43,634 bases of DNA, from contig JAFUYP010000018.1 of the NCBI GenBank assembly GCA_017470535.1, positions 1 through 43,634 of the forward strand, in the 5' to 3' direction. A program made the position numbers and the translations under genes. Positions 1-43,634 of this stretch are shown here, piece by piece; positions within the stretch are counted from its first letter, which is position 1; every line of letters begins with the position of its first letter. The notes under the pieces are model-generated. The model was not told the DNA's origin, ran no database searches, and was given only the letters and a program-made list of their open reading frames with translations. The stretch comes from Ruminococcus sp. Lineage in GTDB: Bacteria; Bacillota; Clostridia; Oscillospirales; Ruminococcaceae.

Positions 1-972
1 GAGCGCACTCAATAAAGTTGAATTAGCATGATCGGCATCGTAATCAATATTCTGGACAGCCGTAGTATTCTCAGTAGTAATATCAGAAAACAGTTTTGAA
101 GGATTAGCTTGAATAAAATCCACTAAATCTTCTCTATCGTCAGTATTATCATCTGCTATTAATGGAAAATCATAATAGCTATCAGTTGTTTTCAAAAAAA
201 TCTGATCGAAGGTATTAACCCATTTCCAATATAGGGTGACTGATTTAGCATTGCCCCCAGCAGGGACGGTAATATCTATGCCATCAGCACCAATGAAACC
301 TGAATATATTTCATGACCTTTGTTATCAACGGTTTTGTGTTCAAAGAAAAGAATATGCCCGTTTATGTACTTCCTTGCGTTTTTCTGAATCTCTGTACCA
401 CTTGTATCCGTAATTTCTGTTATCGACTCCGTAACGTTTGTCTGAGCATTTTCAGAACTAATGAATGTCCGCAAATTGAATTTACAGTTGACTTTTAATG
501 CGTTTTCGTCTTTGGGGACAATTTCAAAATTCAATTGCCCAGAAGCACCAGGACGAAAGCCTGTTGAGTAAGACGTACTATCATTCTCATCAAGTCTCCA
601 CCAAATTGCATCATAGTTTCCAGTTCGGTAAGTGTTTGTATTTCCCTGTTTTGTTCCGGAGGAATACTCCCTATCAGCCAAACCAAATAGTCTTACATAT
701 TCGTCTGGTGCTGCACCACTTGACTGTATATCAAATGGTAATGTTGCAGTCGATACTGACATTCCTGAAATTTCCACCTGAGTGTTCATGGTGAACCATG
801 AAAGCGAGGAAAAAATTAACAAAATTAACGTTAAAATCCCCATAGCCCCGATCTTGATGAGCGACTTCTTCTGATTTTTCTTTTTCTCAGCGATTTCATC
901 AACTGTCAGACTGCTCGGCGAAGCAGACTGCGGCAGCTCGCCGATAGAGAATTTAGATTTGTTATCATTCAT
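1..972 (-). CDS. Membrane-anchored/secreted surface protein, TasA/SipW-substrate-like (partial, runs off left edge)
   Basis: The frame stays open for 324 codons from the ATG at 972 to base 1, so the C terminus is missing. The ATG follows AGAGGTGAAGCAG; an in-frame GTG at 981 lies inside that ribosome site, so I prefer the ATG. About 45 charged, basic N-terminal residues (ending near KKKNQKKSLIK) precede one hydrophobic segment (residues ~47-62). Next comes SSLSWFTMNTQVE, which resembles the processing region of SipW-dependent TasA/CalY-type signal peptides (hydrophobic stretch, then a [AS]WFT motif). The rest is a beta-rich extracellular domain with no recognised motif. Residues 1-63 are nearly identical to the two truncated genes upstream (1009-1218 and 1255-1464). 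The surface role is inference from the signal-like region; no function is assigned. Confidence 0.7.
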   Translation of the reverse strand, partial: MNDNKSKFSIGELPQSASPSSLTVDEIAEKKKNQKKSLIKIGAMGILTLILLIFSSLSWFTMNTQVEISGMSVSTATLPFDIQSSGAAPDEYVRLFGLADREYSSGTKQGNTNTYRTGNYDAIWWRLDENDSTSYSTGFRPGASGQLNFEIVPKDENALKVNCKFNLRTFISSENAQTNVTESITEITDTSGTEIQKNARKYINGHILFFEHKTVDNKGHEIYSGFIGADGIDITVPAGGNAKSVTLYWKWVNTFDQIFLKTTDSYYDFPLIADDNTDDREDLVDFIQANPSKLFSDITTENTTAVQNIDYDADHANSTLLSAL

Positions 973-1008
973 CTGCTTCACCTCTCATTTCTTTATAAAA
1001 TGGCGTAT

Positions 1009-1218
1009 TTACGCCGTTTCAGCGGTCATCTGTTTTATTTGCATATGCATCGAAGAAAAAATTAACAAAACCAACGTTAATATCGCCATAGCCCCGATTT
1101 TTATCAGCGACTTCTTCTGATTCCGCTTTTTTTCAGCTATCTCGTCAACAGTCAGACTGCTCAGCGAAGCAGACTTTGGCAGCTCGCCGATAGGAAATTT
1201 GGATTTGTTATCATTCAT
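1009..1218 (-). CDS. Truncated paralogue: 69-residue single-pass membrane peptide
   Basis: This short gene encodes the same cytoplasmic N terminus and membrane helix as the gene at 1-972, then stops after MHMQIKQMTAETA. I start it at the ATG at 1218 behind GAGGTGAAGCAG; the in-frame GTG at 1227 is part of the ribosome site. The downstream WFT processing motif and ectodomain are absent. It is copy 2 of a tandem array of exact 246-bp period. It may be a non-functional duplication relic or an expressed mini-membrane protein. The intact frame, the conserved ribosome site and the substitutions relative to copy 3 (for example R for K in the basic stretch) make translation plausible but unproven. 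Confidence 0.5.
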   Translation of the reverse strand: MNDNKSKFPIGELPKSASLSSLTVDEIAEKKRNQKKSLIKIGAMAILTLVLLIFSSMHMQIKQMTAETA

Positions 1219-1254
1219 CTGCTTCACCTCACTTATCTTTATAAAATGGTGTAT

Positions 1255-1464
1255 TTACGCCGTTTCAGCGGTCATCTGTTTTATTTGCATATGCATCGAG
1301 GAAAAAATTAACAAAATTAATGTTAAAATCCCCATAGCCCCCATCTTGATGAGCGACTTCTTCTGATTTTTCTTTTTTTCAGCTATCTCGTCAACAATTG
1401 GACTGCTCGGCGAAGCAGACTGCGGCAGTTCGCCGATAGGATATTTATTCTTTATATCATTCAT
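1255..1464 (-). CDS. Truncated paralogue: 69-residue single-pass membrane peptide
   Basis: This is copy 3 of the tandem array, again with the ATG (1464) behind GAGGTGAAGCAG. The product has a charged N terminus (MNDIKNKYPIGELPQSASP), a basic KKKNQKKSLIK stretch, one hydrophobic helix and the short tail MHMQIKQMTAETA. It is closer to the N terminus of the full-length gene at 1-972 than copy 2 is: both have SASPSS and GILTLILLIFSS. It has no processing motif or ectodomain. The gene lies downstream of the promoter at 1786-1814 and is probably co-transcribed with its neighbours. Confidence 0.5.
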   Translation of the reverse strand: MNDIKNKYPIGELPQSASPSSPIVDEIAEKKKNQKKSLIKMGAMGILTLILLIFSSMHMQIKQMTAETA

Positions 1465-1521
1465 CTGCTTCACCTCACTTATCTTTATAAAACGGCGTAT
1501 TTACGCAGCTTTATTGGTCAT

Positions 1522-1724
1522 CTATTTTGTTATCATATGCATCGTGGCGAAAATGAGCATAGCAAGCAGTAAAACGATCATGGCAGCCGCTTTGATGATG
1601 CGTTTTTTCTGTTTGCTCTGATATTGTCATCGGACAAAGATACAGCAGTATCATCAGCAACTGTATCGGTCGGGGCAATGCTTTTGCCGTTAAGGTTCAA
1701 GGTATCAGCAGAGCTGCCGTTCAT
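1522..1724 (-). pseudogene. Frameshifted relic of the same membrane-peptide family
   Basis: The ATG at 1724 follows a good GAGGTGAGAACG ribosome site and opens a frame (MNGSSADTLNLNGKSIAPTD...) that stops after 48 residues. In another frame the DNA from about base 1620 encodes SKQKKRIIKAAAMIVLLLAM followed by LIFATMHMITK and a stop. That has the same architecture as the end of the neighbouring copies (basic stretch, hydrophobic helix, IF-x-x-MHM). One frameshift near 1615-1625 therefore splits an older paralogue. The 3' DNA around TCATATGCATCG also aligns with the array copies. It is the first gene behind the promoter. Confidence 0.6.
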
Positions 1725-1785
1725 CGTTCTCACCTCACTTTGTCATTTGGGCATAGTTCGCCCATAGATATAGTTACTCTATTCT

Positions 1786-1814
1786 ATTATAGCATATTTA
1801 TAACAATTTTTCAA
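1786..1814 (-). promoter_or_regulatory. Sigma-A-type promoter for the minus-strand array
   Basis: Read on the minus strand, TTGAAA (1814-1809) is followed by a 17-bp spacer and a perfect TATAAT (1791-1786), about 60 bp upstream of the first start codon at 1724. No other gene starts in between, so it should serve the relic, both truncated copies and the surface protein gene. Confidence 0.65.
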
Positions 1815-1952
1815 TAGACACAATAAAGGAAAATATATGAAATTCTTTATATATAATGCCTAACAGAATTTACCATTTTGTGTACAATTAACAAAAATAT
1901 CAATAAATAAGTATTTATGTCATTTTTATAATATGGAATTTAAAGTAAATTT

Positions 1953-1979
1953 TAACTTGGCTTTAAAGTTGGTTTAAGG
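1953..1979 (+). promoter_or_regulatory. Imperfect direct repeat upstream of the dockerin gene
   Basis: The stretch AACTTGGCTTTAA is followed at once by AGTTGGTTTAAGG, so a TTGG-x-TTTAA core occurs twice about 13 bp apart. It sits about 55-80 bp before the start codon at 2034. Spacing near one helical turn is typical of operators for response regulators. A weak -35/-10 pair (TTGGCT, 17 bp, TATATG at 1980-1985) overlaps it, and a perfect TATAAT with a poor -35 lies at 1927-1932. The regulatory role is a guess. Confidence 0.25.
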
Positions 1980-2033
1980 TATATGTATTACAATTGTGAC
2001 ATAAACTCAATAAACATAACAGGAGTGATATTT

Positions 2034-3878
2034 ATGAAAGCAAGGATCATAAGACGAACAATGACAGCTATGACAGCAGCGGCAGTCCTCGCAACATCTG
2101 CGGCGTGGAGCGCATTTGCATACGATACCGACGATACTGTCAATGCTTTTACCTTTACAGATTCGGGGATAACCGCATCTACGGACGAGGGCGGCTATAA
2201 GATAGACGGCACAGACCTTACTATCAACGCATCGGGCACATATGTCGTGACAGGTGAATGCGTCGAGGGCAGAATTACTGTCAAAAAAGGCACGACAGGC
2301 GTTGTGCTTATCCTTGACAGCCTGACGCTCACATCATCGACAACTGCACCTATATCTGTGAACAAGACAGCCGAAGCAACGATTGTCTTAAAAGGAGAAA
2401 GCACGATAACTGATGCAGAAGATCCTGCAAATGAGGAGTCGACAGATACCGAGATCGCAGATGCTTTTGAGGGCGCTGCTATCAAAGTGAAATCGGGCGC
2501 ATCGTTTACCATTACAGGCGACGGTACACTTAACGCAGACGGCAGCAGCTGCAAGAACGGCATCAAGGGCGCAGCGACTTCGACGATCACGATCGGCGCC
2601 GACAAGTCGGATAACTTTACACTTAACGCAAATGCCGCAAATACCGGCATTGCAGCAGACGGCGAGCTTATCATAAATGGCGGCAATATAAACGTCATCT
2701 CTGCTAACGACGGCATAAAATCCGCCCCCGACGATGACGATACCGAGTCAAAAGGCACACTCACTATCACGGGAGGTACTATAAATGTCACCTCAGGCGA
2801 TGACGGCATCAAGGGACAGAACGCAGCCACTATCACGGGCGGCACTATCACGGTAGATGCAGCCGATGACGGTATCAAGAGCGACTATACTCTTACTATC
2901 GGCACTCATGGCAGCGAGGACGGACCGGTGATAACTGTCAAAAACTCCTGCGAGGGCATTGAGGGCGCAACTGTTGACCTTTACAGCGGCAGCGCAGATA
3001 TAACCTCATCTGACGACGGCATTAATGCTGCAAACAGCGACCTTACCGACTATGATTTTGAAATAAACATCGCAGGCGGAACATGGTATATAAACGCCGG
3101 CGGCGACGGACTTGACTCTAACGGCAATATCAACGTTTCGGGCGGCTATACCGAGGTGTTCGGTTCGTCGCAGGGCGATAACGCCGCACTTGACTACGGC
3201 GATAACGGCAATGGTCTTTATGTCACCGGCGGCACTGTCGTAGGTATCGGAATGAGCCAGATGGCGATAGTTCCGACGAGCGGAACATATCTCCAGTTCG
3301 GTCCTTCCGGAATGGGCATGGGCGGCGTAATGCCCGGTCAGCAGGGCGGAATGCCCGGACAGCAGGGAGGTATGCCGGGACAGCAGGGTCAGCAGACAAC
3401 AAGCGGCTCAGTCAGTCTGTCTGCCGGCGATAAGATAGAGATAAAAGATCCCTCCGGAAATACCCTCTACTCCACTTCGGCGGTCAGGAGCGCAGATAGT
3501 ATAGTCTACGCATCGTCAGACCTTGACAGTGATAAGACCTATACACTTTTTGTAAACGGCACAAGTGTTGCTTCCGCATCAGTCTCCGAGGGCAGCGGCT
3601 CGACATCTTCACAGCCCGGGCAGCCGGGAGGTACTCAGCCGGGCGGCGGTGAGAGCGAGCTTCCTATAATACCTGTTACCACAAGAACGCCGGGCGATGC
3701 TGATAATAACGGAACAGTCAATATAAATGATGTTCTCCTTATCCAGCAGTATATAGCAGGGTGGAGCGTATCTATCAATACAAGAAATGCTGATGTCAAC
3801 GGCGATATGCTCATCAATATTAACGATGTCCTTCTTATCCAGCAGTCGATAGCGGGGTGGGGCGTAACATTAAAATAA
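2034..3878 (+). CDS. Secreted carbohydrate-binding domain protein with C-terminal type I dockerin
   Basis: The 614-residue product begins at the ATG behind AGGAGTGATATTT; the longer frame from 1983 has no ribosome site. Residues 1-29 form a signal peptide cleaved after AFA. Residues ~35-430 are a long run of short beta-strand turns (repeats such as TITGGTINVTSGDDGIKG) typical of a right-handed parallel beta-helix. This matches the Cthe_2159/DUF4353 carbohydrate-binding family. A Gly/Met/Gln-rich linker (MPGQQGG repeated) and a small beta domain follow. Residues ~553-611 are a type I dockerin with two calcium-loop repeats, DADNNGTVNINDVLLIQQ and DVNGDMLININDVLLIQQ. The dockerin should attach the protein to a cohesin on a cellulosome scaffold outside the cell; no cohesin or scaffoldin gene is in the window. 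The family match is by eye, the dockerin is clear. Confidence 0.88.
   Translation: MKARIIRRTMTAMTAAAVLATSAAWSAFAYDTDDTVNAFTFTDSGITASTDEGGYKIDGTDLTINASGTYVVTGECVEGRITVKKGTTGVVLILDSLTLTSSTTAPISVNKTAEATIVLKGESTITDAEDPANEESTDTEIADAFEGAAIKVKSGASFTITGDGTLNADGSSCKNGIKGAATSTITIGADKSDNFTLNANAANTGIAADGELIINGGNINVISANDGIKSAPDDDDTESKGTLTITGGTINVTSGDDGIKGQNAATITGGTITVDAADDGIKSDYTLTIGTHGSEDGPVITVKNSCEGIEGATVDLYSGSADITSSDDGINAANSDLTDYDFEINIAGGTWYINAGGDGLDSNGNINVSGGYTEVFGSSQGDNAALDYGDNGNGLYVTGGTVVGIGMSQMAIVPTSGTYLQFGPSGMGMGGVMPGQQGGMPGQQGGMPGQQGQQTTSGSVSLSAGDKIEIKDPSGNTLYSTSAVRSADSIVYASSDLDSDKTYTLFVNGTSVASASVSEGSGSTSSQPGQPGGTQPGGGESELPIIPVTTRTPGDADNNGTVNINDVLLIQQYIAGWSVSINTRNADVNGDMLININDVLLIQQSIAGWGVTLK
3330..3392 (+). 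repeat. Three 21-bp tandem repeats coding MPGQQGG
   Basis: Units at 3330-3350, 3351-3371 and 3372-3392 differ by a few bases and encode MPGQQGG, MPGQQGG and MPGQQGQ. They form the flexible linker between the beta-helix and the later domains of the dockerin protein. Copy number is likely to vary between strains. Confidence 0.85.
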
Positions 3879-3884
3879 TAATAT

Positions 3885-3915
3885 AACGGCAGGGAAGATC
3901 TTCCTGCCGTTTTGC
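3885..3915 (+). terminator. Intrinsic terminator after the dockerin gene
   Basis: A 13-bp stem (AACGGCAGG...CCTGCCGTT, one bulged G, inner AAGATCTT) begins seven bases after the stop codon and is followed by TTTTGCATTTT. It separates this gene from the locus starting at 4019. Confidence 0.85.
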
Positions 3916-4018
3916 ATTTTACTGTACTAAAAACCGTATTATTATAATCACCTTATACAATTATAATAATAAATGATCTGCCATTGTGCAGATATATGTC
4001 AAAAATAAAATGCTTTTG

Positions 4019-4047
4019 TTGACATCTCTGCAATAATGTGGTATAAT
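4019..4047 (+). promoter_or_regulatory. Consensus sigma-A promoter for the sigma factor / secretion locus
   Basis: A perfect TTGACA (4019-4024), a 17-bp spacer and a perfect TATAAT (4042-4047) give one of the strongest possible housekeeping promoters. It precedes the ECF sigma gene by about 135 bp, leaving a ~130-nt leader in which I see no riboswitch or attenuator. No other good promoter was seen before 26501, although internal ones are not excluded. Confidence 0.8.
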
Positions 4048-4183
4048 TTATCGTGTATAAGTGTGTTCGGCAGTGAATAAAAATGCTTATATATTTAATC
4101 AAATCCCTGAAATACTCCCAACAGAAGTTTTCCGATTTTTTTACAAAACCTGCAACCATACAACAGGAAGAAGGGTATTATTT

Positions 4184-4654
4184 ATGAACGCTGAAGAAAT
4201 AGTCAGGACTTACAGTGATATGATATACGGTGTCGCCATGCGCTATGTGCGCAACCGAACAGATGCCGATGAGGTGTATTCTGATGTCTTTTACAGATAT
4301 TTCAGACGTGAGCGTACCTTTGACAGTGAGGAACACCGCAAAGCCTGGCTCTTGCGGGTCACGGTCAACTGCTCTAAGGATAAGGTCATGAACCGCAGTT
4401 ATCCAGAGGAGCTGACAGATGATATGTTCGGTTCGGTATCGTTTTCCGGAATGGAGGGTACTACGGTCGAGGATGTCATGAGTGTGCGTGATGCTATCAA
4501 GAAGCTGAGCGATGAAAAGCGTGAAGTTATTGAACTGTTTTATTTCAGCGAACTGAGTGTAAATGAGATCTCATCAATGCTGCAGCGGCCTGCTAATACT
4601 GTCAAGTCGCAGCTATCAAGAGCAAGGAGCGAATTAAAGGCTCTGTTGAGTTAA
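4184..4654 (+). CDS. ECF-type RNA polymerase sigma factor
   Basis: The 156-residue product (ATG behind GGAAGAAGG) has the two-domain layout of extracytoplasmic-function sigma factors. The sigma-2 region is at residues ~5-65 (SDMIYGVAMRYVRNRTDADE, then DVFYRYFRR and WLLRVTVNCSKD). The sigma-4 helix-turn-helix is at ~100-152 (LSDEKREVIELFYFSELSVN, then EISSMLQRPANTVKSQLSRA). It should direct polymerase to a small regulon. As first gene of the locus it probably activates some of the downstream genes or a surface programme elsewhere. No classical membrane anti-sigma factor follows; that position holds the 70-residue protein at 4677. The family is certain, the target promoters are unknown. Confidence 0.9.
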   Translation: MNAEEIVRTYSDMIYGVAMRYVRNRTDADEVYSDVFYRYFRRERTFDSEEHRKAWLLRVTVNCSKDKVMNRSYPEELTDDMFGSVSFSGMEGTTVEDVMSVRDAIKKLSDEKREVIELFYFSELSVNEISSMLQRPANTVKSQLSRARSELKALLS

Positions 4655-4676
4655 CTCATGAAAGGGGAACTTTGCT

Positions 4677-4889
4677 ATGGAGGAACAGAGGATCGAGCAA
4701 GCGTTACACGCACTTGCAAGAGCAGTGCCCCGTACTCCTGAAAAAACAGTCAGGGATATGGAACGCACAGTAAGAGCGCTTGAACGGGAAAGAAACAGGC
4801 GTGCAGGAAAGACCGCTGAGCCGGAGAAAACGGTACAGCGCAACAGGGAGATGCGAAAAACTCCCCCGAAAGCGGCGAGAAAGCTGTAA
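4677..4889 (+). CDS. Small highly charged protein next to the sigma factor
   Basis: This 70-residue frame starts 22 bp after the sigma gene behind AAAGGGGAAC. It is very rich in Arg, Glu and Lys (for example RDMERTVRALERERNRRAGK), likely mostly helical, with no membrane segment or Cys/His zinc motif. Its slot is normally that of an anti-sigma factor, so it may be a soluble regulator or the remnant of a longer anti-sigma gene. The first 25 residues (EEQRIEQALHALARAVPRTP) resemble the short cytoplasmic start of some Clostridial anti-sigma proteins. That resemblance is weak. Confidence 0.5.
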   Translation: MEEQRIEQALHALARAVPRTPEKTVRDMERTVRALERERNRRAGKTAEPEKTVQRNREMRKTPPKAARKL

Positions 4890-4906
4890 AACATCTCGAA
4901 AATACA

Positions 4907-4931
4907 GGCAACGGATCTTCGACGGGATCGT
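4907..4931 (+). promoter_or_regulatory. Possible ECF-type promoter before the pilin gene
   Basis: GGCAAC (4907-4912) and CGT (4929-4931) are 16 bp apart and lie ~40 bp upstream of the pilin start. ECF promoters commonly have an AAC-containing -35 and a CGT-containing -10 at this spacing. The signal is short, so it is only a candidate for autoregulation by the sigma factor at 4184. Confidence 0.2.
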
Positions 4932-4972
4932 GGATTTAGCAAATAAAAAAACAATTTTTTAGGAGGATCATT

Positions 4973-5398
4973 ATGAAAGGTAAATTAACAGTAAACATGA
5001 TCAGGAACAGAGCAATGAGGATCGCAGCTTCATTAGCTACCTTTGCAATGGTCGGGATGACTAACGCAGGTACTATGATGGCTTCTGCGAAGAAGACGGC
5101 AAGCTCCAGCACATCAGATGTGGATCTTGAAAAGGTGACTTCACCTATCATTGGTCTTATCAATAACGTACTTAATGTACTTATCCCGCTCGTAGCGGCA
5201 GTCGGCGCAGTATTCTGCATCACGCTCGGCGTTAAATACTCCCGTGCGGAAGAGCCTCAGGAGAGAGAAAAGGCAAAGCAGCACTTAAAGAGCGCTATCA
5301 TCGGCTTTGTGCTGGTATTCGTTCTTATAGTAGCGCTCAGACTTGGTGAGCCTATCCTCAGAGAATGGATGAACGATGCAGCTCCTCAGTCAAACTGA
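4973..5398 (+). CDS. VirB2/TrbC-like pilin subunit of a Gram-positive type IV secretion system
   Basis: The 141-residue protein has a perfect ribosome site (TAGGAGGATCATT). It has a signal-like N terminus (to about residue 40), then two hydrophobic helices at ~58-85 (IIGLINNVLNVLIPLVAAVG) and ~108-123 (AIIGFVLVFVLIVALRL) joined by a charged loop (SRAEEPQEREKAKQHLK). This two-helix hairpin after a long signal is the VirB2/TrbC layout and matches the pilin-like conjugal transfer proteins (Mbov_0395 type) of Gram-positive mobile elements. The protein probably sits in the membrane and assembles into the channel or a short surface filament. It is the first structural gene of the secretion locus. 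The call rests on size, topology and neighbours. Confidence 0.7.
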   Translation: MKGKLTVNMIRNRAMRIAASLATFAMVGMTNAGTMMASAKKTASSSTSDVDLEKVTSPIIGLINNVLNVLIPLVAAVGAVFCITLGVKYSRAEEPQEREKAKQHLKSAIIGFVLVFVLIVALRLGEPILREWMNDAAPQSN

Positions 5399-5446
5399 TC
5401 CTGTAAGCATAAAGACCGGTCGTAAGACCATAAAAGGGTACTTGAT

Positions 5447-7282
5447 ATGAAACGTTTTGCTAAAAGAAAGCTAAAACTTAAAATTACCGCAGTTGCTGCC
5501 GCACTCGCTGTGTCGTGTGCGGCTGGCAGCTCGTATTTTGGCGCTTTGCCGGCAGTCAGTGCAAGTGAGACTAAGGAGACCGAAGGCGAAGCAGTCGGCG
5601 GCGAGATAATGAAGGACGTCCTTGGTGAAACTACATTCTACCGCTGGACAAGGGTCAAGGAATCGGTCCCTGCCGAGATCAAAACCGGCAAGGAGGTACC
5701 TTCGCTGTTTTTCTTTGCCAAGGACGGCGACGGCGGCTCTGACCGTGGTACATACACGGGCGGCATCGTAGCGCCTGGCAGTGTCTATATAGGTGAGAAC
5801 GCGTCTCCTATCGCAGGCGTATCAAGCGATCATGTACGCAAAGATAATGAATCACCTTTTAGCGGTCTTTCAAAGACTAATAAGTATTCAGCGGACGTGG
5901 TAAAGATCGGTGCCAAAGCCAACACTAATGAAGATACATATGCCGATCCTAATGCTGATGTGTTTTATACCGACAGCGACAGAGACTGCCTGTATCTGAG
6001 CTATACGGGCGACAGCAGTAAACATACCAATATAAACGGCAAAAGCCCCGAATTCAATATAAGGCTCAAAAGCAGTAATGACCATAAATATTATCTCAGC
6101 GGTGACTATATCAAGGAATTCGATCATAAAGCAGTAACACAGGCAACACTTATTGTATATTCCGATCATGTACCTGGGCATAAGTGGACGCTAAAAAACC
6201 TGAACAAGAGCGGCAGAGGTGTCGTTTTCCAGGCATTCCACTACGAGGATTCATGGACTCACGCTGACGCTACGCTCAAGCAGTCGTCTGACGGCTACCT
6301 CTATTGTCAGGAGGACTCTTATATGACCGATGACCGTTTCTTTAAATGGTATGTAGGCGAGGCTATGAGATTTAACTGCGTCAAGGATGATACGACTATC
6401 CGCAATGGTCAGATACTCTCTATCGATGAGTCGAGCTATGCCGATGCAAGCGGTGACGTGCAGAAGAATAACGGCGTTATCATTCCCTCCGGCAAGACGA
6501 TAACAATAGAAAAGGGCGGCGTGCTCAGTGTCGGTGCAGCGCTTATAAATAATGGTACTATTATAAATAAGGGCGGCACTATACTTATAAAGAACGGCGG
6601 CTCTATATCTCCGTTTCTCCAGAGCGGCGGAACAAGAGAGAACGGCTGCGGCGAGATATTGTGCGTAAACGGCGACATCATCATTCAGCAGGGCGGCGCA
6701 TTATATGCCGGTATGCTCGATGACAAGGGTATGCAGGTGCCTTTCTACCTTGATGACAGCTCAACTCTTATTGATATGGGTCTGCTCGTATATGGCAGTA
6801 TGCGTCTTGGCAACGCCGCACGAGTTGAGGTATATGAGACCGGCAGAGCCCGTGGCGGATATTTCAATACCGACGGCAAAAAGAGCACCGCCTCTTATAT
6901 GTCACTTGCGAATTTCGGGTTTACTACTGAAGAAGAGCTGTTTGAACATTTTGCAAAGTTCGGCGAGACAACTATAGGTAAGATACCTATGGATAACGGT
7001 GAATACAGGTATTATTCCGAGAAGATCTGTGTTTCCAAAGTCACTGATATGATGTATTTCTTTAATGACAGGTTTTATAATGACGACAATAAAGACGGCA
7101 CCGGGATCATGAGGTATGTTGATAAATCCGGTTTTGAAGATATGATCATGTTGTTTGGCGGAGTGTATATGGCAGATAATATTAATAATGAGCCGCATAT
7201 ATATGTAAGCCAGAACCATGAAAGCAATTTTGATGACCCTATCGGCACTAAAAAGTTCAAACCGGAGGTGCTTGTAATATGA
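5447..7282 (+). CDS. Secreted beta-rich protein of the secretion locus, function unknown
   Basis: The 611-residue protein begins with a basic signal peptide (hydrophobic to ~35, probable cleavage after VSA near residue 39). It has no second membrane segment and no LPXTG motif. Residues ~330-470 carry a ladder of short strands (VIIPSGKTITIEKGGVLSVG, then LINNGTIINKGGTILIKNGG), suggesting a parallel beta-helix like that of adhesins. The middle part is rich in Tyr, Asp and Ser. The stop overlaps the coupling ATPase start (ATGA), so the two are translationally coupled. I recognise no family. Exported with a type IV machine, it could be a surface component of the apparatus, an adhesin or a substrate. 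Confidence 0.72.
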   Translation: MKRFAKRKLKLKITAVAAALAVSCAAGSSYFGALPAVSASETKETEGEAVGGEIMKDVLGETTFYRWTRVKESVPAEIKTGKEVPSLFFFAKDGDGGSDRGTYTGGIVAPGSVYIGENASPIAGVSSDHVRKDNESPFSGLSKTNKYSADVVKIGAKANTNEDTYADPNADVFYTDSDRDCLYLSYTGDSSKHTNINGKSPEFNIRLKSSNDHKYYLSGDYIKEFDHKAVTQATLIVYSDHVPGHKWTLKNLNKSGRGVVFQAFHYEDSWTHADATLKQSSDGYLYCQEDSYMTDDRFFKWYVGEAMRFNCVKDDTTIRNGQILSIDESSYADASGDVQKNNGVIIPSGKTITIEKGGVLSVGAALINNGTIINKGGTILIKNGGSISPFLQSGGTRENGCGEILCVNGDIIIQQGGALYAGMLDDKGMQVPFYLDDSSTLIDMGLLVYGSMRLGNAARVEVYETGRARGGYFNTDGKKSTASYMSLANFGFTTEEELFEHFAKFGETTIGKIPMDNGEYRYYSEKICVSKVTDMMYFFNDRFYNDDNKDGTGIMRYVDKSGFEDMIMLFGGVYMADNINNEPHIYVSQNHESNFDDPIGTKKFKPEVLVI

Positions 7283-9315
7283 TAAAAGACCTCTTTTCAA
7301 AACTTATAGCAAAGATAAATTTCCGCAAGGTCATAACGTTCCTTGCCTGCCTTGCTGTCATTGTCGGAATGGGTGGCTGGGGCATTCGTGAGATAATGAT
7401 CTATATTGCCCATTTCCGTGAGAAACAGGATTTCAAGATCGACCCCTCGCTCATACTTGAGGGAAGAACATGGCTCATGGGTATCATAAGCCTTGTTATC
7501 GTTGGTATAATCTTCCTGTTTTCCAGCAATAATCTTGATCTGATGCTCGGCACAGGCAAGGGTCTGCTTGGCAAAAAAGGCAAGATAGATGTGGTTGAAG
7601 GCTCACTTGAAAACAGCCGTTTCCTCACAGATGCCGAAAGAGACAGATATTTTCCGCAGCATAACTATAAAGCACTCGGCAGCTGCAATAAGGACGGTAT
7701 CCCTGTCCGTGCTGTCGTTGATAAAAAAGGCAGTATGCACGTTAATTTCCTGTCCGGCGCTCACAGCCTGATAATCGGTGCTACCGGTTCAGGTAAGACG
7801 ACTACGTTCATCAATCCTATGATACAGCTGCTCGGCGCTACCGCCTGCGGCAGCTCGATGATAATGACTGACCCTAAGGGCGAGCTTTTCTCGCTGCATT
7901 CCAAATATCTCCAGTCAAGGGGTTATAAAGTATTATTGCTTGACCTGCGTGATACCTATTCGTCGAGCCGCTGGAATCCTCTCGGCGGTATCTGGGATAT
8001 GTATCAGGAATATATCGACGCCGGTAAAGGCATAATCGCACACCTTGACAGTATGAGCGACTACCCCGATCTTGAACGCCCCGACGGCGAGGGCGAGCCG
8101 GGTGAGCTGTGGTGCGAATGGAAGGGCAGGGCATATGCAGATCCCTCCCACTGCCAGGACGACGTCGCAGTAAAAAGACAGCAGATATATGACGAGATGT
8201 ACGAGGACTTAAATGACCTTGTATCGGTCATCTGTCCTGTTGAAAACGAAAAAGACCCCGTTTGGGAAAAGGGCGCACGTTCTATAATAATGGCGACCTG
8301 CCTTGCGATGCTTGAAGACTCGGAGGACCCGAGGCTCGGCATGACCAAGGATAAATTCAATTTCTTTAATATCAATAAAGCGCTTACAAACAGTGAAAAC
8401 GAGTTCCAGGCGCTTAAAGACTATTTCGACGGCAGGAGCAAGCTCTCGCAGGCGTATACACTTTCAAGACAGGTGCTTACGGCTGCTGATACTACGCTTT
8501 CTTCCTATATGTCGATAACATTCGATAAGCTGACGATGTTCAACGACCGAGGTCTTTGCGGTCTTACGAGCGCTACCGACGTTGATGCGGCGGCATTCGC
8601 TGATCAGCCTACGGCGCTTTTCATGAAGATACCTGATGAAAAGGATACCCGTCACGGACTTGCGGCGGTGTTCATTCTGTGTATGTATAAGGCGCTTATC
8701 AAGGTGGCGTCCGCCAGGGAAGATCTTTCTCTGCCGAGAAACGTCTACTTTATCCTCGATGAGTTCGGTAATATGCCGAAGATCGAGAAATTCGACAAGA
8801 TGATAACTGTCGGACGTTCAAGAAAGATATGGTTCAATATGGTCGTACAGTCCTACTCCCAGCTTTCAAACGTCTACGGCAACGAGGTAGCGGACATCGT
8901 CAAGAGTAACTGCGGTATGAAAATGTTTATCGGTTCAAATGATATAAATACCTGTGAAGAGTTTTCAAAGCTGTGCGGTAATATGACAGTCCGTACTACA
9001 AGTACATCAGCAGGCATCGGCTCTAAGGAGGGCGATATAAACCTCTCCGCCCAGACGCAGGTGCGTCCGCTCATCTACCCGAGCGAGCTGCAGATGCTCA
9101 ATAATAAAGAATCAACAGGTAATGCTATAATCGTTACTTTCGGTAACTATCCGCTCAGGACAAAGTATACGCCGAGCTATCTGTGCCCCTACTATCAGAT
9201 GGGTCAGATGGATATGGGCGAGCTCAGATCGCATATGTTCAGAGCGGACGAGGTATATTATGACCTTGAAGAAAGAAACGATATAGTTCTTGGAGAAGAA
9301 AGGAAGTCGTCCTGA
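7279..9315 (+). CDS. VirD4/TraG-family type IV coupling ATPase
   Basis: The 678-residue product has two N-terminal membrane helices (~19-44 and ~65-82), then a cytoplasmic ATPase. Walker A is GATGSGKTT at residues 167-175, with the characteristic following MTDPKGELF. Walker B is FILDEFGNMP with Asp494-Glu495. A sensor-like VQSYSQL follows near residue 525. These are the hallmarks of VirD4/TraG/TraD coupling proteins, which hand substrates to the secretion channel at the inner face of the membrane. In conjugation the partner is a relaxase-DNA complex, but no relaxase is encoded in the window, so a protein substrate should be considered. It overlaps its upstream neighbour by 4 bp and the next gene by 1 bp. 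Confidence 0.9.
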   Translation: MIKDLFSKLIAKINFRKVITFLACLAVIVGMGGWGIREIMIYIAHFREKQDFKIDPSLILEGRTWLMGIISLVIVGIIFLFSSNNLDLMLGTGKGLLGKKGKIDVVEGSLENSRFLTDAERDRYFPQHNYKALGSCNKDGIPVRAVVDKKGSMHVNFLSGAHSLIIGATGSGKTTTFINPMIQLLGATACGSSMIMTDPKGELFSLHSKYLQSRGYKVLLLDLRDTYSSSRWNPLGGIWDMYQEYIDAGKGIIAHLDSMSDYPDLERPDGEGEPGELWCEWKGRAYADPSHCQDDVAVKRQQIYDEMYEDLNDLVSVICPVENEKDPVWEKGARSIIMATCLAMLEDSEDPRLGMTKDKFNFFNINKALTNSENEFQALKDYFDGRSKLSQAYTLSRQVLTAADTTLSSYMSITFDKLTMFNDRGLCGLTSATDVDAAAFADQPTALFMKIPDEKDTRHGLAAVFILCMYKALIKVASAREDLSLPRNVYFILDEFGNMPKIEKFDKMITVGRSRKIWFNMVVQSYSQLSNVYGNEVADIVKSNCGMKMFIGSNDINTCEEFSKLCGNMTVRTTSTSAGIGSKEGDINLSAQTQVRPLIYPSELQMLNNKESTGNAIIVTFGNYPLRTKYTPSYLCPYYQMGQMDMGELRSHMFRADEVYYDLEERNDIVLGEERKSS

Positions 9316-10277
9316 TGAGATTTAGTGGACTGCTTGCGCTGCCGCTTTGCGTGTTTATGACGGTCACGGCAGCTGCTTCCGGTACTGCTATTGATATGGA
9401 TTATGACGGTCTTGTTGATCCTCATACCGGTGAGCCTGCCTATGTGACAGGCACCGATGAGGAGCAGCAGAGCCAGACTGTCACACTTGCAGACGGCGGC
9501 GTTTATGATAAGGAAGAGGATACCTACAAGTATTATGCCCGTGGGCAGACTAAGTGTATCTCTTCAAACGTTGCAAGCGGTATGATAACTACTGATGAGG
9601 TAAGTATCGAGGTAGATGATGATATGGATGTTTCGCTCTACTGCGACGGCGAGCTCGTTACAGAAGCGGATTTTTCACATATAACCGATACAGGCAGCTA
9701 CACTGTGTTGACTAATGAAACTGAAACAGATCAGCAGCTGATGACCTTCAGGATAGTTTCCGATGTTACGGGCGATATTGAGCTGTATGACCTTCCTGCC
9801 GGCTTTGTTGTCAGGGAGGTATCCATAGACGGTGTCGAACAGGAAATAAACGACAAATCAAAGATAGACTTTTCAAAAGAAGGCAATTACATTATAACAT
9901 ACCGCTGCCGTGCGACGGCGATAGATTATGGTATGGAATTGTATATAGACCATACAGCCCCCGATGTTATTTTAAATGGCGTTGAGGACGGTAAAGCAAG
10001 AGGACCTGTCACACTTACAGGTATGACAGATTCTGACAGTGTCACGGTGTTCTATAATGATAACGAGATCAAAATGGATGACGACAATACAGTCAGATCA
10101 CCGGGAGATTATGAAGTTATAGTGACAGATGATGCAGGCAACGAGCAGGTCGAGCAGTTCAGGATAGAGATGTATCTTAACGCTCAGGGCTTCTGGTTCA
10201 GCCTGTTGACAGCAGCTGTCATCATTCTTGGGGCTGCGTATATGTACAGATCAAGAACGAGATTGAGAGTGCGTTGA
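9315..10277 (+). CDS. Type I membrane surface protein with Ig-like domain
   Basis: The 320-residue protein has a signal peptide (residues 1-~22), an extracellular part and a single C-terminal membrane helix (~291-309) followed by a short basic tail (RSRTRLRVR). Residues ~210-285 look like a bacterial Ig-like domain (DHTAPDVILNG..., GDYEVIVTDDAGNEQVEQFR). The start codon overlaps the stop of the coupling ATPase (TGATG). Its exposed position and placement between two channel genes suggest a structural or adhesive accessory of the apparatus. No specific family name is assigned. Confidence 0.75.
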   Translation: MRFSGLLALPLCVFMTVTAAASGTAIDMDYDGLVDPHTGEPAYVTGTDEEQQSQTVTLADGGVYDKEEDTYKYYARGQTKCISSNVASGMITTDEVSIEVDDDMDVSLYCDGELVTEADFSHITDTGSYTVLTNETETDQQLMTFRIVSDVTGDIELYDLPAGFVVREVSIDGVEQEINDKSKIDFSKEGNYIITYRCRATAIDYGMELYIDHTAPDVILNGVEDGKARGPVTLTGMTDSDSVTVFYNDNEIKMDDDNTVRSPGDYEVIVTDDAGNEQVEQFRIEMYLNAQGFWFSLLTAAVIILGAAYMYRSRTRLRVR

Positions 10278-10278
10278 T

Positions 10279-13200
10279 ATGATTGGTGATTGGATCAAAG
10301 ATGGTATTAGTGCCATAATGAATATAATAAATCCTATCCTGTACTATTTAGAATCAATGCTTTGCATGGTTATAAACTGGCTGGGGGAGTTATTTGAAGT
10401 ATTCTCAGGGATAAATACCGTCAAGTTCGGCAAGAGCGATGACTACCTTCTAAATATTTTTATAAATAACAGCGCTGTTTATGGTATCTTCCTCGGCATG
10501 GCAATGATAGGTATAGTGCTTACCTTTGTTTTTGCGGTGATCTCTGTTGTAAGGAAGTCCTTTGATGCAGACGAGAAGGTAAGGATTACTCATGGTCAGA
10601 TCCTTCGCAACCTGCTGCGCAGCATTTTATTTATAATAACATTAAACCTGGTAATAACCATTGCCGTGGCATCTTCCTCTACGCTCATGGATTCGGTGAT
10701 GACCGCATTCAAGGATGCGGAGTATAATGCACAGGGCAGCGGACATATAGAATATACAGACGAACAGTTTGCCGCAATGTCAAGAATACTCAATACTGTC
10801 GGCAACTATTCGCTCAACCCCTCTTATAAGAACCGTTATAACATAAATGCTTGCTATAACGAGATAAGGGGCGACCTTCAGTATCTTGATAATACAGGGG
10901 TGTTCAATTACTACTACCCCACTACCAATAAAAAGGGCAGTACCGTAAATACATGGCAGTCGGTCATAAGTGAGATAGCTGCCGCAGGTGATTTCAATGA
11001 GGAGGTACCTATAGATTCATACGATGAAGGTATCGCAAATGCCCTTTATCATTGTGTGGAGGTGCTTAATAAGGATAATAACTTTGCGGCACTTGAGAGC
11101 TTTGACCGTGAAAGGAAGCAGGACGAAGAAAACGTCCACCTTGACAGGGTGCTTTTCCTTATAGGCACAATGGGCAGCGGCAATACGGCTGCTGCAAGAA
11201 ATGACGCCTACAATAAGAGCCCGTCGTTATATGATAATGTGCGTGCGCCTTATTATTACGGCGATAAGGACATCTATAAGCTTGACCAGGTAAATGAGGA
11301 CTTTGATATTTCCCTTACAAAGACCAACTATCTTGTAATATACCTTGCAGGCACAGCGCTGATAGCTAATATGGCTATCATAGTAGTATCCTGCGTGGTA
11401 AGGATATTCAACCTCATATTCCTCTATCTTATAGCGCCTCCTATATTCAGTACGATGCCTCTTGATGACGGGCAGAAGTTCAAGCAGTGGATAACGGCGT
11501 TCATAATACAGGCGTTCTCAATATTTGCAACTGTTATTTCGATGCGCCTGTTTACGATATTCGTACCTATAATAATGGATCCTAAGCTCGAACTGTCAAG
11601 CAATATGCTTGTCAACTATGTAGGCAAGCTGATATTCGTGTGTGCAGGCACATATGCAGTACAGAAGGCAAACGGTCTTCTCACCGGTATCCTTGCAGAC
11701 ATGGCAGGACATCAGTCGGTACTTGCAGGCGACCTGTCAAGCGACGTTGCAGGCAGCACTATTGGCAGAATTGGCGCATCGCTCACGAGCAGACTGGAAA
11801 ATACACCTGTTGATGCAGCAATGGGCGCAGGCGGTCTTGCACTGCAAGGCGCTTGGTGGGGCGTCGGCAAGGTCGGTCAGGGCGCAGGCAGATTAACAGG
11901 CGGCTCCGGCGGCAGTGGTGGCGGCGACGGCGGCGGTGACGGCGGCTCAGGCGGCAATCTGCCGGGCAAGTCTAATCTTGGCGGCGGAACGGGCGGATCT
12001 CCCGGTGATAGCTTTAATGACCTGCCGGGTGCTATGAATATTCCTCTGGACGACGACGGACAGGGTGAATACATTGATAACGGTCCACTTCCCGGTCAGC
12101 TGGGCGGACTTGCCGGACAGGATGAAGGCGGCAGTCTTCCCGGTCGGGCAGGACAGGGCGTTGAACCTGTTATTGGCCAAAACGCCCAGGAGAACGCACA
12201 GCTTGATTCTGAGATCGAGCAGTACAGCAATATACTTGGTGACTACGGCGACCTCGGCAACTTCGGTGACGACGGGAACGACGTTACTGACAGCTCCGAT
12301 CAGTCACACATATCAGGCGCAGCAAGAACAGGCGGCGCAGGTAAAGCAGGTGCCGGTTTTGTATCACCTGTCATTCCGACTGGCGACCCGAATGGTGATC
12401 TGCCTGAGGGACAGAGCGTTCCCGGAGTTCCTGTTGATACATCAGGCACAGCTGATTCAAGCGGTGTGGAAGTGCCCTCCGGAAGTGATCCTCAGTGGTA
12501 TCGTATGCGAAACGCAACACCGTGGGCAGCTACAAATGCTTCTGCAGAGGATCAGAAAGTACCTGCCGGATTTGCCGGTGCTGACGGCAGCTTGCCGGGC
12601 GATGGCTCGGCGGCAGACGGAACGGTTGACACCAGTGGCACAGCTGATTCTGGCAGCGTAAGTATGCCGACAGGCGCTCAGCCGCAGTATCTGCGTATTC
12701 GAAATGCTATTCCCGGCAGAGGTGTTCATGGCGGTTCGGCTGTACCGAGCAAGACACCTCCTCCGCAGAGGAGAGGGAACGGCAATGGCAATAGATTACC
12801 TCCCAAGAGCACGACAGGCAGAAGCGCAGGCATCAGAGGGCTTTCAAATCTCTCCGATCAGGAGATAATGAACGCTATCAATTCAGACCCGACTGTTGCA
12901 GATGCTATGAGAAGGGCAGGCGTTATGCCGAGTGCCGGACAAGTCAGAGATAACTTTACAAGGCTTTACGACCAGACATATGATGACCTTGACAGAGATG
13001 CCCGTGATGCACTGGGTTCATCTAGGCCAAGAGGTAAAGGCGCGGCTTCGGGCACTTCAACTTCGACAACACAGCAGCCCTCCGGCTCACGGGTAGTTAG
13101 GGGTGCAGCTCTGCCAGGACGTGAGCAGATGCCGTCCTCACCACAGTCAGGCGGTTCGGGAGAAGGATCTTCAAATGACGGAGGTTCGGTCAGTACAGTG

Positions 13201-13395
13201 ACAAATAATGCTCCTGCTTCATCTTCATCGGGTACAGCAAATGTACCGCCTGTAATGGAAGATATTAATATACCAACGTTCGATGACCCGTCTGTTATGC
13301 AGACAGCATCTATAAATGATGTGCCGACAGACGACCAGAGCGACATCTCTTACAGAGATATATTAGGGTCGGACAGAAACGACTATAAAAACTAA
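10279..13395 (+). CDS. VirB6/TrbL-like channel protein with ~500-residue disordered tail
   Basis: The first ~460 of 1038 residues hold several membrane helices, in two groups at ~65-145 and ~350-460, separated by a hydrophilic loop. This resembles VirB6/TrbL polytopic channel proteins and the Mbov_0396-type membrane proteins of Gram-positive conjugative elements. From ~525 onward the protein is low complexity: Gly/Ser runs (GGSGGSGGGDGGGDGGSGG), then Pro/Gly/Asp/Gln-rich sequence with LPG motifs. A duplicated ~30-residue segment lies at 719-748 and 783-812. The C terminus contains one folded-looking patch (~850-915, SNLSDQEIMNAINSDPTVAD). If the helices place the tail inside the cell, it could scaffold the ATPases; outside, it could span the wall. 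The start lies 2 bp after the previous stop. Confidence 0.72.
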   Translation: MIGDWIKDGISAIMNIINPILYYLESMLCMVINWLGELFEVFSGINTVKFGKSDDYLLNIFINNSAVYGIFLGMAMIGIVLTFVFAVISVVRKSFDADEKVRITHGQILRNLLRSILFIITLNLVITIAVASSSTLMDSVMTAFKDAEYNAQGSGHIEYTDEQFAAMSRILNTVGNYSLNPSYKNRYNINACYNEIRGDLQYLDNTGVFNYYYPTTNKKGSTVNTWQSVISEIAAAGDFNEEVPIDSYDEGIANALYHCVEVLNKDNNFAALESFDRERKQDEENVHLDRVLFLIGTMGSGNTAAARNDAYNKSPSLYDNVRAPYYYGDKDIYKLDQVNEDFDISLTKTNYLVIYLAGTALIANMAIIVVSCVVRIFNLIFLYLIAPPIFSTMPLDDGQKFKQWITAFIIQAFSIFATVISMRLFTIFVPIIMDPKLELSSNMLVNYVGKLIFVCAGTYAVQKANGLLTGILADMAGHQSVLAGDLSSDVAGSTIGRIGASLTSRLENTPVDAAMGAGGLALQGAWWGVGKVGQGAGRLTGGSGGSGGGDGGGDGGSGGNLPGKSNLGGGTGGSPGDSFNDLPGAMNIPLDDDGQGEYIDNGPLPGQLGGLAGQDEGGSLPGRAGQGVEPVIGQNAQENAQLDSEIEQYSNILGDYGDLGNFGDDGNDVTDSSDQSHISGAARTGGAGKAGAGFVSPVIPTGDPNGDLPEGQSVPGVPVDTSGTADSSGVEVPSGSDPQWYRMRNATPWAATNASAEDQKVPAGFAGADGSLPGDGSAADGTVDTSGTADSGSVSMPTGAQPQYLRIRNAIPGRGVHGGSAVPSKTPPPQRRGNGNGNRLPPKSTTGRSAGIRGLSNLSDQEIMNAINSDPTVADAMRRAGVMPSAGQVRDNFTRLYDQTYDDLDRDARDALGSSRPRGKGAASGTSTSTTQQPSGSRVVRGAALPGREQMPSSPQSGGSGEGSSNDGGSVSTVTNNAPASSSSGTANVPPVMEDINIPTFDDPSVMQTASINDVPTDDQSDISYRDILGSDRNDYKN
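12433..12714 (+). repeat. Internal duplication in the VirB6-like tail
   Basis: Two diverged copies (12433-12522 and 12625-12714) encode VDTSGTADS, then V-x-x-P-[ST]-G, then PQ-[WY]-x-R-[MI]-RNA-x-P. The conserved end, PQWYRMRNATP or PQYLRIRNAIP, stands out in an otherwise disordered region. It looks like a short linear binding motif present twice. Confidence 0.7.
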
Positions 13396-13422
13396 TTTCA
13401 GCTTTTGAAAGGAACACACGCA

Positions 13423-16400
13423 ATGAGACTCATACCCGGAAAGACCAAAGTCAGAATTGAATTATTCCGTGGGGTATACATCGGTGATCTGATCGTCGGT
13501 GCTATCACCCTGGGTCTTGTTGCGCTCGTCCTCCTTTCCACGATACCCGGGAGGGTATATATATCCGTTGCTATCGGGGCGATCGGTGCGCTGTTCATAA
13601 TGCGCATCGACTCGCAGCCGAATTACAGGACTTTTCTGAGTCTTCTCAAATATCTCTCATACCCCAAAAAGTACTGGCGTGTGTTCACCGATGACGTTAT
13701 GAGGTCAAAGGCTGAGGAATCTCACCCGGGCGAAAAGTGGAGCGAGATGTTCGCTGAGAAGTTTGATACTGACGATGATATGACGCTTCGTGAGAGCATT
13801 GAGCGTATCATGGAGGAAAAGGCAAAGAAAAAAGAAGAGGATAAGATCCTTAACAGCAAGACTGCAAATGATGAGCAAAAGAATGCAGTCTGGCGTGAAA
13901 GGGAGCAAAAGCAGTCAAGAAAAGCAAAGGATAAAAAAGACCGTTCAGACTCTGTAAAGGGCAAGGACGTAGAGGACATAGTTCCTTTTACCGGTATATC
14001 AGGCGGTTTTATAGAGTATAACGGAAAATACTACGCAACGATAATAGAGATCGACCCGGTAGAGTTCCGGTTTTTCAGCAGATACAAAAGAAATGCGTCT
14101 ATCGAGACACATATGGGCAAGATAATCCGCTCGCTCAGAAGCGGATATGCTGCCAATATAATAAAGATAGACAGACCGATAGTATATAATACCTACCTTG
14201 ACAAGGAGTATGACAAGCTCGATGAGCTGAAGGCTTCATATGAGCAGGGACTTCTTACAGAGGAAGAACTGCAAAGCAGGGTGGAGATACAGTATGAGCG
14301 TATCAATGCTATCCGTGAGATATGCTTTGATAAAAAGATAGTGCAGCCTTTTTACTATCTTGCTCTTTTCAACATTGATAAAAGACAGCTTCTTATAGAT
14401 ACAGATTCTGCGCTCAGCTCTCTTGAACAGGGTGAGCTGACTGTCCGCAGACTTGTTTCCGATAAGGAGCTTGCGGTGTTTCTTAAATATACCAACTACC
14501 TCGACTTTGATGAGTGGGATATTGATAAGATAGATCCGCAGGATTATGTATCGTGGGCTATGCCCGAGAGCATATCCTTCAACTCAAAAACAGTAAGGCT
14601 CAATAAGATAGTGACCCACCAGATGCGTGTAGTGGGCTACCCGTCAGATGTAGGGGATTCCTGGCTTGCAGGTGTTATGTCGATACCCGGCACAAAGGTC
14701 GTGGTCAAGATAACGCCTATGGAGCGTACAAAGGCTATCCACGCTATCGACCGTTCTCTCCAGGAGCTGAGAGGTCAGTACCGTACCACCGGCGTGGATT
14801 CAAAGAAGATAGAGCTTGAAAGCCATATCCAGACGCTCGGCAGACTGCTCGTCACATTGCAGCAGGATAATGAGTCGCTGCTCACAGTCAATATATATAT
14901 CTCGATGTATGATTCATTAAGGACTACTGAGGTGGGCAACAGCGACGCTGTTGAAAACACGAGCCTGCCTACTATCGCAGATATGAAAAAGACTGTCCGC
15001 CGCAGCTGGCAGGAGACAGGTATGCGCCTCAATGCAATGGATTTTGCACAGACAGAAGCGTTTATAGCCTCACAGGTATCGGCGTATGACCCGTTTTTGA
15101 GCGACGGGCGTGGTATGCCTGCAAATACGATAGCTGCGATGTTCCCGTGGATATATGCAAGAGTATCCGACGAGGGCGGTATATGGCTCGGCAACAATGA
15201 AGGTGTGCCGGTATTTATAAACTTCTTCCGCCGTGATTCAGAGCGTGTAAACTCCAATATGGTCATCATCGGTAAATCCGGTTCTGGTAAATCGTACGGC
15301 ACTAAGTCTATACTTGCCAATATGGCATCAGAGGACGCAAAGATATTTATTCTTGACCCTGAGAACGAGTATACCGAGCTTTCAAAAAATCTGCACGGCA
15401 AGATAATTGACGTCGGTAACGCAAAATACGGCAGACTTAACCCGTTCCATATCATCACTTCGCTCGAGGACGATGATACAGGAGAGGTCACAGGAAGCTC
15501 CTATGCGTCGCACCTGCAATTTCTGGAAGAGTTTTTCCGCCAGATACTGCCTGATGTAGATAAGGAGGCATTGGAGTATCTCAATCAGCTCGTGGAAAGA
15601 CTGTATATCAATTTTGGCATAACAGCTGAAACAGACCTTTCACAGCTGACCCCGTTCGATTATCCGGTGTTTGATGATCTTTATGATATTGTACTGGAGG
15701 AATTCCAGCGTACAAATAACGAGTATCTTAGAAATATGCTGCAAACGCTGATGAACTATGTTTCCAAGTTCGCAGCAGGCGGAAGGAATTCCAATATATG
15801 GAACGGTCCGTCTACTATCACGACAGATGAGAATTTCTCGGTATTCAATTTCCAGTCGCTGCTTGCAAACCGCAATTCTACTATTGCAAATGCACAGATG
15901 CTGCTGGTACTCAAATATATCGACAACGAGATAATCAAGAATCGTGAGTATAACAGAAAATACGGTCTTAACCGTAAGATAGTCGTAGTCATCGACGAGG
16001 CTCATGTCTTTATAGATACGAAATTCCCGATAGCGCTCGACTTTATGTATCAGCTGGCTAAGCGTATCAGAAAATATAACGGTATGCAGATAGTCATTAC
16101 ACAGAATATCAAGGACTTTGTCGGCAGCGAGGAGATAGCAAGAAAATCCACTGCTATCATCAATGCCTGCCAGTATAGCTTTATCTTCGGTCTTGCGCCT
16201 AACGATATGGAAGACCTTTGCAGACTGTATGAAAAAGCCGGCGGCATCAACGAAATGGAGCAGGAGCAGATACTTACTGCGCCCCGTGGAACTGCATTCA
16301 CAGTAATGGGTCCGCAGAGCAGATCCACTTTCAGGATCTCTGTTCCGTCGTCAATGGTCGAGATGTTCGAGCAGCCTGTCTATGAAAGCAAGTATTTCGT

Positions 16401-17274
16401 AGGGCAGGAGGGGTATAAAAACTGGGAGGACTTTGTGGCTGACAGCCGTGAGATCCATCAGATCAACGCAGAGGCACTTTCAAGAAACAACCAGTATGTA
16501 GATGTAAGAGGTACTGTTCCCGAAGGCGCATCTATCAGCTTCTCGGAGATAAGTGCTCAAGAGGCTGACGAGATAGCAAACAGCAGGCGTGAAGAACAGC
16601 AGCCGAAGGTCACATTCAGTGAGGTCGATATGCAACCGGAGAGCGGTATGCAGGGTATTACTGATGAGAGCATACCTGTGCCCCCTGTACAGCAGGCAGT
16701 TCCTGTTGTGCCTGTTGCGCCTGTTGAGCCGGCACAGCCGGTGCAGCCTGTTGATATGCAGGCACTCATAGCAGCAGTCCGTGAAGAAGTGATGCGTGAG
16801 TTTGCAGACAGATTGCAGCCGGCAGAGCCGCAGCCTCAGCATCAGTCTGCACCTGAGTACGAAGAAGAGTATGAGCAGGTGCCTGAGTACGAAGACGAGT
16901 ACGACGATGAACAGGAAGAAGACGATGAGGATTACCGCTCGGCACTCTTTGACGACATCGAAGACGATGAAGACGACGAGGACTACTACGACGAGGACGA
17001 TGAAGACATCGAGGAAGAATATGCGTCAGATGACGACGACGATGAAGAAGCAGACCTCGGCGACGTTCTTGAAGATGACCTGGATGATGACGATGACGAC
17101 GAAGGCTATGAGCCTAAGTTCGACATAATGGCATTGCTCGACGAGCAGCTTGAAAGCTACAACGATATGGATCTTGTTGACAGAATGAAGGAGATAGACG
17201 TCAACACTATGGAAATATCGCTTGATGACCTTGCAGCATATGTCAAGAACAACAGACGAAAGAGAAGGGCATAA
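13423..17274 (+). CDS. PrgI-VirB4 fusion ATPase with acidic C-terminal tail
   Basis: The ATG at 13423 lies 8 bp after GAAAGGA; an in-frame TTG at 13405 is upstream of that site and less likely. Residues ~1-80 are a PrgI/VirB3-like membrane module (KVRIELFRGVYIGDLIVGAI, two helices, then FLSLLKYLSYPKKYWRVF). A charged linker leads to the VirB4/TraE ATPase. Walker A is GKSGSGKS at 617-624, Walker B ends in DEAH at 858-861, and VITQNIKDF follows near 890. It should power pilus or channel assembly and substrate transfer at the membrane. At 1283 residues it is much longer than a usual VirB4 (about 800). The excess is a Pro/Val/Gln segment (~1085-1120) and a strikingly Asp/Glu-rich stretch (~1144-1235) before a short ordered end. 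Confidence 0.9.
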   Translation: MRLIPGKTKVRIELFRGVYIGDLIVGAITLGLVALVLLSTIPGRVYISVAIGAIGALFIMRIDSQPNYRTFLSLLKYLSYPKKYWRVFTDDVMRSKAEESHPGEKWSEMFAEKFDTDDDMTLRESIERIMEEKAKKKEEDKILNSKTANDEQKNAVWREREQKQSRKAKDKKDRSDSVKGKDVEDIVPFTGISGGFIEYNGKYYATIIEIDPVEFRFFSRYKRNASIETHMGKIIRSLRSGYAANIIKIDRPIVYNTYLDKEYDKLDELKASYEQGLLTEEELQSRVEIQYERINAIREICFDKKIVQPFYYLALFNIDKRQLLIDTDSALSSLEQGELTVRRLVSDKELAVFLKYTNYLDFDEWDIDKIDPQDYVSWAMPESISFNSKTVRLNKIVTHQMRVVGYPSDVGDSWLAGVMSIPGTKVVVKITPMERTKAIHAIDRSLQELRGQYRTTGVDSKKIELESHIQTLGRLLVTLQQDNESLLTVNIYISMYDSLRTTEVGNSDAVENTSLPTIADMKKTVRRSWQETGMRLNAMDFAQTEAFIASQVSAYDPFLSDGRGMPANTIAAMFPWIYARVSDEGGIWLGNNEGVPVFINFFRRDSERVNSNMVIIGKSGSGKSYGTKSILANMASEDAKIFILDPENEYTELSKNLHGKIIDVGNAKYGRLNPFHIITSLEDDDTGEVTGSSYASHLQFLEEFFRQILPDVDKEALEYLNQLVERLYINFGITAETDLSQLTPFDYPVFDDLYDIVLEEFQRTNNEYLRNMLQTLMNYVSKFAAGGRNSNIWNGPSTITTDENFSVFNFQSLLANRNSTIANAQMLLVLKYIDNEIIKNREYNRKYGLNRKIVVVIDEAHVFIDTKFPIALDFMYQLAKRIRKYNGMQIVITQNIKDFVGSEEIARKSTAIINACQYSFIFGLAPNDMEDLCRLYEKAGGINEMEQEQILTAPRGTAFTVMGPQSRSTFRISVPSSMVEMFEQPVYESKYFVGQEGYKNWEDFVADSREIHQINAEALSRNNQYVDVRGTVPEGASISFSEISAQEADEIANSRREEQQPKVTFSEVDMQPESGMQGITDESIPVPPVQQAVPVVPVAPVEPAQPVQPVDMQALIAAVREEVMREFADRLQPAEPQPQHQSAPEYEEEYEQVPEYEDEYDDEQEEDDEDYRSALFDDIEDDEDDEDYYDEDDEDIEEEYASDDDDDEEADLGDVLEDDLDDDDDDEGYEPKFDIMALLDEQLESYNDMDLVDRMKEIDVNTMEISLDDLAAYVKNNRRKRRA

Positions 17275-17276
17275 AC

Positions 17277-17576
17277 ATGGATATAAAACTTGTAGACAGA
17301 GGTGACACAGGAGAACTGCTGCTCAGCGGCAGGCTCGATGCTACAAATTTCAAAGAGGTCGAGGTGCTGTTTATGCAGATGGCTGACCGCTTTGTGAACC
17401 TGACACTTGATATGAAGGATCTTAAATTTGTGTCAAGCGCAGGTCTGCGCTCACTGCTCAAGCTCTATATGAAGATACACGCCAGGGGCGGAGAGCTGCG
17501 TGCTGTGAATGCAGCACCACACATCATAGAAGTATTTGAAATGACAGGATTTGCGGAGATGTTAAATATCAGATGA
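17277..17576 (+). CDS. STAS-domain anti-sigma factor antagonist
   Basis: The 99-residue product is a single STAS domain of the SpoIIAA/RsbV type: GELLLSGRLDATNF, then LDMKDLKFVSSAGLRSLL, ending HIIEVFEMTGFAEML. Ser54 in VSSAGLR aligns with the serine phosphorylated by anti-sigma kinases in this family. The dephosphorylated form normally binds and removes the anti-sigma factor. The start is 2 bp past the VirB4 stop and the stop overlaps the next start (ATGA), so it belongs to the operon. The PP2C phosphatase at 24052 is the obvious partner; the kinase is missing from the window. Confidence 0.88.
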   Translation: MDIKLVDRGDTGELLLSGRLDATNFKEVEVLFMQMADRFVNLTLDMKDLKFVSSAGLRSLLKLYMKIHARGGELRAVNAAPHIIEVFEMTGFAEMLNIR

Positions 17577-20500
17577 TAAACATGAGAGCTTTCGTAAAAA
17601 CAGCAGCAAGAAGAATATTTGCCATGGCACTTGCAATGTCAATGATGCCGGGCGTGCTGCTCACAGAAGATGTACTGGCTGCCGCACAGTCTGCACAGTC
17701 CGAAGCGGCTCAGCAAAAGACTGCCGTTACCCAAAATGGTGAGACGCTCGGTACACAGGCTGAGTCGGCAGTGAATTGGGTCGAGACCGGTGTTGACGGC
17801 AGCGAGGATCCTACACTTGATCCTCTGCCGCCTGAGCTGTTTGCGCCCCAGAGCGGCGATAATATCTCACAAGTTGATGATAAACTCTATACACTGACCG
17901 TTGCAACAGGTGTGAAGGCGGGCAGCAGTGTGGAGTACTTTGCTGTGCGCTATAAGGATGACGACGGTGTAGCCCAGACTAAGTATATCTTCCCGAAGAC
18001 TCATTCATATCAGGCAACGTTTGATTATTATGATAAATTTCTCAATAACAGCGGTTCGGCTGCCAGGCATTTCACCGATACTGCTTCGGGCAATAGTATA
18101 AACTTCAACAGCCGGGAAATGGAGAGCATAAACGAAAAAAAGGATACTATACTGACAGACTTCGGTTATTCAAGGAATAAAGAAAACAGCGCCACTGCAC
18201 TAAAATCGTGGAGCGTAGATGAGTTTTTCTTCAGAGCTGAAAACGGTCTGTCGGAAGTCACAGGTATCGAGGCGTTTATCTCAAAGGGCTCATGGACTAT
18301 ACAGGGCGTCACTGTCAGCCAGGTGACTGAGATAGGCGGCAGATGTGAGTACGGATTCTATTCGGGACAGTATTTCCTGGCACTCGGCAAGAAGAGGATC
18401 TCTGAGCTTAAAGGCAAGCAGAGCGGAGCCGCAACTATAAATGCGAAGAATGATACACTTGTAAATGTCGGCGGTAAGGGCTCGGCATTCTTCTCGTTGT
18501 CTAAACCTAATGAAAAGAAGGCTGTTTCGAGCAGCTCGCAGAGCCACCTGTATTCTTTCAGATTTGATTTTGCGGATAAGGAAGGCGCAGGTATCGAATC
18601 GCTGCTCAAAAAAACTATCAAGAAAAATGATGACCCTATCGGCGAAGGCGTTGATGAATCACTTGCAGTCGAGATAGAATATATAGATGTGAACGGCTGG
18701 ACAAGAAGTATCACTATGCCTGTGCTTCTGTCAGTGTTGGGGCAGTATAAGCTGGCAAATGACTCTGTAAGAACTGTCGGCATTGCCCAGAGCGGAGATA
18801 CCATCGCATTTACAGGCTGCCTGCCGGAGTTTTCAAGCCTTGCCTCGGCAAGACTGTATGTCGGCAAGACTGCACTTGACAAGCTGAAAAAGACCGCAGG
18901 TCTTGAATATACCAAAGCTATAAGCAAGCGTATCTCAAATAACCCGACGCAGTATTCGGATGATGACATATCGCTCTCGGGGTTCTCTGTATATGAGGGT
19001 ACCTGCCGTATGTCAAATACCGGCGACGGAACGGATATTGTTACAGGAGAGTACCTTAAAAGCTATTCGTATGGCTATACCTTCTCGAGTGCAGATCCGC
19101 TGTCGTACTTTACTACAACAAAGGCGGACGGATATAAGATAAATGTAAATACCTCCGATAAACTGGAGATAAAGAAATTCAAAACAGGCGATAAGATCAT
19201 CGGTGCAAGCGGTGTGTCAGGTGATTTCCTGATAGCTCTGAGAACTGATGACAAGAAAAATGCAGGCACTGACGGCAGGATAAGCGTAAGACTAAAATAT
19301 CAGGACACGCAGGGTAAGAACAAGCAGTCAAAAATGTTAGATACCAAGGCGATGTCAGGGGACTTTTACGGCGGCTGGAGCAATACAAAAGGCACAGTCA
19401 ACGATTTCGGCTATACATATGGCGTATCGCCCGGTAATACACTTGAAATACCGGTAACACTTGATGATGTGCTTACTATAACGAGCCTGGATATTACTCT
19501 TGAGAGAGGCGCTGATGAATGGTCGTGCGGCGGCGTGGCTGTCTATACGCTTGATAAGATAGGTAAAAAGCGTATCTATGCGCAGGATATTTCCGCAAAC
19601 GGCGATAGCTCTGAGTACCGCATCGTAAGAACGCTCGACAAGACTCTGCTTCCGCCATTCCCGCTGGCGGTAGACAGATTGATACAGGGCGGCGATGATT
19701 ATGACTTCCCGGTAGGCAAGGGCGTAGTCGTTGACAATAATGAGATAGATTATAACTCTATGCGTTATGCTATGACATATCAGCAGACAAAGCTAAACCT
19801 CGGGTTCATTAAGAAAAAGAAGATCTACGACATTGCAGTCAGGGTCGCTGATGATGCCCGTACTGCGAATGATAACGGTGACTCAGGCTCTGTAAATAAA
19901 TTCTACTTCCAGCTTGTGTTCAAAAACGGCAGCAGTGCATTCGTGCTTGCGAACCAGCAGCTGTCGGCAGACGGCTTCCGTTCAGGCGTTACGGAGAATT
20001 TCTCTATCGCCGTCAACCGTGATTACAGCGATGTAGTGGCTGTAAGAGTTATTCCCGAGGACGTTTCCGAGGACAGCGAGATCTTCGATAAGCTCAATAT
20101 CGACAATATCACGATCACGGAAAATGCAGCAGGCGGCACATCTGTGCAGTATGTTGTAGACCCGGTCGGCTGGATAGATATTGACTACTATGATTCTGCT
20201 GAGGACAAATCGGTAAAGGGAAGAAGCGGCAGAACGATGCTTGAGCTTTCCAAGAGATATAATGTTTCGTATAAGAAGAACGTAGTAAACCTCGAGTGCG
20301 AGATAACAGCTCAGCCGTGGGATAGTACCTATGAGGATCTTCAGGCGAGCGTTTCCTGTGAGGTCGAGTATATTGATACTAACGATCAGCCGCAGACAAT
20401 ATCGTTTGATCTTATAAAGCGTCTGTATGAGTATATGAACCATACTCCGATAAGCTATGAGATACCAAAGGATTCGGAGTATGCAGAACTATATATGAAT

Positions 20501-22690
20501 ATGAATACAGTGTCCGACCCGAGGTATATGCTAAGACCGAACACGACCGACAGATTCCTTATGCCGGCACTGCCGGATCTTAAAACTATCAAGAGAATGA
20601 CGCTCACGGCGACCAGCAGAACTACAAAGCCGGGCAAGTGGGTCATAGGCGGCGTTTCTATATCCCGTGTCCTCAGTGACAACGGCACACTTTCGCTTAC
20701 CTCTGACGGTGAGTATGAGCGTGATATGGAGCTTGAGGATTTCGTGTCGAATGAAAGCTCTGAATATAAGAACGAGCTGTACCTCCCGGCAGGGATACCT
20801 GAGTCTATCACGATAGATTTCCCGGATAATAAGGTCACATGGAGCGAGGACAGATCATGGACCACGGCGGTCTCCAGAATGCCCGACTCTACTAATGATT
20901 CGCTCAATATCTATGTTTTCCCGAAAGCAGGCATAGATGATATTGAAGGAACGAGCGTAAAGGTCACTGCACAGTATGATATTGCGTATTCAAAGGTGCT
21001 TCAGGTCAAGAAGAGCAATATGAAGATATACGGCAGCGGTACAGCCGACTCAATGTATTATCTTATCGGAATGAGTGCGAGCGGTATCCAGAACCTCTCT
21101 GCGATAGGCATACAATGCAGAAAATCATCTATCGTATTTGACTATGCACTTGTAGAGCACGTCAGAGACGGTGTTGTCATGAATACATATTACTTTAATC
21201 TTGGCAATTCGTCAGCGGTGCTGGGACTGAGTGCCAAGCCTGACAGCTCAACGCCTGTATATCAGCCCAATCATCAGAAGCTGATGCTATCGTTTGGCGA
21301 AAGCACAAAGGAAATGACTCTCTTTACAAAGGATAATGATAATAATATCGCAGTAGCTATCAAGTACCGCTCGGCACTTGACAAGAGCAAGAATGAGTAT
21401 TATTCGCCTTATGTATATCTTACAGATGCAGGCATCAATAAGGTGTCACCCGGCTTGTTTGCGGAGATACCGTTTGATATACCGTATGTGCGTGAGATAA
21501 CGGGGTACAAGATAATATCCTTCGGTAATATAAAATCAAGCGTCGATATGGCGGCGGTGGAGAATTATGACTATTCGGAAAAGAACACCGACGAGGACGG
21601 AAACGCCGTTTATGAAGGTCTGACGCTCAAAAAGGCATACAGTATAAACAAGTCGGTCGATGTCATCAATATAGTTCAGGAATCCGGCGTTACCAAGAAG
21701 GGTACGACCGGCGCCGGCTCGGTAACACCTGTTACTATGATATTCAAGACTGCAAAGGCGGTCGAGGATAACGATACCGGGGAAGATCTTATCCCGATAA
21801 TTGATGATAACAAGATAGAAGCGACTATCACCTACCGTAACGATTCAAACGGCAAGGAGACCAAGGAGATAAAGGATCTCAGAAAGTATATCCAGAATGA
21901 GGACAGCAAGCAGTTTATCCCCGGAAAGCCGGTAACTACCAAGTTCTTCCTCCATGACTTTGAGAAGATCGAATCTATAACACTTAACCCGAAGAATGCT
22001 GATGGCAACGCTGTATGGGCTCTTGAAAGCATCGACGGCAATATAGCGAGCCGTATGATAAATTCTGAGATAAACCAGAGCAGTAAGGGTACGACAATAT
22101 CCTTGAAGGACGTGAAGCTCACCACAACGGTGCAGGCTGACGGTGAGTATCTGGGCGGTGTAACCGACCATGAAATGGGTATAACTCTTACAGGCGGAAA
22201 GAGCGCTATATTCGTGCCGACCGTCAAGGGCGATGAAAGTGGATTTGATGTCAAGGCAACATGGAAGGTCAACGATACGGAATCTGATGTCACTACCAAG
22301 ACGCTGACCTACGCTGCAGACGGCAGAGTAAGGTTTGAAGCGCCGGTAAATAACAGCGCAGTGCCTGATGTTTATGTGGTGACTTTCTCGGCGAAGGATA
22401 ATCCGTATATTCGGGACGTAATAACGATAACTGTACCTGTTAAGGAGCAGGCTGCCCGGTCGGGCGGTCAGACTGCCGGTGCAGCTGACGGCAGCTCCAC
22501 TTCAGACAGTACAAAAACAATTGATGCTCCCGCCGCAGACAGCAAGTCAGCAGCAGACAGCAAGACTGATGACAGTAAAGCATCGGACGAAAGTGAGGCT
22601 GCGGCTGACAGCACAGACAGTACCGACAGCAGCGACTCAAATATCATAGATGAGCCTGCCTCAGTAAATGCCGGCGAAGAATCAGAATAA
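17573..22690 (+). CDS. Giant secreted repeat protein (1705 residues) of the secretion locus
   Basis: The protein opens with a basic, hydrophobic signal peptide and probable cleavage after VLA or LAA near residue 37. The start may be the ATG at 17573 or the one at 17582. It has no other membrane helix and no LPXTG motif. It appears to be built from divergent beta-sandwich units. Each has a strand like VEIEYIDVNGW or VSCEVEYIDTNDQP and, later, a W-x-[ILC]-x-[GS]-[VI] strand (GSWTIQGVTV, DEWSCGGVAV, GKWVIGGVSI, AVWALESIDG), a pattern that recalls PLAT or CBM-like domains. The last ~70 residues are Ser/Asp/Ala-rich and disordered. I know no named family. It may be the surface-exposed effector, adhesin or wall-spanning part of the machine. 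Confidence 0.78.
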   Translation: MINMRAFVKTAARRIFAMALAMSMMPGVLLTEDVLAAAQSAQSEAAQQKTAVTQNGETLGTQAESAVNWVETGVDGSEDPTLDPLPPELFAPQSGDNISQVDDKLYTLTVATGVKAGSSVEYFAVRYKDDDGVAQTKYIFPKTHSYQATFDYYDKFLNNSGSAARHFTDTASGNSINFNSREMESINEKKDTILTDFGYSRNKENSATALKSWSVDEFFFRAENGLSEVTGIEAFISKGSWTIQGVTVSQVTEIGGRCEYGFYSGQYFLALGKKRISELKGKQSGAATINAKNDTLVNVGGKGSAFFSLSKPNEKKAVSSSSQSHLYSFRFDFADKEGAGIESLLKKTIKKNDDPIGEGVDESLAVEIEYIDVNGWTRSITMPVLLSVLGQYKLANDSVRTVGIAQSGDTIAFTGCLPEFSSLASARLYVGKTALDKLKKTAGLEYTKAISKRISNNPTQYSDDDISLSGFSVYEGTCRMSNTGDGTDIVTGEYLKSYSYGYTFSSADPLSYFTTTKADGYKINVNTSDKLEIKKFKTGDKIIGASGVSGDFLIALRTDDKKNAGTDGRISVRLKYQDTQGKNKQSKMLDTKAMSGDFYGGWSNTKGTVNDFGYTYGVSPGNTLEIPVTLDDVLTITSLDITLERGADEWSCGGVAVYTLDKIGKKRIYAQDISANGDSSEYRIVRTLDKTLLPPFPLAVDRLIQGGDDYDFPVGKGVVVDNNEIDYNSMRYAMTYQQTKLNLGFIKKKKIYDIAVRVADDARTANDNGDSGSVNKFYFQLVFKNGSSAFVLANQQLSADGFRSGVTENFSIAVNRDYSDVVAVRVIPEDVSEDSEIFDKLNIDNITITENAAGGTSVQYVVDPVGWIDIDYYDSAEDKSVKGRSGRTMLELSKRYNVSYKKNVVNLECEITAQPWDSTYEDLQASVSCEVEYIDTNDQPQTISFDLIKRLYEYMNHTPISYEIPKDSEYAELYMNMNTVSDPRYMLRPNTTDRFLMPALPDLKTIKRMTLTATSRTTKPGKWVIGGVSISRVLSDNGTLSLTSDGEYERDMELEDFVSNESSEYKNELYLPAGIPESITIDFPDNKVTWSEDRSWTTAVSRMPDSTNDSLNIYVFPKAGIDDIEGTSVKVTAQYDIAYSKVLQVKKSNMKIYGSGTADSMYYLIGMSASGIQNLSAIGIQCRKSSIVFDYALVEHVRDGVVMNTYYFNLGNSSAVLGLSAKPDSSTPVYQPNHQKLMLSFGESTKEMTLFTKDNDNNIAVAIKYRSALDKSKNEYYSPYVYLTDAGINKVSPGLFAEIPFDIPYVREITGYKIISFGNIKSSVDMAAVENYDYSEKNTDEDGNAVYEGLTLKKAYSINKSVDVINIVQESGVTKKGTTGAGSVTPVTMIFKTAKAVEDNDTGEDLIPIIDDNKIEATITYRNDSNGKETKEIKDLRKYIQNEDSKQFIPGKPVTTKFFLHDFEKIESITLNPKNADGNAVWALESIDGNIASRMINSEINQSSKGTTISLKDVKLTTTVQADGEYLGGVTDHEMGITLTGGKSAIFVPTVKGDESGFDVKATWKVNDTESDVTTKTLTYAADGRVRFEAPVNNSAVPDVYVVTFSAKDNPYIRDVITITVPVKEQAARSGGQTAGAADGSSTSDSTKTIDAPAADSKSAADSKTDDSKASDESEAAADSTDSTDSSDSNIIDEPASVNAGEESE

Positions 22691-22713
22691 AATTTATATC
22701 AGGGAATTAGAAT

Positions 22714-23553
22714 ATGTACGATTTCTTGCTTTTTGTAAAAAAACACAGGGTAATATCGGGCGTGATACTCGGGCTTGTATGTGTGGGTCTTGTCATATGC
22801 TTGTATTTGCTTTCAAAAAGTCCTCAAAAGCTCGCAAGCGAAAGTGGAGAGGAAACTGATGAGGCGACGATAAGCAGCTATTTTGAGAATACCGATTATC
22901 CTGTCACAGTGGAAAGCACAGACCGGGCACTCGATATATCGCTTGACGGCTCGGCAAGCGCTGACCTTAAATGGGAGTATACAGTCAATGATGACAGTAT
23001 CACCTATATTGAAGAAAACAGCGGCGAGAGCGAGGGAAAGCTCGATATTACGGTAAAGCCCAGGTCTATCGGCTATGCAAAATATACCTTCAAACGCTCG
23101 GGAGATGCATATGATGCGGCGATAATATATGTCAATACCGTAGTATGGGAGAATAATGACGGCACTCTTAATATAAGACTTTCTGATATTTCTCAGGGCA
23201 GGATCTCCGGTATGGTAGGGGCATCTGATACAGAGTATCCGTATATAGTCAGCGGCAACACGGTGATCTTGCAAAACCACGGTGACTGGGAGCTGACCGC
23301 TGATGTCCCGGAGGGTATCCCCGAGAGCGTTTACAGTATCATCAAGTTTACAGACGATGAGGGCAGAACAGGTTTCTCGGTGAGTATGGATGTGTCTGAG
23401 GCGGCGACCAACGATATTGTTGATGAAAGGGTGTATTCGAGCAGGCTGCTTTTAAAGAGCAAGAAGCTCGGTATGGAGCAGCGTTTCACACTTGAAGTCG
23501 ATGAGGATATGGAATGGATGCTCATACCCGTGGAGGCTTCCGATGAAGATTAG
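22714..23553 (+). CDS. Membrane-anchored extracellular beta-rich protein, unknown
   Basis: The 279-residue protein has a short cytoplasmic start (MYDFLLFVKKHRV), one membrane helix (~15-34, ISGVILGLVCVGLVICLYLL) and an outside domain of about 240 residues. That domain is rich in Asp, Ser and Tyr, with beta-type segments such as SADLKWEYTVNDDSITYIEE and GYAKYTFKRSGDAYDAAIIY that suggest Ig- or BACON-like folding. The gene follows the giant protein by 23 bp and overlaps the next gene by 11 bp. I recognise no family. A bitopic protein in this position would suit a VirB8-like or sensor role, but there is no sequence evidence for that. Confidence 0.7.
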   Translation: MYDFLLFVKKHRVISGVILGLVCVGLVICLYLLSKSPQKLASESGEETDEATISSYFENTDYPVTVESTDRALDISLDGSASADLKWEYTVNDDSITYIEENSGESEGKLDITVKPRSIGYAKYTFKRSGDAYDAAIIYVNTVVWENNDGTLNIRLSDISQGRISGMVGASDTEYPYIVSGNTVILQNHGDWELTADVPEGIPESVYSIIKFTDDEGRTGFSVSMDVSEAATNDIVDERVYSSRLLLKSKKLGMEQRFTLEVDEDMEWMLIPVEASDED

Positions 23554-24037
23554 TAGTGAAAGGCTCAGGCGCAAAGAGATAAAGAAGATCCTTCTTGGTA
23601 AGCTCGTCCCGACAGGTGACGGGCGGCTTACCGCAGGAGGTGTAACATGGGTGACGCCGTGGGGCTTTTCCGACGGGTCTATCAGTGTTATTGCATTTGG
23701 TATAGGACGAAAAAGAATAAGATATAAGTCAGTTCTTAAAAACAATAAACAGGTATTGTTTCAGGCGGGCAAGGCAGTGAAGAATATAGGCAACAGCCTG
23801 TATATCCAGACCTCGCCTGATGCTGTTGCCTGCTACATCAGGGGCGGAGTGTTCCGTCCGACGGTGCTGCTTTTAGAGGAGCAGAAAAATAAAGACAAGG
23901 GACAGAATGAATTCGTGCTTTCGGTTTACAGCGGAAGGGCGCTTTTTGCGTTTTTAGCGAGAAACCGAGCGTTAAAGAGCTTTGAAAAGTGTATGGAGGG
24001 CAAGCTGGTACGCAAAAATGCCCCGGATCAAGAGTGA
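23543..24037 (+). CDS. Unknown soluble basic protein of the secretion locus
   Basis: I start this 164-residue gene at the ATG at 23543 that overlaps the end of the previous gene (GATGAAGATTAG); an earlier in-frame ATG at 23492 would overlap it far more. The product is basic (RRKEIKKILLGK, GRKRIRYKSVLKNNKQ) with alternating hydrophobic strands and no signal peptide or membrane segment. It is therefore probably cytoplasmic, between a membrane protein and the phosphatase. I recognise no family or catalytic motif. It might bind the phosphatase or a secretion ATPase, but only its location supports this. Confidence 0.68.
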   Translation: MKISSERLRRKEIKKILLGKLVPTGDGRLTAGGVTWVTPWGFSDGSISVIAFGIGRKRIRYKSVLKNNKQVLFQAGKAVKNIGNSLYIQTSPDAVACYIRGGVFRPTVLLLEEQKNKDKGQNEFVLSVYSGRALFAFLARNRALKSFEKCMEGKLVRKNAPDQE

Positions 24038-24051
24038 GAGGAGTGAGTATA

Positions 24052-25812
24052 ATGGAGAGGAAGAAAAAGACCAGACATGGTAAGCTGATCGCACAGGTCG
24101 GGCTGATAACCTCTGCGATATTTATACTCACTATCAATTTTGTGGCGTATACCATGTATAAAAGCTCGGTAGACGGTTTTCTTGGCGGTCAGCAGACGTC
24201 GATCGAAGACAGACTCAATAATATAGAATTCAGAATATCGTTCCATACAAATCTTGAACAGATGGTGGATTTCTGGATGAATAATCCCAGTATCTCCAGT
24301 CAGTCAACAGAGCCTATCAGACCGGAGGAGTTTGTAGCAGATGTCTGCTATGGTTCTCCCGATCCTTATGAAACGAACTGGCAGAATAATTCATCAGATT
24401 ATGTGAAGAGCTATCTTTCAAAGATCGGTTACAGTTCTGTCAAGAGCGAGCTTGATATGGTTTCCCAGGATTATGATTATGACAGCGTTATGCTGTTAAG
24501 AAATATAGACGATAAGACAGGCTATGTGATCTCTGAATACAAAAAGAATCTCGAGCCTATGCAGCTTGGTGATATATTAGAATATGACCTTGAAGATCAC
24601 CCGGCTCTTAAAGAGGTGATCAACTCAGCTCCGGGGACATCACAGGTCCATTTTGAAAGAGTAGAGAATTTTACAGCAAGCGGTACGCAGTATATCGGAT
24701 ACAAGCCGTATTATTATGAAGACAAGCTGGTAGCGATCATCGCTATAAGCTACAACTGGAGCGCTTTTGAAAGAGAGATACGCTCAAGCATTTTCATAAG
24801 AATGGTGATAGGCGTATGTGCGCTTTTACTTGAAAGTCTTATAATATCGCTGCTGCTTTACAGAAAGGCGATAGTACCTGTAACAAAGATACAGCACAGT
24901 GTAAGAGGGTATATCGAAACCATGGACAGCGCTCAGGTGATAGAGGATATGAGCAAGGTCAAGCAGAAAAATGAATTCGGTGAGCTTAGCGAGGATATTT
25001 CCCGAATGGTGAATGAGATAGACAGGTATACCTCAGACAATATCAAGCTCGCAAAGGAGCAGGAGCGTGTTCTGGCAGAGCTGGAGCTTGCGGCTAAGCT
25101 GCAAAACGACTCGCTGCCAAAGGATTTCCCGGAGAACGACAAGTTCAGCCTGTTCGCATCTATGACACCTGCCAAGGAAGTCGGCGGAGATTTCTATGAT
25201 TTCTTCTTTATTGACAATGACCATATAGGTCTTGTTATGGCAGACGTATCCGACAAGGGCGTGCCGGCGGCAATGTTTATGATGATGTCAAAGAGCCTTA
25301 TCTTCAACTTTGCAATGCGTGGGTACTCGCCTAAGAAAGTGTTTGAAAACGTCAACGAACAGCTGCTTTTGCATAATGATGAGGGTATGTTCGTGACAGT
25401 ATGGTTCGGGATACTTGAGCTTTCAAGCGGTAAGATAGTTGCCGCAAACGCCGGTCATGAATACCCTGTTATAAAGAAGGCTGACGGAAGATTTGAGATG
25501 TTCAAGGAAAAGCACGGATTTATGCTTGGCTGTATGCCGGGAGTAAAATACACCGAATATGAGTTTACCCTTGACAAGGGCGGAGCGCTCTTTGTGTATA
25601 CCGACGGCGTTACCGAGGCGACCGCAAATGACGAGGAGATATTTGATAACGCCAGACTTATTTCGGCTCTGAATACAGAGCCTGACGCAGAGCCTGAGCA
25701 GATACTCAAAAATGTAAGTGCTGCGGTCGATGATTTTATAGGCGATGTACCGCAGTTTGACGACCTGACGATGATGGCTGTCAAGATGAAAGATGATGAG
25801 AGGAAAGTCTGA
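24052..25812 (+). CDS. Membrane sensor PP2C-type serine phosphatase (RsbU/SpoIIE family) with HAMP
   Basis: The ATG at 24052 follows GAGAGGAGTGAGTATA. The 586-residue protein has helices at ~15-37 and ~247-270 bounding a ~210-residue extracellular sensor. A HAMP-like linker (~271-330) and a coiled coil (LAKEQERVLAELELAAKLQN) follow, then the phosphatase domain. Metal and catalytic motifs are intact: GGDFYD (378-383), ADVSDKG (397-403), NAGHEYP, YTDG (516-519) and FDDLTM (569-574). By family, it dephosphorylates a STAS antagonist in response to an outside signal, releasing a sigma or other partner. The STAS protein at 17277 is the likely substrate. It overlaps the next gene by 1 bp. Confidence 0.92.
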   Translation: MERKKKTRHGKLIAQVGLITSAIFILTINFVAYTMYKSSVDGFLGGQQTSIEDRLNNIEFRISFHTNLEQMVDFWMNNPSISSQSTEPIRPEEFVADVCYGSPDPYETNWQNNSSDYVKSYLSKIGYSSVKSELDMVSQDYDYDSVMLLRNIDDKTGYVISEYKKNLEPMQLGDILEYDLEDHPALKEVINSAPGTSQVHFERVENFTASGTQYIGYKPYYYEDKLVAIIAISYNWSAFEREIRSSIFIRMVIGVCALLLESLIISLLLYRKAIVPVTKIQHSVRGYIETMDSAQVIEDMSKVKQKNEFGELSEDISRMVNEIDRYTSDNIKLAKEQERVLAELELAAKLQNDSLPKDFPENDKFSLFASMTPAKEVGGDFYDFFFIDNDHIGLVMADVSDKGVPAAMFMMMSKSLIFNFAMRGYSPKKVFENVNEQLLLHNDEGMFVTVWFGILELSSGKIVAANAGHEYPVIKKADGRFEMFKEKHGFMLGCMPGVKYTEYEFTLDKGGALFVYTDGVTEATANDEEIFDNARLISALNTEPDAEPEQILKNVSAAVDDFIGDVPQFDDLTMMAVKMKDDERKV

Positions 25813-26501
25813 TGAAGCTACTGTTTATCCGCCACGGCGAACCGGATTATGAAAAAGATTGCCTGACTGAAAACGGCAGGGTGCAGGCACAGCTGCTTGC
25901 ACGCAGACTTGAAAGTGAAGAGAAAATAAAGGCAGTTTATATCTCCCCGATGGGAAGAGCGGCGGAAACGGCGCAGGCTTATTTAAAGGGTAAAAATATA
26001 CCCTCAAAAATATGTGACTGGATGCACGAATTTGACGCTAAGGTGTCCGACCCCGACTGGGCTGAACCTGTCCCTGTCTGGGACTTATATCCAAAAAACT
26101 GGACAGAAAATGAAAACTGCTTTGACCGCAAAGCCTTTGCCGATGATGACCCTATAAAGCAAAGCGAAGTGCCGTCAAGATTTGAAGCTGTAAGAAAGGG
26201 TCTTGACGAGGTGCTTGCAGCCAACGGGCTTATAAGAGAAGGGGAAGTGTACATAAAAACGGACGATGCTGATACCACTCTTGCTTTTTTCTGCCACTTC
26301 GGAACGACCTGCGTGATGATAGCGCATCTGCTCAACATCTCGCCGATAATAGCTTTGCAGGGGTTCTCTGCCGAGCCTACGGCGATAGCGACACTTTGTA
26401 CCGACGACCGTTTCGGTGACAGAGTGAATTTCCGTATCCACGGTTTTGGTGACATACATCACCTCGGAAAAATAACCGGCAGCGGTGTAAACTACAAATG
26501 A
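25812..26501 (+). CDS. Histidine phosphatase superfamily protein (phosphoglycerate mutase-like)
   Basis: The 229-residue product has the RHGEP motif (Arg7-His8-Gly9-Glu10) with catalytic His8, the second conserved segment SPMGRAAETAQ and a C-terminal His162 in CHFGTT. It therefore has the full set for the phosphohistidine mechanism. No signal peptide, so it is cytoplasmic. The true substrate cannot be told from sequence; the family includes sugar, nucleotide and protein phosphatases. Its start overlaps the stop of the PP2C gene and it is the last gene before the terminator, so it is transcribed with the secretion locus. Whether it belongs functionally is open. Confidence 0.88.
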   Translation: MKLLFIRHGEPDYEKDCLTENGRVQAQLLARRLESEEKIKAVYISPMGRAAETAQAYLKGKNIPSKICDWMHEFDAKVSDPDWAEPVPVWDLYPKNWTENENCFDRKAFADDDPIKQSEVPSRFEAVRKGLDEVLAANGLIREGEVYIKTDDADTTLAFFCHFGTTCVMIAHLLNISPIIALQGFSAEPTAIATLCTDDRFGDRVNFRIHGFGDIHHLGKITGSGVNYK

Positions 26502-26505
26502 CCTG

Positions 26506-26530
26506 AAAGCCCCGTTTATCGGGGCTTTTG
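26506..26530 (+). terminator. Intrinsic terminator ending the secretion locus
   Basis: A 9-bp perfect stem (AAAGCCCCG / CGGGGCTTT) with loop TTTAT begins four bases after the stop codon at 26501 and runs into TTTTG. It marks the 3' boundary of the ~22-kb transcription unit. The ~130 bp that follow (26531-26659) hold no feature I can support. Confidence 0.88.
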
Positions 26531-26659
26531 TATTGATAAAGCGTTTGCGGACATAAAAAATCGACTGAGAAGCAAGCGTGACAGTCAGGCTGACATAAGA
26601 TGCTGATGACATATATCACGGGCAAAAACTCAATTCCCCGACTTTTTCACGCAAAAGGC

Positions 26660-26688
26660 TTGCAAAAAATATATAATTATGGTATAAT
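26660..26688 (+). promoter_or_regulatory. Sigma-A promoter of the ruvC cluster
   Basis: TTGCAA (26660-26665), a 17-bp spacer and a perfect TATAAT (26683-26688). The predicted transcription start (~26695) coincides with the left end of the MITE-like element, so the element would form the whole untranslated leader of ruvC. Confidence 0.72.
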
Positions 26689-26695
26689 TAGTTGT

Positions 26696-26872
26696 TAAGG
26701 CAACATCGCATAACCATTGCACGTCAGATGCGCAGTCAGATTTTTTGTCGGATCGCCTGATTTTTCCGCAGGCTTGCCGGCGCAAGTCAAGGGGAAATTG
26801 TGTGATATGACAGATGATCTGCAAGCAGATGGTGTGCAAAGGCTGGAGCGGTGGCTGTGCGATGCTGCCTTA
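26696..26872 (+). mobile_element. MITE-like element (177 bp) in the ruvC leader
   Basis: The ends are imperfect inverted repeats about 25 bp long. The left reads TAAGGCAACATCGCATAACC and the right, on the other strand, TAAGGCAGCATCGCACAGCC. Both ends finish in TA, which fits a TA target duplication of the IS630/Tc1 kind. The interior has no gene of its own but contains palindromes (CTTGCCGGCGCAAG and ATCTGCAAGCAGAT), so the transcript should fold strongly. An open frame crosses it into ruvC but lacks a suitable ribosome site. No second copy was seen in the window. Confidence 0.6.
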
Positions 26873-26905
26873 GTGATAATGGATAAGTGCGTTTGGAGGG
26901 CAAAA

Positions 26906-27415
26906 ATGGTAATTCTTGGTATAGACCCCGGGTATGCGATAGTGGGGTATGCTGTTCTTGAACATAACAGCGGAAAGTTCCGCCCGATAGACATAGGGGC
27001 TGTCACTACCAAGGCAGGTGTGCCGTTTACCGAGAGGCTCAATTCCATTTACGAGGACATTGTCGCACTTATCGACAACTACCGCCCCGAGCAAATGGCG
27101 ATAGAGGAGTTGTTTGCAAATACCAACGTCAAGACTGTAATAGATGTAGGGCAGGCAAGGGGCGTTATACTGCTTGCGGCAAAGCGTGCAGGCATACCGG
27201 TGTTTGAGTATACACCATTGCAGGTCAAAAGCTCTCTTACCGGCTACGGCAGGGCAGAGAAGAAGCAGGTACAGGAAATGACCAAAAACATTCTGCATTT
27301 ATCGAAGATAATAAAGCCCGATGATGCGGCTGATGCGGCGGCGCTCGCTATCACGCACGGGTATAGTATAACTTCAAGAAAGCTGGGCGCTGACGGCTTT
27401 GACGGGGCGATATAG
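26906..27415 (+). CDS. ruvC: Holliday junction endonuclease RuvC
   Basis: RuvC cuts Holliday junctions symmetrically after branch migration by RuvAB. The 169-residue product has the normal length. Four acidic residues match the catalytic set: Asp7 (LGIDPG), Glu67 (AIEELF), Asp140 and Asp143 (PDDAADAAALAI). The conserved GQARG is near residue 82. I start at the ATG at 26906 behind GGAGGGCAAAA; the frame extends upstream through the MITE-like element, which is not RuvC sequence. It lies just ahead of a small membrane protein gene and ruvA. Confidence 0.96.
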   Translation: MVILGIDPGYAIVGYAVLEHNSGKFRPIDIGAVTTKAGVPFTERLNSIYEDIVALIDNYRPEQMAIEELFANTNVKTVIDVGQARGVILLAAKRAGIPVFEYTPLQVKSSLTGYGRAEKKQVQEMTKNILHLSKIIKPDDAADAAALAITHGYSITSRKLGADGFDGAI

Positions 27416-27416
27416 T

Positions 27417-27686
27417 ATGATAAAGAAGCTTACCTGCATAGCACTGATATGCTTTAGCATCATGGTGTTTGTTATGCTTACGGTGTTTGACTATATGAGC
27501 AAAAACATCATAGGCGGAAAAGACATATACAGCCTGCTTATGAGTATAAAAAAGACAGCTGTTTCGGCAGCAGGGATATTTGTGATGATCGTTTGTATCA
27601 GCAGTATACTGGTGCTTAAACTGTCTAAGAAAAAGAAAAACAACTACGAGGAGAATTACGACGATGATATATTCCGTCAGAGGTAA
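27417..27686 (+). CDS. Small two-helix membrane protein between ruvC and ruvA
   Basis: The 89-residue protein starts one base after the ruvC stop and ends 23 bp inside ruvA, so it is tightly coupled to both. It has helices at ~5-25 (TCIALICFSIMVFVMLTVFD) and ~48-68 (AAGIFVMIVCISSILVLKL) and a charged tail (KKKKNNYEENYDDD). No family recognised. The overlaps argue for a real gene, but the two helices give no hint of a repair role. Confidence 0.72.
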   Translation: MIKKLTCIALICFSIMVFVMLTVFDYMSKNIIGGKDIYSLLMSIKKTAVSAAGIFVMIVCISSILVLKLSKKKKNNYEENYDDDIFRQR

Positions 27687-28266
27687 GGTCATATTTACCG
27701 ACAGCGTGAGAGCTGTTATAGAGTGCGGCGGTGTAGGGTACGAATGCAGGACGACGCTCAATACCTTACAGGCGATAGCCGGCAAGAGCGAGGCGATGCT
27801 TTTGACACATCTTAGTGTCAGAGAGGACGCAGTTGAGCTTTTCGGTTTTGCAACAAAGGAAGAGATTGAATCGTTCAGGATGCTTGTGAGCGTTTCGGGC
27901 GTAGGTCCGAAGGCGGCTATCTCGATACTTTCGTCTATGACACCGAGCGCATTTGCGCTTGCTGTTGCAACGGGCGACACAAAGGCGTTTACCAATGTTA
28001 AGGGCATCGGCGCCAAGACCGCTCAGAGAATTTCCTTAGAGCTTAAAGACAAGATAGCAAAAGACACTGTTTCGGTAAGGGGCGGCAGTGCGGCGCTTAC
28101 AGTTTCACCGATAGCAGGCAACAATGCGTCAGAAGCTATATGTGCGCTTGAAGTGCTCGGCTATTCGCAGGGCGAAGCTGCAGCTGCGATAGGAAAGCTC
28201 GACCCTGCGCTTTCTGTTGAGGATATGATAAAGCAGTCGCTTAAGATCCTTTCAGGTATGAGATGA
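27664..28266 (+). CDS. ruvA: Holliday junction branch-migration protein RuvA
   Basis: RuvA binds the four-way junction as a tetramer and loads RuvB. The 200-residue protein shows the N-terminal OB domain (MIYSVRGKVIFTD..., LFGFATKEEIESFRMLVSV) and paired helix-hairpin-helix motifs (VSGVGPKAAISILS and VKGIGAKTAQRISLELKDK). A C-terminal RuvB-binding helix bundle follows (~155-198). Length is standard. It overlaps the membrane protein gene upstream by 23 bp and the acetyltransferase gene downstream. Confidence 0.96.
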   Translation: MIYSVRGKVIFTDSVRAVIECGGVGYECRTTLNTLQAIAGKSEAMLLTHLSVREDAVELFGFATKEEIESFRMLVSVSGVGPKAAISILSSMTPSAFALAVATGDTKAFTNVKGIGAKTAQRISLELKDKIAKDTVSVRGGSAALTVSPIAGNNASEAICALEVLGYSQGEAAAAIGKLDPALSVEDMIKQSLKILSGMR

Positions 28267-28718
28267 TGAGTATAGAGTTTAAAAGGCTTTCCCCCGACAG
28301 GGCAGATGAATTCATAGCTCTTCGCATAGCGCAGCTGCGTGAAGAGGGAGCAAGGGAGGATATTGACCTTGCTCCTGCACTTAAAAGCTACTATGAGCGG
28401 CATATGAAAGATGATACTTTCATAGCGTGGACGGCGCTTGACGGTGGCAGCATAGTCGCCACGGGCGGAATATCTATTGTGGAAAAGCCGCCGTACTTTT
28501 CCTGCCCTACGGGAAGGATAGCGCTTTTGTCAAGTATGTATACAGACGCAAGGTACAGACGGCAGGGCATCGCAAGACATATACTTTCTCTTCTTGCTGA
28601 TGAAGCAAGGGAAAGAGAGTGGGGCGTTATACAGATAACTGCCTCGGATATGGGCGTCAAGCTCTATTCGGCATACGGATTTGAGAAAAACGAAAACTTT
28701 ATGCAGTTAAAGCTATAA
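28263..28718 (+). CDS. GNAT-family N-acetyltransferase
   Basis: The ~150-residue protein (ATG at 28263 or 28266, overlapping the ruvA stop) has the GNAT fold signature. An acetyl-CoA-binding segment [20 protein letters not shown] (motif A with R-x-x-G-I/A) follows a beta strand, and it ends with [16 protein letters not shown], typical of the C-terminal strand. The acceptor substrate cannot be inferred; small molecules, peptides and protein N termini are all possible. It sits between ruvA and ruvB. Confidence 0.87.
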
Positions 28719-28728
28719 AGGAGCTAAA

Positions 28729-29769
28729 ATGATAGAACAGAGTGATTTTGATTTTGAAAACAGACTTGTCACGCCTACCGAAACAAAGGCGGAGACTACT
28801 GATGATTTTGAAGTCAGCCTGCGCCCGAAAACACTTAACGAGTACATCGGGCAGGAACAGGTAAAGGAAAATCTGAATATTTATATACAGGCAGCCAAAA
28901 ACAGACAGGACAGTCTTGACCATGTGCTGCTGTACGGACCTCCCGGGCTTGGCAAGACGACGCTTGCACAGATAATAGCTCATGAGATGGGAGTGAACTT
29001 CCGTCAGACATCAGGCCCTGCTATTGGTAAGCCCGGTGAGCTGGCGGCGATACTTACAAACTTAGAGCCTAATGATGTACTGTTTATCGACGAGATACAC
29101 AGACTGTCAAAGCAGGTCGAGGAGGTGCTGTATTCTGCACTGGAGGACTATGAGCTTGACATCATAATGGGCAAGGGTTCTGCGGCAAGGAGCATCAGGA
29201 TAGAGCTCAATAAGTTCACGCTCGTCGGAGCGACAACACGCTCGGGGCAGATCTCGTCGCCGCTGCGTGACAGGTTCGGCGTGATACAGAGGTTAGAGCC
29301 GTATACCACAGAACAGCTTGCAGACATTATCAAGAGAAGCTCGACACTTTTAGGTGTATACTGTGACGATGAGGGCGCAGATGAGCTTGCAAGGCGCTCA
29401 CGGGGAACGCCCAGAATAGCTAACAGATATTTAAAGCGTGTTCGTGATTTTGCTGAGGTCGTAGGTGACGGCAGGATAACCAAGGACATAGCTAAACTTG
29501 CGCTCAAACGCATGGAGGTAGACGAAATAGGGCTTGATTCGATAGACAGACGCTTGCTTGAAATGATAATAAACGGCTACGGCGGCGGTCCGGTGGGGCT
29601 TGATACTTTGGCGGCATCTATCGGCGAGGAGGCTATCACGATAGAGGACGTGTGCGAGCCGTATCTTATGCAGCTCGGGTTTCTGTCAAAGACGCCGAGA
29701 GGCAGGGTGGCTACACAGCTTGCCTATGACCACTTAGGGATAAATAAAGACGGACAGCTTCATTTCTGA
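28729..29769 (+). CDS. ruvB: Holliday junction helicase RuvB
   Basis: RuvB is the AAA+ motor that drives branch migration with RuvA. The 346-residue product has Walker [10 protein letters not shown] (70-78), Walker B with DEIHR (121-125), the sensor region [19 protein letters not shown] and a C-terminal winged helix ([20 protein letters not shown]). Length is typical. The start follows AAAGGAGCTAAA. It completes the ruvC-ruvA-ruvB set, here interrupted by a membrane protein gene and an acetyltransferase gene. Confidence 0.97.
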
Positions 29770-29802
29770 CAATATAGACAATATAAAAAGGAGTAATTTT
29801 TA

Positions 29803-31149
29803 ATGGGTAGACTTTTCGGAACTGACGGCGCAAGGGGCGTCGCTATTACAGAGCTTACGACTGAGCTTGCTATGCAGATAGGCAAGGCAGCAGCGATAGT
29901 GCTTTCTAAAAACTGTGACCACACGCCTAAGATACTTATAGGCAAGGATACAAGGATCTCGGGTGATATTCTCGAAGCCGCTCTTGTAGCAGGCATATGC
30001 TCGGTGGGGGCTGATGTACATATACTGGGTGTCATACCTACACCTGCGGTAGCTTTGCTCGTAAAGGAATACAAGGCTGATGCAGGCGTTATGATCTCGG
30101 CATCTCACAACAGCGTGGAGTTCAACGGCATAAAGCTGTTCTCTTCAACAGGCTTCAAGCTGCCTGATGATGTTGAAAACGAGATAGAGGAGCTTATACT
30201 TGACAGACCCGGTGATATAGCCCTGAAAGACGGCTGCGAGGTAGGCAGAGTGTATTATGAGGGCAACTCTGAGTGGGATTATGTAAGGCATATAATCGGC
30301 TCGGTGGACGGCAGCTTTTCCGGTGTAAGGGTCGCTATCGACTGCGCTAACGGAGCGTCAAGTGTGACGGCTGAAAAGATATTCAAGGGACTGGGCGCTG
30401 ACTGCGTATTCATATCAAACGAGCCTGACGGAACTAATATTAACAAGGACTGCGGCTCTACGCATATGGAAAGCCTTATGAAGGCAGTAGTTGACAAAAA
30501 GTGCGACCTGGGTCTTGCGTTTGACGGCGACGCTGACAGATGTCTGGCAGTAGACGAGAACGGCAACTTAGTTGACGGCGACAAGCTGCTTGCTATATTC
30601 TCAAGATTTATGAAGGCAAACGGGCTTTTGAACAATAACTGCTGTGTTGTGACTGTAATGAGCAATCTCGGGTTTTTCAAGTTCGCAAAGGAAAACGGCG
30701 TAGTCACCGCAACAACAAAGGTCGGCGACAGATATGTGCTTGAAGAGATGCTTGCAGGAGGCTATAATATCGGCGGCGAGCAGTCGGGGCATATCATATT
30801 CCTTGACCATGCAAATACCGGCGACGGCGAGCTTACAGGCGTAAAGCTCATTGATGTTATGAAAAAGACAGGACTTAAACTATCTGAACTTGCTTCCTGC
30901 ATGGAAACCTATCCGCAGGTGCTTGTCAATGTCAAGATAACCCCTGACAAAAAAGGAAAGTGGGAAAAGGACGAGGCTGTTCAGGCGGCAATAAAGAAGT
31001 ACAGCGAAAAGCTCGGTACAGACGGCAGGATACTTGTGCGTGAATCCGGCACAGAGCCGCTTGTAAGAGTTATGATAGAGGGCAAGCTCACAGGCGTTAT
31101 CACCGAATACGCAAACGAGATAGCAAAGCTTGTGGAGGTTATGCAGTGA
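29803..31149 (+). CDS. glmM: Phosphoglucosamine mutase
   Basis: GlmM converts glucosamine-6-phosphate to glucosamine-1-phosphate for UDP-GlcNAc and peptidoglycan synthesis. The 448-residue protein has the phosphoserine site ISASHN with Ser101, the magnesium loop DGDADR (241-246), the sugar-specificity stretch GGEQSGHIIF and the phosphate-binding RESGTEPLVRVM near the end. The N-terminal MGRLFGTDGARG is diagnostic. Ribosome site AAGGAGTAATTTTTA. The stop overlaps the GTG start of the Nudix gene. Confidence 0.96.
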   Translation: MGRLFGTDGARGVAITELTTELAMQIGKAAAIVLSKNCDHTPKILIGKDTRISGDILEAALVAGICSVGADVHILGVIPTPAVALLVKEYKADAGVMISASHNSVEFNGIKLFSSTGFKLPDDVENEIEELILDRPGDIALKDGCEVGRVYYEGNSEWDYVRHIIGSVDGSFSGVRVAIDCANGASSVTAEKIFKGLGADCVFISNEPDGTNINKDCGSTHMESLMKAVVDKKCDLGLAFDGDADRCLAVDENGNLVDGDKLLAIFSRFMKANGLLNNNCCVVTVMSNLGFFKFAKENGVVTATTKVGDRYVLEEMLAGGYNIGGEQSGHIIFLDHANTGDGELTGVKLIDVMKKTGLKLSELASCMETYPQVLVNVKITPDKKGKWEKDEAVQAAIKKYSEKLGTDGRILVRESGTEPLVRVMIEGKLTGVITEYANEIAKLVEVMQ

Positions 31150-31649
31150 GATACGTTTACTGTCCGAAGTGCGGCGAAAAGCTGACCCTCAGACCGATAG
31201 GCGATGAGGGCGATGTGCCGTACTGCGAAAAATGCGGCAGACCGTGGTTCGACACCTTTTCTACCTGCGTTCTGAGCGTACCTGTGAATGAGCAGGGCGA
31301 GGTGCTGCTTATAAGGCAGTCATACGGCGATACTTCAAAGTTTGTGGGCGTTGCAGGATATATGAAGCCAAACGAAACTGCCGAAAGTGCCGCTAAGCGT
31401 GAGATAGCCGAGGAAACAGGACTTGACGCTTTTAGGGTGGAGTTCCTGGAGAGCCTTTTCTATGAAGGGCGTGACCAGCTGATGCTGGGGTTTGAAGCAT
31501 CGGTGAAAAAGAACAGGATAAAGCTGTCATCGGAGGTTTCGGCAGGTGAATGGTTCGACATCGACACTGCAATAAATATCGTCAGACAGGGAAGTATAAT
31601 ACAGAAACTTATCTTGGATATTAAGGAAAAGAGAAATGAGAATAGCTGA
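31146..31649 (+). CDS. Nudix hydrolase with N-terminal zinc ribbon
   Basis: The 167-residue product starts at a GTG overlapping the glmM stop. A zinc ribbon is formed by Cys6, Cys9, Cys27 and Cys30 (YCPKCG and YCEKCG). The Nudix box G-x5-E-x7-REIAEETG is intact (GYMKPNETAE, then SAAKREIAEETGL), so it should hydrolyse a nucleoside diphosphate derivative using Mg2+. The zinc ribbon plus Nudix layout recalls NudC-type NADH pyrophosphatases, but the protein is shorter and lacks their larger N-terminal region. The substrate is unknown. It overlaps the methyltransferase by 14 bp. Confidence 0.88.
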   Translation: MRYVYCPKCGEKLTLRPIGDEGDVPYCEKCGRPWFDTFSTCVLSVPVNEQGEVLLIRQSYGDTSKFVGVAGYMKPNETAESAAKREIAEETGLDAFRVEFLESLFYEGRDQLMLGFEASVKKNRIKLSSEVSAGEWFDIDTAINIVRQGSIIQKLILDIKEKRNENS

Positions 31650-32502
31650 TAAATGGCAAGAGTACAAAATTTTGGATACATCGAACGGCGACAAGCTGGA
31701 GCGCTGGGGCGATATCACCCTTGTACGCCCCGACCCTCAGATAATCTGGAAGAGTGAACATAAAAGTGATATGTGGGCAAAGGCGGACGCTGTTTACCAC
31801 CGTTCATCAAAGGGAGGCGGCGAATGGGAGTACAGGAGAAAGCTGCCGGAAAGCTGGAATATATCACTCGGTGGGCTTAGATTCGTGATACGCCCGACAG
31901 GGTTCAAGCACACGGGGCTTTTCCCGGAGCAGGCGGTAAACTGGGAGCTTATGGCAGATATGATAAAAAACGCCGGCAGACCGGTAAAGGTACTGAATTT
32001 GTTTGCCTATACGGGCGGTGCTACGCTTGCCTGTGCGGCGGCAGGTGCGCAGGTGTCGCACGTTGACGCATCAAAAGGCATGGTATCGTGGGCAAGAGAG
32101 AACGCTAAGGCATCGGGGCTTGAGGACAAGCCTGTACGCTGGCTGGTGGACGACTGTGAGAAATTCGTCAGGCGTGAGATAAGGCGTGGGAATTTTTATG
32201 ATGCTATCGTCATGGATCCTCCGTCATACGGCAGAGGTCCGGGCGGCGAGGTATGGAAGCTGGAGGACAACATTTACGACCTTGTAAAGCTGTGTGCTGA
32301 TGTACTGAGCGACAAGCCGCTGTTTTTCCTGCTAAACAGCTATACTACCGGGTTATCGCCCTCGGTAATGGCGTATATCCTCGCCGATATACTCCAAAGC
32401 CGTTTCGGCGGTGAGGTCACAGCGGACGAGATAGGTCTTAAAGTCGAGAGCAGCAGTATGCCGCTGCCGTGCGGCTCAACTGCCGTGTGGAAAAATGTAT
32501 GA
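31636..32502 (+). CDS. Class I SAM-dependent methyltransferase, RlmI/RlmK-like
   Basis: The 288-residue protein has a SAM-binding motif I (VLNLFAYTGGATLACAAAGA), an acidic residue after the next strand (SHVDAS) and a catalytic-type DPPSYGRG at 194-201. This matches the 23S rRNA cytosine methyltransferase relatives (RlmI/RlmK, COG1092 group). It lacks the N-terminal PUA domain of full-length RlmI. The substrate is therefore likely rRNA, but that is inferred. It is coupled to the Nudix gene. Confidence 0.82.
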   Translation: MRIADKWQEYKILDTSNGDKLERWGDITLVRPDPQIIWKSEHKSDMWAKADAVYHRSSKGGGEWEYRRKLPESWNISLGGLRFVIRPTGFKHTGLFPEQAVNWELMADMIKNAGRPVKVLNLFAYTGGATLACAAAGAQVSHVDASKGMVSWARENAKASGLEDKPVRWLVDDCEKFVRREIRRGNFYDAIVMDPPSYGRGPGGEVWKLEDNIYDLVKLCADVLSDKPLFFLLNSYTTGLSPSVMAYILADILQSRFGGEVTADEIGLKVESSSMPLPCGSTAVWKNV

Positions 32503-32568
32503 TAATTGATAATGACAGTAATGCTTTATGCATTAAAATATATTTTATATTTTTAGGAGGTCATTGCA

Positions 32569-32748
32569 ATGGGATTTGGTCTTGATGACATCAAAAAGAC
32601 TATCGACAAGGTTGAGGACAAGATTCCTGATGAGGTCAAGGAAAAGGCTAAGGAGCTTGCTACAAAGGAAAACCTTGAAAAGGTCAAGGACAAAGCAGGC
32701 GACATTATTGAAAAGGTCAAGGATAAGTTCGACAAGGACGATGATTGA
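32569..32748 (+). CDS. 59-residue charged helical protein
   Basis: This short frame has an optimal ribosome site (AGGAGGTCATTGCA then ATG). It encodes a Lys/Asp/Glu-rich amphipathic protein, MGFGLDDIKKTIDKVEDKIP continuing in the same style to KFDKDDD. It contains no Cys, Trp or aromatic residue other than Phe. The composition resembles the small Rv0909-type antitoxin-like and LEA-like proteins, which are short helical proteins of uncertain role. It stands alone between the methyltransferase gene and ecfA1, followed directly by a hairpin. The overlapping longer frame from 32564 is a shadow. Confidence 0.75.
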   Translation: MGFGLDDIKKTIDKVEDKIPDEVKEKAKELATKENLEKVKDKAGDIIEKVKDKFDKDDD

Positions 32749-32755
32749 GCCTTAT

Positions 32756-32780
32756 AAGGGGCAGGCTCCTGCCCCTTGTT
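32756..32780 (+). terminator. Intrinsic terminator after the 59-residue gene
   Basis: A near-perfect GC-rich stem (AAGGGGCAGG / CCTGCCCCTT) starts seven bases after the stop. The T tract is poor (TTGTTATCCTTG), so termination is likely partial and may attenuate ecfA1, which starts 26 bp further on. Confidence 0.65.
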
Positions 32781-32805
32781 ATCCTTGATATAGGAGTACA
32801 AAAAA

Positions 32806-33660
32806 ATGGATAGTTTTCTTAAAGCGGAGAGTCTGCACTTTTCGTATATCAACGACATTGAGGATCCCCCGGTCAAAACCGAGGTATTAAAGGGGATAGA
32901 CCTTGATATAAAAAAAGGCGAGTTCGTGGCTGTGCTTGGGCACAACGGCTCGGGAAAGTCAACTCTTGCAAAATGCTTTAATGCGATAAATCTCCCTGAG
33001 AGCGGGGACGCTTTCGTTGACGGGATAAATACAAAGGACGATGACAGGCTGCTTGATATTCGTCAGAAGGTGGGAATGGTGTTCCAGAACCCTGATAACC
33101 AGATAGTTGCGACTATCGTGGAGGAGGACGTGGCGTTCGCACTTGAAAACATGGGCGTTGCTCCCGACGAGATAAGGCGGCGTGTAGATGATGCGCTCAA
33201 AACGGTGGGAATGTACGAATACCGTGAGCACGCAGTCCATAAACTGTCAGGCGGACAGAAGCAGCGTGTTGCCATAGCAGGCATTATCGCTATGAGCCCC
33301 GACTGCATACTGCTTGACGAGCCGACGGCGATGCTTGACCCTGCCGGCAGGCGTGAAGTAATGAAAACGATAAAAATGCTCAACCGGGAAAAGAATGTAA
33401 CGATAGTTCTTATCACTCACTACATGGAGGAGGCTGCACAGGCTGACAGGGTAGTGGTGATAGATTCCGGGGAGATAATAATAGACGGCAAGCCTAAGCA
33501 GGTGTTCTCGCAGGTGCAGACGCTCAGAAACTTAGGACTTGATGTGCCGCAGGTGACTGAGCTGTGCTTTGAGCTTAGAAAAGCAGGCGTAGAGATACCG
33601 CAGGATATAATTACCGAGGAAGAGTGCGCCGAGGCTTTATATGCACTTTTGAAAGAATAA
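32806..33660 (+). CDS. ecfA1: Energy-coupling factor transporter ATPase EcfA1
   Basis: The 284-residue ATPase powers vitamin or metal uptake together with EcfA2, EcfT and separate substrate-binding S proteins. It has Walker A GHNGSGKS (45-52), signature LSGGQ (147-151) and Walker B CILLDEP (167-173), followed by a D-loop and His switch (LITHYMEE). The N-terminal [20 protein letters not shown] is typical of EcfA. The order ecfA1-ecfA2-ecfT-truA is the standard Firmicute arrangement. No S-component gene is nearby. Confidence 0.94.
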
Positions 33661-33672
33661 ACGGAGAATAAA

Positions 33673-34530
33673 ATGTCAGTAATAAAAACGGAAAACCTAA
33701 CCTACATCTACGGCGCAGGCACGCCCTTTGAAAAGACGGCGGTGGATAATATCTCTCTTGAGATAGAGCCGGGGCAGATGATAGGCGTTATAGGACACAC
33801 AGGGTCGGGTAAATCGACGCTGATACAGCATTTTAACGGGCTGCTCAAACCGACCTCGGGCAATGTGTATATAGACGGCGAGCGCCTGTGGGACGATAAG
33901 GCAAAACTCAGGGACATAAGGTTCAAGGTGGGGCTTGTGTTCCAGTACCCGGAGTATCAGCTGTTTGAAGAGACCTGCTACAAGGATATAGCGTTCGGTC
34001 CTAAGAATATGGGGCTTTCGGACAGCGAGACAGATATTCGCATACACGAAGCCGCACAGATGGTCGGGATAAGCGAGGAGATACTGCAAAAATCCCCCTT
34101 CGAGCTGTCCGGCGGACAGAAGCGCAGGGTGGCGATAGCAGGTGTCATGGCTATGAAGCCGAAGGTGCTTATCCTTGATGAGCCGGCGTCGGGTCTTGAC
34201 CCCAAGGGCAGGGAGCAGATACTTACTCTTTTAAAGGATTATCACACCAATACAGGCAGTACGGTCATGATAGTATCTCACTCAATGGAGGACGTGGCAC
34301 GCTACGCCGACAGGATAATAGTGATGAACAAGGCAAAGCTCTTTTGCTATGAGGAAACGGAAAAGGTATTTTCAAAAGTGGACGAGCTTATGTCCATGGG
34401 GCTTTCTGTGCCGCAGATAACCAAGGTGTTCACAGCTCTTAAAGAAAAGGGCATAGACATACAGAAGGACGTGTATACCACACCGTTCGCAGTTAAATAT
34501 TTTCTCTCGCTTTTAGAGGGAAAACGGTAA
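33673..34530 (+). CDS. ecfA2: Energy-coupling factor transporter ATPase EcfA2
   Basis: The 285-residue protein pairs with EcfA1 on the inner face of the membrane. Walker A is GHTGSGKSTL, the signature is ELSGGQKRRVAIAG, Walker B is VLILDEPASGLD and the switch is SHSMEDVARYAD. It begins 12 bp after the ecfA1 stop and follows GGAGAATAAA. Length and motifs are normal; the two ATPases differ in the signature segment (KQRVA against KRRVA), as in other species. Confidence 0.94.
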   Translation: MSVIKTENLTYIYGAGTPFEKTAVDNISLEIEPGQMIGVIGHTGSGKSTLIQHFNGLLKPTSGNVYIDGERLWDDKAKLRDIRFKVGLVFQYPEYQLFEETCYKDIAFGPKNMGLSDSETDIRIHEAAQMVGISEEILQKSPFELSGGQKRRVAIAGVMAMKPKVLILDEPASGLDPKGREQILTLLKDYHTNTGSTVMIVSHSMEDVARYADRIIVMNKAKLFCYEETEKVFSKVDELMSMGLSVPQITKVFTALKEKGIDIQKDVYTTPFAVKYFLSLLEGKR

Positions 34531-34541
34531 GGAAGATAGTT

Positions 34542-35348
34542 TTGATAAGTGATATTACGATAGGGCAGTATTTCCCGGGAAGATCAGTCGTGCATAAGCT
34601 CGACCCGAGGGTGAAGATAATACTTACAGCAGTGTTCATAGTGATGCTGTTTACTGCCGGCACGTTCTACGGGCTGGGGGTAGGGCTTTTGTTTACGTTT
34701 GTGACATTTTTGCTTTCACGCATACCGTTAAAGCTCATGGGCAAGTGCTTAAAACCTATACTGCCGATAATCATATTTACAGCGATAATAAATGTAGTAT
34801 TCATAACCTCGGGCGACAAGGTATACTTTGAATGGAAGTTTTTAAAGATAACCGATGAGGGCGTTCACACGGCGATCTTTATGGCGGTAAGGATAATCTG
34901 CCTGATAGCAGGTTCGTCACTGCTCACCTATACGACGTCGCCGATAGCGCTGACAGATGCGATAGAAAGGCTCTTGTCGCCGCTCAAAAAGATAAAGGTA
35001 CCTGTTCATGAGCTTGCTATGATGATGACGATAGCACTCAGGTTCATACCGACTCTCATAGAGGAAACTGACAAGATAATATCCGCACAGAAGGCAAGGG
35101 GCGCTGATATGGAAACAGGCTCACTTATAAAACGTGCAAAGGCGCTTGTGCCGATACTTGTGCCGCTGTTCGTGTCGAGCTTCCGGCGTGCAGAGGATCT
35201 TGCACTTGCTATGGAGTGCCGCTGCTACCACGGCGGTGACGGCAGGACAAGGCTCAAACAGCTTCATATGAGCATCAGGGATCTTTTTGCGGCAGTATAT
35301 GTATGTGTGTTCTTTGCAGGGGTGATAGCGCTCAATATCATATTCTGA
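34542..35348 (+). CDS. ecfT: Energy-coupling factor transporter membrane protein EcfT
   Basis: The 268-residue polytopic protein has about five hydrophobic segments (for example IILTAVFIVMLFTAGTFYGL and a C-terminal LFAAVYVCVFFAGVIALNII). The two coupling motifs contacting the ATPases are present: SAQKARGAD and, later, AEDLALAMECRCY. The best start is the TTG at 34542, 5-6 bp after AAGGAAGATAG; no ATG is well placed. It transmits ATP hydrolysis to interchangeable S proteins. Confidence 0.92.
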   Translation: MISDITIGQYFPGRSVVHKLDPRVKIILTAVFIVMLFTAGTFYGLGVGLLFTFVTFLLSRIPLKLMGKCLKPILPIIIFTAIINVVFITSGDKVYFEWKFLKITDEGVHTAIFMAVRIICLIAGSSLLTYTTSPIALTDAIERLLSPLKKIKVPVHELAMMMTIALRFIPTLIEETDKIISAQKARGADMETGSLIKRAKALVPILVPLFVSSFRRAEDLALAMECRCYHGGDGRTRLKQLHMSIRDLFAAVYVCVFFAGVIALNIIF

Positions 35349-35379
35349 GCACAGACTTTTCACAAAAGGGTGGTAAAAT

Positions 35380-35652
35380 ATGAATGTACTTGACAATGTG
35401 ATGATGGCGGCGGCATTTGACGAAGATGACAGTAAGGAAAGGAAGACAAGAATGGAGCAGTTTTATGTTTCCCCGATACTTAAAAGCCTTATTAACAAAG
35501 AGTGTATAGTTTCAAGCGATGAGCTTGATAACGAGAGATGCACGGTGCTTGATGTTGATGCAGAGTGGATAATGCTGCGTATACACGGCAAAAAGGGCGA
35601 CTCGACTTTCGTTGAGAGGATAAGCTCTGTTGACGAGATACAGGTGTTATGA
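35380..35652 (+). CDS. Small cytoplasmic protein between ecfT and truA, unknown
   Basis: The 90-residue product has no signal peptide or membrane helix. It has an acidic first half (AAFDEDDSKERKTRMEQ) and a beta-rich second half (CTVLDVDAEWIMLRIHGKKG). It ends 4 bp into truA and is thus translationally coupled. I recognise no family; it resembles small SH3- or Tudor-like housekeeping proteins only in size and strand pattern. Confidence 0.72.
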   Translation: MNVLDNVMMAAAFDEDDSKERKTRMEQFYVSPILKSLINKECIVSSDELDNERCTVLDVDAEWIMLRIHGKKGDSTFVERISSVDEIQVL

Positions 35653-36386
35653 AAAGAAATTTCAAGGTGATGATGAGCTATCTGGGGACTAACTATCACG
35701 GATTCCAGATACAGGACAACGCCATTACCGTTCAGCAGACGGTGGAGGAGGCTCTGTCGTCACTTCTGAATGAGGATATAAAGATAAACGGCTGCTCACG
35801 CACCGACACGGGAGTACACGCAAGGCAGTTCTGCTTTAATTTCCTGACGGAAAACACCATTAATGAACGTGGGATAGTTTTCGGCGGCAATGCAAGACTG
35901 CCCGAGGATATTGCATTTCTTTCCTGCGAGGAAACGGATATGGGGTTTCACGCAAGGTACGACTGCAAGGGCAAGGAGTACGAATATATAATCCATAACA
36001 GCGAGATAAAAAGCCCGTTCTATTCTGACAGGGCATACAAGAGCTGGTATCCGATAGATGAAAAACGGCTCGATGCTGCGGCAAAGCTGTTTGTGGGCGA
36101 GCATGACTTCAAGGCGTTCTGCTCGACAGACTGTGACAAGGAAAACACCGTAAGAGAGATATACTCATTCGATGTGAGCCGTGAGGGTGAGCTTGTGAGA
36201 TTTAAGATCTCCGGCAGCGGCTTTCTTTACAATATGGTGAGGATACTTGTGGGGACGCTCTTGTTTATAAACGATAACAAGATACAGGAAAGTGACATAG
36301 ACAGGATATTCATTTCAAAGGACAGGACGCTTGCCGGCAAGACTGTACCGCCGCACGGGCTGTACCTTAATAAAGTATTCTATTGA
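35649..36386 (+). CDS. truA: tRNA pseudouridine synthase A
   Basis: TruA makes pseudouridine at positions 38-40 of tRNA anticodon stems. The 245-residue protein has the catalytic Asp53 in GCSRTDTGVHA, the N-terminal YLGTNYHGFQIQ and the later motifs FHARYDCKGKEYEYII, FCSTDCDKENTVREIY and FLYNMVRILVG. Length is standard. Overlap with the upstream gene and the ecfT-truA neighbourhood support the call. Confidence 0.96.
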   Translation: MKRNFKVMMSYLGTNYHGFQIQDNAITVQQTVEEALSSLLNEDIKINGCSRTDTGVHARQFCFNFLTENTINERGIVFGGNARLPEDIAFLSCEETDMGFHARYDCKGKEYEYIIHNSEIKSPFYSDRAYKSWYPIDEKRLDAAAKLFVGEHDFKAFCSTDCDKENTVREIYSFDVSREGELVRFKISGSGFLYNMVRILVGTLLFINDNKIQESDIDRIFISKDRTLAGKTVPPHGLYLNKVFY

Positions 36387-36399
36387 TGGGGGAATAACG

Positions 36400-37581
36400 A
36401 TGGCAAAGTATGCGGCGGAGAATACAGACATCCGCTCCGCGAGGAAAAAGCAGAAAAGGAAAAAACACTTTGTCAGGCTTGCAGTGCTGATAGCGCTCCT
36501 TATAACAGCGACGGTGGTGTTTGTCTTAAAGGACAAGTGGCTGCCAAAACTTGAGGGGATACTTGACAAGCCTAAGGAGACCATAGTAAATGACGGTACG
36601 CTCGAACAGGGCAACTTTCCGATAGAGCTTTTAGGGTCGGGAAGTACAAAGCTGTACACCTTCGGGGATATGTTTGTGACAGTCGATGATTCGAGCATAA
36701 AGATGTATGATATAAACGGTGAGGAGCAAAAATCTATACTGCATACTCTTGCACACCCGTCGGCAGTAGTGGACGGCAAGAGGATGCTCGTGTTTGAAAA
36801 CGGCGGCAACAGCTTTGAGGTGGTAAATAAAAACGGTGAGCTGTTTAGCAAAAAGCTCGATGATAATATTCTTTTTGCCACAATGTCAGGCAAGGTGACG
36901 GTTATCGTCACACAGACAGAAAAGTATGACGGTATGCTCACAGCTTATGACGAAAACGGCAGTGAGATATACCGCTGGTCATCAAACAAAAGGATACTCA
37001 ACGTCAGGGTCAAGGACGACGGCTCAGGGTGCTTTATATCTACATTCACCTCTGAGGACGGCGTTATGTCAAGCGTTATACATGAGGTGGACTTCTCATC
37101 TTCTGAGGACATAATGACTTCAAAGACGCTTGATACGCTGGTGCTTGATGTGATAGAGAATGACGCTGACTGTATATGGGCAGTAGGCGACAGCAAGCTG
37201 TGCAGGCTCAGCGATTCGGGAGAGCTTATCGAAGAGTTTGAGTATTCCGGAGACCTTTTAGCATATACATTAAGTGAAAAGGTATGTGCTATCGCCTGCG
37301 AGGGCATTTCAAGAAAAACATCAAGGCTTATGATATTCAATTGTGATGATGAGGGTATCAAGGGTGATGTGAATATAGAATCAGGCAGCGTAAAGGCACT
37401 TATTTCCGACAGCGACAGGATATTCATGCTAAGTGAGTACAGTGCCGAATGCTACGACCTTAAAGCAAACCTTATCGCTACGGCGGCAGTATCCAATGAC
37501 TATGTGGATTTTGTATACCTTGAAGATGCTCTTGTGTTTATAGGATACAGAGATCTTAATAAGATACAGTTCAAGAACTGA
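36400..37581 (+). CDS. Membrane-anchored beta-propeller-like protein (DUF5711 type)
   Basis: I start at the ATG at 36400 behind GATGGGGGAATAAC. The 393-residue protein has a very basic cytoplasmic start (RSARKKQKRKKHFVR), one helix (~27-46, LAVLIALLITATVVFVL) and a large extracellular domain of repeated strands (SIKMYDINGEEQ, VKDDGSGCFISTF, LCRLSDSGELIEEF). This is the pattern of a WD- or PQQ-like beta-propeller and of DUF5711 proteins in Clostridia. Biochemical role unknown. Its neighbour encodes a CvpA protein, so both may act at the envelope. Confidence 0.78.
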   Translation: MAKYAAENTDIRSARKKQKRKKHFVRLAVLIALLITATVVFVLKDKWLPKLEGILDKPKETIVNDGTLEQGNFPIELLGSGSTKLYTFGDMFVTVDDSSIKMYDINGEEQKSILHTLAHPSAVVDGKRMLVFENGGNSFEVVNKNGELFSKKLDDNILFATMSGKVTVIVTQTEKYDGMLTAYDENGSEIYRWSSNKRILNVRVKDDGSGCFISTFTSEDGVMSSVIHEVDFSSSEDIMTSKTLDTLVLDVIENDADCIWAVGDSKLCRLSDSGELIEEFEYSGDLLAYTLSEKVCAIACEGISRKTSRLMIFNCDDEGIKGDVNIESGSVKALISDSDRIFMLSEYSAECYDLKANLIATAAVSNDYVDFVYLEDALVFIGYRDLNKIQFKN

Positions 37582-37623
37582 TGATCGTTTTGCTGCCTGA
37601 CAGGGCTTTCTGAAAGGAGAAAT

Positions 37624-38514
37624 ATGACTACTATATTAGATGTAGCGGCAGTGGCGATATTGCTTGTGAGCATACTTACCTGCTGTATCAAGGGCTTTGT
37701 GCGCACCGTGTTCGGATTTGCAGGGACGGCGCTGGCGCTTATACTGGCGATCGTTGTGGCACTTGCAGCCGGTGAGAGCGCTTATAACCATTTCGTAAAG
37801 CAAGACGTACTCAAACTGTCAAAGACTGTCGCCGAGAGTATCGACCCGGGGCAGCTCATAAGTGAGTATATGAGCAGTCAGGGCATCGACGCCCGGATAG
37901 ATACAAACGAGCTTAACAAGGCTATCTCGGACGAAGACGGCACGGTCTCAAAGAACACTGCCGATTATATGAAAAGCAAAGGTATAGACACCAAAGGCAA
38001 AAACATCGAGCAGATGATAGATGAATATATGGAAGATGAAGAGCTGTCGGGAAAGCTGACCCAGAAAGCACAGGAGCATGATATTGATATAAATGTGGAT
38101 TCTATCAAGAGCGTGCTCAAAGACAGCAAGGACGAGATAATGAAGACCCTCAAGGGTGCAGCTAACAAGGATAAGGACAAGGCGGCTCAGTATATAGAGG
38201 AAAATGTCATAGGTCCTGCTGCAAAGAAGCTGACAAGGTATGGTGTGGGGCTGCTGACGTTCCTGTTTTGCAAGCTGATGTTTATGGTGATAACGCTGCT
38301 TACAGGTGTTATGAAGAAATTTGACCTCGTCAAAAGCACAGATATGCTCTTAGGAGCGGCGTTGGGGCTTCTGAGCGGCGTTGTGAGCGTGCTTTTGATA
38401 GCGTATTCGTTCTCGGTATTTTTGAATATTACAAACGGCGGTGTAGAGCCGGTGACAAAAGAAATGATAGATCAGACGATAGTATTCAAGATCTTTATCG
38501 GGCTATTCTACTAA
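37624..38514 (+). CDS. CvpA-family membrane protein
   Basis: The 296-residue protein begins with two helices (LDVAAVAILLVSILTCCIKG and a following Ala/Leu-rich segment with GFVRTVFGFAGT), the typical start of CvpA/colicin V production proteins. A long charged insertion (~60-185, Lys/Asp/Glu-rich, with SKGIDTKGKNIEQMIDEYME) is followed by C-terminal helices (LTFLFCKLMFMVITLLTGVM and LLGAALGLLSGVVSVLLIAY). The insertion makes it larger than classical CvpA (about 160-180). CvpA proteins maintain envelope functions in other bacteria; the role here is unproven. Confidence 0.78.
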   Translation: MTTILDVAAVAILLVSILTCCIKGFVRTVFGFAGTALALILAIVVALAAGESAYNHFVKQDVLKLSKTVAESIDPGQLISEYMSSQGIDARIDTNELNKAISDEDGTVSKNTADYMKSKGIDTKGKNIEQMIDEYMEDEELSGKLTQKAQEHDIDINVDSIKSVLKDSKDEIMKTLKGAANKDKDKAAQYIEENVIGPAAKKLTRYGVGLLTFLFCKLMFMVITLLTGVMKKFDLVKSTDMLLGAALGLLSGVVSVLLIAYSFSVFLNITNGGVEPVTKEMIDQTIVFKIFIGLFY

Positions 38515-38521
38515 GGAAGGA

Positions 38522-38554
38522 ATGATGACAATTGATGATGTGTTCACGCTGTAA
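38522..38554 (+). other. Ten-codon leader frame over the start of the ClpE-like gene
   Basis: ATGATGACAATTGATGATGT and onward encodes MMTIDDVFTL and stops at 38554. It sits close behind AAGGAAGGA, the best ribosome site here, and overlaps the start of the Clp gene in another frame. Ribosomes finishing or missing it could restart at the Clp ATGs (38535, 38538). It may be a chance frame. Confidence 0.3.
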
Positions 38555-40796
38555 AAAGCGTCCTGCGGTGGTATTTATATCGCAGATGAATATGAAGGAC
38601 CCGAGTGCAAAGAAAAATGAGGGGCTTTGCCTTGTGTGTGCCAAAGAGCTTGGCATATCGCAGGTAGATGATTATATGAAGCAGATGGGCATTACCGAAG
38701 AGGAAGTACAGGCTATGAGCGACCAGCTTATGGATATAACCGACGGCAATGACTTTGAAATGGGCGGCTCGGGCACGATGCCCAATTTTCTGAGTTCTCT
38801 TTTCGGGAATGTCATAAAGGGTGCCGACAAATCTCAGCAGGGCGATCAGGCTGACGATAAGAAGGCTAAAGAGAAAAAGAAAAAAGAGCTTAAATTCTTA
38901 AATAACTTCTGCACTAACCTTACAGAGCGTGCAAGAGAGGGCAAGCTCGACAATATCATCGGGCGTGACCGTGAGTGCGAAAGAGTTATACAGATCCTTT
39001 CAAGAAGGCAGAAAAACAACCCCTGCCTGATAGGTGAGCCGGGTGTCGGCAAGACTGCTATCGCCGAGGGTATCGCCCAGAGGATAGTTGCAGGCAATGT
39101 CCCGTATCATCTCAAAGGCAAGGAGATATATCTTTTAGACCTTACTGCACTTGTTGCAGGTACACAGTTCAGAGGGCAGTTTGAGAGCCGCTGCAAGGGG
39201 CTTGTAGAGGAAGTGAAAAAAGAAGGCAACATAATCCTCTTCATTGACGAGGTACACACACTTGTAGGTACAGGCGACAATGAGGGTACTATGAATGCTG
39301 CCAATATCTTAAAGCCGTCGCTTTCAAGGGGCGAGATACAGGTCATAGGTGCGACCACCTTCAAGGAGTACAGAAAGTATATCGAAAAGGACGCAGCGCT
39401 TGAGCGGCGTTTCCAGCCGGTCACAGTCACAGAGCCGACTGTCGATGATACAGCAAAAGTGCTTATGGGTATAAGGCATTACTACGAAAAGCACCACAGG
39501 GTACACATTGATGACTATACTTTAAAGATGTGCGCTGTGCTTTCGGAAAGATATATAAATGATCGCTTCCTTCCCGATAAGGCGATAGACCTGCTTGACG
39601 AGGCGTGTGCATTAAAGAGCATCAACACCAAAGAGATAGCTGAGTATGACGAAAAGACAAAGACGCTCAAAGCCCTCAGTGATGAGCTTTCCGATATGGA
39701 ATCGAGCAGTGAGCCCGACTATGAGAAGATAGCCGAGAAAAAGGGCGAGATATTAAAGACCGAAAACGAGCTTGCAGAGCTTGAAAAGGCACTTGAAAAG
39801 GTGAACGTCACAGAGGAGGATCTTTCAAAGGTCATCGAGCTGTGGACGGGTATACCGGCAAACAAGATAGCGACTACCGAGTATTCAAAGATAAGAGGGC
39901 TCAAAGATGAGCTTTCCAAGAGAATAATCGGTCAGGAGGAAGCTATCGACAAGGTGTCAAAGGCGATAAGGCGCACAAGGGTGCAGCTTGCCAAGAGAAG
40001 AAGACCGGCATCGTTTATTTTCGTGGGACCTACGGGCGTCGGAAAGACCGAGCTTGTAAAGGTGCTGGGCGAAACGCTCTTTGATGCGACAGAGCCGCTT
40101 ATCAGAGTGGATATGTCGGAGTATATGGAGAAGCATTCAGTTTCCAAGCTGATAGGTTCACCTCCGGGATATGTAGGGTTTGATGACGCAGGGCAGCTTA
40201 CCGAAAAGGTACGCCGCCGCCCGTACAGCGTGATACTCTTTGACGAGATAGAAAAAGCTCACCCCGATGTTATGAATATTCTGCTCCAGATACTTGATGA
40301 GGGCAGGATAAACGACTCACAGGGAAGATCGGTGAGCTTTGAAAATACTGTCATAGTCATGACATCAAACGCCGGTTCTACCGATAAGGACACAGGTGTA
40401 GGCTTTAACAAGACGGAAGATGAAGTGTCGCAGGAAAAGGCTATGAAGGCACTCAAGGATTTCCTAAGACCGGAATTTTTGGGCAGGATAGACGAGGTCA
40501 TCGTGTTCAAGCCGCTCACCGAGGAGGACTATGCGAAGATCGCCGCACTCATGCTTGATGAGATGAAAGAGCCTCTTGGTGAAAAGAATATCAAACTCTC
40601 TTATGATGACAAGGCACTTAAAGCGATAGCTAAGAAGAGCCACTCCAAGCATTTAGGTGCCCGTGATATAAGGCGTGTTATCAGAAATGAGGTCGAGGAT
40701 AAGATAGCAAATATCCTTATAGATAATGACGACAAGATCTCGTGCGCTGCCATATCGGCAGATGATGAGGGCGAGATCACAGTTGATACGCTTTGA
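38535..40796 (+). CDS. clpE: ClpE-like AAA+ unfoldase with N-terminal zinc finger
   Basis: The 753-residue protein (ATG at 38535 or 38538) begins MCSRCKKRPAVVFI and has a second CLVC pair about 30 residues later. This four-cysteine zinc finger replaces the Clp-N repeats, as in ClpE. Two AAA+ modules follow: Walker A1 GEPGVGKT (167-174) with LFIDEVHTLVG, and Walker A2 GPTGVGKTE (498-506) with ILFDEIEKAHPDV. A short charged coil (~375-430) lies in the first module. The motif GVGF near the end of module 2 fits a ClpP-binding loop. It should unfold damaged proteins for ClpP; clpP is not in the window. The ribosome site is distant from the ATGs. Confidence 0.85.
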   Translation: MMCSRCKKRPAVVFISQMNMKDPSAKKNEGLCLVCAKELGISQVDDYMKQMGITEEEVQAMSDQLMDITDGNDFEMGGSGTMPNFLSSLFGNVIKGADKSQQGDQADDKKAKEKKKKELKFLNNFCTNLTERAREGKLDNIIGRDRECERVIQILSRRQKNNPCLIGEPGVGKTAIAEGIAQRIVAGNVPYHLKGKEIYLLDLTALVAGTQFRGQFESRCKGLVEEVKKEGNIILFIDEVHTLVGTGDNEGTMNAANILKPSLSRGEIQVIGATTFKEYRKYIEKDAALERRFQPVTVTEPTVDDTAKVLMGIRHYYEKHHRVHIDDYTLKMCAVLSERYINDRFLPDKAIDLLDEACALKSINTKEIAEYDEKTKTLKALSDELSDMESSSEPDYEKIAEKKGEILKTENELAELEKALEKVNVTEEDLSKVIELWTGIPANKIATTEYSKIRGLKDELSKRIIGQEEAIDKVSKAIRRTRVQLAKRRRPASFIFVGPTGVGKTELVKVLGETLFDATEPLIRVDMSEYMEKHSVSKLIGSPPGYVGFDDAGQLTEKVRRRPYSVILFDEIEKAHPDVMNILLQILDEGRINDSQGRSVSFENTVIVMTSNAGSTDKDTGVGFNKTEDEVSQEKAMKALKDFLRPEFLGRIDEVIVFKPLTEEDYAKIAALMLDEMKEPLGEKNIKLSYDDKALKAIAKKSHSKHLGARDIRRVIRNEVEDKIANILIDNDDKISCAAISADDEGEITVDTL

Positions 40797-40804
40797 TATG
40801 TAAT

Positions 40805-40833
40805 AAGGCAGGGGGTATCCCCTGCCTTTTTTG
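40805..40833 (+). terminator. Intrinsic terminator after the ClpE-like gene
   Basis: A 10-bp perfect stem (AAGGCAGGGG / CCCCTGCCTT) with loop GTAT is followed by an uninterrupted T tract. It also faces the stop of the minus-strand peptide gene at 40837, so it may end transcription from both sides. Confidence 0.9.
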
Positions 40834-40836
40834 TGC

Positions 40837-40941
40837 TTAGTTGCAGCCGCAGCCGCATCCGTTGTTGTTGCAGCCGCAGCAGCCGCCCATAGCAACGATG
40901 AGTATGAGGATGATTATCCACCAGTAGTTATTTCCACACAT
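40837..40941 (-). CDS. 34-residue Cys-rich single-pass membrane peptide
   Basis: The minus strand has AAAAAAGGAGAAACAGAT then ATG, an excellent ribosome site at good spacing. The product is MCGNNYWWIIILILIVAMGG followed by CCGCNNNGCGCGCN and a stop. It has a short polar start, one hydrophobic helix, then a tail with six cysteines of 14 residues. The layout recalls the tiny Gly/aromatic/hydrophobic spore-associated YjcZ-type peptides of Firmicutes, but the Cys-rich tail differs. The tail could bind metal or form disulfides. I saw no convincing promoter; the region at 40942-41000 is a candidate. Confidence 0.72.
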   Translation of the reverse strand: MCGNNYWWIIILILIVAMGGCCGCNNNGCGCGCN

Positions 40942-41021
40942 ATCTGTTTCTCCTTTTTTGTTATTTAAAGCGTAGGCTTTCGCCGTTCGCTTTATAGTAC
41001 AGTGTATGTAAAAGGAGGGGA

Positions 41022-41087
41022 ATGTGTTACCGCACGGAAAGTAGGATTTGTCCTGTGCATATAGTTATTAGTAAGTGTATATTCTGA
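41022..41087 (+). other. Possible 21-codon leader ORF upstream of clpC
   Basis: A strong ribosome site (AAAGGAGGGGA) is followed at once by ATG and the frame MCYRTESRICPVHIVISKCI plus F and a stop. It ends 56 bp before the clpC start. The spacing to the ATG is short (about 4 bp). It may be a regulatory leader peptide, a small Cys-containing peptide or chance. Confidence 0.3.
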
Positions 41088-41142
41088 CAGTGATATGACA
41101 ATAATGAGAGTACATATCAATGTCATTGGGGGCGGTGTTATC

Positions 41143-43476
41143 ATGGCACATTCATCAAAGCAGCCTGACACGGGGGCTTTTACAAAAAAAGCACAGGATC
41201 TTATAAAACGAAGTATTGCATCGGCGTCACGCATGGGCGGCACATATGTCGGCAGCGAGCATCTTCTGCTTGCTATCCTTGACGACGGTACTACCAGTGC
41301 AGCGGCGCTTTTATACAAAAACGGCGTTACCTCTGCGGCGGTATATGACGAGATAACTGCGGAAACACCTGCGGCTGAACCCGTAAGGCTCGGTGTTTCG
41401 GATATGACGGCAAATTATAAAGCTATCCTCAGCACAGCGGCGGCGCTGTCCGCATCGAATGAGACCAAGCCGGCGACAACAGAAATGCTGCTTGCAGGCA
41501 TACTTGACAACAGAGAGTGCTTTGCCTGCGATATACTTTCATCTCTCGGAGTAAATGTAGCAGGGCTTTATAATTATCTTACTATATCATCGGGCAAGGT
41601 CTTTGAGCCTGTGAGAAAGCGCAGCTATAAAGCGTTGTCTCACTACGGCAGAGAGCTTACAAGTGCGGAGTGTGCAGGCAGCTTTGACCCGGTCGCTGAG
41701 CGTGAGCAGGAGATAATGGAGATAATGGAGATACTCTGCCGCCGTATGAAAAACAACCCCGTCTTAGTCGGTGACGCCGGTGTCGGCAAAACAGCGATAG
41801 TCGAATGTCTTGCAAAGCGCATATCATCAGGCAGCGTGCCAAAGGCTCTGCGTGACAAGAGGATATTCTCGCTTGACCTTACAACACTTCTTGCCGGCGC
41901 TAAGTACAGAGGCGATTTTGAAGAACGCCTTAAAGCCTGCGTTGACGAAGCAGCGTCCGACAGCGATGTTATTTTATTTATAGACGAGATACATTCCATT
42001 GTCGGTACAGGTGCGGCAGAGGGTGCGATAGATGCCGGGAATATCTTAAAGCCGCAGCTTGCAAGGGGGCAGCTGCGCCTTATCGGTGCGACGACCTATG
42101 AAGAATATCTGGGTACGATAGGAAAAGACCACGCCCTTGAAAGAAGATTTGTAAAGGTGAATATTGATGAGCCTGACCTTGAAAGCACAGTGAAGATACT
42201 ATCGGCAGTAGCGCCGGGGTACTCGGCGTACCACGGGATAGCGATAGGCTCTGATGCGATAAGCTATGCCTGTGAGATGGCAGGGCGCTATATCACCGAC
42301 CGCAGCTTTCCCGACAAGGCGATAGATGTGCTTGATGAAGCGTGTGCGTTTGCAAGGGTACGGTCGGAGCGTGAGCGAAAGGGCGTGTCAAAGCCGCTTG
42401 GTGACTATATCGGCGGCAGGATAGACAGATCGGAGTATATGTCGCTGATAAGCAAAATGCCTCCCGTCACTGCACTTGACCAGAGCCATATTGATCATGT
42501 CATAAGCAGAAAGACCGGCATCAAGGGAATTTCCTCAAAGAATGACAGGATAAAGAACCTGTCTACACTCGAATACCGCCTGTCGAGCAGGGTCTTAGGA
42601 CAGAGCAAGGCTGTTTCGGCGGTGTGTGCAGCATTGAAGAGAGGTGTTGCAGGGCTTAGAAACTCATCACGCCCGAAAGCAGGCTTTGTTTTTGCAGGGC
42701 AGAGCGGCGTCGGCAAAACGGAGCTTGCAAGGGCGATAGCGGCAGAGCTTTTTGACAGCAAGGATGCACTTATAAGACTTGATATGTCGGAATACAGCGA
42801 GAGCTTCACTATCTCACGACTGACAGGCGCACCGCCCGGATATGTGGGATATGAAAAAGGCGGCGATCTTACCGGCAGGGTGAGCAGGAACCCTTACAGC
42901 GTGGTGCTTTTCGACGAGCTTGAAAAAGCGCACCGTGATATATGGAATCTCCTTTTGCAGATAATGGAGGAGGGCGAGCTTACCGATTCACAGGGCAGAC
43001 GGGTGAGCTTTAAAAACACCGTCGTGATACTGACGACCAATTTAGGTGTATCGCAGGATAAGCATATAGGCTTTAATGAAGAAAAGACCGGCAGCAAGGC
43101 GGTCATAAATGCTGTAAAGCAGTATCTTTCACCTGAGATAATAGGGCGGCTCGACGGAGTTATAGCTTTTGAAAGGCTTTCAGACGACGCCCTTTCCCAG
43201 ATCGCCGAGCGCCGGCTTGAATGTCTTGCAGATGTGATGTCAGGCAGGGGAGTGGAGCTTATATACGATCATGCGGTGACAAGTGAGCTTGTAAGACAAA
43301 GTGCCGGCAGCGAATACGGAGTTCGTGAGATAGATAGGATAATATCCAATGAAATAGAACCGCTGATAAGCGAGCTTGTGCTTACTGTTCCTGTGGGAGA
43401 GATAGCTGTAACAGTAAGTGACGGCAGATTTGCTGTCTGCTCGGGCAGGACAAATAAGATAGAGATGAGCAGTTAA
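41143..43476 (+). CDS. clpC: ClpC-type AAA+ unfoldase
   Basis: I start at the ATG at 41143 behind GGGGGCGGTGTTATC; the frame opens at 41095 without a ribosome site. The 777-residue protein has a Clp-N double repeat (~10-140, RMGGTYVGSEHLLLAILDDG). Module 1 has Walker A GDAGVGKT (210-217) and LFIDEIHSIVG. Module 2 has Walker A GQSGVGKTE (519-527) and VLFDELEKAHRDI. The motif HIGFNEE suggests a ClpP-binding loop. The middle domain (~410-460) is short and divergent from that of B. subtilis ClpC (normally bound by MecA/McsB), so adaptor use may differ. It probably works with ClpP in protein quality control. Confidence 0.87.
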   Translation: MAHSSKQPDTGAFTKKAQDLIKRSIASASRMGGTYVGSEHLLLAILDDGTTSAAALLYKNGVTSAAVYDEITAETPAAEPVRLGVSDMTANYKAILSTAAALSASNETKPATTEMLLAGILDNRECFACDILSSLGVNVAGLYNYLTISSGKVFEPVRKRSYKALSHYGRELTSAECAGSFDPVAEREQEIMEIMEILCRRMKNNPVLVGDAGVGKTAIVECLAKRISSGSVPKALRDKRIFSLDLTTLLAGAKYRGDFEERLKACVDEAASDSDVILFIDEIHSIVGTGAAEGAIDAGNILKPQLARGQLRLIGATTYEEYLGTIGKDHALERRFVKVNIDEPDLESTVKILSAVAPGYSAYHGIAIGSDAISYACEMAGRYITDRSFPDKAIDVLDEACAFARVRSERERKGVSKPLGDYIGGRIDRSEYMSLISKMPPVTALDQSHIDHVISRKTGIKGISSKNDRIKNLSTLEYRLSSRVLGQSKAVSAVCAALKRGVAGLRNSSRPKAGFVFAGQSGVGKTELARAIAAELFDSKDALIRLDMSEYSESFTISRLTGAPPGYVGYEKGGDLTGRVSRNPYSVVLFDELEKAHRDIWNLLLQIMEEGELTDSQGRRVSFKNTVVILTTNLGVSQDKHIGFNEEKTGSKAVINAVKQYLSPEIIGRLDGVIAFERLSDDALSQIAERRLECLADVMSGRGVELIYDHAVTSELVRQSAGSEYGVREIDRIISNEIEPLISELVLTVPVGEIAVTVSDGRFAVCSGRTNKIEMSS

Positions 43477-43634
43477 AAAAGAAAGAGTCCGATAAAGCGC
43501 GGTGGCGATAAAGAAGTATTTGACAATTACAGCTTTGTATGTGCCACCGCTAAAAGAATAAATAATAAAGAAGAAAGAATAAAGAATAAACAAGGTGTCC
43601 GCTTTGCGGACATATTTCAAAATATATCGCCGCA
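43477..43634 (+). terminator. 3' region with two hairpins after clpC
   Basis: After the clpC stop, GCGGTGGC (43499-43506) pairs with GCCACCGC (43543-43550) across a 36-nt loop. A tighter hairpin follows, TGTCCGC-TTT-GCGGACA (43596-43612), then TATTTC. Neither has a classical T tract, so termination is plausible but weak. Between them lies an A/G-rich stretch with repeated AAGAATAAA words. The window ends before the next gene. Confidence 0.4.

Follow-up and report, generated by a model that had tools for sequence, protein, structure and literature searches.

A relaxase-less type IV secretion-like locus in Ruminococcus and candidate giant protein cargo in related bacteria

Does a type IV secretion-like gene cluster without a recognisable relaxase still serve DNA transfer, or is it a resident system that builds a surface structure or moves proteins? 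The question is raised by a contig of Ruminococcus sp. (GCA_017470535.1, JAFUYP010000018.1), whose full length of 43,634 nucleotides was analysed and is referred to here as the window. The window makes up the whole of contig C24 in an assembly that is 76% complete, which leaves only some 4 kb of sequence ahead of the locus. Our analysis makes it fairly probable that the locus encodes a resident type IV system under sigma-factor control, one that has given up DNA transfer and serves to export proteins. All of its genes lie on one strand within positions 4019-26530, with the following features:

4019..4047, + strand: sigma-70 promoter, TTGACA-17-TATAAT with TG before the -10 (12/12 consensus matches, spacer 17)
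4151..4180, + strand: promoter-like motif, TGCAACC-N-GGGTATTA, one mismatch, overlapping the sigma-factor start region
4184..4654, + strand: ECF sigma factor, 156 aa (Sigma70_r2 5e-11, r4_2 8e-13)
4677..4889, + strand: small basic ORF, 70 aa, recurring next to the sigma factor; no Pfam family
4973..5398, + strand: VirB2-like pilin (T4SS_pilin PF18895, E 1.3e-11; NF045849, 60 bits, cut-off 40)
5447..7282, + strand: orf611, probably exported
7279..9315, + strand: VirD4-type coupling ATPase (PF02534, 4.4e-51; NF045973, 289 bits, cut-off 250)
9315..10277, + strand: orf320, tandem Ig by Foldseek (AlphaFold2 pLDDT 89.9)
10279..13395, + strand: VirB6-like channel protein (NF045848, 162 bits, cut-off 90; NF045889 also above cut-off)
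13405..17274, + strand: VirB4 ATPase (P-loop_TraG, 7.6e-19, above cut-off)
16631..16660, + strand: promoter-like motif again, with one mismatch, within the virB4 3' end and upstream of STAS
17277..17576, + strand: STAS protein, anti-anti-sigma type (PF01740, 3e-13)
17573..22690, + strand: orf1705, giant, probably exported
22714..23553, + strand: orf279, membrane-anchored extracytoplasmic protein
23543..24037, + strand: 164-aa conserved protein without a predicted membrane segment
24052..25812, + strand: membrane PP2C/SpoIIE phosphatase (PF07228, 2e-47; weak SiaA similarity)
25812..26501, + strand: histidine phosphatase (Pfam scan)
~26508..26530, + strand: intrinsic terminator, read from sequence

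Profile scans confirmed the gene content and single direction given in the original prediction (ECF sigma factor, VirB2-like, VirD4, VirB6-like, VirB4, STAS and PP2C). The consensus promoter and the terminator that it had placed around the locus are present, and the distance to ruvC, put at about 400 bp, was measured as 404 bp from the last locus gene to the ruvC start (ATG 26906). For the sigma factor, a GTG start at 4061 was considered and ATG 4184 judged the better on reading the sequence. VirB4, VirB6-like and VirD4 components of a type IV secretion system were all recognised by profile matches, and VirB4 also matched NF045975 (3.7e-158) with 528 bits, under that family's cut-off of 590. 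VirB4 carries N-terminal membrane segments that are VirB3/PrgI-like by topology only and an acidic C-terminal tail, while the VirB6-like protein ends in a long Gly/Pro/Ser tail. No VirB8-like part was recognised in the locus, and an Rfam search of the window gave no match at gathering scores. None of the related loci compared encodes a homologue of the 3'-terminal histidine phosphatase, which is probably a bystander.

A scan of named genomes yielded 79 loci, mostly from Ruminococcus and Lachnospiraceae and including four from congeners seen before. Of the 35 well-covered loci, 25 keep precisely the order virD4-orf320-virB6-virB4-STAS-orf1705, with core genes on one strand, and VirB4 identity across intact gene sets is ~50-73%, with clades that follow genera. 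The original prediction had named restriction to one strain as an outcome that would count against it; the locus was found in five of six congeners. Its further claim that the locus is fixed beside core genes did not hold, as no ruvA, ruvB or ruvC match occurs in the related loci compared (flanks up to ~10 kb, ~20 kb for two congeners), and the place is therefore not conserved. Linkage to ruvC was rejected as a conserved trait; the conserved feature is the gene set and not its chromosomal place. Presence is also patchy both in the family (10/297 genomes) and in the class (7/391 at E 1e-15, distant variants counted), which counts against a fully fixed system.

Five proteins reach no Pfam cut-off (orf611, orf320, orf1705, orf279 and the 164-aa ORF), and two of these are among the most constant members of the gene set. 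Homologues of orf320 and orf1705 are present in 35/35 well-covered loci and orf611 in 28/35. The AlphaFold2 model of orf320 has an N-terminal signal-like helix, three Ig-like domains and a C-terminal membrane anchor; Foldseek returned generic tandem Ig folds only, SiiE and GhpA among them, and its assignment to a known type IV secretion part was rejected. The C-terminus of orf1705 is acidic and composed of Ser/Thr/Asp. An identification of orf279 as VirB8 is likewise not favoured by its alignment, which looks Ig-like or lipoprotein-like, and the N-termini of some relatives are lipoprotein-like.

A bipartite promoter-like motif, TGCACC-N16/17-GGGTATTA, was derived from genomes G004-G006 and stands before cargo-like genes, at the sigma-factor start and inside virB4. 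With at most one mismatch, it occurs at 36 sites in 510 kb of Ruminococcus-side loci compared to 0.7 in mononucleotide shuffles; by our count 18 of these precede cargo-like genes, eight are at sigma genes, seven are inside virB4 and three are elsewhere. The site inside virB4 is at the same place in seven Ruminococcus-side loci, and the site at the sigma-factor start recurs likewise in congeners. All 14 congener cargo genes checked have the motif when up to two mismatches and gaps of 13-18 are allowed, one of them only with its start shifted downstream. Outside Ruminococcus the motif is rare (10 sites in 1568 kb vs 1.0 in shuffles). Its presence at the locus's own sigma gene supports the earlier claim of self-regulation. 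The overlap of the motif with the sigma start codon is odd for a promoter. The small basic ORF beside the sigma factor corresponds to 17 ORFs in the related loci compared and is present in 12 of the 79 named loci. By Pfam, both members of a partner-switching pair are present, the STAS protein (in 29/35 well-covered loci) and the PP2C phosphatase, which has two membrane segments with a region between them. An anti-sigma-type kinase is added in the loci of 18 relatives (the one member scanned is HATPase_c_2), and none was seen in the window locus.

Relatives also possess charged, signal-less proteins of ~500 to 3700 aa with basic, disordered C-termini, encoded both adjoining the locus and unlinked to it. 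These giant proteins are mosaic and diverse, and mostly have no predicted membrane segment or signal. The original prediction did not anticipate such likely cargo. Some contain a papain/C39-like domain with invariant Q, GCW and H, in open frames of 773-3747 aa from system carriers. The domain had no match in the PDB by sequence up to E 5, and among the proteins scanned just one matched Pfam Peptidase_C39_2, at E 0.03, so the putative protease assignment is based on the residue pattern. Among non-seed genomes, the domain at ≥70 bits is present in 5/7 system-carrying Lachnospiraceae-side genomes vs 1/192 others (p=5e-8). It is also found in 4/6 system-carrying congeners, which all belong to one genus and are thus not independent, and in 0/55 other relatives at >20 bits. 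The co-occurrence of another cargo-like family, A5, comes mostly from seed genomes (non-seed 1/6 vs 0/287, p=0.02). The C-terminal 30 residues of 80 candidates have a mean net charge of +2.5; the corresponding values are -0.4 for the interior of these proteins (p 4e-14) and -0.3 for 69 other soluble ORFs. The tails are disorder-prone relative to the internal control. An [LV]G motif is not in itself enriched in them (18/80 vs 17/69 other ORFs). The candidate set was 88 ORFs chosen by charge and length and contains some housekeeping proteins, two SbcC-like proteins and one other having matched ordinary genes. In the window's own genome, three profile searches of the whole assembly found no cargo gene, nor did direct reading of 1,145,693 of its 2,116,461 bases (54%), in which the only motif sites are the two of the locus. 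Genome G930, in which the system was not detected, has a cargo-like array, and three further non-carriers gave weak 23-bit matches.

The component families also occur in the ICEs and plasmids of Mycoplasma/Spiroplasma. The best named families for the pilin, VirB6-like protein and VirB4 are Mbov_0395, Mbov_0396 and Mbov_0397 (NCBIfam), and the best eight of 1764 plasmid matches to VirB4 (~28-32% identity over 45% of VirB4) are seven Spiroplasma records and one other Mycoplasmatota record. The transfer genes of these ICEs belong to mobile elements. The window locus could be a decayed or helper-dependent ICE that has lost its relaxase and integrase or has them encoded elsewhere, as the patchy presence in the family and the relaxases found elsewhere in 28/55 carriers (PF03432 being the one family searched genome-wide), including four away from the locus in the window's own genome, would permit. 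We regard this as improbable. Unlike those ICEs, the window locus has no named relaxase or integrase and adds the Ig-tower protein, a giant exported protein, STAS/PP2C and a sigma factor; 27/55 carriers are without PF03432, core genes lie downstream of the locus, and the divergence and genus-wise clades of VirB4 indicate that an intact gene set has been conserved for a long time. Pfam named no relaxase, integrase or hydrolase among 29 window proteins (the larger ORFs from position 1983 onwards; an additional scan of window proteins covered matches to E 1e-8), nor was a VirB1/CwlT wall hydrolase named among the window proteins scanned. Among 110 flanking ORFs of relatives, Hydrolase_2 matched two (first 25 of 81 Pfam families). 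No direct repeats of at least 18 nt bracket the locus among 20 of 30 repeat families, a length that a shorter att site could escape. The nearest relaxases, ~25 kb from the locus in G005 and ~30 kb in G004, apparently have their own recombinase or integrase, with unrelated genes between (gene identities by eye), and seem to be parts of small elements distinct from the locus. A conjugative element was rejected because none of its hallmarks (relaxase, integrase, att site) was named at the locus. The occurrence of the gene set in many species, the relaxase-less locus, the lack of visible att-like repeats and the 27 carriers without PF03432 instead support the resident, non-conjugative system originally proposed.

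A resident system might alternatively be a surface filament or adhesion organelle, in which a VirB2-like pilus is assembled, orf1705 and orf611 act as adhesins that bind plant fibre or neighbours, and the giant proteins stay in the cytoplasm as members of the regulon and not as substrates. The pilin, the tandem Ig matches of the tower protein, the constancy of orf1705 and orf611 and a dockerin protein encoded just 5' of the locus would all suit such an organelle. In known systems, however, VirD4 is required for substrates and not for pili, and it is kept in 34/35 well-covered loci; the giant proteins, mostly signal-less, nevertheless share the motif and basic tails. The cargo evidence favours protein transfer over a filament, which we consider unlikely. 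A contact-dependent antibacterial weapon with the giant proteins as toxins would fit their mosaic diversity and protease-like domain, but no small immunity-like genes were apparent by eye between array members (ORFs ≥90 aa), and the chance that this is the function seems slim.

Our data are most consistent with a resident protein exporter, in which VirB4, the VirB6-like protein, the pilin and VirD4 would form an energised channel, and orf320 (as a membrane Ig tower), orf279, orf611 and orf1705 may form a wall-crossing part that touches a surface or target. The ECF sigma factor, expressed from the housekeeping promoter, would recognise the bipartite motif and activate the operon downstream, an internal virB4-STAS-orf1705 transcript and scattered genes for large soluble proteins. 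VirD4 may take up these candidate substrates via their basic, disordered C-termini, and the STAS/PP2C pair, with the HATPase kinase in many relatives, could time the machine by an outside signal. This arrangement resembles the SiaABC and RsbU-RsbV-RsbW partner switches, which combine a membrane PP2C phosphatase with a STAS protein and to which the kinase of the 18 relatives adds a further likeness; it differs in that the module is inside a secretion operon, the window shows no kinase and the sigma factor is ECF, not sigma-B.

In Gram-negative bacteria, the delivery of proteins by type IV systems is well documented. Dot/Icm and VirB/VirD4 export proteins independently of a relaxase via VirD4-type coupling, and their substrates have charged, disordered C-terminal signals, with effectors unlinked to the machine. 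In contrast to these, the window system belongs to a Gram-positive monoderm with other envelope parts, and its substrates are candidates. The Streptococcus suis type IV-like secretion system, also Gram-positive and tied to a non-conjugative role as proposed here, is similar by description; we know of no giant-protein regulon in it. According to the portion of the literature drawn on here, the well-characterised Gram-positive type IV systems are conjugative (PMC6540685). The window machine probably delivers proteins, for which Gram-positive bacteria offer little precedent. Patescibacteria (CPR) have type IV systems described, in the part of the account used here, as monoderm-type, MPF-FATA-derived, chromosomal and mostly relaxase-less, with VirB2-like pilins and a proposed co-opted role (PMC12102498). 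The window locus shares the chromosomal monoderm type, the VirB2-like pilin and the lack of a relaxase. Patescibacteria are another phylum, however, in which VirD4 is mostly apart from virB4, and that part of the account does not mention orf320, orf1705, a sigma/STAS/PP2C module or giant cargo (PMC12102498).

No description of such a system was found in the literature searched (CC-licence PMC articles). We tentatively suggest, as a possibility, a new class of Gram-positive relaxase-less type IV systems in herbivore-gut Clostridia, which would deliver giant (up to ~3700 aa) mosaic effectors, some with a papain-like protease domain, into other cells (rumen protozoa or fungi being plausible targets), as an ECF-sigma regulon under partner-switch control. 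If this is true, major fibre-degrading gut bacteria could act directly on other cells. A resident, regulated system also supplies a gene set, a motif and cargo families that are testable in isolate genomes. Many carriers of both the machine and the giant proteins come from herbivore guts, and the carrier genomes include Ruminococcus sp. FC2018, Pseudobutyrivibrio sp. YE44 and Eubacterium ruminantium FB3002, all of which we take to be cultured isolates.

The 22-kb gene block of the original prediction was recovered by gene calling and by Pfam and NCBIfam profiles in the window, which is an entire contig (43634 bp) of a genome of 2.12 Mb that is 76% complete. The genes lie on a single strand, their ends mostly overlapping or nearly touching, between the consensus promoter and the terminator that had been proposed. 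Locus proteins without a Pfam family are named by their length in amino acids (orf611, orf320, orf1705 and orf279), and the features are as follows:

805-1596, minus strand, close to the start of the contig: small membrane-protein gene in tandem triplicate (246-bp spacing, 81-88% identical), which with a dockerin/Cthe_2159 protein lie 5' of the block
4019-4047: perfect sigma-70 promoter
Block, plus strand, in order: ECF sigma factor, small basic ORF, pilin, orf611, VirD4, orf320, VirB6-like, VirB4, STAS, orf1705, orf279, 164-aa ORF, SpoIIE-type phosphatase, histidine phosphatase
4151-4180: promoter-like motif, at the sigma start
16631-16660: promoter-like motif, inside virB4
About 26508-26530: terminator, read from the sequence
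26696-26872, immediately 5' of ruvC: imperfect inverted repeat of about 177 bp (TAAGGCAACATCGCA / TGCGATGCTGCCTTA)
3' of the block: ruvC, ruvA, GNAT, ruvB, phosphoglucomutase, transporter, tRNA pseudouridine synthase, Clp-type genes

The triplicated gene probably encodes a tail-anchored membrane protein, and the inverted repeat looks, from its sequence, like a small non-autonomous transposon.

A VirB4 search of 61 genomes was positive in the window's genome and in five of its six congeners (68-71% identity; the sixth congener genome is only 58% complete), and one genome of another family carries a variant at 53% identity, with four tandem VirB6-like genes and a STAS gene at its locus (L043 in G041). 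Scanning of 84,980 species genomes gave 111 relatives, from which 79 loci were kept, with titles mainly of Ruminococcus, Lachnospiraceae, Pseudobutyrivibrio and Eubacterium and, in many, a rumen or other herbivore origin; four of the 79 (L045, L046, L056 and L066) are those of congeners G002, G006, G004 and G001. Gene content was counted in those loci, 35 in all, that extend at least 9 kb upstream and at least 8 kb downstream of virB4. Each of orf320, virB6 and orf1705 is present in every one, virD4 in 34, and STAS, pilin and orf279 in 29 each; orf611 was found in 28 loci and the 164-aa protein in 26. Twenty-five of the 35 keep the exact order virD4-orf320-virB6-virB4-STAS-orf1705, and these six genes share one strand in 35/35; the same gene set is kept across species. 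A VirB4 tree made by a quick method places the window with Ruminococcus rows in an 11-row clade (SH-aLRT 100; two rows labelled merely Clostridia), and Lachnospiraceae groups follow genus with some between-family mixing. The orf320 profile exceeded 100 bits in 10/297 own-family genomes and matched at E 1e-15 in 7/391 genomes of the class (even samples), as well as in 13/200 genomes of a Lachnospiraceae-side family, five of the 13 being a distant variant. Because of these profile counts, the congener matches and the tree, we conclude that the system is stable within genera and patchy at high rank. No ruv gene was found in the related loci compared, and the idea of a locus fixed beside core genes is therefore not upheld.

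No relaxase, hydrolase or integration gene was named by Pfam among the 29 window proteins scanned (part listed at E <=1e-8), as had been stated, and no direct repeats bracketing the block were present among the 20 of 30 repeat families listed. Four PF03432 relaxases are encoded in the window's genome, all on contigs other than that of the locus. By coordinate comparison, a count limited by draft assemblies, a relaxase shares a contig with the locus only in the congeners G004 (about 30 kb away) and G005 (about 25 kb) and in G076 (about 62 kb). Those near the locus in G004 and G005 appear by eye to sit in separate small elements, and a genome-wide profile search found the PF03432 class absent from 27 of the 55 genomes carrying the system (carriers). 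On these results, with PF03432 as the relaxase class covered genome-wide, conjugation was rejected as the probable role, in agreement with the earlier view that the locus does not serve DNA transfer.

Long soluble proteins (38-60% D/E/K/R/N/Q), most without a predicted membrane segment, are encoded upstream or downstream of the core in relatives; they are putative substrates and are called cargo-like here (1820 and 1738 aa in tandem at L138; 2031 aa at L141; 3733 aa, unlinked, at L182). They fall into recurrent mosaic families, and none of 12 scanned reached the Pfam cut-off. Candidates were chosen by charge and length and include some housekeeping proteins, so the fair control is a set of 30-mers drawn at random from inside those proteins; the C-terminal 30-mers of 80 candidates carry a charge of +2.5 vs -0.4 (p 4e-14). 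Met-Pro occurs at the start or within the first 12 residues of 31/72 candidates vs 4/61 background ORFs. Family A8 has strong matches in 2/7 carriers other than seeds (genomes supplying profile rows) vs 0/192 other genomes (p=0.001). Family A5 occurs in 5/297 genomes, all carriers, four of which supplied seed rows; without seed genomes the counts are 1/6 carriers vs 0/287 others (p=0.02). A profile search found family A9 in every one of the six congeners (three of them supplied no seed rows, and VirB4 was not detected in one of those three), in 0/54 other genomes and not in the window genome.

One further family (A11, 12 sequences) is a domain of 246 positions with invariant Q29, G34, C35, W36 and H155, a residue pattern resembling that of a papain/C39-type protease; the Pfam match is weak (E 0.03) and a sequence search against PDB gave none. 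Across 200 Lachnospiraceae-side genomes, strong matches (at least 70 bits) occur in 6/8 main-system carriers vs 1/192 others (G930), with three further non-carriers at 23 bits. Leaving out the seed genome gives 5/7 vs 1/192 (p=5e-8), or 5/7 vs 4/192 with weak matches included (p=1e-6), and counting distant-variant genomes as carriers gives 5/12 vs 1/187 (p=2e-6). Of the 11 strong matches in carriers, eight lie off the locus contig. Among the window's 61 relatives the domain is present in 4/6 carriers, all four of one genus, and above 20 bits in 0/55 non-carriers. G930, a genome without a detected system, has at L184 a tandem array of four proteins, about 1394, 1340 (C39-like), 1452 and 928 aa long. 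At L050 (Ruminococcus flavefaciens YRD2003, 2177-4981), a single 934-aa ORF has a cargo-like N-terminus bearing the C39-like domain, followed by the C-terminal portion of VirD4 without its Walker A region; the ORF may be a real fusion or an assembly chimera.

A dyad, TGCA-N18-GGGT, lies upstream of 10/14 congener cargo-like genes vs at most 3-4 in 20 shuffles. The corresponding motif, TGCACC-N-GGGTATTA (gap 16 or 17, up to one mismatch), has 36 sites in 510 kb of Ruminococcus-side loci vs a mean of 0.7 over three mononucleotide shuffles; in 1568 kb of other loci it has 10 vs 1.0 shuffled, two of the ten being one site in near-identical loci. It was derived from G004-G006, so that only sites outside these are independent (e.g. 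L050, L051, L065, L141, L178, L057, L061 and L182). A script placed 20 of the 36 sites before charged ORFs (31-69 nt from the start as used); of the other 16 it put 7 at the sigma start and 1 before a different Met-Pro ORF, and left 8 unclassed. Row by row, 18 precede cargo-like ORFs (one the chimeric L050 frame), 8 are at sigma genes, 7 are one and the same site inside virB4, and 3 have other positions (one at a secreted-looking protein, one at a membrane protein, one without an ORF). Gap-17 sites break the reading frame, which places the signal in the nucleic acid (DNA or RNA) and not in a peptide; it would be the promoter that the ECF sigma factor reads. The window has exactly two sites, one overlapping the sigma start, an odd position for a promoter, and one 616 bp 5' of STAS. 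No more were found in the 1,145,693 of 2,116,461 bases (54%) of its genome that were read, and no cargo-like homologue is among the 713 ORFs of 200 aa or more there; three ORFs match housekeeping proteins within the candidate set, and charged ORFs look by eye like relaxases or other ordinary proteins. Three cargo-family profiles also match nothing in this genome, which is the main weakness in extending the cargo reading to the window; as the genome is incomplete, these searches neither prove nor exclude cargo there.

Regulatory genes of the window include those for a STAS protein and a membrane-bound PP2C phosphatase; no kinase for the pair was seen in it. A cluster of small kinase-like proteins, whose single scanned member is HATPase_c_2 (PF13581, 1.6e-20), occurs in 18 of 66 relatives' loci of at least 13 kb, in eight of them immediately after the gene of the 164-aa protein and before that of the phosphatase, and would supply the third part of a partner switch. 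Loci seem able to exchange their transcriptional regulator, since an ECF sigma factor is present in 19 of 79, a histidine kinase cluster in 21 and both in 3.

Searches of the CC-licence PMC literature listed no report of this secretion system; the nearest analogue found is the Patescibacteria T4SS (PMC12102498). Type IV pilus-production genes flanked by prepilin peptidases in Butyrivibrio proteoclasticus, mentioned in a passage of PMC2914790, read as different machinery. The AlphaFold2 model of orf320 (pLDDT 89.9) has an N-terminal helix, three domains of Ig-like strands (counted by eye) and a C-terminal helix, and Foldseek matched it to tandem Ig proteins of a generic kind, among them the adhesin SiiE and the grappling-hook protein GhpA. 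Among distant-variant loci, L180 and L181 each have two orf320-like and two VirB6-like genes, two STAS genes flank a 1260-aa lipoprotein-like gene in L181, and the orf320-like gene of L185 encodes 1488 aa.
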